Made by a program: the position numbers and the translations under genes. Positions 1 through 64,000 of a DNA stretch of 64,000 bases are shown here, in pieces. The notes beneath the pieces are model-generated. The model was given only the letters and a program-made list of their open reading frames with translations, searched no databases and was not told the DNA's origin. Numbering within the stretch: the stretch's first letter is position 1; each line of letters begins with the position of its first letter. The stretch comes from Amycolatopsis keratiniphila subsp. keratiniphila (GTDB lineage: Bacteria > Actinomycetota > Actinomycetes > Mycobacteriales > Pseudonocardiaceae): assembly GCF_001620365.2 (NCBI RefSeq), contig NZ_LQMT02000019.1:12912-76911 (forward strand), read 5' to 3'.

Positions 1-80
1 CCAAATCCTCCGTTGATCAAGCTCCGAGACCCGTGTGGCGCTCGACGATGCGGGAATCGGGACATTCACGTCCCAATCCT
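1..80. repeat. Fragments of intergenic palindrome family (ATCCTCCGTTGATCA type)
   Basis: Bases 5-19 read ATCCTCCGTTGATCA, the same core found in both arms of the hairpin at 6016-6076. Bases 46-63 (CGATGCGGGAATCGGGAC) match the left arm of the hairpin at 5952-5994 at 16 of 18 positions. A short stem GGGAC/GTCCC (59-63 with 70-74) remains. The element continues off the left edge. It lies just past the stop of the response regulator and may serve as its terminator; that role is inferred. Confidence 0.55.
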
Positions 81-110
81 CCCCACTCGACCTTGCCACT
101 TACGTGGGCC

Positions 111-758
111 TCAGCCCTTACCGCCCAAGTAAGCCAGCACCGCCAAGACCCGCCGATGCCCGCTGTCCTCCGGCAAGCCGAGCTTCGCGAAGATGTTCCG
201 GATGTGCTTGTGCACCGCGCCGTCGCTCACCACCAGCAGCTCGGCGATGGTCGTGTTGTTGTAACCCTCCGCCATCAGCCCGAGCACCTCGCGCTCGCGC
301 GCGGTCAGCCCTTCGAGCGGATCGGTCGCCCGGCGGTGCGCCATGAGCTGGGTGATCACCTCGGGGTCCATGGCGGTCCCGCCCTTGACGACCCGGTCCA
401 GCGCGTCGAGGAACTTCTCGACCTTCCCCACCCGCTCCTTGAGCAGATATCCGACAGCCCCCTTGCCATCGGCCAGGAGTTCCGCCGCGTAGCCGGTTTC
501 GACGTGCGCGGAGAGCACAAGCACGGGCAGCCCGGGGTACATCTTTCGCGCCTTGACGGCCGCGCGGAGGCCTTCGTCGGTGTGGGTCGGCGGAAGCCGG
601 ACGTCGGTGATCACCGCGTCGGGCCGGTCCTTGGCGACCAGTTCGAGGAACTCCTCCACATCGTCCACCGCGGCGGCGACGTCGATGCCCGAGGTGTTCA
701 GCAGCATCACCAGGCCTTCGCGCAGCAGCGCGTCGTCCTCGACGATCACGACCCGCAT
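111..758 (-). CDS. NarL/FixJ-family response regulator (LuxR HTH)
   Basis: DNA-binding response regulator, 215 aa, full length for the NarL group. The receiver domain spans roughly residues 1-120, with acidic pair E7/D8/D9, phospho-acceptor D52 in ITDVRLPP and the conserved Lys in YLLKERVG. A LuxR-type HTH follows ([18 protein letters not shown], about residues 150-210). Its ATG lies inside the end of the upstream kinase gene (13-bp overlap), so the two are translationally coupled and almost certainly form a cognate pair. The signal and target genes are not evident from the window. Confidence 0.93.
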
Positions 759-1945
759 GGCAACTCCACTTTCAGTACGGTCGGCCCACCGGCGGGGCTC
801 GACAGTTTCAAGGTCCCGTCGAAGGCCTCGGCCCGTTTGCGGATCCCGGACAGACCGCTGCCGCCCGACTCGTCGGCGCCGCCGTGGCCGTCGTCACGGA
901 TTTCGATGAGCAGGGTGTCGGCGGTGCCGTCGAGGGTGATCCAGGCGTGTTCGGCGCCGGAATGCTTGGTGATGTTGGCCAGCATCTCGGCGACGACGAA
1001 GTAGGCGGCCGCTTCGACGGCGGCGGGACGACGACTGCTGCTGCGAACGTCCACAGTGCACGGAACCGGGCAGCGGTCGGCCAGCGCGGTGACGGCGCCG
1101 TCGAGGCCCCGGTCGCTCAGCAGCGGCGGATGGATGCTGCGCACGACGGTCCGGAGTTCGGCGAGCGCGCCGGTCGCGGTGTCCTGCGCCTTGCCGAGCA
1201 GTTCCCGCGCCCGCTGCGGATCCTTGTCGAAGAGCGAATCGGCGATCCCCAGCTGCAGGACCACCGCGGCGATCCTCGCCTGCGTCCCGTCGTGCAGGTC
1301 GCGTTCGAGGCGACGGAGCTCGGCGCCGTGCGCCTCCAGCGCCGCGGCCCGCGACGCGGCCAGTTCGACGACGCGGTCGGTCAGCACCACCCCGGGCGCC
1401 GGCGCGAGCAGCCTGCGCGCGATGGAAGCCTGCCAGCGGGCCACGCGGGGGAACAGGAAGATCAGCGCGATCATGCCGGCGCCGGTGATCGCGCTGAGCG
1501 CCGCCAGCGGCCACGACGTGACCATGAACCCGAGGGAACTTTCCACCCCGCCGGGGACCGTCGGCCAGATGAACGCCGTGACGATCTGCCGGAGCCCGCC
1601 GAGCGGCAGGGCGACGGCGAAGATGCCGATGACGAAACCGGTGGCGCCGTGGAAGACGAGCCAGCCCAGATCCCGTCGCGAGGCCGGGTCGGTCACCGGG
1701 TTCCCGGACCGGTACGGCTCGGGGATCGGCTCACCGAGCAGGCGGGCGGCCCGGCGCCGTTCGAAGTTGACCGGACGCCGGATCAGCTGGAGCGCGACGG
1801 GCAACGCCGGGATCCCGACGCCGAACGGGCACATCAGCAGCACGAACAGCATGCCGACCAGGACGAACCAGGCGAACATGGAGGAGGCCGCGCCGACCGC
1901 CAGGTACCGGATCGCGGACCAACAGGACCGGAGCCGGGTGATCAC
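746..1945 (-). CDS. Sensor histidine kinase, NarL-type (HisKA_3)
   Basis: Membrane sensor kinase, 399 aa, GTG start. The N-terminal half has about four hydrophobic segments (around residues 15-55 and 90-165) and no large extracellular domain. A dimerisation/phospho-acceptor helix with [15 protein letters not shown] (His in RDLHDG) and a C-terminal HATPase region ([16 protein letters not shown], then [13 protein letters not shown]) follow. This is the architecture of kinases that pair with NarL/LuxR regulators, and the gene overlaps such a regulator downstream. The short extracytoplasmic loops suggest sensing in or at the membrane, as for cell-envelope stress sensors; this is inference. Confidence 0.92.
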
Positions 1946-2020
1946 CCCGTCAGTCTTTCATCCCGCCCTCGGCGGCGTCGGAGCGGAGCGCGCGAAGACC
2001 CGCTTTGCGATACTCGGACC

Positions 2021-2347
2021 ATGATCCTGATCGTTCTCAAAGCACAGATCCGCCCCGAGAAGCGCACCGAATGGCTCGAGGGTATCGAGCGCTACACGCA
2101 ACAGGTGCGCAGCGAACCCGGCAACATCTCGTTCGACTACTACCAGAACGCCGGCGACGAGAACGAATTCGTCCTCGTCGAGGTGTTCGCCGACAGCGCC
2201 GCCGGTGACGCGCACGTCGCCACCCAACACGCTCAGGACTTCTTCCCGTTCATGTCGACCGTCGTCGCCGAGAAGCCCCGGATCAACTACCAGAACCTCG
2301 ACGGCGACGCGTGGTCGGAGATGGCCGAGGTCACGCCGGTCGACTGA
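2021..2347 (+). CDS. ABM-family monooxygenase (putative quinol monooxygenase)
   Basis: 108-aa protein of the antibiotic biosynthesis monooxygenase (ABM, ferredoxin-like fold) family. It opens MILIVLKAQIRPEKRTEWLE and keeps the family pattern of SFDYYQ and FVLVEVFADSAAGDAHVATQH, the latter containing a conserved His near the end of the central helix. Such proteins are small homodimers acting on quinols, polyketides or haem; the substrate cannot be read from sequence. The ATG at 2021 follows a TACTCG -10-like hexamer by only a few bases and no Shine-Dalgarno is visible, so the mRNA may be leaderless. Its 3' end overlaps the convergent hydrolase gene by 17 bp. Confidence 0.85.
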   Translation: MILIVLKAQIRPEKRTEWLEGIERYTQQVRSEPGNISFDYYQNAGDENEFVLVEVFADSAAGDAHVATQHAQDFFPFMSTVVAEKPRINYQNLDGDAWSEMAEVTPVD

Positions 2348-3194
2348 CGGCGTCCGTAGCGGTGCGGTCGATGATGGCGGCCAGGGTCGTGGCCGCCTCT
2401 TCGGGGACCCAGTGGCTGACGCCGGTCAGGATTTCGAGCCGGTAGGCCGCGTCGACGTACTGGCCGGCCAGCTCGGCGCTGCGCCGGGACAGGGCGGTGT
2501 CGCCGTCGCTCCAGACGTGGGTGGTCGGCACGGTGACCCGGGCGCGGAGGGCGGCCGGGTGCTGGAAGAGCATCGCGCGGTACCAGTTCAAGCCGCCGGT
2601 GAGGGCGCCGCCGTCGATGATGTCCTGGCGGACCTGGCCGATCTGGGCGGGTGTCATGCCGGTGCCGGCCAGCGTGCGTTCCAGTACGCGTGGCCGGCTC
2701 CGGATGGCGAGTTCGGGCAGCCAGGGGAGCTGGAACAGGAACATGTAGTACGACCGGACGAGCTGGTCGCTGCCGAGCATCGCGCGGAGGAACGCCGCGG
2801 GATGGGGGACCGACACGGTGGTCAGGGATTTGACCAGGTCGGGCCGCCGGGCCGCGGTCGACCAGGCGGCGACGGCACCCCAGTCGTGTCCGACGAGGTG
2901 GACCGGCCCTGAGCCGAGGGTGTCGATGAGGGCGACGGTGTCGGCCACGAGACGGCCGGCCCGGTAGGCGAAGCGGCCTCGCGGGCGTGCACGGGGCGAG
3001 TAGCCGCGCTGGTCGGGCACGATCGTGCGGTATCCCCGCTGGTGGAGCAGCTCGGCCGTGTCGGCCCAGGAGGTGCCGGTCTGCGGGAAACCGTGCAGCA
3101 GGACGACGACGTCGCCATCGAGCGGGCCGGTGTCCCGTACGTCGAAGATGAGTCCGTCGTGGTCGAAGGTGGCGATACGGCGGGGCGCGGTCAT
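2331..3194 (-). CDS. Alpha/beta hydrolase, epoxide hydrolase/dehalogenase-like
   Basis: 287-aa alpha/beta-fold hydrolase. The oxyanion motif HGFPQ lies at about residues 34-38. The nucleophile elbow VGHDWGA places Asp at 104, which marks the epoxide hydrolase/haloalkane dehalogenase branch rather than the Ser esterases. The catalytic His is probably in GVSHWVPEE near the C-terminus. The ATG at 3194 is chosen because AAGGGGAA precedes it and the alpha/beta domain begins directly after; an in-frame upstream extension lacks support. Divergent from the diiron oxygenase gene, with a palindrome between them, so the two may be co-regulated. Substrate unknown. Confidence 0.9.
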   Translation of the reverse strand: MTAPRRIATFDHDGLIFDVRDTGPLDGDVVVLLHGFPQTGTSWADTAELLHQRGYRTIVPDQRGYSPRARPRGRFAYRAGRLVADTVALIDTLGSGPVHLVGHDWGAVAAWSTAARRPDLVKSLTTVSVPHPAAFLRAMLGSDQLVRSYYMFLFQLPWLPELAIRSRPRVLERTLAGTGMTPAQIGQVRQDIIDGGALTGGLNWYRAMLFQHPAALRARVTVPTTHVWSDGDTALSRRSAELAGQYVDAAYRLEILTGVSHWVPEEAATTLAAIIDRTATDAVSRPA

Positions 3195-3230
3195 GGGCGG
3201 GTTCCCCTTCTTTCGTGGACTGCTCCTATA

Positions 3231-3247
3231 TGTTACCTTGAGTAACA
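3231..3247. promoter_or_regulatory. Candidate operator in the hydrolase/diiron oxygenase promoter region
   Basis: TGTTAC and GTAACA form a perfect 6-bp inverted repeat with a 5-bp spacer (17 bp in total). A further GTAACA half-site sits at 3258-3263. The palindrome lies 37 bp before the hydrolase start and 57 bp before the diiron oxygenase start, so one dimeric repressor (TetR-like by geometry) could control both. No regulator gene is adjacent; the assignment is inference. Confidence 0.55.
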
Positions 3248-3303
3248 GTGAATCGCGGTAACAGGTAGCCGCGCACTCTGTCGACGTCGTCAGGGAGGTC
3301 CGT

Positions 3304-4212
3304 ATGACCAGCACCGATGTGCCACGAACGGCCGGGGCAGGCCGCCACGAGACCGCGCAGCGGCTCCTCGATTCGTCCGCGATGCTGTCCTACGACCCGG
3401 CCACCGAGGTGGACTGGGAGACGCCGCTGGACAAGGACTTCCACGGCGCCAGCCCGGAGTGGAGCACGCTCTACGGCACGAGCTACTGGGCCGAGATGAG
3501 CCCGGAGCAGCAGAAGGAGCTCACCCGCCAGGAAGCCGCTTCGGTCGCCAGCACCGGCATCTGGTTCGAGATGATCCTTCAGCAGATGGTGCTGCGCGAT
3601 TTCTACGCCAAGGACCCGACCGATCCGGCGTTCCAGTGGGCGCTGACCGAGATCGCCGACGAATGCCGCCACTCGATCATGTTCGCCCGCGGCGCGGCGA
3701 AGCTCGGCGCGCCGCCGTACCGCCCGCGCAAGCTCGCCGTCGAACTCGGCCGGATCTTCAAGGCGACGGCCACCGGCGAAGCGGCATACGCGGCGATCCT
3801 GGTGGCCGAAGAGGTCCTCGACGTCATGCAGCGCGACTGGATGCGTGACGAGCGTGTGGTCCCGTTCGTGCGCACCATCAACAACATCCACGTGGTCGAA
3901 GAGTCCCGGCACATGAAGTTCGCCAGGGAGGAGACGCGCGAGCAGCTGGAGGGCGCGGGTTTCCTGCGCCGCCGGATCAACGCGCTGGTCATCGCGATCG
4001 CGTCGTACTTCATCGTCAGCAGCATGATCAACCGCGACGTGTACAAACACGCGGGGCTCGACACCAAGCGCGCGTTGCGTGAGGCGAAGGCCAACGAGCA
4101 CCACAAGTCGATGATGCGGTCCAGCTGCGCCGGGCTGATGGAGTTCCTCGGCTCGTGCGGTCTGCTGACCCGGCCCGCGCTGGTGTTCTACAAGCGGGCG
4201 AACCTGATCTGA
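3304..4212 (+). CDS. AurF-type diiron oxygenase
   Basis: 302-aa protein of the AurF (p-aminobenzoate N-oxygenase) diiron family. The full set of carboxylate/His ligands is present with AurF-like spacing: E89 in GIWFEM, E120 and H123 in ADECRHS, E169/E170 in VAEEVLD, H196, E200 and H203 in HVVEESRH. AurF oxidises an arylamine to nitro- or hydroxylamino-arene, but homologues in ordinary actinomycete genomes have other or unknown substrates, so only non-haem diiron oxygenation is predicted. The next gene starts 1 nt after the stop and supplies electrons through a ferredoxin and reductase in one chain. ATG start follows GGGAGGTCCGT. Confidence 0.9.
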   Translation: MTSTDVPRTAGAGRHETAQRLLDSSAMLSYDPATEVDWETPLDKDFHGASPEWSTLYGTSYWAEMSPEQQKELTRQEAASVASTGIWFEMILQQMVLRDFYAKDPTDPAFQWALTEIADECRHSIMFARGAAKLGAPPYRPRKLAVELGRIFKATATGEAAYAAILVAEEVLDVMQRDWMRDERVVPFVRTINNIHVVEESRHMKFAREETREQLEGAGFLRRRINALVIAIASYFIVSSMINRDVYKHAGLDTKRALREAKANEHHKSMMRSSCAGLMEFLGSCGLLTRPALVFYKRANLI

Positions 4213-4213
4213 C

Positions 4214-5719
4214 ATGGCCTTCGCGATCACCCAGACCTGCTGCAACGACGCCACCTGTGTGTCGGTCTGCCCGGTCAACTGCATCCACCCGACGCCGGAC
4301 GAGCCCGATTTCGGCACCACCGAGATGCTCTACGTCGATCCCGCCACGTGCATCGACTGCGGGGCCTGCGCGGACGCCTGCCCGGTGGACGCCATCTTCC
4401 CCGCCGATCTGCTGACCGGACCGCTGCAGGTCTACGCGGGAATCAACGCGGCCTTCTACGCCGACCGCGAGCCCGCCGCCTCGGTGGATCCGGCGCCGAA
4501 CTTCCACCGGTGGGGCCCGCCGACGTTCGACCGGGCCATCCCGAGCGACTTCGCGCCGCCGGACATCGCCGTCGTCGGCACCGGCCCGGCCGGGATGTAC
4601 GCGGTGGAGGACCTGCTTCTCCACACGAACGCGCGGGTCACGCTGATCGACCGGCTGCCGGTCGCGGGCGGCCTCGTCCGCTACGGCGTCGCCCCGGACC
4701 ACCCGGCCACGAAGCGGATCGGAGAGACTTTCTCGCGGCTTCACGAGCATCCTCGGCTGAAGATGCGCCTGGGCACCGAGATCGGCCGCGACGTGTCGGT
4801 GGACGAGCTGGCCGAGCGGCACGACGCCGTCGTCTACGCGGTCGGTGCCTCGTCCGCGCGCCGGCTCGGCCTGGACGGCGAGGAGCTGCCCGGCAGCATC
4901 GCCGCGACCACCGTCGTCGCCTGGTACAACGGCCATCCGGACGTGCCCGCGAACGCCGTCGACCTGTCCGCGGAACGTGTCGTACTGGTCGGCACCGGGA
5001 ACGTCGCGCTGGACGTGGCCAGGATCCTCACCGCCGACCCCGACGACCTCGCCGGGACGACGATCGCCCCGCACGCACTGGAACGCTTGCGTACCAGCAA
5101 GATCCGGGAGGTCGTACTGCTCGCCCGGCGCGGGCCGGAGGACGCCGCGTACACGTCGCCGGAGCTGCTCGCGCTGGCGGGACGCGCTGGTGTGCCGCTC
5201 GTCGTGGATGACGCCGACCCGCGCACCACGGCCGCGATCGACGCGGGCAGCGGCAAGGCGGCGCTGCTGCGGGAACTCGACCGCGAGGCCGTCGACTGGA
5301 CCGTTCCTCCGGAGTCGGACGCTCGCCGGATCGTCCTGCGGTTCCACTCCGCGCCGACCGAGATCGTCGGCGACACCCAGGTGCGCGGCCTGCGCGTCAC
5401 GGGACAGGACGGGCCGGTGGAGATCGCCGCCGGTCAGGTCGTCCGCGCTGTCGGCTATCGCGGAGTCCCGGTGCCGGGGCTTCCGTTCGACGACGACCGC
5501 GGCACGATCCCGAACACGGCCGGTCGCGTCGACGGGCGCCGTGGCGCGTATGTGGTCGGCTGGATCAAACGCGGTCCTTCGGGCGGGATCGGCGCGAACC
5601 GCACTTGTGCGCGGGAGACCGTGGCGACGCTGCTGGAGGACATCACTTCCGGCGCGCTTCCGGTGCGGGCGCGGCGGTCGCCGGTGGCCGCTTTGGCGGC
5701 GCGCTTCCGCGGTCGGTGA
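4214..5719 (+). CDS. Ferredoxin-ferredoxin:NADP+ reductase fusion (FprB-like)
   Basis: 501-aa electron-transfer flavoprotein. The first 60 residues are a bacterial ferredoxin with two Cys clusters (C9/C10, C15, C19, C23, then C46, C49, C52, C56 in CIDCGACADACP). An adrenodoxin-reductase-type module follows: FAD dinucleotide fold VVGTGPAGMYAVED near residue 118, the GGLVRYGVAPDHPATK signature, NADP-binding VLVGTGNVALDVARIL, and C-terminal GWIKRGPSGGIGANR. The same fusion is known as mycobacterial FprB. It transfers electrons from NADPH through FAD and Fe-S centres to an oxygenase. A 1-nt gap from the diiron oxygenase gene argues that this is its dedicated reductase. Confidence 0.93.
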   Translation: MAFAITQTCCNDATCVSVCPVNCIHPTPDEPDFGTTEMLYVDPATCIDCGACADACPVDAIFPADLLTGPLQVYAGINAAFYADREPAASVDPAPNFHRWGPPTFDRAIPSDFAPPDIAVVGTGPAGMYAVEDLLLHTNARVTLIDRLPVAGGLVRYGVAPDHPATKRIGETFSRLHEHPRLKMRLGTEIGRDVSVDELAERHDAVVYAVGASSARRLGLDGEELPGSIAATTVVAWYNGHPDVPANAVDLSAERVVLVGTGNVALDVARILTADPDDLAGTTIAPHALERLRTSKIREVVLLARRGPEDAAYTSPELLALAGRAGVPLVVDDADPRTTAAIDAGSGKAALLRELDREAVDWTVPPESDARRIVLRFHSAPTEIVGDTQVRGLRVTGQDGPVEIAAGQVVRAVGYRGVPVPGLPFDDDRGTIPNTAGRVDGRRGAYVVGWIKRGPSGGIGANRTCARETVATLLEDITSGALPVRARRSPVAALAARFRGR

Positions 5720-5807
5720 CGCGACGATTCCTTGCTGTCGTGCGTGGGGTGAATATGGGTCGTGAGCGGCGATTCGGGTCAGAGCCGTCAGGCGCGGCGT
5801 GCGCAAA

Positions 5808-5913
5808 GGCGTGACTCGCGTGATCAGGCACGTAACTCGCGTGACTGGAGGCCGCACTCGCGTGTTCCGCCGCTGATCACGCGAGTTCCGCCTTCGATCA
5901 CGCGAGTGCGGTG
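5808..5913. repeat. ACTCGCGTGAT/ATCACGCGAGT composite repeat, copy 1
   Basis: About 105 bp in which GACTCGCGTGA-type units on one side face TGATCACGCGAGT-type units on the other, giving several alternative stem-loops. A second copy at 43171-43266 shares long identical stretches (for example GGAGGCCGCACTCG and TTCGATCACGCGAGTGCGG) and differs mainly by lacking about 17 bp. This is a dispersed non-coding repeat of unknown function. Confidence 0.75.
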
Positions 5914-5951
5914 CCGCGGCACAGGGCGATCAGCTCGGCGTGCCAGGCCGG

Positions 5952-5994
5952 CGATGTAGGAATCGGGACGTTGAGTGTCCTGATTCCTACATCG
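5952..5994. repeat. 18-bp-stem hairpin (GTAGGAATC family)
   Basis: Left arm CGATGTAGGAATCGGGAC (5952-5969) pairs with GTCCTGATTCCTACATCG (5977-5994) along all 18 positions, with one G-T wobble and a 7-nt loop. A related left arm occurs at 46-63. It is a possible bidirectional terminator or a dispersed REP-like unit. Confidence 0.75.
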
Positions 5995-6015
5995 TCGAGC
6001 GCTGCTCTGGTTTCG

Positions 6016-6076
6016 GACCTTGATCAACGGAGGATTGGGGACACTCAATGTCCCCCATCCTCCGTTGATCAAGGTC
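6016..6076. repeat. 28-bp near-perfect hairpin (ATCCTCCGTTGATCA family)
   Basis: Arms 6016-6043 and 6049-6076 are complementary at 27 of 28 positions and separated by a 5-nt loop. The arm core TTGATCAACGGAGGAT recurs in inverted form at the left edge of the window. The stem is longer than needed for an intrinsic terminator and no T-tract follows, which favours a dispersed palindromic element. Confidence 0.8.
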
Positions 6077-6145
6077 ATACCGACCGCTCGCTGTACGTCC
6101 GCTACGCCGCGGCGACCATGGGGGAGCAGCGTGCTGGCACCCGGG

Positions 6146-7369
6146 CTACGGGGCTGACGCCGGGCGCTTGAGCGAGACCGGCAGCGATCGATGGCCGTTG
6201 GAGATGAACGAGTCGAGATGCCGTAAAGCGTCCGGCGAGGCCGCGAGCGTCATGTCCGGGAAACGCTCGAACAGGGCCGGAAGGGCGATCGCCGCCTCGA
6301 GCCGGGCCAGCGGCGCGCCGATGCAGTAGTGCGCGCCGTACCCGAACGCGATATGCGCTCTGTCCTTCCGCAACACGTCGAAAGCGTCGGCGTCCTGCCC
6401 GTGCAGCGCCGGATCCCGTCCGGCGGCGGCGTAGCCGGCCAGGATCGCGTCGCCTTGCCGGATCACCACGTCGGCGACGGCGATGTCTTCGACGGCGTAG
6501 CGCAACGGCAGGTTCGCCACGGGAGCCTGCCAGCGCAGGGTTTCCTCGATCGCGTCGGTCCAGGAGGCCTGTCCGGCGCGGAGCAGAGCGAGCTGATCGG
6601 GATGGGTCAGCAGCGCGGTGATGGCCTGGTCGAGGAGATTCACGGTGGTTTCGTGACCGGCCGAGATGAACAGGATCAGGGTGTCGATCAGTTCCGTTTC
6701 GTCGAGCCGGGCGCCGTCGTCCTGTGCGGCGATGAGCGCGGTGGTGAGATCCTCGCCCGGGTTCTCCCGCTTGGCGGCGACGAGTTCGGTGAAGATCGAG
6801 TGGATTTCCTGGTAGGCGGCCAGCATCGCTTCTTGGCTGGCCGAGGTCCGGAAGAAGACGTCGACCGAATGCCGCAGTCTGCCGCGGGCCGCGTCCGGTA
6901 CGCCGAACAGGTGGCAGATCACTTCGATGGGCACCGGATAGGCGAAGTTCTCCCGCAGGTCGACGGGATCGCCCTCGGGCAGGGCCGCGAGCCCGTCCAG
7001 CAGATCGGTGACGATCCGGGTGATCCAGGGCTCCAGCGTGGCGATCCTGCGTGCCGTGAAGGCCTGCGTGACGAGGGACCGGAGCCGTTTGTGGTCGGCG
7101 CCGTAAGCGGTGAACATGTTCCGCACGTTGACCCACACCAGCAACGGCCAGTCCGCGCTGACCTCGGCAAGCGCCGGCCAATGCTGCCGGGCGTCCTTGG
7201 AAACACGCGGATCGCTGAGCAGGTCACGCAGCAGCTCGTAACCCGTCACCGACCAGGCCACGACACCGCCCGGCAACTCGACTCGGGTGATCGGGCCTCG
7301 TTCACGCAGTCGTGCGTTCTCGGCGTGGATGTCTTGGCCGTTCGGGTCCAGAACCAGGGGACGCGTCAC
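6146..7369 (-). CDS. Cytochrome P450
   Basis: 407-aa soluble bacterial P450 haem monooxygenase. The I-helix oxygen-activation motif [12 protein letters not shown], the K-helix EETLRW (ExxR) and the haem loop [17 protein letters not shown], with axial Cys near residue 349, are all intact. No substrate can be assigned. The GTG start at 7369 follows GAAAGGGTGAT. It lies 86 bp beyond iacF on the same strand and may be the last cistron of the iac operon, although P450s are not part of the described iac pathway; it may instead be an unrelated neighbour. No ferredoxin gene is adjacent; the fusion at 4214 is the nearest candidate redox partner. Confidence 0.93.
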
Positions 7370-7455
7370 CGGGGATCACCCTTTCTCGGCGGAGCGGACC
7401 GGGTCCAGCGTGCCAGCGGTGCCCGTCACCCGGCTATTCGCCAAACGGTGGTCGC

Positions 7456-8409
7456 TCAGTACAGCTCGATGACGAGCCGGTCGGTCAGCGCGCGTGAGAC
7501 GCACAGCGCCATTTGGCCTTCACGGTCGGCGGCGGTCAGGCAGTTGTCCCGATGGTCCGGGGTACCTTCGAGCACGCCGGACACGCACGAGCCGCAAATC
7601 CCTTCCTCACAGGACTTGAAGACCTCGATGCCGTTGTCCTCGAGCACCGCCAGGATCGATTTCCCGGCCGGTACCTCGAATTCCTCGCCGGTGTCGAGTT
7701 CGACGGTGAGGGGACGGTCGCCCGAGGTGTCCACTTCGGCGGCTTCGAAATGTTCGACGTGCACGTGGTCGGCGCCGACGACGGGGCCGAGCACGTCGCC
7801 GACCTGTCGCATGAAACCGTCGGGGCCACAGGTGTAGATGTGGGTCGACGGGGTAAGGCCCTCGGCGATCGTCCGCAGCACGGCGGGATGTTCAGTGCGG
7901 GGAACGCCGAAATGCGGCCGGATCCGGTCGGCGAACTCGACCCGTTCTTCCAGAAGTTCCACGAACGCCGCGGTTTCCCGTGAGCGCGCGAAGTAGTGCA
8001 GCTCGAATTCACTGCCCCAGGTGTAGAGCTCGTAGGCCATCGAGAGCAGCGGCGTGATGCCGATACCGCCGGCGACGAGGACGTGCCGGTCCGCGTCTTC
8101 GGCGACGGCCAGCAGGTTGCGCGGCTCGCTGATCTTGAGGTGATCGCCGACCGAGACCTGATGCATCGCCACGGACCCGCCGCGCGAGTCCGGTTCCCGT
8201 TTGACCGCGATCAGGATCGAGCGCGGGTCGTCGGGGGCGCCGCACAGCGAATACTGCCGCAGCACCCCCGTCGGGCCGACGACGTCGACGTGCGCCCCGG
8301 CCCGATAACGGACGCGCAGCGGCTCGTCGTCCTGCCGCACCAGCCGCAGGGTACGGATTTCCGGTGTCTCGTCAGTGATTTCGACGACGCGGAAGAGGAC
8401 GTTCGTCAT
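7456..8409 (-). CDS. iacF: IacF-like reductase of the iac dioxygenase (FMN/NAD/2Fe-2S)
   Basis: 317-aa phthalate-dioxygenase-reductase-type protein. Domain order is FMN-binding barrel (RQYSLCGAP), NAD-binding domain (VAGGIGITPLLSM, CGPDGFMRQV) and a C-terminal plant-type [2Fe-2S] ferredoxin with C267, C272, C275 and C303. It would take electrons from NADH and pass them to the Rieske centre of IacC, replacing separate reductase and ferredoxin. The gene follows the SDR gene by 15 bp with GGAGG before its ATG, within the tightly packed iac operon. The reductase class is certain; the name rests on cluster content. Confidence 0.88.
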   Translation of the reverse strand: MTNVLFRVVEITDETPEIRTLRLVRQDDEPLRVRYRAGAHVDVVGPTGVLRQYSLCGAPDDPRSILIAVKREPDSRGGSVAMHQVSVGDHLKISEPRNLLAVAEDADRHVLVAGGIGITPLLSMAYELYTWGSEFELHYFARSRETAAFVELLEERVEFADRIRPHFGVPRTEHPAVLRTIAEGLTPSTHIYTCGPDGFMRQVGDVLGPVVGADHVHVEHFEAAEVDTSGDRPLTVELDTGEEFEVPAGKSILAVLEDNGIEVFKSCEEGICGSCVSGVLEGTPDHRDNCLTAADREGQMALCVSRALTDRLVIELY

Positions 8410-8424
8410 CTGGGTGCCTCCTGG

Positions 8425-9174
8425 TCAGCGCATGAACAGGCCGCCGTTCGCGTCCCAGCAGGCGCCGGTGACGGAGGCGGCTTCGGGGGAGGCGAGCAGC
8501 GCCACCATCTCGGCGATGAACGTCATGCTGCCCAGCCGTCCGACCGGGATGCCGGCCGTCAGCTTCGCGAGGTTCTCCTCACCGACGATGCGGTGGACCA
8601 TGGGGCTGTCCTGCGGTCCGGGGGAGACCGCGTTCACCGTGACTCCCCGTGCGGCGAGCTCGCGGGCGAACACCTTGGTCGCGGTCAGGATCGCGCCCTT
8701 GGAGGACGCGTAGTGCCCGCCCGTCGAGGTGCCGCCGTTCTGCCCTGCCAGCGAGGCCAGATTGACGATCCGGCCGTATCCGGCTTCGGCCATGTGCGCG
8801 CCGAACAGCTGGCAGGCGTGGAAGGTGCCGTTGAAGTTCACCGCCATCACCTCGTCGAGCTCCTGCGGCGTGATCTCCAGCAACGGTCGCGCCTGGGTGC
8901 GGGCGGCGTTGTTGACCAGCACCTGCACCCCGCCGAAGTCACCGAGCACGGACGCGAGCAGCTGGTCGATGTCCGGGCGGCTGGCGACGTCGACCCGGTA
9001 GCTCTGGGCGTGCGCCCCCGTCCGGTCCAATTCGGTCGCGAGCCGTTTCGCGGCCGCCTCGTCGAGGTCGGCGATCGCCACCCGGTGGCCGCCGCTGTGC
9101 AGGCGCCGGACGATCTGCTCGCCGAGCCCGGTCGCCCCGCCGGTGACCACGGCGACCGGCGCGTTGCCGCTCAC
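8425..9174 (-). CDS. iacE: IacE-like short-chain dehydrogenase/reductase
   Basis: 249-aa classical SDR. It carries the cofactor motif TGGATGLG (residues 11-18), NNAA (88-91), catalytic S141 and the Y155-x3-K159 pair in YASSKG. In the iac pathway IacE acts with IacA on oxidised IAA intermediates on the way to 3-hydroxy-2-oxindole-3-acetate; the chemistry here is inferred from family. The GTG start at 9174 overlaps the stop of the upstream iacD gene in a GTGA junction, indicating translational coupling. A long N-terminal extension in the same frame has no protein-like composition and is not used. Confidence 0.87.
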   Translation of the reverse strand: MSGNAPVAVVTGGATGLGEQIVRRLHSGGHRVAIADLDEAAAKRLATELDRTGAHAQSYRVDVASRPDIDQLLASVLGDFGGVQVLVNNAARTQARPLLEITPQELDEVMAVNFNGTFHACQLFGAHMAEAGYGRIVNLASLAGQNGGTSTGGHYASSKGAILTATKVFARELAARGVTVNAVSPGPQDSPMVHRIVGEENLAKLTAGIPVGRLGSMTFIAEMVALLASPEAASVTGACWDANGGLFMR

Positions 9175-9665
9175 AGCAGGAATCCCGCGGCGGGGACGGC
9201 TTCGTCGGCGTTGACCAGCCGGACGACTTTGCGGGCGAAGCGGTCTTCGCCCGCACTGGCGCCGAGGCGGACGACGTAGTCGACGTCCGCGGCCCACAGG
9301 TCGTGACGGCCGCGTTTGTACGCCACGATGATCTGGGCGGCCCTGAGCGTGACCGACCGGTCGTCGACGCTCGTGGGGATGAAACGCGAGACGGTCCGCA
9401 CGGTGATCGCCGAGTCCACCGCGGCGATCGCGTAGCCCTCGGTCATCCGCCGCACGCGCAGTCCGCGCATCCGGGCGTCGTCGTTGACCATGTTGAGGAC
9501 GTCGTCGAAATCCTCGGCGTCGCGTTCGATCGGGATGACGTACCTCGCGTCTTCGGCGTAAAGCCCTTGCCAGGTCTCGTATTCCTTGGCGTCCAGCAGC
9601 GCGGCCTCGCGCCACGCCAGTTCGATCGCGCGGACCACACGGGGATCGGTGAGGGTCTCAGTCAT
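9171..9665 (-). CDS. iacD: IacD-like ring-hydroxylating dioxygenase small (beta) subunit
   Basis: 164-aa NTF2-fold beta subunit of an aromatic-ring-hydroxylating dioxygenase. WREAALLDAKEYETWQGLYAEDARYVIPI and the later RTVSRFIPTS and AAQIIVAYKRG regions are typical of the family. The subunit has no metal centre; it stabilises the alpha3beta3 oligomer with IacC. Its ATG lies inside the end of iacC (8-bp overlap) and its stop overlaps the start of iacE, so alpha, beta and SDR are coupled. Family assignment is firm; the substrate is inferred from neighbours. Confidence 0.9.
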   Translation of the reverse strand: MTETLTDPRVVRAIELAWREAALLDAKEYETWQGLYAEDARYVIPIERDAEDFDDVLNMVNDDARMRGLRVRRMTEGYAIAAVDSAITVRTVSRFIPTSVDDRSVTLRAAQIIVAYKRGRHDLWAADVDYVVRLGASAGEDRFARKVVRLVNADEAVPAAGFLL

Positions 9666-10953
9666 CGCTCATCATCCGTTTCCATTGGGCGTACGCCGCC
9701 CGCATCCCGGTCTCGTCGGTGACATGGCTGGTCGGCCAGCCCTCGGCGGAGGGCTTCTCGCGACCCAGACCGCGGTTGACCATGATCGGCAGTTCGGGTG
9801 CGCCCTGGGCGCCGCGCTGCACCCGGTCCCAGCCCTCGGAGTCGTCCGGGGTGCCGAATCCGAACGGCCCCTGGAAATGCTCGTGGGCGCGCAGTCGCTC
9901 CCGGTTGACCGGCCCGACGATCTCGGCCGGGCCGTCGCTGCCGAGGGCGACGTGCTCGATCACCGTCTCGTCGACGCTGATCGGCCGCAGCACCCGGAAG
10001 AACGAGATCGACATCGACACGTTCGGGAACAGGTTGAGGTTGAACCCCGTGCCGTGCACGGCACGGACGAGCCTGCGGATCTCGGCCTCGTCCGCCCCCG
10101 CGGCTTCGAGGCTGGCGACCAGGCCGTCGAACCGCGGCTGGAGCGGCTCGCTGCCGTCGTCAGCGTCCAGATCGGAGTGCTCGGGGACCATCTGCATCAC
10201 CGAGTGGCCGTTCCCCAGATCGTGGGTGACCGCCGTCGGATCGGTCATGAACGACATCATCTCGGCGGTTTCCGCGTCGACCGAGGCCATCCAGGAGCGG
10301 TGCACGATGGGGAAGTGGTATCCGTCGGTGGTGTTCTCCAGCTGGATCTTCCAGTTGCCCCGATAGGTGAACCGGTGGGTGCCGAGCACCTTCACCGGGT
10401 AACCGCCGCCCTGCGCCATGAAGCGATCGATCCACAGTTTGACGTCGCCGAGGAAGTCGGCCAGCGGCTCGGCCTCGGTGTTCAGGGTCGCGAAGATCAT
10501 CCCGCCGTAGGACTCGGTGCGCAGGGTCTTCAGCCCGAGATCGGCCTTGTCCATGACGCCCTCGTACCCGTCGGGATACGGGATACCGCGGAGTTTGCCG
10601 TCCAGGCCGTAGGACCAGGCGTGATACGGACAGGTGAATCCGTTGGCGTGGCCGGTCTTCTTCTCGCAGAGCGACGCGCCCCGATGGCGGCACCGGTTCA
10701 CGAGCGTGCGGATCTCGCCCTTACGGTCCTTGGTGACGATGACCGGATGGCGTCCGACGTGGGTCGACTTGAAGCTGCCGGCCTTGGGCAGCTCCGATTT
10801 GTGGGCGACCCAGATCCAGGACCGCTCGAAGATCTTCGTCATCTCCTGGTCGAAGATCGCGGGATCGGTGTACATCCGGCCGGCGACCCGGTCGCCGAGG
10901 ACGAGGTCCGCGGGCGGGAGGTCGTACACGGTGGCGGCGGTGAATTCGGTCAT
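9658..10953 (-). CDS. iacC: IacC-like Rieske dioxygenase large (alpha) subunit
   Basis: 431-aa catalytic subunit of a Rieske non-haem iron dioxygenase. The Rieske [2Fe-2S] ligands are C88-x-H90 and C108-x2-H111 with 17 residues between H90 and C108. The mononuclear iron site shows D210, H213 and H218 in DGYHFPIVHRSW. In the iac pathway IacC converts 3-hydroxy-2-oxindole-3-acetate to catechol. ATG at 10953, 5 bp after the iacB stop; the in-frame sequence upstream belongs to other genes. No catechol cleavage gene lies in the window, so ring opening must be encoded elsewhere. Confidence 0.93.
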   Translation of the reverse strand: MTEFTAATVYDLPPADLVLGDRVAGRMYTDPAIFDQEMTKIFERSWIWVAHKSELPKAGSFKSTHVGRHPVIVTKDRKGEIRTLVNRCRHRGASLCEKKTGHANGFTCPYHAWSYGLDGKLRGIPYPDGYEGVMDKADLGLKTLRTESYGGMIFATLNTEAEPLADFLGDVKLWIDRFMAQGGGYPVKVLGTHRFTYRGNWKIQLENTTDGYHFPIVHRSWMASVDAETAEMMSFMTDPTAVTHDLGNGHSVMQMVPEHSDLDADDGSEPLQPRFDGLVASLEAAGADEAEIRRLVRAVHGTGFNLNLFPNVSMSISFFRVLRPISVDETVIEHVALGSDGPAEIVGPVNRERLRAHEHFQGPFGFGTPDDSEGWDRVQRGAQGAPELPIMVNRGLGREKPSAEGWPTSHVTDETGMRAAYAQWKRMMSDD

Positions 10954-10958
10954 CGCGA

Positions 10959-11330
10959 TCAGCCCCGGTATTCGCGCGGTGTGAGGGCGCGGCCGATGCG
11001 CGCTTCGATCTTGGCGTACTTCCACAGCTTCCACGGGCTGTCGCCGACCGGTGTGGTGCGCAGGAAGTCGCACGCCTTCTTGACGGTCTCCTGCGTGTCG
11101 ACGTCGCAGAGCAGGTAACAGGTCCACGGCCAGCCGTCGGACGGGCCGACCATATGCGAGTCGTCGTCGATGTCGCCGATGAAGTCCACGCCGGGCAAGC
11201 CCTTGATGCCGTCCATCAATGCGACGAAGGCGGTCCAGACGTCTCCAGCGGCGACGCCGCCTTCGGGCAGGTCGAAGAAGTTCTGGTTGATACCGATGCA
11301 GAACAGCACGCGCAGCGGGGTATCGCTCAT
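10959..11330 (-). CDS. iacB: IacB-like small conserved protein
   Basis: 123-aa protein opening MSDTPLRVLFCIGINQNFFD, with WTAFVALMDGIKGLPGVDFIGDIDDD and a Trp/Lys-rich C-terminus (PWKLWKYAKIE). It has no recognisable catalytic motif, and the pattern of strands and helices suggests a small ferredoxin-like alpha/beta sandwich. It sits between the iacA and iacC homologues, matching the position and size class of iacB in proteobacterial iac loci, where it is needed for full IAA turnover but its biochemical step is not well defined. Naming rests mainly on context. Confidence 0.72.
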   Translation of the reverse strand: MSDTPLRVLFCIGINQNFFDLPEGGVAAGDVWTAFVALMDGIKGLPGVDFIGDIDDDSHMVGPSDGWPWTCYLLCDVDTQETVKKACDFLRTTPVGDSPWKLWKYAKIEARIGRALTPREYRG

Positions 11331-11368
11331 GGTGGTGGTCCAACTCCTCGTCAGCGGTCGGTGGTGGG

Positions 11369-12508
11369 TCACTGGAAGCCGGGAACGGTGGGCGGATGGC
11401 CCATCAGCACGGCACCCGCGGCGTCGTACATGGCCGGCCCAAGGAAGGCGTGCTGCTGTGGGACCAGGGCGTCGCCGAGCAGCCACTGCAGCGGATGGTC
11501 CGTGGCGATGGCACCCGTCCCGGACAAGCCGATGACCCGGTTGACGGTCTCGGCGGCGGTCTTCGCGAGGTGGGTCGAGGCGAGCCGGAGATGGGCGTTC
11601 TGATGCGGCGCGACGGGATCGCCGTCCAGCACGGTCTGCCACGCCCCGTCGGTGACCTCGTAGAAGTACGCCCGCGCGGACCGCATCGTCGCCTCGGCTT
11701 CGGCGAGTCCCATCCGGTAATAGGCGCGGTCGGCGAGTTTCGGCGCACCCGTGACGCCCGAACGGCCGCTGCCGACCTCGGTCGCGAAGTCGAGCGCCGC
11801 GCGGGCGACCCCCGCGCCGACGACCGCCAGCACCTGGGAGGCGTACGCGAGCGTGGGGTAGCGGTACAGCGGCTCGTCGATGGTGGGCTCACCGCCGCGG
11901 ATGAACGTCCATTCGCGTGGCACCTCGACCTTGTCGACGACCAGATCGAAGGAACCGGTGCCCTTCATCCCGACGACGTCCCACTCCTGGACGATCTCGA
12001 CCTGCTCGGGCCGCAGCAGGGCGGTGCGCGGCTTTCCGGCGGTCGTGTCGTCCCCCGGGATGCCGACGCCCAGGACGTCCGCGCCCATACAGCCGCTCGC
12101 GAACTTCCAGCGCCCGTCGACCAGGAAACCGGAGGCGGTGGGCTCGGCTCGTTGCACGGGGAAGAGCCCACCGGCGAAGCACACGTCGGGACCGTCGGCG
12201 TAGAGCTCGGCCTGCGTCTCGACGGGCAGCGCCGCGAGATAGACCAGCGCGGAGCCGAAGCTGGCCACCCAGCCGGTGGACCCGTCGACGACGGAGATCC
12301 GCTCCACCGTCCGCAGGAATTCCGCCGGGGGCAGGGGCCTGCCGCCGAACCGTTCGGGCGTCGCGGACCGGTAGACGCCTGCCGCCTTGAGTCTGCCGAC
12401 GAAGTCGCGGGAGACGTACCGCTGGTCGCGGAACTCCTGACGGCGCTCGAGGAGTTCGGCCAGGACGTCGTCGAGTGTCACGGCCGGGCTCTCCTGGATC
12501 TGGGCCAT
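11369..12508 (-). CDS. iacA: IacA-like flavin-dependent indole-3-acetate monooxygenase
   Basis: 379-aa protein with acyl-CoA dehydrogenase/HpaB-DszC fold: helical N-terminal domain (SRDFVGRLKAAGVYRSATPE), middle beta domain (DGRWKFASGCMGADVLGV, IVQEWDVVGMKGTGSFDLVV) and C-terminal four-helix bundle ending in IGLSGTGAIATDHPLQWLLGDA. Such enzymes use reduced flavin from a partner reductase, here probably IacG, to hydroxylate rather than dehydrogenate. IacA starts IAA catabolism by oxidising the indole ring. First gene of the leftward operon; ATG at 12508 preceded by GAGGAG, with a -10-like TAGCGT at 12544-12549. Confidence 0.88.
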   Translation of the reverse strand: MAQIQESPAVTLDDVLAELLERRQEFRDQRYVSRDFVGRLKAAGVYRSATPERFGGRPLPPAEFLRTVERISVVDGSTGWVASFGSALVYLAALPVETQAELYADGPDVCFAGGLFPVQRAEPTASGFLVDGRWKFASGCMGADVLGVGIPGDDTTAGKPRTALLRPEQVEIVQEWDVVGMKGTGSFDLVVDKVEVPREWTFIRGGEPTIDEPLYRYPTLAYASQVLAVVGAGVARAALDFATEVGSGRSGVTGAPKLADRAYYRMGLAEAEATMRSARAYFYEVTDGAWQTVLDGDPVAPHQNAHLRLASTHLAKTAAETVNRVIGLSGTGAIATDHPLQWLLGDALVPQQHAFLGPAMYDAAGAVLMGHPPTVPGFQ

Positions 12509-12566
12509 CGGGCGCTCCTCGCGTCGTAGGGAAGATGTCTCCGACGCTAGGGATCACCGCCGCGCG

Positions 12567-12579
12567 TGGCCATTGGTCA
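12567..12579. promoter_or_regulatory. Imperfect palindrome at the iacA -35 position
   Basis: TGGCCATTGGTCA is a 13-bp near-palindrome with two non-complementary positions. It lies where the -35 element would be expected for the leftward iacA promoter, whose -10-like TAGCGT (minus strand) is at 12544-12549. It could be an operator or part of the promoter; inference only. Confidence 0.35.
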
Positions 12580-12612
12580 TTGCCTGCCGGTGGCCGGGGA
12601 TTCCCACGCAGA

Positions 12613-12633
12613 GGGGTAGGGGAAATCCTTACC
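12613..12633. promoter_or_regulatory. Shared iac promoter motif, copy 1 (iacA/kinase spacer)
   Basis: GGTAGGGGAAATCCTTACC is a partial dyad (GGTAGGG against CCTTACC, 6 of 7 pairs). Related sequences occur upstream of iacG (14152-14169) and in the carrier/amidase spacer (18911-18927). It sits between the divergent iacA and kinase genes. The best candidate binder is the FixJ-type regulator at 16214. Supported only by recurrence and position. Confidence 0.5.
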
Positions 12634-12667
12634 GGAGGGTCCGGCGGCGAACTCCTATGCTGAGCCC

Positions 12668-14155
12668 GTGGAGGTCGACCCGATCGCGCCCGAGCTGGCC
12701 ACCGGCGACTTCGTGGCGATGATGAACGCCTCGAAGGTGTGCGTGCTGGTCCACGACGCGGCGACCAAGAACATCCTGTGGGCCAATCCCGCCGCGTGCG
12801 AAATGCTCGAATTCAGTCTTTCCGAGCTGCGCCCGCTCAAGGCCAACCACATGAGCAGCTCCGCCCAGCAGTACGACCGGGTGATCGGACGGGCCTGGCT
12901 CCAGGCGGCGGTCGAACACGGTTCGAGCCGGATCGTGTGGCACTACCGGAGCAAATCCGGCCGGGTCATCCCCACCGACGCGGTCGCCATCCGGGTCGAG
13001 CTGGAGCGCGGCCCCGCGGTGATGGTCCAGTTCCGCGACATCCAGCGCGCGGAGGAGATCGAACGAGAGCTGAAGCTGACCACGTCGTACGTCGACGCGC
13101 TGGCCCGGCACACCTCGACCGTGGCGTTCATGCTCGACGCCGCCGGCGCGGTCCGGTTCGCGACGGACAGCGCGCTGACCTTCCTCGGCCTGACCGGCGA
13201 CGACGACCGCCTGGCAGGCGAGCCGCTGACCGCGTACGCGCGGTTGTACCTGGGCGGCAGGCCGGTGCGCTGGGCCGAGGTGGTCGCCGGTGCCGATCCG
13301 GTCGGGCCGGTGCAGCTGGAGTTGCCGGGGGAGAGCTCGACCTGGCTGGAAGGGAGCCTGGAGCGGCTTTCCGAGTCCAAGGTCGACGCGTATCTGATGA
13401 TCCTGCACGACGTGTCCGAACGCGTCCGCGGCGAAGCCCGGCGAGAGCTGGAGCTGCGGCACGAGAACTACCTGGCGCGCTACAACGCCATGGGGGACAT
13501 GGCGATGGCGATCGCGCACGAACTCGGGCAGCCGCTGGCCGCCGCCGCGAACTTCATCGCGGGTATCCGGGCGCGTGCGGCCACGATGGCGGACGGCGGC
13601 GACGTCCGTGAGCAGATGGGCTACGGCCTGGACAGCGTCGCCCGTCAGATCGACCGGGCCAAGGACATCGTCGGTTCACTGCGGTCGTTCGTCGGGCATC
13701 TGGAACAGGTCGAGCAGGTGGTCGACCTGAACGAGATCGTCCGGGAATGCCTGTACTTCGTCGAGCTGAGCGCCGCGCCGAACTCGGTCACCGTGCAGGT
13801 CCGGCTCGATCCGGCGCCGGTGCTGGTGCGGTGCGAACGCGTCCTCACCGGGCAGGTGGTGATGAACCTCTGCCTCAACGCGATCGACGAGACCACCGAA
13901 TGCGAACCCGTGCAGCGGCGGATCACGGTGGGCACCCGGGCCAAGGAGGGGGTCGGCGTCCTCACCGTCGACGATCACGGCCGCGGCGTCGCCAGGGATC
14001 CGTTCGCCGAGTCGTTCACCAGCAAACCCGGTGGCAGCGGGATCGGGCTGGCGCTGAGCCATCGCATCATCACCCGGCAGCACGGGAGCATCTGGGCCGA
14101 GCGGCGGGACGGCGGCGGCTCGCGGTTCGGCTTCGCCCTGCCGCTGGCCACGTAA
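12668..14155 (+). CDS. Soluble PAS-domain sensor histidine kinase (IacS-like)
   Basis: 495-aa kinase without membrane segments, hence a cytoplasmic sensor. Two PAS-like regions span about residues 15-125 (ILWANPAACEMLEFSLSEL) and 135-250 (DAAGAVRFATDSALTFLG). FixL-type phospho-acceptor AMAIAHELGQPLAAAANFI lies near residue 280, followed by an HATPase domain (NLCLNAI, GGSGIGLALSHRII). It probably detects IAA or an early metabolite inside the cell; a kinase with LuxR-type partner is known from some proteobacterial iac loci. GTG at 12668 lies 7 bp after a TATGCT -10 hexamer, so the transcript is likely leaderless. Its partner regulator is three genes downstream. Confidence 0.88.
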   Translation: MEVDPIAPELATGDFVAMMNASKVCVLVHDAATKNILWANPAACEMLEFSLSELRPLKANHMSSSAQQYDRVIGRAWLQAAVEHGSSRIVWHYRSKSGRVIPTDAVAIRVELERGPAVMVQFRDIQRAEEIERELKLTTSYVDALARHTSTVAFMLDAAGAVRFATDSALTFLGLTGDDDRLAGEPLTAYARLYLGGRPVRWAEVVAGADPVGPVQLELPGESSTWLEGSLERLSESKVDAYLMILHDVSERVRGEARRELELRHENYLARYNAMGDMAMAIAHELGQPLAAAANFIAGIRARAATMADGGDVREQMGYGLDSVARQIDRAKDIVGSLRSFVGHLEQVEQVVDLNEIVRECLYFVELSAAPNSVTVQVRLDPAPVLVRCERVLTGQVVMNLCLNAIDETTECEPVQRRITVGTRAKEGVGVLTVDDHGRGVARDPFAESFTSKPGGSGIGLALSHRIITRQHGSIWAERRDGGGSRFGFALPLAT

Positions 14156-14169
14156 GGGAAATCCTCAGG
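14152..14169. promoter_or_regulatory. Shared iac promoter motif, copy 2 (upstream of iacG)
   Basis: GTAAGGGAAATCCTCAGG overlaps the kinase stop codon and lies 44 bp before a TAGCGT -10-like hexamer at 14214-14219, itself 7 bp before the iacG ATG. The core GTAAGGGAAATCCT closely matches the copy at 12613-12633. This suggests iacG has its own activated, leaderless promoter rather than relying only on read-through from the kinase gene. Confidence 0.5.
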
Positions 14170-14225
14170 CGGCGCGGTGGAACTCGGGATATCGCCGGTT
14201 TCGGCCACGGCTCTAGCGTCGGGGT

Positions 14226-14726
14226 ATGCCCGATGAGCTGACCACCACCCAGCGACGGTTCCGCGCGGCGATGGCGAACCTTTCGACGGCTGTCAACATC
14301 GTCACCACCGACGGCGTCAGCGGCCGCGCCGGCATCACGGTGAGCGCGGTCTGCTCGGTCACCGACTCGCCGCCGACGCTGCTGGTCTGCGTCAACCAGT
14401 CGAGCTACACACACGACATCTTCCGGACCAACGGCAGGATGGCCATCAACGTCCTGGCCGCGCAGCACGAGGATCTCGCCCTGCAGTTCGCCGGCGCGAC
14501 GGACGTGCCGATGCTCGACCGGTTCCGGTTCGAGGTCTGGGATCACGACAGGTTCGGCATCCCCGTGGTCCGCGACGCGGCCGCCGTCCTCATCGGAGGA
14601 GTCGGCGCCGAGTTCACCCAAGGGACGCACACGGTGCTCTTCGTCGAGGTCGAAGACGTCTTCGTCGACGAGGAGGCCGGTGGTCTCGCCTACTTCCGGC
14701 GCGAATTCCACCGGATCGCGCCATGA
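14226..14726 (+). CDS. iacG: IacG-like flavin reductase
   Basis: 166-aa flavin reductase of the HpaC/FMN-binding split-barrel family. Typical elements are RAAMANLSTAVNIVTTDG, GITVSAVCSVTDSPPTLLVCVN and FRTNGRMAINVLAAQHEDLA. It supplies reduced flavin to the two-component monooxygenase IacA, encoded divergently. The ATG lies 7 bp after a TAGCGT hexamer, implying a leaderless mRNA. The 3' end overlaps the next gene (ATGA), so the two are coupled. Confidence 0.88.
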   Translation: MPDELTTTQRRFRAAMANLSTAVNIVTTDGVSGRAGITVSAVCSVTDSPPTLLVCVNQSSYTHDIFRTNGRMAINVLAAQHEDLALQFAGATDVPMLDRFRFEVWDHDRFGIPVVRDAAAVLIGGVGAEFTQGTHTVLFVEVEDVFVDEEAGGLAYFRREFHRIAP

Positions 14727-14983
14727 GTGAGCGCACCACGTTGATGTGTTACAACGACAACCACGGCTACGGCTGGCGCCATGTGGACCTGTTCGTGCAC
14801 GACTCCGAGGGCCGTGAGCTGAACTGGGTCCATTGGCAGGCCCCGGCCGACGGTCCCGAGGCCGCCGACGAGGTGACGGCGCGGGTCGAAGCCCGGCTGA
14901 AGCGGACGTCGGAGTGGCGGCACGGGGTCAGCGCGGGCGGCGTGGACTATTGGGAAGCGGATGCCGCGTGGGAGGACGAGTGA
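14723..14983 (+). CDS. Small conserved-looking protein of unknown function in the iac locus
   Basis: 86 aa, unusually rich in His, Trp and acidic residues (MCYNDNHGYGWRHVDLF, WVHWQAPADG, CT DYWEADAAWEDE). No known domain or motif recognised. Its start overlaps the iacG stop (ATGA) and its stop overlaps the amidase start (GTGA), so it is a real, translationally coupled cistron. It has no counterpart among the named iac genes I know. A role as an accessory or metal-binding factor would be speculation. Confidence 0.75.
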   Translation: MSERTTLMCYNDNHGYGWRHVDLFVHDSEGRELNWVHWQAPADGPEAADEVTARVEARLKRTSEWRHGVSAGGVDYWEADAAWEDE

Positions 14984-16200
14984 ACCTCATGCGCCCGTGG
15001 TCGCTGCGGGAACTCGTCCAGGACCTGCGGCTGGGGCGGACCACTCCGGAAGCGGCCGCGAAACGCGCGCTCGCCCGGATCGCCGAGACGGACTCGGAGC
15101 TGCGCGCCTGGGTCGACCGGACGGACTTCCTGCCGGGCGCGGGTGTGCCACTCGGAGTCAAAGACATCATAGATCTGGCGGGTGTGCCCACCCGTTGCGG
15201 TTCGACGCTGCGCGCGGAAGCCGCTCCGGCGGCTTCGGACGCGGCGATCGTGACCGCGTGGCGCGCGGCCGGAATGGCTCCGCTCGGAAAGACGGTCACG
15301 ACCGAGTTCGCGTTCTTCGCCCCTGGCCCGACCCGAAATCCCGCTGCTCCCGGTCACACCCCGGGCGGCTCGTCGAGCGGGTCGGCCGCCGCGGTCGCGT
15401 CCGGGCAGGTACCGTTGGCGCTCGGTTCGCAGACCGCGGGGTCGGTCACCAGGCCGGCGTCGTACTGCGGGGTCGCGTCGCTGGTGATGAGCCACGGCCG
15501 GTACCCGGTCACCGGTGTGACGGGATTGAGCCCCAGCCTGGACAGTCACGGTGTCTTCGCGGCCACGGCCGCCGACCTCGCGATCGCGTGGGCCGCGCTG
15601 ACCGAAGAGCCCGCGCAGGAAGCGCGTCCACCGCGGATCCTGGTGTGGTCCGCCGACGCGCTCGACGTCGTCGAAACACCGATGCGGCATGCGTTGAACC
15701 AGGCGGCGAAGCGTCTGCACGAAGCAGGGGCGATCGTCGAGCCGTTCTGTGACGAACGGCTGATGGCCGAGCTCACGGCCGCGCATCCGGTCGTGATGGC
15801 CTATGAGGCTGCGCGGGAAAGGGCCGCGGAACTCGCCGTGGCCGAGCGGTTGAGCGCGCCCTTGGCGCAACTGCTCCGGGCCGGTGCCGCGACCTCGGCC
15901 GACGAGTACGAGGCCGCCCGCGCGACCATCGCCGACGGCGCGGTGCGGCTCGCGGAGATGTTCGACGTCGTGCTCGGCCCGGCCGCGCCCGGCGCGGCGC
16001 CACCCGGACTGGAGGCGACGGGGAACCCGGTGCTGAGCCGGGGATGGCAGGCACTCGGCCTGCCCGTGGTCGCCTTGCCCGGATTCACCGACACGGCGGG
16101 GCTGCCGCTGGGTCTGCAACTCGTCGGCCGCCACGGCGGGGAGAACGAACTGCTCGGCCACGCGTGCTGGGCGGAGCGGGTGCTCGCCGGGGATTCATGA
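14980..16200 (+). CDS. Amidase-signature enzyme 1 of the iac locus (IacH-like)
   Basis: 406-aa amidase-signature hydrolase. The Ser-cisSer-Lys triad is recognisable: Lys in GVKDIIDLAG, cis-Ser in the Gly/Ser-rich GGSSSGSAAAVASG, and nucleophile Ser in GSQTAGSVTRPASYCG. Proteobacterial iac clusters carry one amidase, IacH, of unsettled role; plausible substrates are amide conjugates of IAA or a ring-opened oxindole. GTG at 14980 overlaps the previous stop; ATG at 14989 is an alternative. A second amidase at 18955 competes for the IacH label. Confidence 0.85.
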   Translation: MNLMRPWSLRELVQDLRLGRTTPEAAAKRALARIAETDSELRAWVDRTDFLPGAGVPLGVKDIIDLAGVPTRCGSTLRAEAAPAASDAAIVTAWRAAGMAPLGKTVTTEFAFFAPGPTRNPAAPGHTPGGSSSGSAAAVASGQVPLALGSQTAGSVTRPASYCGVASLVMSHGRYPVTGVTGLSPSLDSHGVFAATAADLAIAWAALTEEPAQEARPPRILVWSADALDVVETPMRHALNQAAKRLHEAGAIVEPFCDERLMAELTAAHPVVMAYEAARERAAELAVAERLSAPLAQLLRAGAATSADEYEAARATIADGAVRLAEMFDVVLGPAAPGAAPPGLEATGNPVLSRGWQALGLPVVALPGFTDTAGLPLGLQLVGRHGGENELLGHACWAERVLAGDS

Positions 16201-16213
16201 TAGGGAGCTCTCC

Positions 16214-16855
16214 ATGGTCACCACCGATTCCGCGTCCGGCGGCGAGACGTCGCCGGTGGTCTACATCGTCGACGACGACGAGGCCATCCGCCAATCCCTG
16301 GTGTTCCTGCTGGAGAGCGTCGGCATCCAGGCGCTCGTCTACCCGGACGGGCCGACGTTCCTGGAGGAGTTCGACCCGGACGAGCCGAGCGTGCTGATCG
16401 TCGACGTCCGGATGCCGGGGCTCAGCGGCCTGCAACTGCAGGAGAAACTGGTCGCCCGCGAATTCCCGGCCCCGGTGATCTTCTGTTCCGCGCACGGCGA
16501 CATCCCGATGTCGGTACGGGCGCTCCGCCTCGGCGCCGTCGACTTCCTCGAGAAGCCGTACGAGCCGCAGCGGATGCTGGAGGTCGTCCAGGCGCAGCTG
16601 GTGGTCGCGGCGGAACGGTTCTCTGAAGCCGCCTGCCGCAAAGCCGTCACCGAGCGGATCGCGACGCTGACCCCGCGCGAACGCGAGGTGCTCCGGCTGG
16701 TGATCGACGGTCTGCCCAGCCAGCTGATCGCGCGGCAGCTGGGCACGAGCGTGAAGACCGTCGATGTGCACCGGGCCCGGATCAAGGCCAAGACCGAGTC
16801 GGACAGCCTCGGCACTTTGGTGCGCGATGTGCTTCAGCACCAGGTCACGGTGTAG
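16214..16855 (+). CDS. FixJ-type response regulator (LuxR HTH), IacR2-like
   Basis: 213-aa regulator. Receiver with YIVDDDEAIRQSL, phospho-acceptor D64 in LIVDVRMPG and Lys in FLEKPYEP, the FixJ hallmark in place of NarL-type LLK. LuxR HTH LTPREREVLRLVIDG follows at about residues 148-205. It ends the kinase-iacG-unknown-amidase-regulator gene group, so its partner is the soluble kinase at 12668. It probably activates iac promoters in response to IAA or a metabolite. ATG 13 bp after the amidase stop, preceded by AGGGAG. Confidence 0.9.
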   Translation: MVTTDSASGGETSPVVYIVDDDEAIRQSLVFLLESVGIQALVYPDGPTFLEEFDPDEPSVLIVDVRMPGLSGLQLQEKLVAREFPAPVIFCSAHGDIPMSVRALRLGAVDFLEKPYEPQRMLEVVQAQLVVAAERFSEAACRKAVTERIATLTPREREVLRLVIDGLPSQLIARQLGTSVKTVDVHRARIKAKTESDSLGTLVRDVLQHQVTV

Positions 16856-16874
16856 GTGCCGATCGGTCCAGGTG

Positions 16875-16920
16875 GTCGTGAGTGGCGATTCGGGTTAGAA
16901 CACGAATCGCCACTCACGAC
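16875..16920. repeat. 18-bp perfect hairpin (CGTGAGTGG family), probable bidirectional terminator
   Basis: Arm GTCGTGAGTGGCGATTCG (16875-16892) and its exact complement (16903-16920) flank a 10-nt loop. It lies between the convergent regulator and iacI genes, 7 bp from the latter's stop. The same arm sequence recurs at 5759, in split form at 43274/43437, and in shorter form at 57494-57532. Confidence 0.8.
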
Positions 16921-16926
16921 ACGCGA

Positions 16927-17475
16927 TCAAGCCATCAGCACCGAAGCCGTCGGAAAGTCCGAAGCGAACCCCGCGGGCAGCGGAGCGATGAAGACGTTCT
17001 CGGTCCGCGTGCGGGTGATGAGCCAACGCCCGTCCTGACGCCGGAACGTGTTGTTGAGCCTGCTCGATCGCAGCAGCCCCGTCCCGTCGGCGTACAGCCA
17101 GGGCTGGACGTGGATCCATTGCCCGTCGGCCCGATCGCCGTCGACGTGGATCTGCTCCGAGGTCAGGTAGTGCGCGTTGAGGACCAGCGCCGGGTCCCGT
17201 TTCTCACCCCAGAACCGCCCGAAATGCGCCCGGATCGCGTCCTTGCCCACCGCACGGCCGAACTGTCCGTCGTAGTACTCGCCGACGCCCTCCCAGACCG
17301 CGTCCTCGGCGTACAGGTCGAGGATCAGGTCGATGCGCCGGTCGTCGTCGGTGACGCCGTACTCCGGGCACGGCGTGTCGCAGAGGAACATGTAGCGCGC
17401 CTGCACGCGGCGGATCTCGGCCTCGGCCTCCAGCATCTCGACGCGGCGCCGGAGTTCGGTGAGTTCGTCGTTCAT
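16927..17475 (-). CDS. iacI: IacI-like SnoaL/NTF2-fold protein
   Basis: 182-aa protein with an N-terminal helix (ELTELRRRVEMLEAEAEIRRVQ) and a SnoaL-like NTF2 fold: LILDLYAEDAVWEGVGEYYDG, then ALVLNAHYLTSEQIHVDGD and LNNTFRRQDGRWLITRT. NTF2-fold enzymes act as cyclases, isomerases or small dioxygenase-like proteins; IacI of proteobacterial clusters is of this type, without a firmly settled step. The start overlaps the stop of the upstream carrier gene by ATGA, so the order of transcription is carrier then iacI. Naming is from cluster content. Confidence 0.78.
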   Translation of the reverse strand: MNDELTELRRRVEMLEAEAEIRRVQARYMFLCDTPCPEYGVTDDDRRIDLILDLYAEDAVWEGVGEYYDGQFGRAVGKDAIRAHFGRFWGEKRDPALVLNAHYLTSEQIHVDGDRADGQWIHVQPWLYADGTGLLRSSRLNNTFRRQDGRWLITRTRTENVFIAPLPAGFASDFPTASVLMA

Positions 17476-18794
17476 CGGTGTGTCCTCACGGGTGCGGTTT
17501 CGGGAAGAGCCAGCAGACAGACGACGGTCAGGGCCATGCCGCCCGCCAGGTAGTAGCCGACCGACGTCGAGGTGCCGGTCCATTCGATGAGCCGGTTCGC
17601 CATCGACGGCGCGAGGCCGCCACCGAGCACCGCACCGATCTGGTACGCGAGCCCGGCGCCGGACTGCCGTTGTTCGGGCGTGAACAGTTCCGTCAGGTAG
17701 GTGATCAGCGGGCCGAACAGGAATCCGGTGAGCGCGAAACCGCCGGCGATGGCGAGCGCCCAGGCGGTCAGCGTGCCGACCCGCGCGATCGGGAAGAGCA
17801 CGAACATGTACGCCAGGACAGCGACCGACGCCGCGAGCATCACCGGTTTGCGGCCGAGCCGGTCGGAGAGCCGGGCGCCGAGCACCACCGTCACCGCGTG
17901 GATCGCGAGGCCGGGCAGCGTGCACCACAGCACGTCCTGGATGTCCAGGCCGAGACCCTTCGGCGCGGGGCCGGCGGCGTAGGAGAGCATGAACCCGGCC
18001 AGGACGAACATGACGCCGTTGAGCCCGGTGTTCGCACCGGCCGCGAGCAGCAGCCTGCCCCAGTTGTCGCGGATGACGTTCCAGATCGGGATCTTGACGA
18101 TCTTCTCGTCCAGTTTGCTGGCCGCGAGCTCCTGGAACACGGGCGATTCCTCCAGCGCCCGCCGCGCCCAGACACCGATGGCGAGGACGACCGCGCCCGC
18201 GATGAACGGGATCCGCCAGCCCCAGCTGGTGACGACCCCTTGCGGCAAGTAGAAGATCAGCACGAAGGCGAGGTTCGCCAGCAGCGCGCCGAGCGGTGAA
18301 CCCAAGGCGACGAAGGCGCCGAACGCCGCCCGTCGTGACGGCGGCGCGTGCTCGACGGCGAGTACCGACGCCCCGCCCAGCTCACCGCCCCGGGAGAAGC
18401 CGTGCACCAGGCGCAACAGGACGAGCAGGAACGGCGCCGCGACACCCATGGTGGCGTAGCCGGGCAAGAGTCCCATGAGGACGGTGGCCGCGCCCATGAG
18501 GTAGAAGGTGATGAGCATGGCGCGGCGGCGGCCGTAGCGGTCGCCGACCCAGCCCATCACGATCGCGCCGAGCGGCGCGACGACGTAGCCGATCGTGTAG
18601 GTCGCCAGGCTCATGAACGAGGCGAACCAGGGATCGGTGTCGCCGGAGAAGAACACCTTGGGGAAGACCAGCGCGGAGGCGACGGTGTAGATGGAGAAGT
18701 CGAAGAACTCCAGCGAGGTCCCGGCACCCGCGCCGATCGCGAGCCGGCGGGTCTGGGTCGAGGTGGTCGTGGATGGAGCGGTGGATGCTGTCAT
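17472..18794 (-). CDS. MHS-family MFS carrier, probable IAA/aromatic acid importer
   Basis: 440-aa 12-TM major facilitator of the metabolite:H+ symporter group. Family signatures include GAGTSLEFFDFSIYTVAS at the first helix, GWVGDRYGRRRAM after helix 2-3, and a long loop with RALEESPVF between the two halves. Members import organic acids by proton symport. Coupled by ATGA overlap to iacI and placed within the iac locus, it most likely imports IAA or a related aromatic acid. ATG at 18794; the longer open frame upstream crosses the promoter region and is not supported. Confidence 0.88.
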   Translation of the reverse strand: MTASTAPSTTTSTQTRRLAIGAGAGTSLEFFDFSIYTVASALVFPKVFFSGDTDPWFASFMSLATYTIGYVVAPLGAIVMGWVGDRYGRRRAMLITFYLMGAATVLMGLLPGYATMGVAAPFLLVLLRLVHGFSRGGELGGASVLAVEHAPPSRRAAFGAFVALGSPLGALLANLAFVLIFYLPQGVVTSWGWRIPFIAGAVVLAIGVWARRALEESPVFQELAASKLDEKIVKIPIWNVIRDNWGRLLLAAGANTGLNGVMFVLAGFMLSYAAGPAPKGLGLDIQDVLWCTLPGLAIHAVTVVLGARLSDRLGRKPVMLAASVAVLAYMFVLFPIARVGTLTAWALAIAGGFALTGFLFGPLITYLTELFTPEQRQSGAGLAYQIGAVLGGGLAPSMANRLIEWTGTSTSVGYYLAGGMALTVVCLLALPETAPVRTHR

Positions 18795-18910
18795 GCGCGC
18801 TCTTCCTTGAACGGTGACGGGCGGTCGACGTTGCACCCCTCCCGGCAACGTTCGTCTCAAGGTAGGAAGGTCGAAGTACCGCGCCAAGTGGAGGAACCCG
18901 TTCCCCGGCT

Positions 18911-18927
18911 GAAGGTTTTCCCTACCC
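18911..18927. promoter_or_regulatory. Shared iac promoter motif, copy 3 (carrier/amidase spacer)
   Basis: On the minus strand this reads GGGTAGGGAAAACCTTC, matching the core GTA-GGGAAA-CCT of copies 1 and 2. It lies 46 bp before a TACCTT -10-like hexamer (18859-18864, minus strand) serving the carrier gene, close to the 44-bp distance seen at iacG. It also lies 28 bp before the amidase start on the other strand. Confidence 0.5.
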
Positions 18928-18954
18928 GGTTCCCGACATAGAGGAGGTCCGCGC

Positions 18955-20361
18955 GTGAGCGCCGTCAACGATCTGCCCGCCACCACCCAGGCCGAGTTGC
19001 TGGCCACCGGCGAGTTGTCGGCGAGGGAACTGCTCGACGCCACTCTCGACCGCGTGGCGGAGCTGAACCCGGTTCTGAACGCCGTCGTCAGCATCGACGA
19101 GGAGAGCGCGCGGGCCGCCGCCGCGGCGGCCGACGAGGCACGGGCGGCCGGTCGGTCGCTCGGACCGCTCCACGGGCTTCCGCTCGCCGTGAAGGATCTC
19201 CACGCGACGGCCGGGATGCGCACCACCTTCGGCTCGCCCGCGTTCGCGGACAACGTTCCCGACGCCGACGAACTCGTCGTCGCCCGGATGCGCGCCGCGG
19301 GCGCGATCGTCTTCGGCAAGACGAACGTCCCCGAGTTCGGCGCGGGCTCGCACACCTTCAACCCGGTGTTCGGCCTGACCCGCAATCCCTACGCGCCGGA
19401 CCGTTCGGCGGGCGGATCGAGCGGGGGCGCCGCCGCCGCGCTCGCGGCCGGGATGGCGTCGCTGGCGGACGGCAGCGACATGGGCGGATCGCTGCGGAAT
19501 CCCGCCTCGTTCTGCAACGTCGTCGGCCACCGCCCGAGCCCAGGGCGGGTCCCGACCTGGCCGGCGCGGGACGCCTGGTTCACCCTCGGTGTCCAAGGCC
19601 CGATGGGACGCACGGTCGCCGACACGGCCCTGCTGTTGTCCGTGCAGGCGGGCCCCGACGATCGCGCCCCGCTGTCGCTGGCCGAATCCGGCAGCGTGTT
19701 CGCGGCCGGATTGCCGACCCGGCTTGACGGGTTGCGCATCGCGGTGTCGCCCGATCTCGGCGGCCGGGTGCCCGTCGACACCGAGGTCGCGGCGGTCGTG
19801 GAAGACCAGGTGAACGTCCTGCGCCGCCTTGGCGCCGAGGTCGTCTCGGGCTGTCCGGATCTGACCGGGGCGGAAGAGGTCTTCCGTACCTTCCGCGCCC
19901 TGAACTACGCGCAGTCCGTCGGTGATCTCGTCGACGGTGAACCGGACAAGGTCAAGGAGACCGTCCGCTGGAATGTCGCGAAAGGACGCGCGCTCACCGG
20001 CGCGGACATCGCGACCGCCAACCGGCTGCGCACCGAACTGTTCCACCGCGTCCGCGCGTTCTTCTCCGAAGTGGACGCCGTCGTTCTCCCCGCCAGCCAG
20101 GTCCTTCCCTTCGACGCGGAGCTGGAGTACCCGAAGAGCGTGGGCGGGACCGAGGTCGAGGACTACCTGCACTGGATGCGGGCGGCCTATCTGATTTCGG
20201 CCACGGAATGCCCGGCCACGGCCGTCCCTGCGGGTTTCACCGCCGGTGGGCTGCCGGTCGGGGTCCAGGTGGTCACGCCGCACCATGCCGATCTTCGCGC
20301 GCTCGGGATCGCGCACGCGCTGGAGAAGGCGAACGGTCACACCGCTCGCAGGCCGGTCTGA
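18955..20361 (+). CDS. Amidase-signature enzyme 2 of the iac locus
   Basis: 468-aa amidase-signature hydrolase, the usual full length. Catalytic Lys in LAVKDLHATAGM, cis-Ser in SAGGSSGGAAAALAAG and nucleophile Ser in DGSDMGGSLRNPASFCNVVG. Likely cytoplasmic, cleaving a C-N amide bond, perhaps IAA-amino-acid conjugates or IAM, which would feed free IAA to the pathway; the substrate is inference. GTG at 18955 is preceded by GAGGAGG. It is divergent from the carrier gene and shares the spacer holding the iac promoter motif, which supports membership of the regulon. Confidence 0.87.
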   Translation: MSAVNDLPATTQAELLATGELSARELLDATLDRVAELNPVLNAVVSIDEESARAAAAAADEARAAGRSLGPLHGLPLAVKDLHATAGMRTTFGSPAFADNVPDADELVVARMRAAGAIVFGKTNVPEFGAGSHTFNPVFGLTRNPYAPDRSAGGSSGGAAAALAAGMASLADGSDMGGSLRNPASFCNVVGHRPSPGRVPTWPARDAWFTLGVQGPMGRTVADTALLLSVQAGPDDRAPLSLAESGSVFAAGLPTRLDGLRIAVSPDLGGRVPVDTEVAAVVEDQVNVLRRLGAEVVSGCPDLTGAEEVFRTFRALNYAQSVGDLVDGEPDKVKETVRWNVAKGRALTGADIATANRLRTELFHRVRAFFSEVDAVVLPASQVLPFDAELEYPKSVGGTEVEDYLHWMRAAYLISATECPATAVPAGFTAGGLPVGVQVVTPHHADLRALGIAHALEKANGHTARRPV

Positions 20362-20473
20362 CCGGCTCGTGGTGGTGCCAGCGCTACCACGAGTCTTCCC
20401 TCACGCGGGATCGATCCGAGCCCTCGCCGACCGTACGTTTGGCGGGAGAGATCACCACCGCTAAGGGGAAACG

Positions 20474-21214
20474 ATGAATTCAGGGGGCGCGTGCGCCTTG
20501 ACGCTGGAATCCGTGAGCAAGGTCTACGGATCCGGCGACGGCGCGGTCACGGCGTTGAACGGGGTGACCGTCGAAGTGCGCCGGGGCACGTTCACCGCGG
20601 TGATGGGACCGTCGGGCTCGGGCAAGAGCACCTTCCTGCACTGCGCGGCCGGGCTGGACAAGCCGAGCTCGGGCCGGGTGCTGCTGGGGGACACGGAACT
20701 GAGCAGGATGCGTGAGAAAGCGCTCACAGAGCTGCGGAGGACGCGCATCGGGTTCGTGTTCCAGGCCTACAACCTGCTGCCGTCGCTGAACGTGCTGCAG
20801 AACATCACGTTGCCGATGCGGCTGGCCGGGAAGAAGCCGGACCCGCAGTGGCTGCGCGAGATCGTCGAGGGCGTGGGGATCGCGAAGCGGCTCGAACACC
20901 GGCCGTCCGAACTGTCCGGTGGCCAGCAGCAGCGGGTCGCGATCGCCCGCGCGCTGGTCACCCGGCCGGAGGTCGTCCTCGCCGACGAGCCGACCGGGGC
21001 GCTGGACACGCGCACCGCGAAACAGGTCCTCGACCTTCTTCGCTCCATTGTGGACGGTATGGGGCAGACCGTGCTGATGGTCACCCACGACCCGGTCGCG
21101 GCGTCGGCCGCGCACAGCGTGCTGTTCCTCGCCGACGGCAAGCTGGCGGGTCACCTCCCGGCGCCGACGCCGGACCGCGTCGCCGAGCGCATGACCCACC
21201 TCGGGGAGTGGTGA
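20474..21214 (+). CDS. ABC exporter ATPase (MacB/LolD-type)
   Basis: 246-aa ATP-binding subunit. Walker A GPSGSGKSTFLH, Q-loop FVFQAYNLLPSLNVLQNI, signature LSGGQQQRVAIARAL and Walker B VVLADEPTGALD are all intact. The sequence belongs to the MacB/LolD/FtsE group that works with FtsX-like permeases in extrusion of peptides, lipids or antibiotics. It is followed after 4 bp by its permease. ATG preceded by AAGGGGAAACG. Confidence 0.92.
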   Translation: MNSGGACALTLESVSKVYGSGDGAVTALNGVTVEVRRGTFTAVMGPSGSGKSTFLHCAAGLDKPSSGRVLLGDTELSRMREKALTELRRTRIGFVFQAYNLLPSLNVLQNITLPMRLAGKKPDPQWLREIVEGVGIAKRLEHRPSELSGGQQQRVAIARALVTRPEVVLADEPTGALDTRTAKQVLDLLRSIVDGMGQTVLMVTHDPVAASAAHSVLFLADGKLAGHLPAPTPDRVAERMTHLGEW

Positions 21215-21218
21215 CGTC

Positions 21219-23786
21219 ATGTGGGATTTGGCCTGGCAGACGACGAAGACCCGGTTGAGCGGTTTCGTCGGCGCGTTCGTCGCGATCCTGTGCGGGACGG
21301 CGCTGGTCGCCGGTTGCGGCGTCCTGATGGAATCCGGTCTGCGCGCCGGTGTCCCCACCCAGCGGTACGCCGACGCGGCGGTCGTCGTGGGCGGCGGGCA
21401 GACGGTCGCACCGCCCGGTACCGGAGCACTCGACAGCCAGCAGGTCGCCGAGCAGGCGTCGGTGCCGGTGACGCTCACCGGGGCGATCACCGCGCTGCCC
21501 GGCGTCCGTGGTGTGGTGGCGGAGCAGAGCTTCCCGGCCACCGTGGTGACCGCCGACGGCCGGGCGCTGAACGGGCCGGAAGGCGGCCAGTCGCTCGGTC
21601 ACAACTGGGACGCCGCCGTGCTGGCGCCGTTCTCCCTGCGTGACGGCCGCGCGCCCGCCGGTGCCGACGAGGTGGTCCTGGACGCGGACTTGGCGTCACG
21701 GAGCGGCGTGTCGGTCGGGCAGCGGGTGAAGATCGCCGTCCGTTCGGCACCGGTCGAGTTCCGGGTCTCCGGGATCGCCGCCCCGAAGACGGGCGACGGC
21801 CTCACACGGCAGTCCGCGCTGTTCTTCTCGCCGGAGAAGGCCGTCGAACTCGCCGGGACGCCCGGGCAGGCGCACGCGATCGGCGTGCTGGCTGAGCCCG
21901 GTGTCACGCCGGGCGACCTCGCCGAGAAGATCAGCGCCGCGGTCGGCGACAAGGTGACGGTGGCGACCGGGGTCGAGCGCAGCACGGTCGAATTCCTCGA
22001 CGTCAGCCAGACCCGGATGCTGCTGATGGCGCTCGCGGGCTCGTTCGGCGGTTTCGCGCTCCTCATCGCGGTGTTCGTCGTGGCCAGCACGCTGGCGCTC
22101 GTCATCAACCAGCGTCGCCGGGAGTTCGCCCTGCTGCGGGCGATCGCGGCGACACCGCAGCAGATCCGCAAGCTGATCGGCGCCGAGACGATGCTGGTCG
22201 CCTCGGTCGCCGGGGTGCTGGGCAGCGGACTCGGGGTGGCGGTGGGCTTCGGCCTGCGGAACGCCTTCGGTGCCATCGGGGTGATCCCGCCGGACTTCGA
22301 ACTGGCGATCAGCCCGATCCCGCTCGTCGCCGCGCTGGTGCTGGGCCTGGGCACGGCACGGTTGGCCGCTTGGTCGGCTTCGCGGCGTCCGTCGTCGATC
22401 CGCCCGGTGGAGGCCCTCGGCGAGGCCGCGGTGGAGCGGCGCGAACTCGGCCGAGTGCGCCTCATCGTCGGCTTCGCGCTGGTGGCGGCCGGTTTCGCCG
22501 GGTCGATGGTCCCGATCTTCGTGCGCGGTGAGGCGGGACTGGCGGCTTCGGGCAGTTCGGCGCTGGTGATCGTGATCGGACTGGGCGTGCTCGGCCCGAA
22601 GGTGGTCGCCCTCATGACGAGGCTGATCGCCCCGGTGCTGAACCGGACTTCGCGGATCAGCGGCTACCTGGCCGCCGCGAACAGCCAGGCCAACTCGCGA
22701 CGGCTGGCGGCCGCGGTGACGCCGGTGATGCTGGCGGTCTCGTTCGCGCTGACGATGTTCTACAGCCAGACCTCGGCGGCCGCCGCGCGCCAGGAGGAGA
22801 CCGTCGAGTCGACCACGGCGGACTACGTGCTCGCCAGCGGCGCCGGCGGGCTGTCCCCGGAGGTCGCCGAGGCGGCACGGCGCGTCCCCGGTGTCGCCGC
22901 CGCGACGCCGGTCGTGCGCACCGAGGTGCTGAACACGGTGCAGGAGCAGGACAAACTGCGCGTCGAGCGGTACCCGGCGCAGGGACTGGACGGCGCGCAG
23001 GTCCGCGGGAACGTCGACCTCGGCGTCGTGTCGGGCAAGATCACCGACCTGACCGGGAACACCGTGGCGATGAGCGAATCGGAAGCCGGCTGGTACGAGA
23101 AGAAGATCGGCGACGAGGTCGAGTTCTTCTTCGGTGACGGCGCTCCGGCGAAGCTGCGGCTGGTCGCCACCTACACCCGCGACCAGGCTTTCGGCCGGTA
23201 CGTGCTGCCCGCCGAGCTCGCGAGGGCGCACACCGGCGACCGGATGGACGATTCGGTGCTGGTGCGGCGGCAACCCGACGCGGATCCCGCCGCCGTGACC
23301 GCCGCGCTGAACCGACTCGGGGCCCGCTATCCCGGCCTGGCCGTGACGCCGGGGTCGGCGGTGGCCGCGCCCGCGAACGGGCAGCAGGACGCCCAGTTCT
23401 ACGTGAACCTGGTCGCGGTCGGGGTGATCCTCGGCTACGTCGTGATCTCGGTGGCGAACACGCTGGTGATGAGCACGGCGCAGCGCTCGCGGGAGTTCGC
23501 GCTGCTGCGCCTGATCGGCACCACGAAACGCCAGGTGGTGCGGATGATGCGGTTCGAGGCGCTGGCGACGGTCGGGGTCGCGGCCCTGCTGGGCACCGTG
23601 GTGGCGGGGATCCCCCTGATGCTGCTGAACCTCGGCCTGCGCGGGACACCGCTGCCGTCGGGCACGGTCACCGTCTTCGGTGGGGTCATCGCCGGGGCGC
23701 TCCTGCTCGGCCTGCTCTCGCTCGGCCTCGCCACCCGTGTGGCGCTGCGGTCGAAGCCGATCGAGGCGATCGGTCTCCGCGAATAG
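21219..23786 (+). CDS. ABC exporter permease, FtsX/MacB-like, double unit
   Basis: 855-aa permease with the actinobacterial two-unit layout. An N-terminal TM helix and extracellular domain (about residues 1-240) are followed by three TM helices (FGGFALLIAVFVVASTLALVIN and two more). A second helix, extracellular region (about 480-700) and three final TM helices then complete the FtsX pattern. The motif RRREFALLRAIAATPQQIRKLIGAE after the first FtsX unit recurs as QRSREFALLRLIGTTKRQVVRMMRFE in the second, showing internal duplication. Partner of the ATPase directly upstream. Cargo unknown; no regulator gene is adjacent. Confidence 0.92.
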   Translation: MWDLAWQTTKTRLSGFVGAFVAILCGTALVAGCGVLMESGLRAGVPTQRYADAAVVVGGGQTVAPPGTGALDSQQVAEQASVPVTLTGAITALPGVRGVVAEQSFPATVVTADGRALNGPEGGQSLGHNWDAAVLAPFSLRDGRAPAGADEVVLDADLASRSGVSVGQRVKIAVRSAPVEFRVSGIAAPKTGDGLTRQSALFFSPEKAVELAGTPGQAHAIGVLAEPGVTPGDLAEKISAAVGDKVTVATGVERSTVEFLDVSQTRMLLMALAGSFGGFALLIAVFVVASTLALVINQRRREFALLRAIAATPQQIRKLIGAETMLVASVAGVLGSGLGVAVGFGLRNAFGAIGVIPPDFELAISPIPLVAALVLGLGTARLAAWSASRRPSSIRPVEALGEAAVERRELGRVRLIVGFALVAAGFAGSMVPIFVRGEAGLAASGSSALVIVIGLGVLGPKVVALMTRLIAPVLNRTSRISGYLAAANSQANSRRLAAAVTPVMLAVSFALTMFYSQTSAAAARQEETVESTTADYVLASGAGGLSPEVAEAARRVPGVAAATPVVRTEVLNTVQEQDKLRVERYPAQGLDGAQVRGNVDLGVVSGKITDLTGNTVAMSESEAGWYEKKIGDEVEFFFGDGAPAKLRLVATYTRDQAFGRYVLPAELARAHTGDRMDDSVLVRRQPDADPAAVTAALNRLGARYPGLAVTPGSAVAAPANGQQDAQFYVNLVAVGVILGYVVISVANTLVMSTAQRSREFALLRLIGTTKRQVVRMMRFEALATVGVAALLGTVVAGIPLMLLNLGLRGTPLPSGTVTVFGGVIAGALLLGLLSLGLATRVALRSKPIEAIGLRE

Positions 23787-23804
23787 CCGGTCCTCGTCGT
23801 CCGG

Positions 23805-25154
23805 TCAGCCCTCCGCGGCCGGCCGGACGGCGGGGATCTTCCCACTGCGGAACGCGTCCACGAACAAGCGGTGGTCGTCCCGCGACTGCTCGGCGTAGGC
23901 CATCCCGAACTCGGTCAGCGTGCGGACGAACTCGTCCTCGCGGTCGCCGATGACCCCGGCGATGGCCTCTTCGCTCTGGAAATCGACCAGCGTCTGCTCG
24001 GAGTCCGAATCGGACACACAGTGCATCTTCGCGGTGGCGCGGCCGAGATAGTCGAGGACCGGCCCCATCTCCGACGGTTCGGTCAGCTCCGACCAGTCGA
24101 GGTCGTCGACGTAGGGCGACAACTCCGAGACGACGAATCCGGTCCCGTCGATCTCCGTGTGCCCGAGCCACGGGTCCGCGTGCGCTTGCAAGGCGCGCTG
24201 GGAGACGGCGGTGCGATGCCCCTCGTTGGTGAAATAGCCGCGGATGCGTTCCTCGGCGACGATGCGGCTCGGTGCCGCGACGTTCCCCTGCTTCATCGAC
24301 AGGACGACGTCGTTCTCGAGCGCCTGGGTCCGGCCTTCGACGAGGATGTTGTACGCGGGCAACCCGGCGGAGCCGATGCCGAATCCGGTCCGGCCGACGA
24401 TGTCCTTGACCCGGTAGGTGATGCTGCCGAACCGCTTGTTCTCCGGGATGGTATCCAGATAGGACTCGAAGGCCTTGGTCGCGATCTCGCGCTCGGCCCG
24501 GTCGAGGACCCGGACGCCCGGCCCGTGCCGGAACCTGCGGTCGTAGTCCTCCACGGTGGTCAGCTCGTCGAGCAGATCGATCCGGGTCTTGAGCCGGGCC
24601 CGGAGCAGGACGTTGTGCAGGACGCCCTCGGTGCTGTCCAGCTGGAGCCGGACGAGTTCGTCGCCGGGGCGCTCGGCGTACTCGCGGACCTGTTTGACGT
24701 AGGCACGCAGATAGGTGCCGATCAGCGCCTCGATGTCGTCGTCGGAGATCGCCTTGCTCCACGCCAGCAGCGCGACACTGGCGGCCAGCCGTTTGAGATC
24801 CCAGGTGAAGCAGCCGAGGTAGGCCTCGTCGAAGTCGTTGACGTCGAACACCAGCGTCCCGGACGAATCCATGTAGCTGCCGAAGTTCTCGGCGTGCAGG
24901 TCGCCCTGGATCCACACGCGACCGGTCTCGGCGTTCGACCACGGGTCGTCCTCGTTCGCCATGTCCGCGTAGAACAGGCACGCCGAGCCCCGGTAGAAGG
25001 CGAACGGGGCGGCGGCCATCTTGCGGAACTTGCGGCGGAACGCGTCGGTGTCCGCGCGCATGAGGTCCTCGAAGGCCTCCACCAGCACCTCGACGATCCG
25101 CGCCTGACGAGCGTCCTCGCCCTGCTGACGGATCGACTCGACCACACCTGCCAT
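23805..25154 (-). CDS. DUF2252 family protein
   Basis: 449-aa DUF2252 protein. Typical features are FYRGSACLFYADMA, a His/Asp-containing IQGDLHAENFGSYMDS region, VFDVNDFDEAYLG and GLPAYNILVEGRTQALENDVVLSMKQG. The HAENFG...VNDFDE pattern resembles the catalytic and metal-binding segments of small-molecule kinases such as aminoglycoside phosphotransferases, so a phosphotransfer role is possible but unproven. ATG at 25154 is used because GGAGG precedes it; a GTG codon lies immediately before. Convergent with the ABC permease, 18 bp apart, and 51 bp downstream of the DUF1206 gene. Confidence 0.88.
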   Translation of the reverse strand: MAGVVESIRQQGEDARQARIVEVLVEAFEDLMRADTDAFRRKFRKMAAAPFAFYRGSACLFYADMANEDDPWSNAETGRVWIQGDLHAENFGSYMDSSGTLVFDVNDFDEAYLGCFTWDLKRLAASVALLAWSKAISDDDIEALIGTYLRAYVKQVREYAERPGDELVRLQLDSTEGVLHNVLLRARLKTRIDLLDELTTVEDYDRRFRHGPGVRVLDRAEREIATKAFESYLDTIPENKRFGSITYRVKDIVGRTGFGIGSAGLPAYNILVEGRTQALENDVVLSMKQGNVAAPSRIVAEERIRGYFTNEGHRTAVSQRALQAHADPWLGHTEIDGTGFVVSELSPYVDDLDWSELTEPSEMGPVLDYLGRATAKMHCVSDSDSEQTLVDFQSEEAIAGVIGDREDEFVRTLTEFGMAYAEQSRDDHRLFVDAFRSGKIPAVRPAAEG

Positions 25155-25205
25155 CACGACCTCCAGACGTCGTTCACGGTGCCACAGGTCGGTTCGCCGG
25201 GCAGA

Positions 25206-25973
25206 TCAGATCTTGCGGAAACGCGCGTCCAGTAGCGCGAAGACACCGAACGCGGCGATGCCTGCCGCGAGTGCGAGGAGCATCGGGCCGCCGTAGGGCT
25301 GAGCGGAGAGCGTCTTCAGCGCCGCGTCGAGGCCACTCGCCTTGGCCGGGTCGAAGGTGACCGCGGCGATGATCGTCAGCACGCCGATGGTCCCGTACGC
25401 GGCGGAGAGCGCGATCCAGCCGATCTGCCCGAGCCGGATCGTCAGTGTCCTGGCCGTCCCGGCGGCGCCGCCGAAGTCGAGCTCCCGCACGAAGGTCTTC
25501 CGGAGTCCGCGTTGGGCGAGGAACACCGCCACCGCGACGACGGCGACTCCGGCGATGGTCACCAGTGCGGGCCCGTAGGACTCCGCGAGGATCCCGGCCA
25601 CGAGGGAGCTTTGGCCGTCGTCGGCGCCCGCGAGGGCGATCTTCACCGCGCTGTAGGAGACCAGGCCGTACAACACCACCTCGATCCCGCTGACGAACCT
25701 GCGCACGGTCCGCCGCCGCGTCTTCACGTGCCGGTGCCCGGTGATCACCTCGCCGAGCTGCCACATCGCCAGCACGGCGAGACCGGCCGCGATCAGCCAC
25801 AGCAGCCACGCGCCTCCTTCGGCGACGACGATCTGCAGTGCTCCCGCCTTGTCCGCCCGCGCGTGGTCGCCGAGCGCGACCTGCGCCGCGAGCCACGCCA
25901 CGAGCAGATGCACGACGGCGTAGCAGACCAGCCCACCCCGGGCGATGAGGCCGAACACCTTGCTGTCGCGCAT
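25206..25973 (-). CDS. DUF1206 membrane protein
   Basis: 255-aa integral membrane protein with six predicted TM helices arranged as three repeats of two, the DUF1206 pattern (GLIARGGLVCYAVVHLLVAWL, VSGIEVVLYGLVSYSAVKIAL, GQIGWIALSAAYGTIGVLTII). Each repeat opens with a short Arg/Gly-containing turn before a small-residue-rich helix. Function unknown. Start at 25973 (MRDSKVFGL) chosen because the first repeat begins there; the in-frame upstream stretch is Pro/Arg-rich and not protein-like. Same strand as the DUF2252 gene and possibly cotranscribed with it. Confidence 0.85.
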   Translation of the reverse strand: MRDSKVFGLIARGGLVCYAVVHLLVAWLAAQVALGDHARADKAGALQIVVAEGGAWLLWLIAAGLAVLAMWQLGEVITGHRHVKTRRRTVRRFVSGIEVVLYGLVSYSAVKIALAGADDGQSSLVAGILAESYGPALVTIAGVAVVAVAVFLAQRGLRKTFVRELDFGGAAGTARTLTIRLGQIGWIALSAAYGTIGVLTIIAAVTFDPAKASGLDAALKTLSAQPYGGPMLLALAAGIAAFGVFALLDARFRKI

Positions 25974-26034
25974 CGGGCGATCCTCGCCGAGCCGGTGTCC
26001 GCTCACCAGGCCCGGCCGGAGCAACCTGTCCGGT

Positions 26035-27612
26035 TCACCGCAGTTTGGCGAAGGTCTCGGGAAGCCGTGCCGCGAGCCTGCGGGTCGCGAGAACACCGCC
26101 GAGCCAGGCGCCCGCCACCGCGTTGAGCAGCGCGACCGCGATCGTCGCCGCCCCGAACCAGGTGGGGAGCGAGTCTCCGGCGAAGGTCAGCACCGCGGCC
26201 ATCGCGGACGTCGGCGCGGTCGCCCACAGCTGGATCTGGAACGCGGCGAAGATCCCGACGGTGTTCTCCCCGGCGTCCGTGGCGTTGACGCGCCGGTGCG
26301 GATCCACTCCGGGTGTCGCGCCGAGCACCGACATCAGCAGCGCGGTGCCGCAACCGACGCCGAGCAGCGCGATCAGTACCGCGAGGATCGGCACCGCGTA
26401 GGCGAAGATCCCGGTCACGGCCATCATCGCCGCCGACAGGACGAGCGCGGGGAGTCCGAAAAGGACGGTTAGACCGAGCTGGCGGCCCAGGACGTCGGCG
26501 CGGACGGCCGTCGGGCTCTCGGCCACCACGAGCTGCCACAGCGCGGTGCCGTCCTGGCCGTAGAGGTTCGCGCCGCTGAGCGCCACGGTGAGCGCGACGG
26601 CGACCCCGGCCAGCCCGGCGATCTCGGGCACCCCGGCGATCGCACCGTAGACCGCGATGAACACGCCGAACCAGATCGCCGAACGCACCTCCAGGCTTCG
26701 CCACGGATCCCGCCACCAGGTGCGGAGTTCCTTGCCGACGACGGCGCCGAGAGGGCTCGAGGGGAGGCGCCGGGCCCGTGTGAGGACGCGGCTGCCCAGT
26801 GGCCGACGGCGGCGCCGCACCGTCCGATTCCCGACCTGCGGGGTCGACAGCGCGATCGCGGCCGCCACCACGACCGCCGTCGCGGCGGCAAGGATGGCCA
26901 GCGAGCCGAGCGCGGGGAACAGCCGTCCGGCCCCCATCTCACCGGCGGCTCGCAGCGGAAGCCCGAAAGGCGTCCATTCCAGAACCGTGCGGGCGGGGAT
27001 CGCGCCGAAGCCCTCACGCAGGAATACCGGGACCGACTCCAGCACCGGCCGGACGACGGCCCAGCCTGCCGTCATCGAAGACAGCAGCAGGCCGTATTGG
27101 ACGGCCGCCAGTTCGACACCGAGGTGTGTGCGCATCGCCGCGCCGAGCAAGGCGTAGACGGTCCGGGAAAGCGCCACCACGAACACGACCAGGAGGGCCG
27201 CTCCGACGATCGCCGTGGCGGCCGAAGCGATCGCCGTGGTGCCGTCCGCTTCGGTGAGCGCGTACGGGACGAGCGCCAAGGCCGCGATTGTCGTCACCAC
27301 GCCGCCGACCCCGGCGAACGCGGCCGCCAGGAGACCGGCCCCGAGCCCGCGCCGCGGGAGGGGCAGGAGGGTGAAGTACTCCGGGCGCAGCATCGCGGCG
27401 CCGGAGGTGAGGACGGGGCCGATCATCCAGCCCGCCGTCCAGCATGCCAGGACGAGCAGCAGCACGTCCGTGCGGGCGGCGGGCTCCGCGACGAACACGA
27501 CCGCCCAGGTGACCGCGGCCGCCAGGACCCCGGCGACGAGGCCGAGTACTCGTTTCCAGCCGAGGGTGTGCCGCTGGATCGCGAGCTTCAGCCGGATCAA
27601 GTCGCCAACCAC
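26035..27612 (-). CDS. ABC exporter permease (multi-TM)
   Basis: 525-aa membrane protein with about 12 hydrophobic segments and no ATPase domain. It opens VVGDLIRLKLAIQRHTLGWKR, then LVLACWTAGWMIGPVLTSGAAML. A hydrophilic loop rich in Arg (VRRRRRPLGSRVLTRARRLP) lies mid-protein, and RTWWRDPWRS precedes the second half, as in ABC-2-like permeases of antibiotic or lipid exporters. GTG at 27612 lies inside the 3' end of the ATPase gene and is preceded by GGAGGAGG. This pairs it with the ATPase and argues against the much longer open frame that continues upstream. Confidence 0.87.
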   Translation of the reverse strand: MVGDLIRLKLAIQRHTLGWKRVLGLVAGVLAAAVTWAVVFVAEPAARTDVLLLVLACWTAGWMIGPVLTSGAAMLRPEYFTLLPLPRRGLGAGLLAAAFAGVGGVVTTIAALALVPYALTEADGTTAIASAATAIVGAALLVVFVVALSRTVYALLGAAMRTHLGVELAAVQYGLLLSSMTAGWAVVRPVLESVPVFLREGFGAIPARTVLEWTPFGLPLRAAGEMGAGRLFPALGSLAILAAATAVVVAAAIALSTPQVGNRTVRRRRRPLGSRVLTRARRLPSSPLGAVVGKELRTWWRDPWRSLEVRSAIWFGVFIAVYGAIAGVPEIAGLAGVAVALTVALSGANLYGQDGTALWQLVVAESPTAVRADVLGRQLGLTVLFGLPALVLSAAMMAVTGIFAYAVPILAVLIALLGVGCGTALLMSVLGATPGVDPHRRVNATDAGENTVGIFAAFQIQLWATAPTSAMAAVLTFAGDSLPTWFGAATIAVALLNAVAGAWLGGVLATRRLAARLPETFAKLR

Positions 27613-28370
27613 AGCAGATCCTCCTCCCCGATACCGCGCTCGCCGATGAGCCGGACGAAGACGTCCTCGAGGGTCGACTCGCCGCGTACTTCGGCGAGCG
27701 TGCCGCTGGTCACCACCCGGCCGTCCGCGATGACGGCCACCCGGTCGCACAGGTCCTCGACCAACGACATCACGTGCGACGAGATGACGACGGAGCCACC
27801 GGCGGCGACGAACCGCAGCAACATCCCCCGCAGCACCCGCGCCGAGACCGGGTCGACGGCCTCGAACGGCTCGTCGAGCACGAGCACCTTGGGCGCGTGC
27901 AGCAACGCCGTCGCCAGACCGATCTTCTTGCGCATCCCGGTCGAGTACTCGATGACGAGCACCCCGTGTTCCTCGGCTTCGTCGAGTTCGAGGAGCCGCA
28001 GCAGTTCGGCCGTCCGGGAGCGGACGACGGCGGCGTCCATACCCCGGAGCAACCCCCAGTAGGTGAGCAGTTCGGCACCGGTGAGGCGTTCCGGGAGGGC
28101 GAGGCCGTCGGGCAGGACACCGAGGATCGCCTTGGCCTTCACCGGTTCCGCCCAGACGTCGACGCCGTGGACCACGGCGGTCCCGGCGTCCGGGCGGAGG
28201 AGCCCGACCGCCATCGCGAGCGAGGTGGTCTTGCCCGCGCCGTTCGGGCCGACCAGCCCGGTCAGCGACCCGGTCGGCACGGCGAGGGTGACGCGGTCGG
28301 CGGCCGTCTTCCCGGAGAACGTCTTCGTCAGCCCGTCCAGCCTCAGGGCGGGCGCGGTTTCGGTCTGCAT
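27597..28370 (-). CDS. ABC exporter ATPase
   Basis: 257-aa ATP-binding protein: Walker A GPNGAGKTTSLAMAVG, Q-loop GVLPDGLALPERLTG, a divergent signature YSTGMRKKIGLATAL in place of LSGGQ, and Walker B VLVLDEPFEAVDP. The altered signature is common in ABC-2-type exporters of the BcrA/drrA class. Start at 28370 (MQTETAPAL) fits the domain onset. It overlaps the permease gene by 16 bp and is divergent from a two-component pair that may control it. Confidence 0.9.
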   Translation of the reverse strand: MQTETAPALRLDGLTKTFSGKTAADRVTLAVPTGSLTGLVGPNGAGKTTSLAMAVGLLRPDAGTAVVHGVDVWAEPVKAKAILGVLPDGLALPERLTGAELLTYWGLLRGMDAAVVRSRTAELLRLLELDEAEEHGVLVIEYSTGMRKKIGLATALLHAPKVLVLDEPFEAVDPVSARVLRGMLLRFVAAGGSVVISSHVMSLVEDLCDRVAVIADGRVVTSGTLAEVRGESTLEDVFVRLIGERGIGEEDLLWLAT

Positions 28371-28489
28371 GGGGCCACGATGACCTGAGCCACGCGGGTG
28401 GCACCGCGGTCCCCGGGACGGAACCGATGGCCGGATGGCCTGGAAAATCGTGGCCACCCGGCCTGCCCGCCCTTGCCTACACTGCGAGG

Positions 28490-29740
28490 GTGGCCGTGAC
28501 GGTGGACCGCTGGATGCTGCCGGGCGAGCTCGCCCGCGCCGACGAGCAGGGGGAGTCGTCCGGCAGGCGCACGCCCCGGGACTGGGCCGTGGACGTCACG
28601 ATGTTCTCGATCGCGGCGCTCGTCTGGTTTCTCGAATTCGAGTACTTCGTGCTGCCGAACGTGCTGGACCTGCCGTATTGGGCGCGCGTGGCCGACCCGG
28701 TCGCGGGCGCGGTGGTCTGCCTGGCGATCTGGTGGCGGCGACGGTTCCCGGTGGCAGGCGGTCTGCTCGCGGCGACGGCCGGGGCGCTGGCGAACACCGC
28801 CGCGGCCGCGATGATCCTGCTGCTGTTCTCTCTCGCGTTGCACCGCGGCTGGAAACCGGCGGTGCCGATCACGTCGGTGGCGGTGCTGATCAGCGTCCCC
28901 TACATCCACTCGTACTTCCCCGGCGCGGCGGGCAGGCCGCTGCCGTGGCTGATCAGCCTGGTGCTCGGGGCGGCGCTCGTGGTGACGACCGGGATCGGGG
29001 TGCGCGCCCGCCGCCAGGTCGTACTGGCTTTGCGGATGCGCGCGGACGCCGAGCGGCGAGAGCACACGCGCGAACTGGAGGAGAGCCGCCGCGCCGAACG
29101 CCAGCGCATCGCGCGCGAGATGCACGACGTGCTCGCACACCGGATCTCCCTGCTCGCGGTGCACGCCGGTGCCCTGGAGTACCGCACCGCGCAGGCGGAA
29201 CGCGGGGCCGCGCCGGAACCTTCGGCGGCCGAGGTCCGTGACGTGGTGGCGGTCGTGCGGTCCAACGCCAATCAGGCTCTGGAGGAACTGCGGGAGGTGC
29301 TCGACCTGCTGCGTCAGCGGCCCGACGGCGAAGACGGTCGTGAGGCGCCTCAGCCGACAGTGGCCCGGCTCCCGGCCCTCGTCGACGAAGCCCGGCTCAG
29401 CGGACAGCAGGTCCGGGCCGGGTTCTCCGGAGGACTCGGCGACCTGAGGCCGCAGGTGCAGCGGACGATCTACCGGATCGTCCAAGAAGGACTGACGAAC
29501 GCGCGCAAACACGCTCCCGGCGCGGCCGTCGAGGTGCTGGTGAGCGACGCCGCGGCAGGCGAAGTGGTGGTGCAGGTGGTCAACGTCGCCCCGATCGGCG
29601 TCACCACGAGCGAGATCCCCGGTGCCGGAGCGGGTCTGACCGGGCTGGCCGAGCGGGTCGCCCTGCACGGCGGGGAACTCTCCAGGGAGATCACCGACGG
29701 CGAGTTCCGCCTGCGGGCCCGGATACCGTGCCCGTCGTGA
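28490..29740 (+). CDS. Sensor histidine kinase, NarL-type (HisKA_3)
   Basis: 416-aa membrane kinase. It has about five TM helices in the first 190 residues (VDVTMFSIAALVWFLEFEYFVL onward). The dimerisation helix carries AERQRIAREMHDVLAHRISLLAVHAGAL with phospho-acceptor His in EMHDVLAH, and the HATPase domain ends GAGLTGLAERVALHGG. GTG at 28490 lies 7 bp after a TACACT -10 hexamer (28478-28483), so the mRNA is probably leaderless; a GTG two codons later is possible. Divergent from the ABC exporter genes; this kinase/transporter neighbourhood is typical of drug- or envelope-stress responses. Confidence 0.9.
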   Translation: MAVTVDRWMLPGELARADEQGESSGRRTPRDWAVDVTMFSIAALVWFLEFEYFVLPNVLDLPYWARVADPVAGAVVCLAIWWRRRFPVAGGLLAATAGALANTAAAAMILLLFSLALHRGWKPAVPITSVAVLISVPYIHSYFPGAAGRPLPWLISLVLGAALVVTTGIGVRARRQVVLALRMRADAERREHTRELEESRRAERQRIAREMHDVLAHRISLLAVHAGALEYRTAQAERGAAPEPSAAEVRDVVAVVRSNANQALEELREVLDLLRQRPDGEDGREAPQPTVARLPALVDEARLSGQQVRAGFSGGLGDLRPQVQRTIYRIVQEGLTNARKHAPGAAVEVLVSDAAAGEVVVQVVNVAPIGVTTSEIPGAGAGLTGLAERVALHGGELSREITDGEFRLRARIPCPS

Positions 29741-30387
29741 TCAAGGTGCTCGTGGTCGACGACGATCCTCTGGTCCGTGGCGGGCTCAGGCTCATGCTGG
29801 GCGGGGCGACCGACGTGGAGGTCGTCGGCGAAGCGGCCGACGGCGCCGAGGTGAGTGACGCCGTGTCCCGGCTGAGCCCGGACGTCGTGCTGATGGACGT
29901 CCGGATGCCGGTGCTCGACGGCATCACCGCCACCGCCGCCGTCGGCAAGCGCACCGGCGGCCCGGCACCCGCCGTGGTCATGCTGACGACCTTCGACGCC
30001 GACGAGACCGTGCTCGCCGCCCTGCGCGCGGGTGCGGCGGGTTTCCTGCTCAAGCACACCCCGCCGGAGCAGATCGTGGACGCGGTGAGGCGCGCGGCGG
30101 CGGGGGAGCCGGTCCTGTCGCCGGACGTCGCCCGGACGGTGATCGCCATGGCGGCGCGGCAAGGGCCGGACCCCGGTGCCGCGAAAACCAGGATGGACCT
30201 GCTGACCGAACGGGAACGCCAAGTCGCGGACGCGGTCGCGGAAGGGCTGAACAACGCGGAGATCGCCGAGCGGCTGCACCTTTCGCGGTCCAGCATCAAG
30301 GCCACGATCTCCAGCGCGCTGACCCGGCTCGGCCTGACCAACCGGATCCAGCTGGCGATCGTCGCCCATGAGGCGGGCCGTACTTGA
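29737..30387 (+). CDS. NarL-family response regulator
   Basis: 216-aa regulator: VIKVLVVDDDPLVRGGLRL at the start, phospho-acceptor D54 in VLMDVRMPVLDG, conserved Lys in GFLLKHTPPEQI, and LuxR HTH LTERERQVADAVAEGLNN at about 150-210. GTG at 29737 overlaps the kinase stop (GTGA); an in-frame GTG nine bases earlier is an alternative. Cognate partner of the kinase upstream, and likely regulator of the divergent ABC exporter. Confidence 0.92.
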   Translation: MIKVLVVDDDPLVRGGLRLMLGGATDVEVVGEAADGAEVSDAVSRLSPDVVLMDVRMPVLDGITATAAVGKRTGGPAPAVVMLTTFDADETVLAALRAGAAGFLLKHTPPEQIVDAVRRAAAGEPVLSPDVARTVIAMAARQGPDPGAAKTRMDLLTERERQVADAVAEGLNNAEIAERLHLSRSSIKATISSALTRLGLTNRIQLAIVAHEAGRT

Positions 30388-30444
30388 TCTCCACCTAGGT
30401 GGAGGGTGAAGGCTCGGGTTCACCATCGGTTTCGAGGAGTGAAC

Positions 30445-30804
30445 ATGAGCGAGGACAAGGGTTTCTACTCGATCATCGAGTACGCGGTCGACGGGCCGGA
30501 GACCCAAACGGCTTTGGTGGAGGCCTTCGCCGCCATCCAGGACCGCTGGGTCCGGTTCTATCCGGGATACGTCTCGGCTCGCTTCCACGCGAGTGTGGAC
30601 GGCACGCGGGTCGTCAACGTCGTCAGCTGGGCGAGCGAGGCGGACTACCGGCATTTCGAGGAGACGTCGGACACCGCCGGACGGCTCGCGGCCATCCAGG
30701 CGGCGCTCGACGGCCTGCCCGGTGAGGTGGAGTCGCTGGCGAGTGCGAATCCCCGCTACCGCGTCGTCCGGGAGACCGGCCCCGGCCCGCGGACCGCTGA
30801 CTGA
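30445..30804 (+). CDS. ABM-fold antibiotic biosynthesis monooxygenase-like protein
   Basis: 119-aa single-domain protein: FYSIIEYAVDGPETQTALVEAFA, then FYPGYVSARFHASVDGTRVVNVVSWASEADYRHFE, characteristic of ABM-fold dimers. Members include haem-degrading and quinone-forming monooxygenases, but catalytic residues vary and a specific activity cannot be assigned. ATG at 30445 preceded by GAGGAGTG. The last 49 bp overlap the end of the convergent DJ-1 gene. It is 57 bp downstream of the regulator gene on the same strand. Confidence 0.82.
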   Translation: MSEDKGFYSIIEYAVDGPETQTALVEAFAAIQDRWVRFYPGYVSARFHASVDGTRVVNVVSWASEADYRHFEETSDTAGRLAAIQAALDGLPGEVESLASANPRYRVVRETGPGPRTAD

Positions 30805-32153
30805 CCCGAGGCCGGAAGTCCGGTCCGAAGAGGACGGCGGGCACGGCGGTAGCGGGCTCGGAGGCCGAGGGCCACGAGCAGGCCGAGGACCGCGAGCGCG
30901 AACGGGCGGAGCGTGACCTTCCACGGCCACGCTCCGCCGTCGAGCGCGAGATGTTCCGTCCCGTACTCCAGTGTCCTGGCCGTCCACCGCGTGGTCGCGG
31001 TGTCGGTGGTGCGCGCCAGGTCTTCGAGTACGGCGTCGAACGGGAACCCGGGGCCGGTGTGCAGGTACACCGGTGAGAGCGCGGAGTACCGGTCGGCGGC
31101 GTGACTCGCGGCGGCGTCCGCGCCGGGGACGACGAGCCGGTCTTCCGGCGCCGGCGTGCCGCGTGGGACGAAGGTCAGTCCGTGCCGGGACCGGATCGGC
31201 GAGCCGTCGAGACCGACGGCCGTCGTCTCGACCGCCAGCGACTGGCCGTAGGTGTCGAACACCGCGGCGAGTTCGAGTTCCCGGATCCCGGGAGTCAGCA
31301 GGACCCCCAGCATCGGCTTGTCCCACCGGAAGGCGGTGTTGAACCCGACGACGGTGTCCGCCGCTTCGAAGCCGTTTTGCGTCATCGGTGCGCTCGATCC
31401 GGGGGAGTAGTGGGTCCAGCCGACGGTTTCGGCCGCCTTCCGCGCGGTTTCGGTGCCGGCGAACCGCTCGGTGACGCGGAGCGCGCCGTCGATCCCGGAG
31501 AGGATCCCCGCCGTGGTCACGATGTTCCCGTCGTCGACGTAGCGAGTGCCGCGGATCCAGTCCACGGCGGGGAATTCGTCGTCGAAGCCGCCGATGCGGA
31601 TCCAGTGCGCGGTGGCCTTCCGCCCGTCGAGGAGCCCGGCCGAGGCGAGGACGCCCGAACCGTTGCAGACGCTCATGAGCAGCGAGCCCCGCGACGACTG
31701 CCGCTTCAGCCACTCGGTGACCGGTCGCGTGGTCGGCTCGCCGAGATCCGGCAACGCGGGTACCACCACGACCTCCGGGGCTTTGGCCGGGAGCAGCCGA
31801 TCGAGTTCGGCGAAGTCCAGGTCCGGGCTCAGATCGAGCCCGCCGGTCAGGGTGACCGGCCGGGCCTGCGGCGCGACGGTGTAGACGTTGAACGCGCCGG
31901 ACGCCGCCAGGACCTCGTACGGTGCGAGCGTGTCGGAGACGACGGCGCCTTCGTTGCCGACGACGACCACCGCGGTCGGCTTGGCGGGATCGTGCGCCTT
32001 GCGTACCGGCGGCGGCGCGATGCCATCGGTTCTCGATGTGTAGCGATTCTCGAAGCCGGCGTCGAGCGTGACGGCGCCGAGCGTGACCGGGAGTGCCAGC
32101 GCGGCGACGGTGAACGCCAGCACGGTCAGCGTGACACGGACGATGGAGCGCAT
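30756..32153 (-). CDS. Membrane-anchored tandem DJ-1/PfpI (GATase-1-like) protein
   Basis: 465-aa protein. An N-terminal TM or signal-anchor (VTLTVLAFTVAALALPVTLGAV) precedes a DJ-1/PfpI domain (AVVVVGNEGAVVSDTLAPYEVL; nucleophile Cys in LLMSVCNGSGVLASAGLLDG, then TAHW). A second, degenerate DJ-1-like domain follows from about residue 270 (MLGVLLTPGIRELELAAVFDTYG) with no Cys elbow. A C-terminal TM helix (FALAVLGLLVALGL) and basic tail end the chain. The domains resemble those of AraC/GlxA-type regulators without the HTH. The catalytic domains probably face outside. ATG starts 2 bp after the partner membrane-protein gene. Function unknown. Confidence 0.82.
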   Translation of the reverse strand: MRSIVRVTLTVLAFTVAALALPVTLGAVTLDAGFENRYTSRTDGIAPPPVRKAHDPAKPTAVVVVGNEGAVVSDTLAPYEVLAASGAFNVYTVAPQARPVTLTGGLDLSPDLDFAELDRLLPAKAPEVVVVPALPDLGEPTTRPVTEWLKRQSSRGSLLMSVCNGSGVLASAGLLDGRKATAHWIRIGGFDDEFPAVDWIRGTRYVDDGNIVTTAGILSGIDGALRVTERFAGTETARKAAETVGWTHYSPGSSAPMTQNGFEAADTVVGFNTAFRWDKPMLGVLLTPGIRELELAAVFDTYGQSLAVETTAVGLDGSPIRSRHGLTFVPRGTPAPEDRLVVPGADAAASHAADRYSALSPVYLHTGPGFPFDAVLEDLARTTDTATTRWTARTLEYGTEHLALDGGAWPWKVTLRPFALAVLGLLVALGLRARYRRARRPLRTGLPASGQSAVRGPGPVSRTTR

Positions 32154-32155
32154 GG

Positions 32156-32554
32156 TCAGGCTCCGTACTCGGCGCGGCGGCGGAACATGGCGGCGAGCAT
32201 CGCGGGCACCATCAGCACGTGGCCGGCCGTCATCAGGGTCGACCCCGAGATCAGGCCGGTCCAGAAGAACGGCAGGAACAGCAGATAGGGCACGTACATC
32301 GCGGCCGACATCTCCGCGATCGAAGCCCAGCCGTGGCGCCGGATCCGCATCCACAGCGCCATGCCGATCGACATGTTCGTCGCCATCACCAGCGCGTTCG
32401 CGGTCACGTTCCCGGCGAGGCCCGGCCACAGGAACGACCAGACCGGTTCGAGGACGATCATCCCGGCCACCATCGAGATCAGCATCTCCACGGCGTGGCG
32501 GGTGAAGTGCAGGACGGCCTGCTTGCGGGTCTTCTGTTCGGTCGTGTGGTTCAT
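32156..32554 (-). CDS. Small four-TM membrane protein
   Basis: 132-aa integral membrane protein with four hydrophobic segments (FTRHAVEMLISMVAGMIVLE, VTANALVMATNMSIGMALWM, MYVPYLLFLPFFWTGLI, LMTAGHVLMVPAMLAAMF). Unusually Met-rich in its helices, with His residues at positions 19 and 111. I do not recognise a named family. It is separated by 2 bp from the DJ-1 membrane protein downstream, so the pair is one operon. ATG at 32554 preceded by GGGAG. Confidence 0.8.
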   Translation of the reverse strand: MNHTTEQKTRKQAVLHFTRHAVEMLISMVAGMIVLEPVWSFLWPGLAGNVTANALVMATNMSIGMALWMRIRRHGWASIAEMSAAMYVPYLLFLPFFWTGLISGSTLMTAGHVLMVPAMLAAMFRRRAEYGA

Positions 32555-32625
32555 TTCCGGCTCCCTCGGTCGTTGCGACGGGAGCAATGTTCGGTCGCGG
32601 CGGGGCACGAACGCAGGTGCCGGAA

Positions 32626-32645
32626 GTCATGTGCGAGGTCATGTG
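32626..32645. promoter_or_regulatory. Direct repeat GTCATGTG upstream of the membrane/DJ-1 operon
   Basis: Two identical octamers GTCATGTG start 12 bp apart (32626-32633 and 32638-32645), about 72 bp before the operon start. Tandem sites with this spacing could bind a dimeric activator on one face of the helix. The adjacent two-component regulator is one candidate. Weak evidence. Confidence 0.3.
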
Positions 32646-32680
32646 ACCGGGTCTTCGGATCGGTTTGGGTTCCTGAAGCG

Positions 32681-32729
32681 CGTGAAGGCCCCCTTCCCTC
32701 GGCTGAGCCGAGGGAAGGGGGCCTTCACG
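32681..32729. repeat. 23-bp perfect hairpin (GTGAAGGCC family), probable terminator
   Basis: Arms 32681-32703 and 32707-32729 are perfectly complementary with a 3-nt loop; the arm begins CGTGAAGGCCCCCTTCC. It lies between the start of the membrane/DJ-1 operon and the end of the regulator gene, both on the minus strand, so it is not at a simple 3' end. Related hairpins are at 43097-43153 and 57577-57619. Confidence 0.8.
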
Positions 32730-32820
32730 GACCGGACCCGCGATCAGCCGCGGCCAAAGTCCGGCAGGTACTCACGGAACCCTTCGCCCTAACCCGACAC
32801 GCCACTCACGAGGCCGACGC

Positions 32821-33462
32821 TCAGAACAGGCCGAGTTCCTTCGCGCGCAGCGCGGCCTGGGTACGGTCGCGCACCTGGAGCTTGGACAGGACACTCGTCA
32901 CGAGGTTCTTCACCGTGCCCTCGGCGAGGAACAGCGTCTTGGCGATCTCACGGTTGCTGCGGCCGTCCGCCAGGAGCCGGACGACCTCCAGTTCCCGGTC
33001 CGAAAGCGGGGTCACCGACGGCCGGGGTGTCTCGGCGGGCAGCCGGGCCACGCGCGCGACGAGTTTCGCCGCGACGGAAGGCTGCAGCACCGATTCGCCC
33101 CGTTGGGCCGCCACCAGCGCTTCGACCAGCCGCGTCGACGAGACGTCCTTGAGCAGATAGCCGACGGCGCCCGCGCGCAACGCGGCGAAGACGTCTTCGT
33201 CGTCGTCGAACGTCGTCAGCGCCAGGACGCGCACGCCGGGCTGCTCGGCGCGAAGCCGTGCGGTGGCCGCGATCCCGTCCAGCACAGGCATCCGCAGATC
33301 CATCAGCGCGACGTCGGGGCGGAGTTCGGCGCAGAGCCGCACGGCCTCCTCGCCGTTCGCCGCCTCGCCGACGACGTCGATCTCGGGCTGGACTTCCAGG
33401 AGGGTCGCCAGCGCTTCGCGGAACAACGCCTGGTCGTCGACGATCAGCACGCGGACGGTCAT
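32821..33462 (-). CDS. NarL-family response regulator
   Basis: 213-aa regulator: RVLIVDDQALFREALATLL, phospho-acceptor D55 in ALMDLRMPVLDG, Lys in GYLLKDVSSTRLV, and LuxR HTH LSDRELEVVRLLADGRSN. ATG at 33462 overlaps the kinase stop (ATGA), so kinase and regulator are coupled and cognate. An upstream in-frame extension overlaps the kinase in another frame and is Arg-rich, so it is rejected. Targets unknown; the neighbouring membrane/DJ-1 operon lies directly downstream on the same strand. Confidence 0.92.
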   Translation of the reverse strand: MTVRVLIVDDQALFREALATLLEVQPEIDVVGEAANGEEAVRLCAELRPDVALMDLRMPVLDGIAATARLRAEQPGVRVLALTTFDDDEDVFAALRAGAVGYLLKDVSSTRLVEALVAAQRGESVLQPSVAAKLVARVARLPAETPRPSVTPLSDRELEVVRLLADGRSNREIAKTLFLAEGTVKNLVTSVLSKLQVRDRTQAALRAKELGLF

Positions 33463-34568
33463 CCCGGCACCTCCACGGTGAGCGTCAGGCCTTGCCCTTC
33501 GGCGGAGTCGACGGAGACCCGGCCGCCGAGCCCGGCGACCCGCTCGCGGAGTCCGACGAGCCCGAAACCCTTGTCGGGTGGGCAATCCGCGGCGATCCCG
33601 AGACCGTCGTCGCGAACCTCGAGGCGCACACGATCGGCGACGGCGTAGTCGAGCACCACGGTCGCGGCCTTGGCCCGCGCGTGCTTGCGCACGTTGGTCA
33701 GTCCCTCCTGGGCCGCCCGGAACAGCGACTCCTCGACGTCGGCGCGGGTGTCCCGTGCGGTGCCCTTGACCTCGAACCCGGTCGGCACGCCCGCCGCGGA
33801 AGCCTCGTCCGCCAGGGCCCGCAACGCGTCCGTGAGCGGCTCGGAGCGCGGCTCCCGCAGCGCCGACACCGACCGGCGGACCTCCGCCAGCGCCTCGCGC
33901 GACTGATCCTGCGCCTTGGCGAGCATCCCGTCGGCCCGCTCCGTGTCCCCGGCGTCGATCACCGCGCGGGCCGCCTGCAACATCATCTGGACGACCGTGA
34001 GGTGGTGGCCGAGCCCGTCGTGGATGTCGCGCGCGAGCCGGTTGCGTTCCTGGATGGTCGCGAGCTGTTCGGCTTGCGCGGCGTGGTCGCGAAGCCGTTC
34101 ATGCGCCTCGGCCAGCTCCTCGCGCGCCCGCTTCTCCCGGACGACCAGTTCGGTCACCACGGCGGCGAAGACCATGACCGCCAGCGTTCCGAGCCCCTCA
34201 CGGAGCCCGTCCATCGGCGCCATCGGCAGGTGGATGAGCGGGATCACGACCGCGACCCCGAAGGCCACCGGCAACGGCAGCAGCAACACGGTGTGGCAGA
34301 CGAGGACCACGAGGAGCAGGACCGCCCCGACGGCGGCGCCCGAAAGCGAGAACAGGGTGAAGCCCAGAGGCAACTGGACGCAGACGTACGCGATCGCCCA
34401 CACGCGTCCGTGCTTCTGCACCCACGGGAAGCCCACGATCGCGATCGCCGCGTAGACCAGCCCGGCGAGGAGCGTCGGCAGCACGAGCGTCTCGTACTTG
34501 GCCGAGCCGAGCGGCAACGTCACGTACGCGACGAGGGTCAGCACCGCCAAGGCCCGGTTCACGGACAC
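33459..34568 (-). CDS. Sensor histidine kinase, NarL-type (HisKA_3)
   Basis: About 369 aa. Five or six TM helices occupy the first 150 residues (RALAVLTLVAYVTLPLG onward). A short coiled coil (VVREKRAREELAEAHERLRDHA) leads to the phospho-acceptor helix ATIQERNRLARDIHDGLGHH and an HATPase domain ending FGLVGLRERVAGLGG. GTG at 34568 is preferred because GGGAGG lies upstream at suitable spacing; an ATG seven codons earlier lacks a ribosome site. Directly overlaps its cognate regulator. Confidence 0.88.
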   Translation of the reverse strand: MSVNRALAVLTLVAYVTLPLGSAKYETLVLPTLLAGLVYAAIAIVGFPWVQKHGRVWAIAYVCVQLPLGFTLFSLSGAAVGAVLLLVVLVCHTVLLLPLPVAFGVAVVIPLIHLPMAPMDGLREGLGTLAVMVFAAVVTELVVREKRAREELAEAHERLRDHAAQAEQLATIQERNRLARDIHDGLGHHLTVVQMMLQAARAVIDAGDTERADGMLAKAQDQSREALAEVRRSVSALREPRSEPLTDALRALADEASAAGVPTGFEVKGTARDTRADVEESLFRAAQEGLTNVRKHARAKAATVVLDYAVADRVRLEVRDDGLGIAADCPPDKGFGLVGLRERVAGLGGRVSVDSAEGQGLTLTVEVPG

Positions 34569-34610
34569 ACCATGCCACGCCTCCCGCATTCAGAGGACGA
34601 AATGCGGGGA

Positions 34611-35609
34611 TCAGGCGATCGTGCTGTTCCGGATCTCCAGCGAGAAGGGGGTCTGGACGTCTTCCGGTTCGAGGTCGCTCCCGCCGGCGATCCGGCGGCG
34701 CAGGAGGTCGACGGCGGCCCGCGCGATCGCCGCCTTGTCCGGCGCGATCGTCGTCAGGGACGGGAGGCTGTACGCGCTCTCCTCGTTGTTGTCGAAGCCG
34801 ACGATCGCCATGTCCGACGGCACCTGGACGCCGCGTTCGGCCGCGGCGCGAAGGGCGCCGATGGCGAGAAGGTCGTTGAAGCAGAAGACCGCGTCGGGCG
34901 GTTCCGGCAGCGCGAGGAGATGCGCCATCGCCTCGGCGCCGTTGGCGCGGTGGTACCGCAGGGCGGGCAGGACCAGTTCCGGGATGGGCGCGAGCCCCGC
35001 CTCGGCGAGCGCGGAGTGGTAACCCTCCAAACGCTGAGCGGCGGTGTGCCGGTGCGGATGCGCACCGATCGCGGCGATCCGCCGGCGGCCGAGCGAGATC
35101 AGATGCCGTACCGCGATCCGCGCGGCCTGGACGTTGTCGATACCGACGTGGTCGATCGGGACGTCGACGACGTGCTCGCCGAGCATCACCAGCGGCACAC
35201 CCGGCGCGAGGTCCTCGAAATCGTTGGTGTGCAACGCTTCCGGGCTGATGATCGCCCCGTCGATCAGATGCGGGCCCAGTGCGGACAGCGCGTTGCGCTC
35301 ACGTTCCCTGGTGCCGAGGGTCTGTTCGATGAGGACGTTCCACTCGTGCTCCTGCGCCGCCTGCAGTACCAGGCCCGCCAACTCGCCGAAGTACGGGATG
35401 CTCAGCTCGGGCAGCATCAGCCCGAGGAACCCGGTGCGCCCGCGGCGGAGGTTGCGGGCACCGAGATTGGGTCGATACCCGGTCGACGCCAGTGCCTCCT
35501 CGACGCGTTTGCGGTTCTCCGGCTTGACGAAGTCGTAGCCGTTGACCACGTTCGACACGGTCTTGACCGAGACGCCCGCAAGCTTGGCGACGTCCTTGAG
35601 CGTGGCCAC
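34611..35609 (-). CDS. LacI-family transcriptional repressor of the furanose locus
   Basis: 332-aa LacI/GalR-type regulator. HTH and hinge are TLKDVAKLAGVSVKTVSNVVNG and RPNLGARNLRRG (residues 2-60), followed by a periplasmic-binding-protein-like effector domain (GFLGLMLPELSIPYFGELAGLV, VFCFNDLLAIGALRAA, VGFDNNEESAYSLPSLTTI). GTG at 35609 is preceded by GGGGAGCGAGG. Divergent from the sugar transporter operon with a typical LacI operator between them, so it is the local repressor, released by an imported sugar or derivative. Confidence 0.92.
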   Translation of the reverse strand: MATLKDVAKLAGVSVKTVSNVVNGYDFVKPENRKRVEEALASTGYRPNLGARNLRRGRTGFLGLMLPELSIPYFGELAGLVLQAAQEHEWNVLIEQTLGTRERERNALSALGPHLIDGAIISPEALHTNDFEDLAPGVPLVMLGEHVVDVPIDHVGIDNVQAARIAVRHLISLGRRRIAAIGAHPHRHTAAQRLEGYHSALAEAGLAPIPELVLPALRYHRANGAEAMAHLLALPEPPDAVFCFNDLLAIGALRAAAERGVQVPSDMAIVGFDNNEESAYSLPSLTTIAPDKAAIARAAVDLLRRRIAGGSDLEPEDVQTPFSLEIRNSTIA

Positions 35610-35672
35610 CCTCGCTCCCCTCCGCAGTGCTCCGGTACCGATCCGGCACAGCCTAGCCGCGCGAACGGCGGA

Positions 35673-35699
35673 TTTACAACGTTGTACCAACGATGTAAA
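35673..35699. promoter_or_regulatory. LacI-type operator between repressor and sugar operon
   Basis: The 27-bp stretch begins TTTACAACGTTGTA and ends CAACGATGTAAA. It contains the perfect 10-bp palindrome ACAACGTTGT with the central CG typical of LacI-family sites, and outer TTTACA/TGTAAA arms giving a second, overlapping dyad. It is 64 bp upstream of the repressor start and 72 bp upstream of the binding-protein start, suited to control both. Confidence 0.7.
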
Positions 35700-35770
35700 T
35701 CTGGCATCGTCCCTATGAGTGACATGGGTCACCGCAGATCCGTGTGCTCGACTTCCCCGAGGAGCGATCG

Positions 35771-36838
35771 ATGTCCCTGCCCATTCGCCGCACCCTGCTC
35801 CTGGCGACCGGCCTCGCGCTCGCGCTGACGGCCTGCACCAGCCGTGAGACCCAGCAATCCGCCCCGTCGGGGGCGGGGCCCGCCGCTTCGGCGGCGCCGA
35901 ACCAGGCCGCGGGGCCGGGCTGCGCCCGCGAGAAGACCGGCTACCCGCAGGTGGACGTGAAGAACGCGGTCATCGGCTTCTCCCAGTCGGAGAAGGAGGC
36001 GAACCCGTTCCGGATCGCCGAGACACAGTCCATCAAGGACGAAGCGAAGAAACTCGGTGTCCCGGACGACAAACTCCTGGTCACCAACGCGCAGAGCGAT
36101 CTCAACAAGCAGGTCAGCGACATCAAGTCGTTGCTGGACCGGGGTGCGCAGCTGCTCATCGTGGCCCCGCTGAACTCCGACGGCCTCCAGCCCGCCCTCG
36201 ACGCGGCGAAGGCCAAGAAGGTCCCGGTCATCACGATCGACCGCAAGGTGACCTCGCAGCCGTGCACCGATTACCTGACCTTCATCGGCTCGAACTTCGT
36301 CGAGCAGGGCAAACGAGCGGCACAGGAGATGGTGAAGGCCACCGGCGGCACCGGAAAGGTCGCGATCCTGCTCGGCGCGTCCGGCAACAACGTGACCACC
36401 GACCGCACCAAGGGGTTCAAGGACGAGATCGCCGCGACGCCGGGCATCCAGGTCGTCGCCGAGCAGACCGGCGAGTTCGATCGGTCCAAGGGCCAGGCGG
36501 TCATGGAGCAGCTCATCCAGAGCAACCCCGAGATCACCGCGGTCTACGCCGAGAACGACGAGATGGGCATCGGCGCGGTCACCGCGCTCAAGGCCGCGGG
36601 CAAGACACCGGGCAAGGACGTCAAGATCGTCTCGATCGACGGCACTCGCAACGCCGTCCAGCTCATCGCCGACGGCAGCTACAACGCGGTGATCGAGTCC
36701 AACCCGCGTTTCGGCCCTCTCGCCTTCTCCACGCTGCAGGACTTCGCCGCGGGCAAGGAGATCCCGTCGACCGTCGTGATCTCCGACGACCAGTACGACT
36801 CGGCGAACGCCGCGCAGAAGCTCGGGAACGCGTACTGA
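35771..36838 (+). CDS. Sugar ABC transporter binding lipoprotein (YtfQ-like)
   Basis: 355-aa secreted substrate-binding lipoprotein. Lipobox LTAC at about residue 26 follows a hydrophobic signal (TLLLATGLALALTAC); a Ser/Ala/Pro linker precedes the type-I periplasmic-binding fold. Motifs parallel the E. coli galactofuranose-binding protein YtfQ: GFSQSEKEANPFRIAET, DRTKGFKDEIA, TGEFDRSKGQAVMEQLI, AENDEMGIGAVTAL and KIVSIDG. A furanose ligand (galactofuranose or arabinofuranose) is therefore favoured, by inference. ATG at 35771 preceded by GAGGAGCG. First gene of the operon. Confidence 0.9.
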   Translation: MSLPIRRTLLLATGLALALTACTSRETQQSAPSGAGPAASAAPNQAAGPGCAREKTGYPQVDVKNAVIGFSQSEKEANPFRIAETQSIKDEAKKLGVPDDKLLVTNAQSDLNKQVSDIKSLLDRGAQLLIVAPLNSDGLQPALDAAKAKKVPVITIDRKVTSQPCTDYLTFIGSNFVEQGKRAAQEMVKATGGTGKVAILLGASGNNVTTDRTKGFKDEIAATPGIQVVAEQTGEFDRSKGQAVMEQLIQSNPEITAVYAENDEMGIGAVTALKAAGKTPGKDVKIVSIDGTRNAVQLIADGSYNAVIESNPRFGPLAFSTLQDFAAGKEIPSTVVISDDQYDSANAAQKLGNAY

Positions 36839-36840
36839 CG

Positions 36841-38316
36841 ATGGAACCGGTTCTCGAGGTCGAAGGCGTGACGAAGACGTTCGCCGGAGTGCGCGCGCTC
36901 GACGACGTGTCGTTCGCGCTGCGGCCGGGCGAGGTGCACGCGCTGGTGGGCGAGAACGGCGCCGGCAAGTCGACGCTGATCAAGGTGCTCACCGGCGTGC
37001 ACAAACCGGATTCCGGCACGGTCCACGCGCGGGGCGCGATCTCCACGATCTACCAGGAGGTCAACCTCATCCCGCTGATGAGCGTGGCGAGCAACGTGTA
37101 CCTCGGCCGTGAGCCGAGGAAGCGGTTCGGGCTGGTCGACCGGGCGCGGATGAACTCCGACGCGGCGGCGCTGCTGGCGGATTACGGCATCGACACCGAC
37201 GTCCGCCGTCCACTCGGGACACTCGGGGTCGGCGCGCAGCAGATGGTCGCGCTGGCCCGCGCGGTGTCGGTCGACGCCGACGTCGTGATCATGGACGAGC
37301 CGACGTCCTCGCTGGAACCGCGCGAGGTCGAGACGCTGTTCGAGGTCATCGGCAGGCTGCACGAACGCGGGATCGCGATCGTGTACGTCAGCCACCGCAT
37401 GGACGAGCTGTACCGGATCTGCGAACGTGTCACGGTGCTGCGGGACGGCAAGCGAGTCCACACCGGACCGCTCGCCGATCTGCCGCGGCTGGAGCTGGTT
37501 TCGATGATGCTCGGCCGCAGCGTCGGCGATATCCGCAGCCACGGCGCGACAGCCTTCGAGGGCGACCACGAGGCCGGCCGGGAACCGGTGCTGCGCGCGG
37601 AGAACCTCACCAGCGGCAACCGGCTGGGCGGCGTCTCGGTGGAGATCAAACCCGGCGAGATCGTCGGCCTCGCGGGGCTGCTCGGCTCGGGCCGCACGGA
37701 GACCGCGCGGGCGATCGTCGGCGACCTGCCGCTGTCGGGTGGCACGGTGCTCGTCGGCGGAAAGCAGGTCCCGCAGGGGAATGTGGCGGCCGCGATGCGC
37801 GCGGGCGTGAGCATGCTCGCCGAGGACCGCAAGATCGAAGGGATCATTCCCCATCTTTCGGTGCGGGAGAACATCGTGCTCGCCGCGTTGCCGAAGTTGT
37901 CCCGCTTCGGCCTGGTCAGCCGGACCCGGCAGGACAGGATCGTCGACACGTTCGTGAAACGCCTGCGGATCAAGGTGTCGAGCCCGGATCAGAAGGTCGC
38001 CGAGCTCTCCGGCGGCAATCAGCAGAAGGTGCTGCTGGCCCGCTGGCTGTGCACCGAGCCGAAGGTGCTGCTACTCGACGAGCCGACCCGGGGTATCGAC
38101 GTCGGCGCGAAGGCCGAGGTACAGGCGCTCATCGACGAACTCGCGAAAGAAGGGCTCGCCGTCCTGCTGATCTCGTCGGAGATGGAGGAGCTTCTCGACG
38201 GGGCCGACCGGCTGATCGTGCTCAAGGACGGCGCGGTGGTCGGGGAACTCGCGGGGGAGCAGCTGACGCAGGACCACGTGCTGGCCGCGATCGCTTCGGG
38301 CGGCACGGATGACTAG
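36841..38316 (+). CDS. Sugar ABC transporter ATPase, duplicated (YtfR/XylG-like)
   Basis: 491-aa protein with two fused ATP-binding domains. Domain 1 has Walker A GENGAGKSTLIKVLTG, signature region LGVGAQQMVALARAV and Walker B VVIMDEPTSSLEP. Domain 2 has a degenerate Walker A (GLLGSGRTETARAI), signature LSGGNQQKVLLARWL and Walker B VLLLDEPTRGID, the usual asymmetry of the carbohydrate (CUT2) class. Powers uptake by the two permeases downstream. ATG 2 bp after the binding-protein stop. Confidence 0.93.
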   Translation: MEPVLEVEGVTKTFAGVRALDDVSFALRPGEVHALVGENGAGKSTLIKVLTGVHKPDSGTVHARGAISTIYQEVNLIPLMSVASNVYLGREPRKRFGLVDRARMNSDAAALLADYGIDTDVRRPLGTLGVGAQQMVALARAVSVDADVVIMDEPTSSLEPREVETLFEVIGRLHERGIAIVYVSHRMDELYRICERVTVLRDGKRVHTGPLADLPRLELVSMMLGRSVGDIRSHGATAFEGDHEAGREPVLRAENLTSGNRLGGVSVEIKPGEIVGLAGLLGSGRTETARAIVGDLPLSGGTVLVGGKQVPQGNVAAAMRAGVSMLAEDRKIEGIIPHLSVRENIVLAALPKLSRFGLVSRTRQDRIVDTFVKRLRIKVSSPDQKVAELSGGNQQKVLLARWLCTEPKVLLLDEPTRGIDVGAKAEVQALIDELAKEGLAVLLISSEMEELLDGADRLIVLKDGAVVGELAGEQLTQDHVLAAIASGGTDD

Positions 38317-39307
38317 CACCCAGCGGAGAACGGAGGAACCGGGGCCCACCATGACGGATACGGCGAAAACGGTGGACCGGACCCGGGTGGCGCGGTGGCT
38401 GCAGGAGTACGGCGTGTACGTCGCCGTCGTCGCGCTCGTGCTGTTCAACATCGCGTTCACGGCGAACTTCCTGACCGTCGGCAACTTCCGCACCCAGCTC
38501 ATCCAGGCCGCGCCGGTGCTGGTGGTCGCGCTGGGGATGGCGCTGGTGATCGGCACCGAAGGCGTCGACCTGTCGGTGGGCGCGGTGATGGCCCTCTCGG
38601 CCGCGCTCGTCCCGCTGTACCTCGGCGCCGGGACCCTGCCGGCGGTGGCCGTCGCACTCGCGGCGGGGCTGGCCGCGGGGACGCTGAACGGCGTCCTCGT
38701 CGCCAAGGTCGGGATCCAGCCGATCGTGGCGACACTCGCCTTGCTCGTCGGTGGGCGCGGGCTCGCGCTCGTCCTCGCCGACGGCCAGCTGATCCAGTTG
38801 CACGACCCGGATTTCCTCGCCCTCGGCAACGGCGACGTACTCGGGATCCCGGTGAGCGTGCTCATCGCGGCCGTACTGGCCGTGCTGGTGTCGGCGCTGG
38901 TCGGGAAGACGGCGTTCGGCAGGCGGCTCGTCGCCATCGGCGGCAACCGGCGGGCAAGCGTGCTCGCCGGGCTGCCGGTCAACCGCGTCCTCATCGGCGT
39001 CTACGCGATCTGCGGGTTGCTCGCGGCGCTGGCCGGGGTGCTCTCCACCGCGCGGCTCGGCGCCGGTGACCCCGCGGACGCCGGGTTGCTGATGGAACTG
39101 TCTGCGATCACCGCGGTCGTGGTCGGCGGCACCCCGCTGACCGGCGGCCGCGTCCGCATCCTCGGCACGGTGATGGGGGTCCTGCTCATGCAGCTCGTCC
39201 GCGCCACGCTCATCAAGCACAACCTGCCGGATTCGACCGCGCAGATGATCCAGGCCGCGATCATCGTCGGCGCGGTGTACGTCGCACGGGAACGGAGCAG
39301 CCGATGA
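38309..39307 (+). CDS. Sugar ABC transporter permease 1 (YtfT-like)
   Basis: 332-aa RbsC/CUT2-type permease with about 8-10 TM helices. The family signatures VLVVALGMALVIGTEGVDLSVGAVMALSA and GMALVIGTEGVDLSVG-like repeats, GILVAKVGIQPIVATLAL and TAVVVGGTPLTGGRV are present. The ATG overlaps the ATPase stop by 8 bp; an internal ATG at 38351 is an alternative with GGAGG-like sequence upstream. Paired with a second, non-identical permease, implying a heterodimeric channel as in YtfT/YjfF. Confidence 0.92.
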   Translation: MTSTQRRTEEPGPTMTDTAKTVDRTRVARWLQEYGVYVAVVALVLFNIAFTANFLTVGNFRTQLIQAAPVLVVALGMALVIGTEGVDLSVGAVMALSAALVPLYLGAGTLPAVAVALAAGLAAGTLNGVLVAKVGIQPIVATLALLVGGRGLALVLADGQLIQLHDPDFLALGNGDVLGIPVSVLIAAVLAVLVSALVGKTAFGRRLVAIGGNRRASVLAGLPVNRVLIGVYAICGLLAALAGVLSTARLGAGDPADAGLLMELSAITAVVVGGTPLTGGRVRILGTVMGVLLMQLVRATLIKHNLPDSTAQMIQAAIIVGAVYVARERSSR

Positions 39308-40296
39308 CCGCGGCGCCCACGATGGCCGCCCAGGACTCGACCCGGCGCGAGCTCATGACCGGGGTCCTGCAGAAACAGGGCGCGGCGATCGCGCTGGTGC
39401 TCATGGTCGCCGTCGCGTGGCTGCTGTTCCCGCGGTTCGGCAGCCTGGACAACCTGCGCGACATCGCGTTGCAGAGCTCGTTCCTCGCGATCATCGCGCT
39501 CGGGATGACGTTCGTGATCATCACCGGCGGGATCGACCTCTCGGTGGGTTCGGTCTACGCGCTCGGCGGGGTCCTCGCGGCCTACGGGTCGCAATGGGGA
39601 TTCCTCGTCGCACTGCTGCTGCCGTTGGCGGTGTGCGGGCTGATCGGCCTGATCAACGGGTTGCTCGTCGCGAAGACCGGGATGGCTCCGTTCATCGTCA
39701 CGCTGGCGTCGCTGCTGTTCGCCCGCGGGCTGCTGCTCGCGATCACCACCGAGGGCGCGACGACGTACAAGATCCCGGAGGGCGAGGCGTTCGTCGAACT
39801 GGGGCGCGGCACGCTGTTCGGGTTCGGCTATCCGGTGTTCATCGCGGCGGCGCTGTGCCTGATCGGCGGGCTCCTGCTGCGGCGGACGCGGTTCGGGCAA
39901 GCGGTGTTCGCGACCGGCGGCTCGGAGCAGTCCGCGAAGCTGATGGGGCTGCCGGTGGGGCGCACCAAGGTCACCGTCTACGTGATGAGCGGGGTGCTCT
40001 CCGGGCTCGCGGGCGCGCTGACCGCGGCCTATCTGCAATCCGGTGTCACGGTGATCGGGGTCGGCCTCGAACTGGACGCCATCTCCGTCGTCGTCATCGG
40101 CGGCACCCTGCTGACCGGCGGGATGGGCACGATTCTCGGAACGGTCATCGGCGTGGGCATCCGAACGGTCATCCAGAACGTCATCAACCAGATAGGAACT
40201 CTCGACAGCAACTACCAATCGGTGGTCAGCGGTGCGTTCCTGCTGGTGGTCGTTGTGCTGCAGCGGTCGCTGGCCCGCACGACCGCCCGGAGATAG
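39304..40296 (+). CDS. Sugar ABC transporter permease 2 (YjfF-like)
   Basis: 330-aa RbsC/CUT2-type permease: LGMTFVIITGGIDLSVGSVYALGG, GLLVAKTGMAPFIVTLASLLFARG and VVVIGGTLLTGGMGTILGTVIG. The ATG overlaps the previous stop (ATGA). Together with the other permease and double ATPase it forms a complete importer. The gene is followed 10 bp later by the secreted GH2 enzyme, linking import to extracellular glycan cleavage. Confidence 0.92.
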   Translation: MTAAPTMAAQDSTRRELMTGVLQKQGAAIALVLMVAVAWLLFPRFGSLDNLRDIALQSSFLAIIALGMTFVIITGGIDLSVGSVYALGGVLAAYGSQWGFLVALLLPLAVCGLIGLINGLLVAKTGMAPFIVTLASLLFARGLLLAITTEGATTYKIPEGEAFVELGRGTLFGFGYPVFIAAALCLIGGLLLRRTRFGQAVFATGGSEQSAKLMGLPVGRTKVTVYVMSGVLSGLAGALTAAYLQSGVTVIGVGLELDAISVVVIGGTLLTGGMGTILGTVIGVGIRTVIQNVINQIGTLDSNYQSVVSGAFLLVVVVLQRSLARTTARR

Positions 40297-40306
40297 GGGA
40301 GATCGC

Positions 40307-43030
40307 ATGCACCGAAGAACCGCGCGGGCCCTGAGCGTCGTGGCCGGCCTGCTGGCCGCCGCGACGACACTCGTCCCCGTAGCCCAAGCCGCTCCTGTCC
40401 CGCTCCCGACGCCGTGGACGGACCAGGTCTCACCGTCGAACGCGCTGCCCGAGTATCCGCGTCCGCAGCTGGTGCGCTCGGAATGGCTCAACCTCAACGG
40501 GACCTGGGGTTTCACCGGCGCGCCGAACCTGAATTCGCCGCCGATCGGCGGGCCGTTGAGCGAAAACGTACTCGTGCCCTACCCGATCGAGTCGATGCTT
40601 TCGGGGATCAAACGGCATGAGGACAACATGTTCTACCGGCGGACGTTCACCGTTCCGTCCACTTGGGACGGTCGCCGGGTGAAGCTCAACTTCGGCGCCG
40701 TCACCTGGGAGACCAGAGTCTGGGTCAACGGGACCTCGATCGGCAGCCACACCGGCGGTTTCGACGCCTTCTCCTTCGACATCACCCCGGCACTGAAGGC
40801 TGGGGAGAACGAGATCGTCGTCGGCGTCGCGTCGCCGGTCGACGGCAGCCGGTATCCGGTGGGGAAGCAGCGCAAGTCGCCCAGTGGCATCTTCTACACG
40901 GCGGCGTCGGGAATCTGGCAGACCGTCTGGCTGGAACCGGTCCGGACCGAGCACATCACGCGCCTCGACACCACGCCGGATGTCCCCGGCGGCGCGCTCG
41001 ACCTCGTCGTCCAGGGCACTCCCGGGCAGCAGGCGACCGCCGAAGTGCTTTCGGGCGGCCAAGTGGTCGGCACCGCCACCGGTGCCGTCGGTTCCCATCT
41101 GCGGATTCCGGTGCCGAACGCGCGGCTGTGGTCGCCCGACGATCCGTTCCTCTACGACCTGCGGGTGCGGCTGCCGGGCGGCGACGTCGTCACCGGGTAC
41201 TTCGGCATGCGTTCGCTGGGCAAGGCGATGGTCGGCGGCGTGATGCGGCCGCTGCTCAACGGCAAGTTCGTCTTCCAGCTGGGCACGCTGGACCAGGGAT
41301 ACTGGCCGGACGGCATCTACACCGCGCCGACCGACGAGGCGCTGCGGTTCGACCTCGAACGCCAGAAGGCCTTGGGCTTCAACATGGTCCGCAAGCACAT
41401 CAAGGTCGAGCCGGCGCGGTGGTTCTACCACGCCGACAAACTGGGGCTGATGGTCTGGCAGGACATGCCGTCGCTCGACTCGATCGACGAGGTCCCGAAC
41501 GGGCGCGCGAACTTCGAGTCCGAACTGCGGCGGATGATCGAGCAGCACAAGGGCATCACCTCGATCGTGCAGTGGGTGCCCTTCAACGAAGGTTGGGGCG
41601 AGTACGACGCCGGCCGCATCGTGGATCTGGTCCGCTCGATCGACGACACCCGGCTGATCAACCACAACTCGGGATCGAACTGCTGCGTGTCCGATCCGGA
41701 TCCGGGCAACGGCGACGTGATCGACGACCACGCGTATCAGGTCTCCACCGGCACGAGGCAACCCGACGCGCGAAGGATCGCGGTGCTGGGGGAGTACGGC
41801 GGCCTCGGGCGGCGCGTCACCGGGCACGAATGGGAACCGGGCAAGGGCTTCGCATACGGCGCGCTGTACCCGGACGAGACGTCGCTGACGAACCGGTACG
41901 TCGAGATCACCAAGCAGGTCGGGCGGTTCGTGCACGGCCGGGGGCTTTCCGCGTCGGTCTACACCGAGCCGTACGACGTGGAGAACGAGGTCAACGGCTT
42001 CTACACCTACGACCGCCGTGTGCTGAAGATGACCGAAGCGCGGGTACGCGAGATCAACCAGAAGGTGCTCGCCATCGCCAAGGGCACCGAGGTCGGCCGA
42101 GGCGAACTCCTGTCGCTTCGGGTCACGACGGCCGGGTACACGGATCGCTATCTGCGGCACCAGGACGACTTCGTCCGCACGGACGTCCTCGGTGAAGGCA
42201 GTGCGGACCTCGGCAAGAAGGACGCGACGTTCTGGGCCCGACAGGGACTGGCCGACGCGTCGTGCCTGTCGTTCGAGTCGCGGAACTACCCCGGGCACTT
42301 CCTGCGGCACGCGTCGTCGCGGATCCGCAAGGACGCGAACGACGGTTCGGCGTCGTTCGCCGGTGACGCGACCTTCTGCGCGAGGGAAGGCGCCGGAGGA
42401 ACGGCGCTGGAGTCGTTCAACCAGCGTGGCGCCTTCATCCGCCACTACGCCGCGACCGTCTATCTCGCGCGCAGCGGTGGGCCGAACCCGTGGGACACGC
42501 CGTCCGGCTTCGCGGCGGACACGACGTGGGCGGCGTCGGTCCCGCTTTGGCGCAGTGGCGCGGATCTGCCGCTCGACCAGGCGCGGTCGTTCAAGGTGAC
42601 CACGCCCGGCTTCACGGACCGCTTCCTGCGGCACCGTGACGGCCTCGCGCGGACGGACGTGGTGAACGCGGGGAGCGCGGCGTTGCTGAAGGCGGACGCG
42701 ACGTTCGTCGTGCGGCGCGGTCTCGCGGACCCCTCTTGCTACTCGCTGGAGGCGCGGAACTATCCCGGCAATTTCCTGCGGCACGCGGACTTCCGGGTGC
42801 GGCTCGGCGGGAACGACAACACCGACCTGTTCCGGAAGGACGCGACGTTCTGCGCCCAGCCAGGGGCCGGCGGCGTGCGGCTGGCGTCGGTGAACGAACT
42901 GGGCACCAACATGCGGCATTACGCCGAGGAGGTCTACGTCGCCACCAGCGGCGGCGGCCACCCGTTCGACAACCCGGTCTCGTACGACCAGGACGTCACG
43001 TGGGCGGTCTCCGGGGCCTGGGCTCCGTAG
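40307..43030 (+). CDS. Secreted GH2 glycosidase with two AbfB (CBM42-like) modules
   Basis: 907-aa secreted enzyme. Signal peptide (ALSVVAGLLAAATTLVPVAQA) precedes a GH2 sugar-binding jelly-roll (LNLNGTWGFTGAPN), Ig-like linker and TIM barrel. Acid/base Glu is E428 in PFNEGWGEYD and the nucleophile Glu is E496 in LGEYGGLG. Two C-terminal AbfB-type modules follow (about 600-745 and 760-907), sharing TDRYLRH / TDRFLRH and ESRNYPGHFLRH / EARNYPGNFLRH repeats; AbfB modules bind arabinofuranose side chains. GH2 includes galactosidases, glucuronidases and furanosidases; with the YtfQ-like importer, release of arabinofuranose or galactofuranose is the best guess. Last gene of the operon. Confidence 0.88.
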   Translation: MHRRTARALSVVAGLLAAATTLVPVAQAAPVPLPTPWTDQVSPSNALPEYPRPQLVRSEWLNLNGTWGFTGAPNLNSPPIGGPLSENVLVPYPIESMLSGIKRHEDNMFYRRTFTVPSTWDGRRVKLNFGAVTWETRVWVNGTSIGSHTGGFDAFSFDITPALKAGENEIVVGVASPVDGSRYPVGKQRKSPSGIFYTAASGIWQTVWLEPVRTEHITRLDTTPDVPGGALDLVVQGTPGQQATAEVLSGGQVVGTATGAVGSHLRIPVPNARLWSPDDPFLYDLRVRLPGGDVVTGYFGMRSLGKAMVGGVMRPLLNGKFVFQLGTLDQGYWPDGIYTAPTDEALRFDLERQKALGFNMVRKHIKVEPARWFYHADKLGLMVWQDMPSLDSIDEVPNGRANFESELRRMIEQHKGITSIVQWVPFNEGWGEYDAGRIVDLVRSIDDTRLINHNSGSNCCVSDPDPGNGDVIDDHAYQVSTGTRQPDARRIAVLGEYGGLGRRVTGHEWEPGKGFAYGALYPDETSLTNRYVEITKQVGRFVHGRGLSASVYTEPYDVENEVNGFYTYDRRVLKMTEARVREINQKVLAIAKGTEVGRGELLSLRVTTAGYTDRYLRHQDDFVRTDVLGEGSADLGKKDATFWARQGLADASCLSFESRNYPGHFLRHASSRIRKDANDGSASFAGDATFCAREGAGGTALESFNQRGAFIRHYAATVYLARSGGPNPWDTPSGFAADTTWAASVPLWRSGADLPLDQARSFKVTTPGFTDRFLRHRDGLARTDVVNAGSAALLKADATFVVRRGLADPSCYSLEARNYPGNFLRHADFRVRLGGNDNTDLFRKDATFCAQPGAGGVRLASVNELGTNMRHYAEEVYVATSGGGHPFDNPVSYDQDVTWAVSGAWAP

Positions 43031-43096
43031 CCGGTCTCGTGAGTGAGTGGCAGGGACGGTCAACGCCAACCGCGTCCTCTGTTCCTGCTGGTCGAA

Positions 43097-43153
43097 AGTC
43101 CGTGAAGGCCTCCTTGAGGGACTCTGGATCCCTCAAGGAGGCCTTCACGGACT
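43097..43153. repeat. 25-bp perfect hairpin (GTGAAGGCC family), likely terminator of the GH2 operon
   Basis: Arms 43097-43121 and 43129-43153 are exactly complementary with a 7-nt loop; the left arm begins AGTCCGTGAAGGCCTCC. It lies 66 bp past the GH2 stop. It shares the GTGAAGGCC-CC arm start with 32681-32729, while the inner half of the stem differs, showing compensatory change on both arms. Confidence 0.8.
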
Positions 43154-43170
43154 GGGCACACAGGGGCGGC

Positions 43171-43266
43171 GTGATCGAAGGCGTGACTCGCGTGATTGGA
43201 GGCCGCACTCGTGTGTTCCGGCTCTGATCACGCGAGTTCCGGCTTCGATCACGCGAGTGCGGTGCT
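43171..43266. repeat. ACTCGCGTGAT/ATCACGCGAGT composite repeat, copy 2
   Basis: About 96 bp matching copy 1 at 5808-5913 through GTGACTCGCGTGA, GGAGGCCGCACTCG, TGATCACGCGAGTTCCG and TTCGATCACGCGAGTGCGG. Copy 1 has an additional internal CACGTAACTCGCGTGA unit. In both places a CGTGAGTGG-type arm is found nearby. Confidence 0.75.
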
Positions 43267-43273
43267 ACGTGCT

Positions 43274-43452
43274 CGTGAGTGGTGATTAGGCGACTCGCCG
43301 GTCCCGCTGGGCACCGGCCTTGACCCGAAGGTTGCGAAAGCCACTTTCGCAACGTTGAAGGTTGCGAAAGTGGCTTTCGCAACGTCGGCCGTGGCCGGGC
43401 CCGGTAGGTAGCCAAGACACCCTTGGCTAGAACACGAATCGCCACTCACGAC
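43274..43452. repeat. CGTGAGTGG hairpin interrupted by about 150 bp
   Basis: Left arm CGTGAGTGGTGATT (43274-43287) pairs with AATCGCCACTCACG (43437-43450) at 13 of 14 positions. The right flank TAGAACACGAATCGCC matches the loop and right arm of the intact hairpin at 16875-16920. In the intact copy the loop is 10 nt; here the arms are separated by a segment bearing two GTTGCGAAAG palindromes. This looks like insertion of one repeat family into another. Confidence 0.65.
43331..43383. repeat. Paired GTTGCGAAAG palindromes, locus 1
   Basis: Two 23-bp palindromes (43331-43353 and 43361-43383), each with 10-bp GTTGCGAAAG/CTTTCGCAAC arms around a 3-bp centre. The second is the exact reverse complement of the first, separated by GTTGAAG. 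The unit can fold as two small hairpins or one long one. The same paired structure occurs at 44324-44376 and 48480-48526. Confidence 0.85.
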
Positions 43453-43483
43453 CCTGCCGACCACGCCCGGTAACCTTGCCCCC

Positions 43484-44236
43484 ATGACCGGCCCGGACAC
43501 CCCCGCCTCCTTCAAACTCGCGTACGTCCCCGGCGTGACGCCTTCGAAGTGGGTCCGGATCTGGGACGAGCGGTCGCCCGACGCCCCGCTCGAGCTCGTC
43601 CAGACGACGGCCGCCGACGCGGTCGCGCTGGTCCGGGAGCGTGAGGTGGACGCCGTCCTGCTGCGGCTCCCGATCGATCGCGAAGGGCTGCACGCGATCC
43701 CGCTCTACACCGAGACGACGGTCGTGGTCGTCCCGAAGGACCACCTGGTCGCCGCCGCGGACGAGGTCTCCGTCGACGACATCGCCGACGAGGTCGTGCT
43801 GCACCCGCTCGACGACACGCTGGACTGGGAAACGCCGCCGGGCAAGCCCGCGCTGGAGCGGCCCGCCACCACCGCGGACGCCATCGAACTGGTCGCCGCC
43901 GGGGTCGGGCTCCTGATCGTCCCGCAGTCGCTCGCGCGGCTGCACCATCGACGTGACCTGACCTACCGGCCGATCTCCGGCACTCCGGAGTCGGGTGTCG
44001 CGCTGTCCTGGCCGGACGACGAGACCACCGATCTGATGGAGCAGTTCATCGGGATCGTCCGCGGCCGGACGGTCAACAGCACGCGCGGACGGCAGCAGGC
44101 CCAGGAAAAGCAAGCGCCGGTGAAGAAGAGCCCGGTCAAGAGCAACCGTCCCCAGGCCGGCGGCCGGAAACCGCAGCCTGGGAATCGCCGCGCTTCCCAG
44201 GGCGGGAAACGCGGGAAGCCCCGTCGTCGCGGCTAG
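43484..44236 (+). CDS. LysR-type effector-binding domain protein lacking HTH
   Basis: 250-aa protein consisting of a LysR substrate-binding (type-2 periplasmic fold) domain from residue 10: FKLAYVPGVTPSKWVRIW, LVREREVDAVLLRLP, YTETTVVVVPKDHLVA, AIELVAAGVGLLIVPQSLARL. The N-terminal winged HTH of LysR regulators is absent. The last 55 residues are a Lys/Arg/Gln/Gly-rich tail (TRGRQQAQEKQAPVKKSP onward), probably disordered and nucleic-acid-binding. In actinobacteria such proteins sit beside DUF5997 genes, as here (convergent partner at 44409). Possibly a ligand sensor binding DNA or protein through the tail; unproven. Confidence 0.85.
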   Translation: MTGPDTPASFKLAYVPGVTPSKWVRIWDERSPDAPLELVQTTAADAVALVREREVDAVLLRLPIDREGLHAIPLYTETTVVVVPKDHLVAAADEVSVDDIADEVVLHPLDDTLDWETPPGKPALERPATTADAIELVAAGVGLLIVPQSLARLHHRRDLTYRPISGTPESGVALSWPDDETTDLMEQFIGIVRGRTVNSTRGRQQAQEKQAPVKKSPVKSNRPQAGGRKPQPGNRRASQGGKRGKPRRRG

Positions 44237-44264
44237 CCTCCGCCCGCGCCGGGTCACGGAGGGT

Positions 44265-44287
44265 GTCGCGAAAGAGGCTTTCGCGAC
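44265..44287. repeat. GTCGCGAAAG palindrome (variant of GTTGCGAAAG family)
   Basis: 23-bp palindrome with arms GTCGCGAAAG and CTTTCGCGAC around a 3-bp AGG centre. Both arms carry the same change (C for T, paired G for A) relative to the main family, so pairing is conserved. It lies 28 bp past the LysR-like stop. Confidence 0.75.
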
Positions 44288-44323
44288 GCGGTCGCCGAAC
44301 TAGCGGGGCCGGCCAAAGAAGGG

Positions 44324-44376
44324 GTTGCGAAAGCCACTTTCGCAACCTTCACCGTTGCGAAAGTGGCTTTCGCAAC
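44324..44376. repeat. Paired GTTGCGAAAG palindromes, locus 2
   Basis: Two 23-bp palindromes (44324-44346 and 44354-44376), identical in arms and orientation to those at 43331-43383, separated by CTTCACC. Located between two convergent genes, where they could terminate transcription from both sides. Confidence 0.85.
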
Positions 44377-44408
44377 CCCTGCCGGCTCGGCAAGCCCCGT
44401 CGTCGCGG

Positions 44409-44786
44409 CTAGCTCTCGCTGCGGGCGGCCTTGAGGCGCGCCTCCTCCTTGCGGACCTCGGCCTGGGTCTCGCGCTCCCGCTGCAGCCAGTCGGGGTTCT
44501 CGGACTTGATCGCGTCGATCTCTTCGGTGGTGAGGGCGCCGGTGATCCCGCCGCGCGCCAGACCGCTGATGGAGACGCCCAGCTTCGCCGCGATGACCGG
44601 ACGCGGATGCGGCCCGTTGCGGCGCAGGTCCCGCAGCCACTCGGGCGGCTCGGTCTGCAGTGCGTTCAGCTCGTCGCGGGAGACGACACCCTCCTGGAAC
44701 TCCGCCGGGGTCGCCTCCAGGTACACACCCAGCTTCTTCGCCGCTGTCGCGGGCTTCATCGTTTGAGGGGTTTTCTGCGACGTCAT
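44409..44786 (-). CDS. DUF5997 family protein
   Basis: 125-aa protein: KPATAAKKLGVYLEATPAEFQEGVVSRDELNALQ, PPEWLRDLRRNGPHPRPVIAAKLGVSISGLARGG, ITGALTTEEIDAIKSENPDWLQRER and a charged C-terminal helix. PRPVIAAKLGVSISGLAR has the look of a helix-turn-helix, and the two EFQ/EEID-type segments suggest an internal repeat. The family is actinobacterial and uncharacterised, commonly next to a LysR-effector-domain protein; the pair may form a split regulator. ATG at 44786; longer open frame upstream belongs to antisense sequence. Confidence 0.82.
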   Translation of the reverse strand: MTSQKTPQTMKPATAAKKLGVYLEATPAEFQEGVVSRDELNALQTEPPEWLRDLRRNGPHPRPVIAAKLGVSISGLARGGITGALTTEEIDAIKSENPDWLQRERETQAEVRKEEARLKAARSES

Positions 44787-44809
44787 TGCCTCAGGGTAAC
44801 GCCCTGTGA

Positions 44810-45826
44810 TCAGGTGCCCTTCTCGGGCAGTGTGACGATGCCGAGCGCGGTGAGCACCCCGGCCACCGCGACCACGGCGAGGACGACCCAGGCGATCGGA
44901 TGCCCGAGGTTGAGTGTCCAGTAGGTCCCGACCCGCCGGTGTACCAGCAGCGCCGGATCGTTCCGGTTCAGGTAGACCATCCCGGCCGCGTACCAGTGGC
45001 GGTCGTCGTCGCGCTGTTCGTAGCGGGTCTCCGGTTCGTCGCCGGCGCGCGGCAACCGATGCCCGGCGTCGCCCGTCCGGACGGTGAAACCGAGCCACGC
45101 GATGAAGGCGGCGGCGAGCGGGAGGTACGCCACGATCGTCACCGGCACCGTCGTTTCGACGACACCCCACCGCTGAAGCGAGACGACGAGCAGGGTCGCG
45201 TTGACGCAGCCGGCCGAGATCAGCAGCAGAGCGAGCACGCCGTGCAGGTACTCCCGGTACCGAGATGCTGAAACCGCAGGTTGTGCGGCATCGATCTCCG
45301 GCCTGGCCCGTGCGATCGCGACGGCCATGAGCGAGGTCAGCACGATGACCGCGACCTGCGCGAAGACCGTCGAGAAGCCCGCCGCACCGGTGAACCATCC
45401 GCTGACCACCGTGGCGCCCGCGAGCACCACCGCAGGTGTCAGAAGGATCCACTGTGGACGGATAGGATCCGAGCGCAGCGAGGTGTCGGTGGAGACCGCC
45501 TGCCGAGCGCCGGCATACCAGCCTTCCTCGCGTTTCGCGGCGGCGATCGAGCGGTGAGCCAGGCCGCCGAGCAGCGAGTAGACGGCGGCGAGAGCGAGCA
45601 CGACGACCTCGGGCGTGAGCCAGTCGAAGAGCACCACGGCGCAGGCCACGATCGCACCCAGCCCGATACCCCGGTTGTAGCGACGGCGAGCGAGAAGGAT
45701 GACGGCCTCTCCGGAACGGCCGGCCGGGATCCGGACACCGAAGGGGAGTGTCGGCCGGGCGAGCGTTGGCGCGGAGCCGAAGGCCGCCGCGATGAACGCG
45801 ATCAGGGCCAGGTGCAGCCAGATCAT
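44810..45826 (-). CDS. Multi-TM membrane protein with C-terminal DUF5808 domain
   Basis: 338-aa membrane protein with about eight TM helices (LHLALIAFIAAAFGSAPTL at the start, then around residues 55-95, 130-190, 215-275). A cytoplasmic stretch ending RHWYAAGMVYLNRNDPALLVHRRVGTYWTLNLGHP is the DUF5808 signature, followed by a final helix. A DUF1648-like mid-region is possible. ATG at 45826 overlaps the stop of the GntR gene (ATGA). GntR/membrane-protein pairs of this kind resemble YtrA-type operons where the regulator represses its own transport or stress genes. Function unknown. Confidence 0.82.
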   Translation of the reverse strand: MIWLHLALIAFIAAAFGSAPTLARPTLPFGVRIPAGRSGEAVILLARRRYNRGIGLGAIVACAVVLFDWLTPEVVVLALAAVYSLLGGLAHRSIAAAKREEGWYAGARQAVSTDTSLRSDPIRPQWILLTPAVVLAGATVVSGWFTGAAGFSTVFAQVAVIVLTSLMAVAIARARPEIDAAQPAVSASRYREYLHGVLALLLISAGCVNATLLVVSLQRWGVVETTVPVTIVAYLPLAAAFIAWLGFTVRTGDAGHRLPRAGDEPETRYEQRDDDRHWYAAGMVYLNRNDPALLVHRRVGTYWTLNLGHPIAWVVLAVVAVAGVLTALGIVTLPEKGT

Positions 45827-46218
45827 CGCCGCGCGCTGACCGCGAAGGAGTCCAAGACCGCTTCGCATCGCTTCGTCACTTCGCGCGGGCCCACGCCGAG
45901 AGCGACGGCCTCGGCGAGCAGGGTGCGCAGGCGCTCCTGCCACTCGTCCGCGTAACCGTCGTCGGCCGGACCGGAGGTCGCGTCCCGCCGGACGACGGCG
46001 CCGGTCTTGCGGTTGATGCGGATGAACCCCTGCGTCCGCAGCAGGTCGTAGGCCTTGTTGACGGTGTGGAAGTTGATCGCCAGGTCGGCGCCGAGCTGCC
46101 GGGTGGACGGCAGGGCGCTGCCCTCGCTGAGCGTGCCGTCGGCGACGGCTTCGACGATCCGGTCGCGGATCTGCTGGTAGATCGGAACCTCGCTGTCGAG
46201 GTCGAGAGTCAGCAACAC
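45823..46218 (-). CDS. GntR-family regulator (YtrA/YhcF type)
   Basis: About 131 aa: short GntR regulator with winged HTH only (DSEVPIYQQIRDRIVEAVADGTLSEGSALPSTRQLGADLAINFHTVNKAYDLL) and a small C-terminal dimerisation tail, typical of the YtrA subfamily. GTG at 46218 gives the canonical N-terminus; a GTG at 46242 would add eight residues that fall in the promoter. The downstream membrane-protein gene is coupled by overlap. Probably autoregulated through the TGCTATA repeats at its promoter. Confidence 0.88.
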   Translation of the reverse strand: MLLTLDLDSEVPIYQQIRDRIVEAVADGTLSEGSALPSTRQLGADLAINFHTVNKAYDLLRTQGFIRINRKTGAVVRRDATSGPADDGYADEWQERLRTLLAEAVALGVGPREVTKRCEAVLDSFAVSARR

Positions 46219-46232
46219 CCACCAAGGATATC

Positions 46233-46250
46233 TGCTATACACTTGCTATA
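46233..46250. promoter_or_regulatory. TGCTATA direct repeats at the GntR promoter
   Basis: TGCTATA occurs at 46233-46239 and 46244-46250, exactly 11 bp apart (one helical turn). The segment covers the expected -10 region for the leftward GntR gene and lies 36 bp before the rightward 117-aa gene. Position suggests an autoregulatory operator that may also affect the divergent gene. Confidence 0.45.
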
Positions 46251-46285
46251 ACAACTACATCAGCTGGCTTGAGCGGAAGGTGGTC

Positions 46286-46639
46286 ATGATGGCGACGATC
46301 GACATCGCCGATGGCGGGATGCGGGTGAGGTTCTCGTCCTGGGAGCGGCTGGCCGTGTGGCGCGACGAAGTGGTCGTGCCACCGTCGGCGATCAAGGCCG
46401 TCGAGCTCGTCGAAGAGCCGCTGCGACGGACGCGTGGGGGACGGGCCGGGGCGCTGATCAGCGGAGTGCTGAAGGTGGGTTACTGGGGGCTGGGGACGGG
46501 AACGCGCCAGCTGGTCTCGGCGCGCAGGGGTGTTCCGGGGCTGCGGATCGAGATCGACCGCGCGGTCGCCGGGCTCCCGTTCGACGAGGTACTCGTCAGC
46601 GTGCCGAATGCGGCGGATCTCGTCGGTGTGCTCGTCTAG
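46286..46639 (+). CDS. Small protein of unknown function, PH-like fold suspected
   Basis: 117 aa: MMATIDIADGGMRVRFSSWERLAVWRDEVVVPPSAIKAVELVEEP, a Gly-rich middle (LKVGYWGLGTGTRQLVSARRG) and IEIDRAVAGLPFDEVLVSVPNAADLVGVL. The alternating strands with a final helix resemble bacterial PH-like domains, but this is only a structural impression. Divergent from the GntR/DUF5808 operon and convergent, by 4 bp overlap, with the next gene. ATG at 46286 is preceded by GGAAGG. Confidence 0.7.
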   Translation: MMATIDIADGGMRVRFSSWERLAVWRDEVVVPPSAIKAVELVEEPLRRTRGGRAGALISGVLKVGYWGLGTGTRQLVSARRGVPGLRIEIDRAVAGLPFDEVLVSVPNAADLVGVLV

Positions 46640-47130
46640 AGATAGTCGAAGAACCGGTCCCACCACGAAGGCGGCCGGTCCGGCGGATAGAGGGCGTCGA
46701 AACCGCTGATCCCGGTGTACTTGGTCCAGAGCGGGTGTTCGGAGACGGGCAGGTAGCCGAGTGCTTCCAGCTCGTCTTCGAGCCGTCTTCGCACCGGTGC
46801 CGGGAAGTACTCGCGTTCCTCGTCTTCGTCGTAGCTGCCCGGATTTCCCAAGGTCACCGCGACGAGACCGCCGAAGTTGCTGACCGTCACGGTCACCTGG
46901 TCCAGTGCGGCGGTCGCGTCCGCCGGGATCACGATCCGGCCGAGGTGGCTGGCGTCCTGGACATGACGGTCGACTTCGCACGAACAGTCGAACAGTCGCT
47001 CGAGCCGTTCGGCCAGCCGCTCGAACCGGGCCCGTGCGGCCGGTCCGTCGAAGTCGTGCGGCACGTCCCAGTGGCCGGGTTCGTCCAGCTCTCGCAGCAG
47101 TGCCCAGGTCTGCTGTTCGTCGAGGGGCAT
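46636..47130 (-). CDS. Conserved-looking protein of unknown function
   Basis: 164-aa soluble, acidic protein: DEQQTWALLRELDEPGHWDVPHDFDGP, RLERLFDCSCEVDRHVQDASHLGRIVIP, VTVSNFGGLVAVTLGNPGSYDEDEER and a Trp/Pro-rich C-terminus (PPDRPPSWWDRFFDYL). No recognised catalytic motif. The pattern is that of an unannotated actinobacterial family, possibly an immunity- or SMI1-like protein, which I cannot confirm. Stop codon shared with the convergent gene across TCTAGA. Confidence 0.7.
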   Translation of the reverse strand: MPLDEQQTWALLRELDEPGHWDVPHDFDGPAARARFERLAERLERLFDCSCEVDRHVQDASHLGRIVIPADATAALDQVTVTVSNFGGLVAVTLGNPGSYDEDEEREYFPAPVRRRLEDELEALGYLPVSEHPLWTKYTGISGFDALYPPDRPPSWWDRFFDYL

Positions 47131-47341
47131 CGTCGCCTCCCGGCCTCGGGTGGTCTAGTCCACTTACCGAACTGACCTTAGCCAGCCGCGTCCCGCCCGG
47201 ACAATGGTGGGACGAATTCCGGTCGAAAATTTTCGTGGGGTAGCGCCTGCACCACCCCGGATTCGGGAGCCTGCACTCCTGATCTTCGCACCCGGTTCGG
47301 CCAAGGTCGTCAGTGTCGATCTCGTCGGAGAAGGAGTGCGA

Positions 47342-48478
47342 ATGACGGTACGCAAGGGTGTGGTGGTCCTGACGGTGGCGGGGCTGTTGGGCGCGGCGTG
47401 GACGACGGCGGCGGACGCGGCCCCGGCCAAGGGGGCGGAACTGCGGAAGAGCCTCGACTCGTTGGTGCGTCAGGAGAAATTCCCCGCCGCGCTGGTCGCC
47501 GTGAGCGACGGCAGGCGGACGACGTCGCTGGTCGCGGGCTCGTCGCGGATCGACCGCCAGGTTCCGGTCCCGCGTGACGGAAGGGTGCGGGCGGGCAGCA
47601 ACACCAAGACGTTCACGGCGGTCGCCGTCCTGCAGCTGGTGGCCGAGGGCAAGGTGGAACTGGACGCGCCGATCGAGAAGTACCTGCCCGGCATCGTGCG
47701 CGGGGAGGGCATCGACGCCACCAAGATCACCATCCGGCATCTCCTGCAGCACACCAGCGGGCTGCCGAACTACACCGAGTACCTGGGACTGCAGGATTTC
47801 GAGCAGGTGCAGCACCGGTATTTCCCCACGCACGAACTGCTCGCCGCGGCCTTGAGTCACCCGGCGAAGTTCGCGCCCGGCACCAAATGGGAGTACAGCA
47901 ACACCGGGTACCTGCTGGCGGGCATGGTGATCGAGAAGGTGACCGGACGCCCGCTCCCGGAGCAGATCACCGAACGCGTGATCAAGAAGGCGGGCTTGAA
48001 GAACACCTCCTGGCCGCAGGTCGGTGACCAGACCATCCAGGGACGGCACCCGCAGGGCTATGCCATCGGCAACTCCGCCACCGGCAAGGTGATCGACGCG
48101 ACCGAGCTGGATCCGTCCTGGGGCGGCGCCGCCGGTCAGCTGATCTCGACGCCCAGCGACCTCGGCGAGTTCTTCCGGGTCCTGCTCGAAGGCAGGCTGC
48201 TGCCCGCCGCGCAGCTGACCGAAATGCGGAAGACGGTCGACGCGCCCCTGTTCCCCGGCACGAAGTACGGCCTCGGCCTGATGAGCAACCCGCTCAGCTG
48301 CGGCGGTGTGTACTGGGGCCACGGCGGGGACATCCACGGGTTCGAAACCCGCGGTGGCGCCACGGAAGACGGCCGCACCGTCGGGCTCGCGGTGACCGCG
48401 ATGCCGGGGACCTTCGGCGACGGGGAGAAGGGCTCCAACGCCGTCATGGCCACTGTGGACACCGCGTTCTGCAAGTGA
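47342..48478 (+). CDS. Secreted serine hydrolase, class C beta-lactamase/D-Ala carboxypeptidase fold
   Basis: 378-aa exported protein. Signal peptide VVVLTVAGLLGAAWTTAADA is followed by a beta-lactamase-fold domain with nucleophile S86 and K89 (SNTK as SxxK), a Tyr-Ser-Asn motif (WEYSNTGY near residue 184) and a HGGDIHG-type third motif replacing KTG. This is the R61 DD-peptidase/esterase group; substrate may be peptidoglycan peptide, a beta-lactam or an ester. ATG at 47342 after GGAGAAGGAG. Followed by a palindrome pair immediately after the stop. Confidence 0.9.
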   Translation: MTVRKGVVVLTVAGLLGAAWTTAADAAPAKGAELRKSLDSLVRQEKFPAALVAVSDGRRTTSLVAGSSRIDRQVPVPRDGRVRAGSNTKTFTAVAVLQLVAEGKVELDAPIEKYLPGIVRGEGIDATKITIRHLLQHTSGLPNYTEYLGLQDFEQVQHRYFPTHELLAAALSHPAKFAPGTKWEYSNTGYLLAGMVIEKVTGRPLPEQITERVIKKAGLKNTSWPQVGDQTIQGRHPQGYAIGNSATGKVIDATELDPSWGGAAGQLISTPSDLGEFFRVLLEGRLLPAAQLTEMRKTVDAPLFPGTKYGLGLMSNPLSCGGVYWGHGGDIHGFETRGGATEDGRTVGLAVTAMPGTFGDGEKGSNAVMATVDTAFCK

Positions 48479-48479
48479 C

Positions 48480-48526
48480 GACGCGAAAGCCACTTTCGCA
48501 ACGGTTGCGAAAGTGGCTTTCGCAAC
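48480..48526. repeat. Paired GTTGCGAAAG palindromes, locus 3
   Basis: The first unit (48480-48502) has a partly decayed left end (GACGCGAAAG for GTTGCGAAAG); the second (48504-48526) is a perfect copy. Unlike loci 1 and 2, the two units are only 1 bp apart. They start 2 bp after the serine hydrolase stop and could act as its terminator. Confidence 0.8.
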
Positions 48527-48529
48527 GCC

Positions 48530-48690
48530 TCATCCCGCTAGATTCCCGATCGCGGTGCGGAATCCCTCCAGCGCCGCACGATAGAAGCCGGACCGGTGAT
48601 CGGTGTCCTCCAGATTGCTGCAGACGGCTCCCGTCGCCGGCAGCCGGTCCACGAGTTCCCCGAAATCGCGGAAACCGGTTCGCGGTCCGC
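48530..48690 (-). pseudogene. Possible C-terminal remnant of a lost gene
   Basis: On the minus strand one frame reads a protein-like stretch of about 50 codons, including GELVDRLPATGAVCSNLED and RSGFYRAALEGFRTAIGNLAG, then TGA at 48530-48532. It has balanced composition unlike typical antisense frames, but there is no ATG or good ribosome site, and an in-frame TAG closes it upstream near 48705. It looks like the tail of a gene cut off by rearrangement. Family not recognised; weakly supported. Confidence 0.3.
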
Positions 48691-48743
48691 ATCGGAGTGG
48701 CTACACTCGCCACGAAATCACCCCGGCGAGGAAGGACAGGACC

Positions 48744-48833
48744 GTGCGTCATCACCACGCCGTCGTCGTCCCCTCGGCTCGCTACGAGGTGATCCTGGTG
48801 TCTCCGCACACCCGGTGCCTGCCGCGCGGCTAG
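48744..48833 (+). CDS. 29-aa leader peptide upstream of the EF-G-like gene
   Basis: GTG-initiated short ORF beginning VRHHHAVVVPSARYEV and ending RCLPRG, stop TAG at 48831. It has a strong ribosome site (GAGGAAGGAC, 8-14 bp upstream) and lies 37 bp after a TACACT -10 hexamer, so it is the first ORF of the transcript. Low-complexity His-His-His and Val-Val-Val runs, and the short distance to a structured spacer before a translation-factor gene, resemble leader peptides that sense ribosome stalling. Regulatory role is inference. Confidence 0.6.
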   Translation: MRHHHAVVVPSARYEVILVSPHTRCLPRG

Positions 48834-48959
48834 CACCGGTCCGTCTCACGAACGCCTGACCCTTCTTCCCGTTGCCCCGCACCGGTGAGAGGCGCCTGTC
48901 CGCGTTCGCCGAATCGCGCCGTCGGAGTTTTCGCCAGTTCATCCCGAAAGGCCCGCGCC

Positions 48960-50999
48960 ATGCGCACCGTCCCGCTGTCCGCCGTCCGCAACCTTGGCAT
49001 CCTCGCCCATGTCGACGCCGGCAAGACGACCCTCACCGAACGGATCCTGTACGTCACCGGCACCACCTACAAACGAGGTGAGGTCCACGACGGCACGACC
49101 GTGACCGACTTCGATTCCCAGGAGCGAGACCGTGGCATCACCATCTTCGCCGCCGCCGTCAGCTGCTCGTGGGACGGCCATCGCGTCAACCTGATCGACA
49201 CCCCCGGCCACGTCGACTTCTCCGACGAGGTCGAACGGTCGCTGCGGGTACTCGACGGCGCGATCGCGGTGTTCGACGGTGTCGCCGGGGTCGAGCCGCA
49301 GAGTGAATCTGTATGGCGTCAGGCCGATCGGCACGGCGTGCCGCGGATCGCGTTCGTCAACAAACTCGACCGGGCGGGTGCCGACCTGGACGCGGCCGTG
49401 GCGTCCATCCGGGAGCGGCTGCATCCGCGTCCGCTGGTGGTCCAGCTGCCGATCGGGGTGGAAGACGGCTTCGTGGGCGTCGTCGACCTGCTGCGGATGC
49501 GGGCACTCGTCTGGGCCGATGGTGCCGAGACCGCGGAGGAAGGACCGATTCCGGAGTCCCTTGTGGACGAAGCGGACCGCCGACGGCGTCTGCTCGACGA
49601 GGCCGTGGCGGAAGCCCACCCGGGCGCGCTGGAGGAGTTCTGCGTGTCGTCGACGGTGTCGACGAAGACGCTGGTCTCGGCGCTGCGCGAGCTGACCCGG
49701 ACCGGCGACGGCGTCGTGGTCCTGTGTGGCTCGGCCTACCGCAACCGCGGGGTGGAGCCGTTGCTGGAAGCCGTGGTGGCGTATTTGCCCGCGCCGTCGG
49801 ATGTTCCGCCGGTTCGGGGCGAGTACGACGGCACGACCCAGGAACGTCCCGCCGATCCGTCGGCGCCGTTCGCGGCACTGGCGTTCAAGGTGACCTCGAC
49901 CGCCACCGGGCGCTTGACGTTCTTGCGGGTGTATTCGGGCACGATCCGGACTTCGGAGGCGGTGATGGACGTGGAGAGCGGGCGTATCGAGCGTATCGGC
50001 CGCATCCTGCGGGTCCAGGCCGACCGGCACACCAGGGTCGACAGCGCCGTCGCGGGCGACATCGTCGCGGTGGTCGGGCTCAAGACGGTCCGTCCCGGCG
50101 CGACGCTGTGCACGCCGTCGGAACCGCTCCTGCTCGAGCCGCCCGTCACGGCCGATCCGGTCGTGTCGGTCGCCGTCGAACCGCGGACGGGTACCGACAC
50201 CGAACGCTTTATGTCGGCGCTGGCACGGCTGGTCGAGGAGGATCCGTCGCTGCTCGCCCGCACCGATCGCGAGACCGGTCAGACCCTGCTGTCGGGCATG
50301 GGCGAACTGCACCTGGAGGTGGCGGTGGAGAAGATCCGGCGCGACCACGGGCTGGACGTCGGCGTCGGGCGGCCCAGGGTCGCCTACCGCGAGACCGTCG
50401 CGCGTGGGGTGTCCGGATTCGTGCACCGGCATGTCAAACAGGACGGCGGTGCCGGGCAGTTCGCCCACGTCGTCATCGACACGGAACCACTGGAGGAAGG
50501 GGAATTCGAGTTCGAGTCCACTGTGGTCGGTGGGCGGGTGCCGAGGGAATACGTCCGTGCCGTCGAAGCGGGTTGCCGTGACGCGCTGGCGGAAGGCCCG
50601 CTCGGCGGGCATCCGGTGACCGGTGTCCGGGTCACGCTGACGGACGGGGCGACCCACCCGAAGGACTCTTCGGAACTGGCGTTCCGGGCGGCCGGGCGAT
50701 TCGCGCTCCGGGCGGCGTTGGCCGCCGGCGGGATGACACTGCTGGAGCCGATCGCCGAAGTGACCGTGACGGTGCCCGAAAGCGCCGTCGGCGTGGTGCT
50801 GGGCGACCTCGCCGCCCGGCGTGGCCGGGTGCTGGGGTCGGTGGTGCGCGCGGGAACGACCGTGGTCACCGCGACCGTGCCGCTGGCCGAACTTTTCGGC
50901 TACGCGACGCGGCTCCGCAGCCGGACCCAGGGGCGGGGCACGTTCACCGCGCGGCCGGTCGGCCACGCTCCGGCACCGGAGGGCCTGCCGGTCCGGTAG
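48960..50999 (+). CDS. EF-G-like translational GTPase (elongation factor G paralogue)
   Basis: 679-aa five-domain translational GTPase, slightly shorter than housekeeping EF-G (about 700). G1 [14 protein letters not shown], switch [10 protein letters not shown]3 DTPGHVDF and G4 NKLD are intact, and [27 protein letters not shown] is EF-G-like rather than Tet(M)-like. Domain II-V regions are recognisable ([40 protein letters not shown]). Probably a secondary EF-G or a ribosome-rescue or antibiotic-protection GTPase: other genes usually found with the main fusA (rpsL, rpsG, tuf) are absent, and an attenuator-like leader precedes it. ATG at 48960 fits the domain onset; GAAAGG lies upstream. Confidence 0.88.
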
Positions 51000-51021
51000 T
51001 TGGCGCCGGTCCGAAGTCCGA

Positions 51022-51057
51022 CGATGGCCCGCCCACGACGCTGTGGGCGGGCCATCG
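51022..51057. terminator. Bidirectional terminator hairpin
   Basis: CGATGGCCCGCCCAC (51022-51036) pairs perfectly with GTGGGCGGGCCATCG (51043-51057) around a 6-nt loop, giving a 15-bp GC-rich stem 22 bp after the EF-G-like stop and 54 bp from the convergent lipase stop. No long T-tract, as usual for actinobacterial terminators. Confidence 0.8.
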
Positions 51058-51111
51058 CCCGAATCGCTGTCACCCGGCTATCGGGCGCCGGGCGACAGCC
51101 GTCTCAGCCGG

Positions 51112-51885
51112 TCACACCGAAGGCCACGGAGGACGGCAGTTCTGCCGCGGCAGCGCGTGTGATCCGTTGGTGTACACGCCGTCCGCGATCGTGTCCTCCA
51201 TGATCGAACGGTGATCGGTGGGACGGGCCCACTGGTAGCAGAGGTGCTGGGCGAAATAGCCGCCGGGCGCCTCGATGGTGTCGAAGTGGCAGACACCGTC
51301 GGTTTCGATGCAGTAGCGGATGAACGGGATACCGCCGAAGTCGGTGCGCCCGGGCCCGAACGACACGTAGCCGCCGAACGGCGACGGCGCCCCGGTACCC
51401 GCCGGGAGCACCGCGCTGATCCCGCGTCCCGGCGGACCGACGGGCTGCATCGGGTCGGCGAAGATCTTCGCCCGGAACCGCGACTTGTCCACAGCCAGTT
51501 TCCCGTCGGCGATGTCGTTCAGCACCAGGTTCGCGACGAGGGCACCCTGCGAGTAGCCGACGACGGTGAATTCCGCCCCGGGGTTCTCGTCGAACGAACT
51601 CTGGACGACACGCCGGGCCTCTTCGTGTCCGCGAGCGACGCTCTGGTCCATGGGCGTCTGGTCGCAGTTCGGTGCTCCGGCGGCCCCTGCCGGGTAGTGG
51701 ACCACCTTCTTGATCCCGCCCCGCAACCAGGCGTCGTTGTACACGGTCGCGGCCCCGTCGCAAGTGCCGCCGACGAGGATGTAGTAGCGCGCCTGGTCGG
51801 CCTGGGCCGACGGCGCCATGACGCTGATCAAGCCGGTGGCCAGTGCGGCCGCCGCCAGGACCCCCCTGAGCTTCTTCACATTCAT
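51112..51885 (-). CDS. Secreted PE-PPE/cutinase-like lipase or esterase
   Basis: 257-aa exported alpha/beta hydrolase. Signal peptide (GVLAAAALATGLISVMAPSAQA) then YYILVGGTCDGAATVYNDAWL, VVHYPAGAAGAPN, nucleophile S112 in VVGYSQGALVAN, AKIFADPMQPVGPPG and a C-terminal His within DHRSIMEDTI. This is the PE-PPE domain fold first seen in mycobacterial lipases, without any PE or PPE part. Predicted to hydrolyse short- to medium-chain esters outside the cell. ATG at 51885. Confidence 0.87.
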   Translation of the reverse strand: MNVKKLRGVLAAAALATGLISVMAPSAQADQARYYILVGGTCDGAATVYNDAWLRGGIKKVVHYPAGAAGAPNCDQTPMDQSVARGHEEARRVVQSSFDENPGAEFTVVGYSQGALVANLVLNDIADGKLAVDKSRFRAKIFADPMQPVGPPGRGISAVLPAGTGAPSPFGGYVSFGPGRTDFGGIPFIRYCIETDGVCHFDTIEAPGGYFAQHLCYQWARPTDHRSIMEDTIADGVYTNGSHALPRQNCRPPWPSV

Positions 51886-51963
51886 CGTCCTTTCGTTCGA
51901 CTACGGTGCGTGGTCGAACGCTAGGGACGAGTCATGAAATTTTGATGAAACCCCCTTCGGACA

Positions 51964-52314
51964 TCAGCGGTGGGACAGGACGTTGATCACGTGGCCGCTC
52001 GGATCCCGGACGAAGAACCGCCGGACACCCCACGGCTCGTCGGTCAGTTCGTGCACGATCTCCGCACCGGAGGCCTTGGCCGCCGCGTAGCGCGCGTCGA
52101 CGTCGTCGACCTCGATCGAAGCGATCGGCACGACGGGCGCCGTCTCGTCATGGGTCATGAGGCTCAGCTGGACCTCCGGCCGCTCCGGATCGGCCAGGGT
52201 CACGATCCAGCCGTGATCCATCACCACCTCGAAGCCGAGAACCTGTACGTAGAAGGTCTTCGCCTCCTCCAGCGTCCGTGTCTCGAGGTCGGTGACCACT
52301 CTCTTGATCGGCAT
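51964..52314 (-). CDS. VOC (glyoxalase/bleomycin-resistance) family protein
   Basis: 116-aa single vicinal-oxygen-chelate domain: RTLEEAKTFYVQVLGFEVVMDHG, VQLSLMTHDE, IEVDDVDARYAAAKASGAEIVHEL and VRRFFVRDPSGHVINVLSH. Metal-ligand-like His and Glu positions are only partly conserved, so it may be a binding protein rather than an enzyme. ATG at 52314. The upstream MFS gene reads 167 bp into this gene in another frame on the same strand. Confidence 0.87.
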   Translation of the reverse strand: MPIKRVVTDLETRTLEEAKTFYVQVLGFEVVMDHGWIVTLADPERPEVQLSLMTHDETAPVVPIASIEVDDVDARYAAAKASGAEIVHELTDEPWGVRRFFVRDPSGHVINVLSHR

Positions 52315-53536
52315 GTCCGGATACTGGCACAGGGGTCCGACGGTTTCGGGGGAGCAGGAGCGGCGTCGCCAGCATGAGCGCCCCGGCGATGCCGACCGCG
52401 GCGCGCGGGCCGGTGAACATGGCGAGCAGACCCCACAGCGCGGTCAGGCCGGCGGTGGTGAGCTTCCCGGCGATCGACCAGGCCGACAGCGTGCGGGCCG
52501 CGCGGTCGAGGGGCACCTGTTCGAGCCTGCTGGTGGCGAGCACCGGGTTGAACACACCGATACAGGTGATCAAGCAGAGTTCGACGACGATGACCAGGAT
52601 CAGGCCGGGCACACCAGGCTGGATGAAGACGAGCCAAACGGGCCAGCAGACCCGCAGCCAACCGGAGACGAAGAGGACCTTGTCCCGGCCGTACCGCGCG
52701 ACCAAGGGCCGGGAGAGCCGCGCCCCGATCAACCCACCGAGACAGGGCACGGCGAAGGCGACCGCGTACTCCCATGGCGCGAAGCCGAGTTGCCCGAGCA
52801 TCAGCACGGCGAACAGCGGCGCGGTCGCCATGATCAGGCCGTTGACCACGATCGTGTTGACGAACAGGGGCCGCAGCAACGGATGGGCGAGGATGAACCG
52901 CCAGCCCTCCCGCAGGTCGCGGCCGGTCAGCCGGGTACCTACCGGCTTCGCGGGCGGCGGTTCCGCACCGCCCACGGCACGGATCCCGAGCGCCGAAAGC
53001 AGATAGCTGACCGCGTCGGCGGCGATCGTGACCACCGGCCCGAACAGGCCGACGGCGAAACCGCCGAGCGGCGGCCCGAGCACGGTCGCCGTCCAGGTCG
53101 TCGATTCGAACCTGGCGTTCGCGACCAGCAAGTCCTCGCGGGGCAGCAGGGTTTTGAGGAAAGCCCCGCTGGCGGCCAGGAATGTGATGTCGGCCGCCGC
53201 GACGACGACCGACACCGCGAGAAGCTGGCCGAAACCGAGCAGCCCGAACGCGTACGCCACCGGCACGGTCAGCAGCGCCCCGCACCGGACGAGGTCCATC
53301 GCGATCATCACCGGCCGTTTGCACCGGAACTCGACCCATGGGCCGAGCGGCAGCGCGACCACCGCGCCGACGACGAGGCCGGCGGCCGCCAGCAGCGAGA
53401 CCTCGGCGGTGCCCGCGCCGAGCACCACGATCGCGATCAGGCTGAACGCGTCGAACGCGAATCTGGTCCCGAACGCGCTCGCCGCGTATGCCGCCCACAG
53501 CCAGCCGAACCGTCGCCCCAGCGATCTCCCACCCAC
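52148..53536 (-). CDS. MFS carrier (efflux type) with run-on C-terminus
   Basis: 462-aa major facilitator with about 12 TM helices: FGWLWAAYAASAFGTRFAFDAF, GPWVEFRCKRPVMIAMDLVRC in the A motif position, and AWEYAVAF-type second-half helices to ALMLATPLLLP. Resembles the MFS_3/enterobactin-exporter-like group. The last 55 residues (from SGHADQESGHRP) are Gly/Arg/Asp-rich, not membrane-like, and coincide with the VOC gene in a shifted frame, suggesting that the native stop has been lost by a small indel. GTG at 53536 lies two residues before the mature-looking N-terminus; TTG at 53548 is an alternative. Confidence 0.83.
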   Translation of the reverse strand: MGGRSLGRRFGWLWAAYAASAFGTRFAFDAFSLIAIVVLGAGTAEVSLLAAAGLVVGAVVALPLGPWVEFRCKRPVMIAMDLVRCGALLTVPVAYAFGLLGFGQLLAVSVVVAAADITFLAASGAFLKTLLPREDLLVANARFESTTWTATVLGPPLGGFAVGLFGPVVTIAADAVSYLLSALGIRAVGGAEPPPAKPVGTRLTGRDLREGWRFILAHPLLRPLFVNTIVVNGLIMATAPLFAVLMLGQLGFAPWEYAVAFAVPCLGGLIGARLSRPLVARYGRDKVLFVSGWLRVCWPVWLVFIQPGVPGLILVIVVELCLITCIGVFNPVLATSRLEQVPLDRAARTLSAWSIAGKLTTAGLTALWGLLAMFTGPRAAVGIAGALMLATPLLLPRNRRTPVPVSGHADQESGHRPRDTDAGGGEDLLRTGSRLRGGDGSRLDRDPGRSGAAGGPAEPHDP

Positions 53537-53617
53537 ACGCGAGATCAAAGCAAGCCGGAGCCCCGGAGTCGAACAACGGGTCGTTGGCGGGTCACAACCG
53601 CGGGTTGTGCGACCCGC

Positions 53618-54811
53618 TCAGAGCTCCCCGAGCGCGGTGACCGGCGATTCGACGCAGTCGGCGACGAACCGCAGGAACCCGCCGGCGGTCCCGCCGTCGC
53701 ACACCCGATGGTCGAACGCCAGCGTCAGCTCGCAGATCTTCCTCGCCACCAGCTCGCCGTCGACCACCCAAGCGCGGTCGATGATCCGGCCGATGCCGAG
53801 GATCGCCGCCTCCGGGTGATTGATGATCGCGGCCGAGCCGTCCACCCCGAACACCCCGTAGTTGTTGACCGTGAAGGTTCCGCCGGTGAGGCCTGCCGGG
53901 CCGAGCTTTCCTTCCCTGGCCTGTGTGGTCCGATCGCCGATCGCCGCCGAAAGCTCCCTTGTGGACAGTGAGCCCGCGTCGCGGACGACCGGTACGACGA
54001 GCCCGCGGTCGGTCTGCGCGGCGAAACCGAGGTTGATGTCCCGGAGCTGGACGATCTCGTCGCCTTCCACACGGGAGTTCAGCTCGGGGAACTTCCGCAG
54101 GCCCGCGACGGCGAACCGGGCGACGAGACCGAGCAGGCTGACCGGCCGATCCGGCGCGGAGGCGTTGAGCGACTTCCGCGCGGCGACGAGTCCGGTCGCG
54201 TCGACGTCGACCCAGACCGTCGCCTCGGGGATCTGCCGCCGCGAGGTCGTCAGCTTGTCCGCGACCGCCTTGCGGACGCCCGTCAGTGGGATCCGTGTCT
54301 CGCCGTCTCGCTGCTCCGGGACGGCGAGGGCCGCTTCGACGTCGGCGCGCCGGATGATGCCGCCCGGGCCGCTGCCGGTCAGCTTCGTGAGGTCGATCTT
54401 GTTGTCCGCGGCCATTTTGCGGACGAACGGCGAGATCACGCCCGGCGCTTTCGACGGCTTCTCCGGGGTGGCGACGACGGTGCGTGTCCGGCGCCGCCTG
54501 GTCGTGGTGGTCGTGCCGTAGCCGATGAGGACGTTGCCGCTGCCCTCGCTCGCGGTCGTCACGCCGGGTTCGGTGAACCCGGGTCCGATGGTGAGCAGGG
54601 GAGCGCCGACGGGCAGCGACTGGCCGGGTTCGCCGTGGAGGCGGGTGACGACGCCGGCGAACGGCACCGGCACCTCGACGGCCGCCTTCGCGGTCTCGAC
54701 TTCGACGACGGGCTGGTCGACGCCGACGGTGTCGCCTTCCGCGACGAGCCAGGTGACGATGGTGCCCTCGGTCAGGCCCTCGCCGAGGTCGGGGAGCAGG
54801 AAGTCAGGCAC
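53618..54811 (-). CDS. bkdC: Branched-chain 2-oxoacid dehydrogenase E2 (dihydrolipoyl acyltransferase)
   Basis: 397-aa E2. One lipoyl domain with K42 in VEVETAKAAVEVP, a peripheral-subunit-binding domain (ISPFVRKMAADNKIDLTKLTGSGPGG, about 125-160), and an acyltransferase core with active-site FDHRVCDGGTAGGFL near residue 370. Transfers the acyl group from lipoate to CoA, making isobutyryl-, isovaleryl- and 2-methylbutyryl-CoA, which also prime branched fatty acids in actinomycetes. Overlaps the E1-beta stop by 8 bp. E3 (lipoamide dehydrogenase) is not in the window. Confidence 0.92.
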   Translation of the reverse strand: MPDFLLPDLGEGLTEGTIVTWLVAEGDTVGVDQPVVEVETAKAAVEVPVPFAGVVTRLHGEPGQSLPVGAPLLTIGPGFTEPGVTTASEGSGNVLIGYGTTTTTRRRRTRTVVATPEKPSKAPGVISPFVRKMAADNKIDLTKLTGSGPGGIIRRADVEAALAVPEQRDGETRIPLTGVRKAVADKLTTSRRQIPEATVWVDVDATGLVAARKSLNASAPDRPVSLLGLVARFAVAGLRKFPELNSRVEGDEIVQLRDINLGFAAQTDRGLVVPVVRDAGSLSTRELSAAIGDRTTQAREGKLGPAGLTGGTFTVNNYGVFGVDGSAAIINHPEAAILGIGRIIDRAWVVDGELVARKICELTLAFDHRVCDGGTAGGFLRFVADCVESPVTALGEL

Positions 54812-55802
54812 CGGCCACCACCGGTTCGTCGTTCCACTGCAGCCGGGCGACGGTGTCCAGGATCCGGTCGACGTCCGGAAGCTGATGACGCTCCAGCTTC
54901 GGCGGCGGGTAAGGGATGTCGAGCCCGGTCACGCGCAGGACGGGCGCGTGCAGCTGATGGAAGCACTGCTCGGTGATCCTGGCGACCACCTCGGCGCCGT
55001 AGCCACCGAACCCGGCGGCTTCGTGGACGACGACGGCGCGCCCCGTGCGGCGCACCGAGGCGGCGACGGTCTCGTCGTCGAACGGGCTCAGCGACCGCAG
55101 ATCGACCACCTCGACGTCCCAGCCCTCGGCGGTCGCGGCCTCCGCGGTCTCCAGCGCGGTGGCGACCATCGGGCCGTACGCGATGAGCGTGACGTCCTTG
55201 CCCTCGCGGCGCACGACCGCGCGGTCCATGGCCGCGCCCTCCCGGGTGAAGGACACGGGTTCCTTCGACCAGTAGCGGCATTTGGGTTCGAGGAAGATCA
55301 CCGGATCCGGCGAGTCGATCGCGTCGCGCAGGAGGTCGTAGGCGTCCTGCGGAGTACCGGGTGTGACGACGCGCAGGCCGGGCGTGTGGGTGTAGTAGGC
55401 CTCGCTCGAATCGCAGTGGTGCTCCACGCCGCCGATCCCGCCCGCGTAGGGGATCCGGATGACCATCGGCAGCGACAAGGCACCGCGGGTGCGGTTCCGC
55501 AGCTTCGCGACGTGCGAGGTGATCTGCTCGAAGGCGGGATAGGCGAAGGCGTCGAACTGCATTTCGACCACCGGACGGAATCCGCCCATCGCCATCCCGA
55601 CCGCGAACCCGACGATGCCGGACTCGGCCAAGGGCGTGTCGAAACAGCGTTCCTCGCCGAAGTCGGCGGTGATGCCGTCGGTCACCCGGAACACGCCGCC
55701 GAGCGGGCCGACGTCCTCGCCGAAGATCAGCACGCGGTCGTCGTCCTTGACCGCGTCACGCAGGGCGGCGTTGAGCGCTTGTGCCATCGAGAGCTCGGAC
55801 AT
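54804..55802 (-). CDS. bkdB: Branched-chain 2-oxoacid dehydrogenase E1 beta subunit
   Basis: 332-aa transketolase-type subunit: LIFGEDVGPLGGVFRVTDG, CFDTPLAESGIVGFAVGMAMGG, QFDAFAYPAFEQITSHVAKLRNRT and IRIPYAGGIGGVEHHCDSSE, ending with the transketolase C-terminal domain (VVHEAAGFGGYGAEVVARI). With BkdA it forms the thiamine-diphosphate-dependent decarboxylase. Start and the upstream stop share a base (TGATG), so synthesis of the two E1 subunits is coupled. Confidence 0.93.
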   Translation of the reverse strand: MSELSMAQALNAALRDAVKDDDRVLIFGEDVGPLGGVFRVTDGITADFGEERCFDTPLAESGIVGFAVGMAMGGFRPVVEMQFDAFAYPAFEQITSHVAKLRNRTRGALSLPMVIRIPYAGGIGGVEHHCDSSEAYYTHTPGLRVVTPGTPQDAYDLLRDAIDSPDPVIFLEPKCRYWSKEPVSFTREGAAMDRAVVRREGKDVTLIAYGPMVATALETAEAATAEGWDVEVVDLRSLSPFDDETVAASVRRTGRAVVVHEAAGFGGYGAEVVARITEQCFHQLHAPVLRVTGLDIPYPPPKLERHQLPDVDRILDTVARLQWNDEPVVAGA

Positions 55803-56890
55803 CAGGCCTCCAGTTCGGCCGCGACCAGCGCCCGCTGGGCGGCCAGCTGACGGGTCGGGACGGCGTACACGTGCTCGAACAGCGACAACGGATCCGGCTC
55901 CACGTCGGCGTTGAGGGTGTCGCGCACTCCGGCGGCGAACGTCTCGGCCTCGGCTCGGAATCGCTCGATGTCCTTGTCGGACAACAGGTTCTCGTTGGTC
56001 AGGTAGGCCTCGAGGCGGCGAACCGGGTCGGCCGCGCGCCATTTCTCGACTTCGGCCTGGTCGCGGTAACGGGTGGCGTCGTCGGCGTTGGTGTGCGCGT
56101 CGATCCGGTACGTGTGCGCCTCCACCAGGACCGGCCCGCGACCGGAACGCGCGTGCGCGACGGCGTCGTCCAGCACGGACAGGACGGCGAGGGCGTCGTT
56201 GCCGTCGACCTGCTCGGAGCGGACGCCGTAACCGACGCCCTTGTACGCCAGCGCGGGCGCGGCGCTCTGCTTCTCGAACGGCACCGAGATCGCGAAACCG
56301 TTGTTCTGCACGAAGAACACTGCCGGCGCCTTGAACACGGCGGCGAAGTTGAGCGCCTCGTGGAAGTCGCCCTCACTGGTGGCGCCGTCGCCGATGAGCG
56401 CGAACGCGACGGCGTCCTCACCCCGCCGTTGCATCGCGTGGGCGAGTCCGGCGGCGTGCAGGGTCTGCGTCGCCAGCGGGGTGCACTGGGGAGCGACCCG
56501 TGTCTTGGCGGGGTCGTAGCCGCAGTGCGCGTCTCCGCGGAGCAGCGTCAGGATCTCGCCGGGTTCGAGGCCGCGAGCGACCAGTGCGACCGAATCGCGG
56601 TAGGTGGGGAAGAGCCAGTCGGCGTCGGTGAGGGCGAGCGCGCTCGCGACCTGGCAGGCCTCCTGGCCGGCACTGGACGGGTACACGGCGAGGCGGCCCT
56701 GCTTGGTCAGCGCGGTCGCCTGCGCGTCGAACCGGCGGCCGAGCACCATCAACCGGTAGGCCTCGACGAGCCGTTCGGACGGCGGCACGGTATAGCCACC
56801 GTGCTCGTCGACGCGTGTGCCGTCCTCGGCGAGGAACCGCACCGGGGTTCCGGACGGCAGCAACGCGGCGGCAGGGGTCTCCCGCGACAT
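55802..56890 (-). CDS. bkdA: Branched-chain 2-oxoacid dehydrogenase E1 alpha subunit
   Basis: 362-aa ThDP-binding subunit. The cofactor motif GDGATSEGDFHEALNFAAVFKAPAVFFVQNN contains GDG and NN about 28 residues apart. RYRD-type substrate region (FPTYRDSVALVARG) and the phospho-loop-like RIDAHTNADDATRYRD are conserved. Start at 56890 (MSRETPAAALL) after AAAGGTGG; the longer frame upstream runs through the divergent regulator and is rejected. First gene of bkdABC, divergent from an Lrp-type regulator. Confidence 0.92.
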   Translation of the reverse strand: MSRETPAAALLPSGTPVRFLAEDGTRVDEHGGYTVPPSERLVEAYRLMVLGRRFDAQATALTKQGRLAVYPSSAGQEACQVASALALTDADWLFPTYRDSVALVARGLEPGEILTLLRGDAHCGYDPAKTRVAPQCTPLATQTLHAAGLAHAMQRRGEDAVAFALIGDGATSEGDFHEALNFAAVFKAPAVFFVQNNGFAISVPFEKQSAAPALAYKGVGYGVRSEQVDGNDALAVLSVLDDAVAHARSGRGPVLVEAHTYRIDAHTNADDATRYRDQAEVEKWRAADPVRRLEAYLTNENLLSDKDIERFRAEAETFAAGVRDTLNADVEPDPLSLFEHVYAVPTRQLAAQRALVAAELEA

Positions 56891-56968
56891 GGCGCAGCAC
56901 CACCTTTCACAGACATATGATGCTGAGATGGTGGTTTCCGGAGTCCCAGTGTTCAAGAGGCGGGCGAA

Positions 56969-57508
56969 ATGAGCGACAAACTGTCCGCGGAATCGGTTCA
57001 GTCGGACCGAACGTCCAGTAGTGGCGTGGCTCACGGGCCGGATCCGGGACGAACGGTCCTTGCCCTCGACGACATCGATCGGGCCATCCTCGCCGAGCTG
57101 ACCACGGACGGCAGGCTCGCCGTCCGGGCACTGGCGGAACGGCTGCACATCTCGCGCACCAACGCCTACGCGAGGCTGGACAGGCTGATGTCCGAAGGCG
57201 TCATCACCGGCTTCGGCGCCCGTATCGATCCGCGGCGGGCAGGGCTCGGAACGAGCGCGTACATCCTGATCACCGTCGAGCAGACGTCGTGGCGCACGAT
57301 GTCCGCCGAACTGCGGGAAATCCCGTTCGTCGAGCACGTCTCGCTCGTCGGTGGCGATTTCGACATCCTGCTGCTGGTGCGGACGCCGGACAACGCTTCG
57401 CTGCGGGACGTCGTCCTGGAACGGTTGCAGGCGCTGGACGGCGTGCGTTCGACGCGGACCTGGCTGATCTTCGAGGAGCAGCCGGGTGTCGCCCCTCGTG
57501 AGTGGTGA
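56969..57508 (+). CDS. bkdR: Lrp/AsnC-family regulator, probable BkdR
   Basis: 179-aa Lrp/AsnC regulator. A 30-residue polar N-terminal extension precedes the HTH (LDDIDRAILAELTTDGRLAVRALAERLHISRTNAYARLDRL) and a C-terminal RAM domain (YILITVEQTSWRTMSAELREIPFVEHVSLVGGDFDILLLV). Divergent from bkdA with a 78-bp gap, which is the usual position of bkdR, an activator or repressor responding to branched-chain amino acids. The stop codon region forms the left arm of a CGTGAGTGG-type hairpin (57494-57532). Confidence 0.87.
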   Translation: MSDKLSAESVQSDRTSSSGVAHGPDPGRTVLALDDIDRAILAELTTDGRLAVRALAERLHISRTNAYARLDRLMSEGVITGFGARIDPRRAGLGTSAYILITVEQTSWRTMSAELREIPFVEHVSLVGGDFDILLLVRTPDNASLRDVVLERLQALDGVRSTRTWLIFEEQPGVAPREW

Positions 57509-57532
57509 GGATGTGGCACCGCACTCACGAGG
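57494..57532. repeat. CGTGAGTGG-family hairpin overlapping the bkdR stop
   Basis: CCTCGTGAGTG (57494-57504) and CACTCACGAGG (57522-57532) form an 11-bp perfect stem with a 17-nt loop. The left arm includes the last codons of bkdR. Likely terminator, and a shorter relative of the hairpin at 16875-16920. Confidence 0.65.
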
Positions 57533-57576
57533 CGGCACCTGCGACCAGACCGCCGCTCCCCGTAGCCGACGGGGGC

Positions 57577-57619
57577 GAAGGCTCCTTTCGTCGCATCAGA
57601 CTCGGTGAAGGGAGCCTTC
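57577..57619. repeat. GAAGGCTCC hairpin between convergent Lrp genes
   Basis: GAAGGCTCCTTTC (57577-57589) pairs with GAAGGGAGCCTTC (57607-57619), all 13 positions with one G-T wobble, 17-nt loop. It is a shorter, diverged relative of the GTGAAGGCC hairpins at 32681 and 43097. Likely terminator for the convergent genes bkdR and the second Lrp regulator. Confidence 0.65.
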
Positions 57620-57648
57620 AGCCCGCCCAGGCGCAAGGACGGGGGCCT

Positions 57649-58113
57649 TCATGTACTGGTCGTGGTGGGCAGCGGCCGGTCGTTGACCACCTGCTTCATC
57701 ACGAGCGTCGAGTTCAGCCGCTGCACCCCGGGCAGCGCGGACAGTACGTCGTCCTCGAGCCGCTGATACGCGGCGAGGTCGGCGGTGACGATGCGCAGCA
57801 GGTAGTCGGGGTCGCCGAAGAGCCGCTGCGCGAGCAGGACGTTCGGGATCCGCGTGACGGCGTCCTCGAAGCTCAGCAGCGTCTCGCGGTCCTCTTGCCG
57901 CATGGTGACGAACACGAGTGCCTCGAAGTTCAGCCCCAGCGCGGCGGGATCGACCACCGCCCGGTACGCGCTGATCGTGCCGTTCCGTTCCAGCGCGCGC
58001 AGCCGGCGGTGACACGGCGACGCGCTCAGCTGGACCCGCTCGGCCAGTTCGGTGAGCGTCAGGCGTCCCTCCTCCTGCAGGATGGCAAGAATCTTCCGGT
58101 CGACAGCGTCCAT
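57649..58113 (-). CDS. Lrp/AsnC-family regulator of the adjacent LysE exporter
   Basis: 154-aa canonical Lrp regulator: DAVDRKILAILQEEGRLTLTELAERVQLSASPCHRRLRALERNG (HTH), then RAM domain with FVTMRQEDRETLLSFEDAV and RLFGDPDYLLRIVTADLAAYQ. ATG at 58113 chosen because the HTH begins at residue 2. Divergent from a LysE-type exporter, a standard pair in which the Lrp protein activates amino-acid export. A 13-bp palindrome abuts its start. Confidence 0.9.
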   Translation of the reverse strand: MDAVDRKILAILQEEGRLTLTELAERVQLSASPCHRRLRALERNGTISAYRAVVDPAALGLNFEALVFVTMRQEDRETLLSFEDAVTRIPNVLLAQRLFGDPDYLLRIVTADLAAYQRLEDDVLSALPGVQRLNSTLVMKQVVNDRPLPTTTST

Positions 58114-58115
58114 GG

Positions 58116-58128
58116 GGAAGATTCTTCC
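58116..58128. promoter_or_regulatory. Palindrome next to the Lrp start, candidate operator
   Basis: GGAAGATTCTTCC is a perfect 13-bp odd palindrome two bases before the Lrp start. A related AAGAATCTTCC lies just inside the gene (58087-58097). Tandem AT-centred sites near the start fit Lrp autoregulation; not proven. Confidence 0.45.
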
Positions 58129-58195
58129 ACGTCGGACGTACTCCGTGGCAGAAGTCAAAAGCACCTTTGGCCGGATCGCGAATAGCTTTTCGAGC

Positions 58196-58801
58196 ATGCC
58201 TCTCGGATCTGTTCTCGCCTTCTGGGGCGTCGCCGCCCTGCTCATCGCGGTGCCCGGCGCCGACTGGGCCTTCGCGATCAGCGCCGGACTGCGCCGCCAG
58301 GTCCTGCCCGCCGCCGGTGGCATCGTTCTCGGCTACCTGACCATGACGCTGGTGGTCGCCGCGGGGCTGGGCGTCCTCGTCGCGTCGACGCCGGTCGCGC
58401 TGCTCGCGCTCACCGTCGCAGGCGGGCTCTACCTGATCTGGCTGGGTTTCAAGACGGTGCGTCATCCGTCGACGCCGGGCAGCGCTCCCGTCGGGGGCCG
58501 GGGCGGAACGCTGCTCGAAGGGATGGCCGTCAGTGGGCTGAACCCCAAGGGACTACTGGTGTTCGTCGCGTTGCTGCCGCAGTTCACCGACCCGTCCGCG
58601 CGCTGGCCGATGCCGGTCCAGCTGGCCGTGCTCGGCCTCACCTTCGTCGGCACCTGCGCGATGGTCTACCCGTGTGTCGGCGCGGGAGCGCACGCCCTGC
58701 TGCGCGCCCGTCCCGCCGTTTCCCGCTTCGTTTCCCGGATTTCCGGTGCCTCGATGATCGTGGTGGGCACGCTCCTGGTCGCGGAGCGACTGCTGGCGTG
58801 A
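58196..58801 (+). CDS. LysE/RhtB-family amino acid exporter
   Basis: 201-aa inner-membrane exporter with six TM helices: VLAFWGVAALLIAVPGADWAF, LGYLTMTLVVAAGLGVLVAS, LLALTVAGGLYLIWLGFKTVRHP, then EGMAVSGLNPKGLLVFVALLPQFTDP (family motif) and two more. Exports amino acids or analogues. ATG at 58196; the frame upstream overlaps the Lrp promoter. Controlled probably by the divergent Lrp regulator 82 bp away. Confidence 0.9.
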   Translation: MPLGSVLAFWGVAALLIAVPGADWAFAISAGLRRQVLPAAGGIVLGYLTMTLVVAAGLGVLVASTPVALLALTVAGGLYLIWLGFKTVRHPSTPGSAPVGGRGGTLLEGMAVSGLNPKGLLVFVALLPQFTDPSARWPMPVQLAVLGLTFVGTCAMVYPCVGAGAHALLRARPAVSRFVSRISGASMIVVGTLLVAERLLA

Positions 58802-58900
58802 GCCGAATGGTCCATTCCACCGGACAGGTCGCCGAACAAACCTGGCCTCACCGTTGGAAAATCTCATACCCTCCGAGGCAGGACGAAGGGAGCTGACCTG

Positions 58901-59818
58901 ATGCGGTGGACCTGGGTGCGTACGGCGATGGCCTTGGTGGTCGCCGCGGCGATCGTCCAAACGAGTCGACCGGAAACGGCCGAAGCGCAGGCGAGCCCCA
59001 CCGCGGCCGGCCGGTCCGCGATCTACGGCGGGGGACCGTTCTATCAGGACGGACAAGAGGTCATGGACGTCCTGCGGTCGTCGGGTTTCAGCACGGTCAT
59101 CCTGTGGAGCATCCACGTCCATGACAACGGGGACCTGTACTACAACGACCATCTCGTGGTCAAAGACGGCCAGTACGTCGGTGACGCGGGGTGGCCCGCG
59201 CGGTTGCGGACGCTGAAGCAGGCGCCGGCGTCGGTCGATCGGATCGAAGTCTCGGTCGGCGCGTGGGGCACACCGGACTGGCAGGCCATCGACAACCTGA
59301 TCACGCGCGACGGCACCGGTAGCGGAACCGTGCTGTACCGCAACTTCCTGGCGCTGAAGAACGCCACCGGCGCGGACGCGATCAACAACGACGACGAAGC
59401 GCACTACGACGTCGACTCCACCGTCACCTTCGCGCGGATGGCGAACGCCATGGGCTACCGGAACTTCACGCTCGCTCCGTACACCGCCGTCTCGTACTGG
59501 CAGGGCGTGAAGAACGGGCTCGGTGGACTGGTCGATCGCGTGTATCTGCAGGCATACGCGGGTGGCAGCGGCAACGACCCGGCGGCCTGGACGCGGTCGC
59601 TCGGTATGCCGGTGGATCCGGGACTCTGGAGCAAGAACGGCTCCGGTTGCACCTCGGGGGATTCACCTGCCCAAGTGGAGAGCAAGATGAGGGCATGGAA
59701 GTCGTCCGCGGGGATTCCGGGCGGCTTCATGTGGCTGTACGACGACATCAAGAAGTGCTCGGCGCAAGGCACGGCCGCCGACTACGCACGGGCGATCAAC
59801 ACCGCCACCACGAGCTGA
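58901..59818 (+). CDS. Secreted TIM-barrel glycosidase-like protein
   Basis: 305-aa exported protein: signal peptide (AMALVVAAAIVQTSRPETAEA) then AIYGGGPFYQDGQEVMDVLRSSGFSTVILWSIHVHDNGDLYYND, a DGRIEVSVGAWG-like strand (DRIEVSVGAWGTPDW), an acidic DAINNDDEAHYD cluster, VDRVYLQAYAGGSGN and GGFMWLYDDIKKC. Repeated strand-helix units and the acidic cluster suggest a GH18-like barrel, but the DxxDxDxE motif is not exact, so catalysis is uncertain. Two Cys near residues 249 and 286 may pair. ATG preceded by GAAGGGAGC. Confidence 0.75.
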   Translation: MRWTWVRTAMALVVAAAIVQTSRPETAEAQASPTAAGRSAIYGGGPFYQDGQEVMDVLRSSGFSTVILWSIHVHDNGDLYYNDHLVVKDGQYVGDAGWPARLRTLKQAPASVDRIEVSVGAWGTPDWQAIDNLITRDGTGSGTVLYRNFLALKNATGADAINNDDEAHYDVDSTVTFARMANAMGYRNFTLAPYTAVSYWQGVKNGLGGLVDRVYLQAYAGGSGNDPAAWTRSLGMPVDPGLWSKNGSGCTSGDSPAQVESKMRAWKSSAGIPGGFMWLYDDIKKCSAQGTAADYARAINTATTS

Positions 59819-59882
59819 CGGTGTAACGCTCTCCGCGCTTCCGCCGAGTACAGGCGGGTTCGATGGCGGAGGCGGAGGAATC

Positions 59883-60287
59883 GTGGCGCGTGTGCTGGCC
59901 CTGATGGCGGTCGCGGCGGTCGTCTTCGCGACGCCTGCCTGCGCGCGGTCGGAACCGGCGTCGCGTCCCGCAACCACGGTCACGACGAGCGTCGAGTCGT
60001 CCGCGACCGATCCGCCGAGCACTGAGATGACCACCTCGGTCACCACCGCACCGACCACGAGCAAGGTTCCCGCCAAAACGAAGACGGACCAGCGGAGAGC
60101 GGCCTGCCGCAAGGACGAGAATCACTGCTACGAGCCAGGGACGAACACCAAATGCCAGACCGGCGGCTGTTTCGACGCCGGACGCGGGATGACGCAACGC
60201 GACGTCGAGAAACAGCGCGACAAATGGCTCCGCGAGCATCCGGGTTGGTGCCCCGCGGGCGAGACCGGAGCGGTGGCACCCTGTTGA
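59883..60287 (+). CDS. Small secreted Cys-rich lipoprotein-like protein
   Basis: 134 aa. A signal peptide ends in a lipobox-like ATPAC (Cys about residue 20). A Thr/Ser-rich stalk (about 25-65: TTVTTSVESSATDPPSTEM and on) is followed by a compact domain with six Cys (CRKDENHC, CQTGGC, WCPAGETGAVAPC), probably three disulphides. GTG at 59883 after GGAGGAATC. Family not recognised. Lies 64 bp after the secreted TIM-barrel gene on the same strand and may be co-expressed. Confidence 0.75.
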   Translation: MARVLALMAVAAVVFATPACARSEPASRPATTVTTSVESSATDPPSTEMTTSVTTAPTTSKVPAKTKTDQRRAACRKDENHCYEPGTNTKCQTGGCFDAGRGMTQRDVEKQRDKWLREHPGWCPAGETGAVAPC

Positions 60288-60390
60288 CCGGCACACGCCA
60301 TTCGGGTGATAACGGTTCGGCATTCGATGTATCTGACGCTCACCCCATTGACACCTTCCTACGATCGCGGCGACTGGGTGGAGGAATGCG

Positions 60391-60852
60391 GTGACGGTGG
60401 AGGACGCGGGTCAGGACTACCTGACGCGGCAGATCGGGGCGCTGCTCGAAGCGATTCGCGAGGAGGGACCCGTCGGCGAGGGCAGACGTAGTTTCCGGAT
60501 CGCCGGGCATCTAGCCGCGGAGGGCGGGTTCCACCTCGGCGACATCCTCGCCGCGACCGCGCAACTGCTGGCGGTCCACGCGTGGAACAACGGCTACCTC
60601 GCCGCGGCGGAACTGCTGACGCGCCGCATGCGGGAGTTCGGCGCCGAGTCGGCGGAGCTGGTGCGCTACCTCGTGCGGCTGGAGACCGGCTGCGAACAGG
60701 GCTGGCTCCCGCACGCGGACCGCGACGAACTCATCGCCTACGCCCGGCGAGTTCAGCGCGCGGACATCGAGGAGCGTGCGTTGTCCATCGAGGCCTCGTT
60801 GCCCGGGGTCACCGATCCCGAGCGTCCTGATCGGATGGCGAGTGAGTCGTGA
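60391..60852 (+). CDS. Helical protein of unknown function
   Basis: 153-aa soluble protein, mainly helical: DYLTRQIGALLEAIREEGPVGEG, LAAEGGFHLGDILAATAQLLAVHAWNNGYLAAAELLTRRM and LVRYLVRLETGCEQGWLPHADRDELIAYARRVQ. No known domain recognised. GTG at 60391. The final 44 bp overlap the convergent ROK gene. Possibly a small regulatory or DUF protein; I cannot say more. Confidence 0.6.
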   Translation: MTVEDAGQDYLTRQIGALLEAIREEGPVGEGRRSFRIAGHLAAEGGFHLGDILAATAQLLAVHAWNNGYLAAAELLTRRMREFGAESAELVRYLVRLETGCEQGWLPHADRDELIAYARRVQRADIEERALSIEASLPGVTDPERPDRMASES

Positions 60853-61984
60853 GATGGTGCTCGGGGTCGGCGAGGATGCCGCGGATCACCGAGCCGGCGG
60901 CGCCGCGGACGGCGGCTCCCGTGCCGAGCGCCGAGCGGACGACGCGCACCGGCGACCACGCCGTGCTGGGCACTCGCCGTTCCAGTTCGGCGAGGAGTGG
61001 CTCGCGCAGCCACGGCTCCAGCCGCGCGTAGGTTCCGCCTAGCACCACCGCCGGGACGTCCATCAGATTGACCACAGTGGACAGTCCGACGCCGAGGTGT
61101 CCAGCGGCGGTGGTCACCGCGATAAGCGCGGCGTCGTCGCCGGACTCCAGTGCGGAAACCAGCTCGTCCACAGTGTCCGCGTCCGCGAGCCGAAGGATCT
61201 CCTCCTGGCCCGCCATGCGTTCCAGGCAGCCGTTCGCGCCGCAGGAACACGGCGGACCGTCGGGCGCCACCGGCAGGTGGCCGATCTCGCCGCCCGCGCC
61301 TCGGACGCCTTCGAAGAGGGCCCGGTCCAGCACGATCCCCGCGCCGATCCCGATCTCGCCCGACACGTGGACGAAATCCGGCAACGCCGTGCCGTGCCAG
61401 AGTTCGGCGAGTGCCGCGAAGTTCGCTTCGTTGGCGACGGTGAACGTCCCGCCGAGCCGGTCCGCGAGGTCGACGTCGCGCCAGCCCAGGTTGGGGGCGA
61501 GCCGCACGAGGCCGGATTCGACCAGGCCCGGCACCGCGATACCGACGCCGCCGACCGGGACGCCCAGCGTGTCCGCCTGCTTCCGGGCTTTACGCAGAAA
61601 CGCCGACACGCGCTGGAAAACCCGCGGGGTGCGATTGTCCGCGTATCGGACCTCCTGCGCCCGGACGGCGCCGGTCAGATCGACGAGACAGGACGCCAGG
61701 TAGTCGACGCCGATCTCGATGCCGAGTCCGTGCGGGCCGGTGGGGGAGAGCGACACGACGGTGCCGCGCCGTCCGGGGCCGACGCGTTGTTCCGGTTCGC
61801 CTTCGGCCACGAGATCCGCCGCGATCAACCGGTCGACCACGCTCGACACGGTCGCCTTCGTGAGGCCGGTGGCGGCGGCCAGGCCCGCCCGCGACGTGCC
61901 GGGACCGTCCGCGATCGCCCCGAGGACGAGCGCGGCGTTGTGCTGCCGCACGGTGTGCTGTCCCGCCGGGCGCGTGCCGATCAT
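60809..61984 (-). CDS. xylR: ROK-family repressor, probable XylR
   Basis: 391-aa ROK transcriptional regulator. Winged HTH at residues 15-70 ([28 protein letters not shown]), then ROK sugar-kinase-like domain with [44 protein letters not shown] (zinc site CxCGxxGCxE) and [14 protein letters not shown]. Divergent from xylA with a perfect inverted repeat between them, so it is the xylose-responsive repressor XylR by context. ATG at 61984 adjacent to the operator, so it is likely self-repressed. Confidence 0.9.
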
Positions 61985-61996
61985 CGCGCGATTGTA

Positions 61997-62017
61997 TTCG
62001 TTCGATGGCTGAACGAA
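61997..62017. promoter_or_regulatory. ROK/XylR operator between xylR and xylA
   Basis: TTCGTTC and GAACGAA form a perfect 7-bp inverted repeat with a 7-bp spacer, the layout of ROK regulator sites. It lies 12 bp before the repressor ATG and just upstream of a TTGACC -35 element (62022-62027), with GATAAG (62044-62049) as -10 for xylA. Binding would block both promoters. Confidence 0.7.
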
Positions 62018-62077
62018 AGCCTTGACCCGCCGGGCCGGGCGTCGATAAGTTCAGGCATCAAACTAATAGGAGGCGAG

Positions 62078-63247
62078 ATGGCTCAGGCACCGACGCGTGA
62101 GGACAAGTTCAGCTTCGGGCTGTGGACCGTGGGCTGGCAGGCGAACGACATGTTCGGTCCGGCGAGCCGTCCTCCGCTCGATCCGGTCGAGGCCGTGCAC
62201 CGCCTCTCGGACCTCGGTGCCTGGGGGATCACCTTCCACGACGACGACCTCGTTCCGTTCGGTTCGGCCGACGCGGACCGCGCGCGGCAGCTGAAGCGCT
62301 TCCAGGGCGCGCTCGCCGAGACCGGCCTCGTGGTCCCGATGGTGACCACGAACCTGTTCAGCCACCCCGTTTTCAAGGACGGCGGCCTGACCAGCAACGA
62401 CCGCGACGTCCGCCGCTACGCGCTGCGGAAGGTGCTTCGGAACCTCGACCTCGCCGCCGAGCTCGGCGCGTCGACGTTCGTGCTCTGGGGCGGCCGCGAA
62501 GGCAGCGAGACGGACGCCGCGAAGGACGTCCGCGCGGCGATGGACCGCTACCGCGAGGGCATCGACTTCCTCGCCCAGTACGTCCTCGACCAGGGCTACG
62601 GCCTCCGGCTCGCGCTCGAACCGAAGCCGAACGAACCTCGCGGCGACATCCTGCTGCCGACCATCGGCCACGCGCTCGCCTTCATCTCCACGCTCGACAA
62701 CCACGAGATCGTCGGGGTGAACCCCGAGGTCGGGCACGAGCAGATGGCCGGGCTCAACATCGTCCACGGCATCGGGCAGGCCCTGTGGCAGGGCAAGCTG
62801 TTCCACATCGACCTCAACGGCCAGCGGGGCCCGCGGTTCGACCAGGACCTCGTGTTCGGCCACGGCGACGTGCTGTCGTCGTTCTTCCTGGTCGACCTGC
62901 TGGAGCACGGCGGCTACGACGGGCCGCGCCACTTCGACTACAAACCGCTGCGCACGGAGAACATGGACGGCGTGTGGGCCAGCGCCGAGGCCAACATGGC
63001 CAGCTATCTGCTGTTCGCCGAACGTGCCCGCACCTTCCGTGCCGATCCCGAGGTACGGGCCGCGCTGGACGCCGCTCTGGTCCCCGAGCTCGCGACGCCG
63101 ACCCTGAACGAAGGCGAGACGGTGGCGGATCTGCTGGCTGACCGGTCGGCGTTCGAGGACTTCGACCCGGACAAGGCGGCGGAACGCGGTTACGGCTTCA
63201 TCCGCCTGTCCCAGCTGGCCCTCGAACACCTCACCGGAGCCCGCTAG
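62078..63247 (+). CDS. xylA: Xylose isomerase
   Basis: 389-aa class I xylose isomerase, the usual actinobacterial length. Converts D-xylose to D-xylulose (also glucose to fructose) with two divalent metals. Active-site H54 and D57 in TFHDDDL and metal ligands E181 and K183 in [11 protein letters not shown] agree with the Streptomyces numbering; [15 protein letters not shown] and [17 protein letters not shown] supply further metal ligands. ATG at 62078 after AGGAGG. Xylulokinase (xylB) is absent, since the next gene is convergent, ending 4 bp into this one. Confidence 0.95.
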
Positions 63248-64000
63248 AACCGGTCGACGTCGATGACGGCCTTGGCGAACGCCTCCGGCGCCTCCTGCGG
63301 CACGTTGTGGCCGATCCCGTCGAGGACGCGGTGCTCGTACTTGCCGGAGAACTTCGACCGGTACGCCTTGCCGTCGGTGTTCGGGCCGTCGAAGTCGCTG
63401 CCGATCGTGATGGTGGGCACCGAAACCGCCGGTCCCTGCGCGAGCTTCTGTTCGAGCGCGTCGAGTTTCGGGTCGCCCTCGGCGAGGCTCAGCCGCCACC
63501 GGTAGTTGTGGATCACGATGGCCACGTGGTCCGGGTTGTCGAAGCAGGCCGCCGAACGGTCGTAGGTCGCGTCGTCGAAGGACCACTTCGGCGACGCGAT
63601 CTTCCAGATCAGCTTGTTGAAGTCGTGCCGGTTCTTCGTGTAGCCGAGGATGCCGCGCTCGGTGGCGAAGTAGTACTGGTACCACCAACCGAGCTCGGCG
63701 GTCGGGGAGAGCGGCTGCTTGTTCGTCTCCCGGTTGGTCACCAGGTAGCCGCTCACCGACACGAGCGCCTTGCACCGCTCCGGCCACAGCGCGGCGATGA
63801 TCACGGCGGTGCGGGCGCCCCAGTCGAAGCCGCCGAAGACGGCCTTCTCGATCTTGAGCGCGTCCAGCAGCGCGACGATGTCGGCGGCGATCGCGGACTG
63901 CTGGCCGTTGCGGAACGTGTCCTTCGACAGGAACCGCGTCGGCCCGTAGCCGCGCAGGAACGGCACGATCACCCGGTAGCCGGCCGCGACCAGGCGCGGG
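63244..64000 (-). CDS. Alpha/beta hydrolase, epoxide-hydrolase-like (5' end off the window)
   Basis: The C-terminal 252 codons are present; the frame stays open to the right edge ([19 protein letters not shown]), so the start and the HG oxyanion motif are missing. Nucleophile elbow GGFDWGART has Asp as in epoxide hydrolases, and [15 protein letters not shown] precedes it; the catalytic His is likely in [17 protein letters not shown] near the end. Its stop shares CTAG with the xylA stop. Similar to, but distinct from, the hydrolase at 2331. Substrate unknown. Confidence 0.87.

What the first reader, a model, noticed from the sequence alone, without database searches (positions are those of the whole stretch)
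6146..20361. Complete indole-3-acetic acid (auxin) catabolic locus in an actinomycete
Seen: in one 12-kb stretch there is an HpaB/acyl-CoA-dehydrogenase-like monooxygenase, small IacB-type protein, Rieske alpha and beta subunits, SDR, PDR-type reductase, flavin reductase, amidase-signature enzymes, SnoaL protein and MHS carrier. Known: this is the gene content of iacA-I described in Pseudomonas, Paraburkholderia and Caballeronia, which convert IAA to catechol. Inference: the host degrades plant auxin. The split into a leftward iacABCDEF operon, a regulator/iacG/amidase group and an iacI-carrier operon differs from the proteobacterial orders I know.
Basis: partly seen in the sequence, partly recalled or inferred. 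Interest (0 to 1): 0.75.

Follow-up and report, generated by a model that had tools for sequence, protein, structure and literature searches.

The report
Auxin-degradation gene cluster in Amycolatopsis
A soil actinomycete carries a full set of genes predicted to break down the plant hormone auxin (indole-3-acetic acid) to catechol, a gene set already known from other bacteria; here, as in most related actinomycete clusters examined, it sits with a sensor/response-regulator pair and a short DNA box repeated near its promoters.

Summary
In detail: all nine iac genes (A-I) lie at 7456-17475, with an MHS carrier to 18794, in an Amycolatopsis genome. IacB, the most specific marker, is called 'IacB protein' in annotated proteobacterial records, and the window's IacA-I match an annotated Acinetobacter locus at 24-61% identity. 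catB-, catA- and catC-type genes lie side by side about 214 kb away, so IAA to catechol to ring cleavage is encoded. The locus is not rare: 73 of 390 genomes examined in its family have IacB. Auxin loci in Actinobacteria were already in print as genomic potential. Its core order (H-G-kinase / A-B-C-D-E) is common in the fetched loci (40 of 68), the exact full layout rarer (6 of 68). The cytochrome P450 (6146-7369) and second amidase are lineage-specific. Verdict: a known kind of locus, with a testable regulatory signature that I did not find in print.

The parts
6146..7369 (-). cytochrome P450, directly downstream of iacF; lineage-specific, probably not part of the iac pathway
   Evidence: PF00067 100 bits; at this place in 5 near relatives L151-L155, absent in the A. 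azurea stretch L156; 1 of 68 loci has it at 250 bits or more
7456..8409 (-). iacF, PDR/VanB-type ferredoxin reductase
   Evidence: Fer2 + NAD-binding; present in 57 of 68 loci
8425..9174 (-). iacE, short-chain dehydrogenase (Ox-IAA to DOAA by analogy with C. glathei)
   Evidence: adh_short; present in 68 of 68 loci
9171..9665 (-). iacD, Rieske oxygenase beta subunit
   Evidence: PF00866 42 bits, cut-off 27; 65 of 68 loci
9658..10953 (-). iacC, Rieske oxygenase alpha subunit; C88/H90/C108/H111 (Rieske ligands by motif, recalled) and H213/H218 kept in at least 97% of 86 aligned sequences
10959..11330 (-). iacB, 123 aa, no Pfam or NCBIfam family; ferredoxin-like fold predicted
   Evidence: homologous to records named 'IacB protein'; model pLDDT 88.8; no family
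11369..12508 (-). iacA, flavin-dependent (ACAD/HpaB-type) monooxygenase
   Evidence: PF08028 81 bits; NCBIfam HsaA model 145 bits, far below its cut-off 450; tree
12614..12633 (-). box 1 in the kinase/iacA divergent intergenic region (core 12616-12631)
   Evidence: 21.3 bits with a matrix trained without the window; exact pattern match
12668..14155 (+). PAS-containing histidine kinase (H284; N400 and G1 436 by motif), IacS-like sensor
   Evidence: PAS, HisKA, HATPase_c; 66 of 68 loci; residues
14150..14169 (-). box 2 before iacG
   Evidence: 17.6 bits; exact match; 44 of 109 box hits outside the training stretches of 80 loci lie before iacG
14226..14726 (+). iacG, HpaC-type flavin reductase
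   Evidence: PF01613 119 bits; HpaC 182 bits, cut-off 206
14833..16200 (+). iacH, amidase-signature enzyme (start uncertain); K110, S180-S182 and S204 kept in at least 97% of 78 aligned sequences
   Evidence: PF01425 177 bits
16214..16855 (+). FixJ/LuxR-type response regulator; D64 conserved
   Evidence: Response_reg 92 bits + GerE 51 bits; FixJ model 199 bits, cut-off 255; 66 of 68 loci
16927..17475 (-). iacI, SnoaL-like protein
   Evidence: PF13577 68 bits, cut-off 24; 61 of 68 loci
17472..18794 (-). MHS-family metabolite:H+ symporter, candidate IAA uptake carrier
   Evidence: TIGR00883 349 bits, cut-off 443; 25 of 68 loci
18908..18927 (+). box 3 upstream of the carrier-iacI genes
   Evidence: 26.1 bits; exact match
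18955..20361 (+). second amidase, lineage-specific accessory gene
   Evidence: PF01425 345 bits; NF005686 498 bits over cut-off 465; 1 of 68 loci has it at 350 bits or more

Best explanation
This is an iac locus: genes for taking up indole-3-acetic acid and converting it to catechol, in an Amycolatopsis of the A. roodepoortensis/A. azurea group. By analogy with characterised iac enzymes: IacA with reduced flavin from IacG oxidises IAA to 2-oxindole-3-acetate, IacE (perhaps helped by IacB) gives dioxindole-3-acetate (DOAA), and IacCD with reductase IacF, plus IacH and IacI, takes DOAA to catechol, which the catB-catA-catC-type genes elsewhere on the contig would cleave. The DOAA-to-catechol steps are unresolved in the papers seen too. 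The MHS carrier probably imports IAA. Expression is probably switched on by the PAS histidine kinase and the FixJ/LuxR-type response regulator, the latter acting through a 16-bp box before three gene groups (kinase/iacA, iacG, carrier-iacI). Shown here: gene content, conservation, box positions and its link to iac loci. Inferred: substrate, flux, signal, and that the regulator binds the box.
For: All nine iac genes plus carrier. IacB is a specific marker: 28 plasmid records match, four of them annotated 'IacB protein' at the match. Trees place IacA and IacC among iac proteins. Conserved arrangement. CatA above cut-off (494 vs 404 bits), CatC above cut-off (152 vs 131), a muconate cycloisomerase-type gene (187 bits, below its cut-off 335) next to them. 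Kinase and regulator each in 66 of 68 loci; four iac-linked MarR queries hit 1 of 80 loci, the one proteobacterium, and in the window only to 26 bits inside iacI. Box: 72 of 76 kinase/iacA intergenic stretches above the 99th percentile of first-order resampled controls; 109 further hits outside the training stretches, 81 of them before iacG, carrier, catB, RR or iacI, against 0-6 hits for each of 20 column-permuted matrices; 3 exact matches in 9.09 Mb, all in this locus; across 80 genomes of the genus 58 exact matches (reversed pattern 4), 38 of them within 12 kb of iacB; 23 of 30 IacB genomes and 4 of 50 others have one.
Against: No experiment. The pathway after DOAA was unfilled in the paper read. 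The box shows no significant dyad symmetry. Loci with kinase and regulator but no box of 14 bits: Burkholderia L142, actinobacterial L114 and L119; L118 and L009 lack it in the kinase/iacA stretch and have it elsewhere. 22 of 109 box hits outside the training stretches have no mapped gene downstream; 20 of 58 genus matches lie away from iacB and 7 of 30 IacB genomes have none. The cat genes of this genome have no box. In two proteobacterial loci (L125, L147) the amidase matches the window's second amidase better than its iacH. Counts are not corrected for relatedness, the 80 loci are the IacB sequences nearest the window, and near relatives of the window stayed in the matrix that was trained without it.
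Confidence: 0.82

Rival explanations
1. The locus degrades another indole or indole-like acid (indole-3-propionate, -butyrate or a similar compound) and IAA only incidentally.
For: C. glathei IacA and IacE convert indole-3-propionic and -butyric acid (PMC7225977, abstract and passages); identity to the Acinetobacter locus is moderate for some proteins (IacA 45%, IacI 34%, IacD 33%, IacH 30%, IacG 24%).
Against: All nine genes, including IacB, are kept together; IacC and IacB are well conserved to the Acinetobacter and Cupriavidus loci (55-64%).
Confidence: 0.12
2. The box is a promoter element of an alternative sigma factor, not a response-regulator site.
For: No dyad symmetry; one orientation prevails (54 of 72); in that orientation the box centre lies 43-66 bp from the kinase start in the 10th to 90th percentile (median 44).
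Against: Both orientations occur (18 of 72); a held-out Cupriavidus locus with kinase and regulator has two boxes, while of 13 non-actinobacterial loci without the pair one has a single hit, 15.6 bits, about 8 kb from iacA. But one other locus with the pair (L142) has none.
Confidence: 0.2
3. The P450 and second amidase extend the pathway (for example hydrolysis of indole-3-acetamide or IAA conjugates) and belong to the regulon.
For: Same places in 5 near relatives; the third box ends 27 bp before the second amidase start; that amidase scores 248 bits with the indoleacetamide hydrolase model.
Against: Below that model's cut-off (532) and better with a general amidase model; the A. azurea stretch keeps the box before the carrier without either gene; 67 of 68 loci lack each at the thresholds used.
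Confidence: 0.2

Closest known systems
iac locus of Pseudomonas putida 1290 / Acinetobacter type (iacA-I with MarR IacR)
   Same: all nine structural genes and their families; cat genes encoded in the host
   Different: no IacR-like MarR found; genes lie in opposed groups (A-F leftward, kinase-G-H-RR rightward, carrier-I leftward); kinase/regulator pair and box instead. P. putida 1290 itself was not compared; the Acinetobacter NCu2D-2 plasmid locus was
iac loci of Paraburkholderia phytofirmans PsJN and IAA-degrading Pseudomonas with LuxR and IacS (PMC11630574, passages seen)
   Same: two-component regulator linked to iac genes; a Cupriavidus locus (L125) has homologous kinase (36%), regulator (51%) and the box
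   Different: PsJN itself was not compared; a carrier of the MHS family is linked here
auxin-degrading loci of Actinobacteria reported as genomic potential in Conway et al. 2022 (PMC9613470, passages seen)
   Same: Actinobacteria are one of five phyla named there; this locus is of the iac-like type defined there
   Different: that paper treats MarR regulators; 'two-component', 'LuxR' and 'histidine kinase' have no occurrence in its main text
iad locus (Variovorax, Achromobacter)
   Same: Rieske alpha/beta pair for auxin degradation
   Different: the Variovorax locus lacks iacA (PMC9613470); here iacA, iacB and iacI are all present

Membership tests
iac-like auxin degradation locus | marker genes iacA, iacB and iacI present (markers as given in PMC9613470) | tested here: met
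iac-like auxin degradation locus | adjacent iacC and iacD homologs | tested here: met
   9171-9665 and 9658-10953 overlap
iac-like auxin degradation locus | iacE, F, G, H complete the set | tested here: met
   which of the two amidases answers to IacH rests on the fetched actinobacterial loci
iac-like auxin degradation locus | catechol ring cleavage encoded in the host | tested here: met
   catB-A-C-type genes at C11:245.8-248.1 kb
iac-like auxin degradation locus | conversion of IAA to catechol | not testable with these tools
   needs growth and metabolite assays
MarR (IacR)-controlled iac subtype | MarR gene in the locus | tested here: not met
   four proteobacterial iac-linked MarRs against the window: best 26 bits, E 0.03, inside iacI
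two-component (IacS/LuxR) iac subtype | histidine kinase and LuxR-type response regulator in the locus | tested here: met
   orthology to PsJN IacS itself not tested
iad locus | iorB/iadB and iotA/iadA present, iacA absent | tested here: inconclusive
   iacA is present; the two iad markers were not searched for by sequence, but each gene called at 6146-20361 except IacB has a family other than these

The most novel reading that the evidence does not exclude
Actinobacteria run auxin catabolism as an auxin-responsive two-component regulon: a PAS kinase and FixJ/LuxR regulator acting on a conserved 16-bp box before iacA, iacG, the carrier/iacI genes and, in some loci where they are linked, the catBA genes, a control logic different from the MarR repressors on which the auxin-degradation papers seen here centre; and some genomes keep only the sensor pair with iacG, A, B, E, which would stop at DOAA and inactivate auxin without feeding on it.
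Probability: 0.5. Interest if true: 0.55.

Novelty: new member of a known kind. Interest (0 to 1): 0.4.

Why it matters
If true, many soil actinomycetes can remove auxin around roots, and their auxin response can be predicted from a short DNA box. It gives a concrete test (does the response regulator bind the box, and is IAA the signal?) and a comparative handle on the unresolved roles of IacB and of the DOAA-to-catechol steps: IacE accompanies IacB in 68 of 68 loci, also where other iac genes are missing.
Full report
What is there. The window lies in a 9.09-Mb, 72-contig genome (G000, contig C11). Its IacB is 98% identical to that of Amycolatopsis roodepoortensis and 94% to A. azurea, so the host is taken as an Amycolatopsis of that group. 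Between 7456 and 18794 the frames encode, leftward, iacA-B-C-D-E-F; rightward, a PAS histidine kinase, iacG, iacH and a response regulator; leftward, an MHS carrier and iacI. The finding's coordinates also take in a cytochrome P450 (6146-7369) and a second amidase (18955-20361).

Is it an iac locus? IacB has no Pfam or NCBIfam model but matches 28 plasmid records, where one Acinetobacter, two Klebsiella and a Psychrobacter copy are annotated 'IacB protein'. In that Acinetobacter record the neighbours are amidase, acyl-CoA dehydrogenase-like protein, NTF2/SnoaL-type protein, Rieske alpha and beta, SDR, PDR reductase and a flavin reductase-type protein, with MarR and cat genes; the window proteins match them at A 45, B 61, I 34, C 55, D 33, E 54, F 43, G 24, H 30% identity. 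A Cupriavidus locus is closer for most (A 58, B 56, C 64, D 47, F 47, G 50, I 42, E 53%); there, and in Martelella L147, the amidase matches the window's second amidase (31%, 29%) rather than iacH. In trees of 45 IacA and 40 IacC sequences the window sits among iac proteins, away from the host's own HsaA-type and Rieske paralogs; that test had few outgroups. Residues expected to be catalytic in IacC, IacF and IacH and in the regulator's receiver domain are conserved (their roles are recalled from the families). The genome has catechol 1,2-dioxygenase (494 bits, cut-off 404), muconolactone isomerase (152, cut-off 131) and a muconate cycloisomerase-type gene (187, cut-off 335) side by side at C11:245.8-248.1 kb, about 214 kb from the locus.

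How common. An alignment of nine IacB proteins against genome contigs gave 446 pattern-matched stretches, 413 encoding a relative (stretches, not necessarily distinct genes), of which the best 80 loci were fetched: 79 actinobacterial, one Acidovorax. By whole-genome search, 73 of 390 genomes of the family (E 1e-8 or better) and 4 of 396 of a phylum-wide draw (E 1e-5), own genome included in both, have an IacB match. Of the 80 loci, 68 have at least 8.5 kb on both sides (12 left out); in these the kinase is found in 66, regulator 66, iacA 67, C and D 65, E 68, F 57, G 57, H 62, I 61, carrier 25, P450 1, second amidase 1, at the bit thresholds set in the script. The kinase is the divergent left neighbour of iacA in 63. 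A-B-C-D-E stand in order in 51 of 68, H-G-kinase/A-B-C-D-E in 40, and the window's complete layout with carrier, iacI and the regulator in the kinase's direction in 6 (two Amycolatopsis, Nonomuraea, three Nocardioides). P450 and second amidase are additions of the window's own lineage (same places in L151-L155, of which L153 is A. roodepoortensis again; not in A. azurea). In the IacA tree the window groups with copies from Nonomuraea and Nocardioides (98/97) and not with those of A. orientalis or A. taiwanensis, which suggests horizontal transfer; the IacC tree leaves this unresolved.

Regulation. The auxin catabolism papers seen centre on MarR repressors (PMC9613470, passages; PMC10458429, passages), while LuxR and IacS are reported for P. 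phytofirmans PsJN and four Pseudomonas strains (PMC11630574, passages). Four iac-linked MarR proteins used as queries hit 1 of the 80 loci, the Acidovorax one (12 loci have short flanks), and nothing convincing in the window. From 76 kinase/iacA intergenic stretches (window included) an iterative matrix gave the consensus GCTGAAGGAATCCCCTACGC; 72 of 76 exceed the 99th percentile of first-order resampled stretches. Retrained on 70 sites without the window, Cupriavidus and Rhodococcus YL-1 stretches (near relatives of the window stayed in), it finds three sites of 9 bits or more in the 64-kb window, at 12614, 14150 and 18908, that is before kinase/iacA, iacG and carrier-iacI, and two of 14 bits or more in the held-out Cupriavidus locus. 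With the first matrix, 178 hits of 14 bits or more fall in the 80 loci, 69 within training stretches and 109 outside: before iacG 44, carrier 12, catB 9, RR 9, iacI 7, others 6, no mapped gene 22; 20 column-permuted matrices gave 0 to 6 hits each. With the retrained matrix 75 of 80 loci have at least one box (most of these loci contributed a training site); the five without are a contig that begins at iacB (L062), a two-gene locus (L088), the Acidovorax locus (L112), L114 and L119. In the whole genome the pattern TRARGRWTTYMCYTAC has three exact matches, all here, and three with one mismatch elsewhere; the reversed pattern has one at up to one mismatch. The pattern was written after seeing the sites, so what counts is the absence of others. 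In 80 genomes of the genus the looser pattern TRARGRWWTYMCYTAY has 58 exact matches and the reversed pattern 4; 38 of the 58 lie within 12 kb of an iacB; 23 of 30 IacB genomes and 4 of 50 others have one (Fisher p 3e-10, not corrected for relatedness). Against: no dyad symmetry; kinase and regulator but no box in Burkholderia L142, L114 and L119; no box at the host's cat genes.

Proteobacterial controls. Of 15 non-actinobacterial loci read, two have kinase and regulator (L125 with two boxes, L142 without); of the other 13, one (Acinetobacter) has a single 15.6-bit hit about 8 kb from iacA. Three actinobacterial plasmid loci in the same call: Streptomyces L008 has a box just before iacA though its kinase and regulator lie about 12 kb off; Rhodococcus L009 has boxes before iacC and iacI only; Rhodococcus L010 has neither box nor pair within 29 kb.

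IacB and partial loci. IacE accompanies IacB in 68 of 68 loci. Actinophytocola gossypii (L096) and Amycolatopsis antarctica (L117) keep kinase, regulator, iacG, A, B, E without C, D, F, H and I; the first genome has no IacC match and the second only matches of 30-36%. A. jejuensis (L088) and a Psychrobacter plasmid (L145) have iacB and iacE without another iac gene in the stretch read; the A. jejuensis genome has an IacC of 67% elsewhere. This fits the suggestion that IacB works with IacE (PsJN, as cited in PMC9613470 and PMC7225977; not supported by the C. glathei experiments of the latter, passages and section 4.2 read) but does not show it. The IacB model is a confident ferredoxin-like fold without a telling relative.

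Literature on Actinobacteria. PMC9613470 lists Actinobacteria among five phyla with auxin-degrading loci. Rhodococcus PBTS2 grows on IAA although no iac homologs were detected (PMC7002392, passages). The listings and the passages read gave no description of the box or of two-component control in actinobacterial loci.

Verdict. The new part is the regulatory signature, which is sequence evidence only.

Noticed in passing
window 3304-5719: AurF-type N-oxygenase family gene followed by a 4Fe-4S/FAD-type reductase next to the iac locus; in A. azurea the iac genes lie on the other side of these (L156), so the insertion place differs.
   Followed up: partly
L096 and L117: Kinase/regulator pair with iacG, A, B, E but no iacC/iacD in the locus and no close IacC in the genome: a partial pathway that would stop at DOAA.
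   Followed up: partly
L145 (Psychrobacter urativorans plasmid 5) 11980-13135; L088: iacB and iacE without another iac gene in the stretch read.
   Followed up: no
L124 (Klebsiella pneumoniae IncFIB/IncFII plasmid typed as conjugative): A complete iac set (A-I) with a MarR gene on a plasmid typed as conjugative.
   Followed up: no
L126 (Nonomuraea gerenzanensis): An IacA of 71% identity with no other iac gene found within 12 kb.
   Followed up: no
L044, L065, L067, L075, L078, L084, L102, L106, L107: The box stands before catB-type genes that are linked to iac, suggesting that catechol cleavage joins the regulon there.
   Followed up: partly
window 111-1945: A second sensor kinase (Sensor + HisKA_3, 746-1945) with what looks like its response regulator (111-758, by sequence look only) near the window start.
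   Followed up: no
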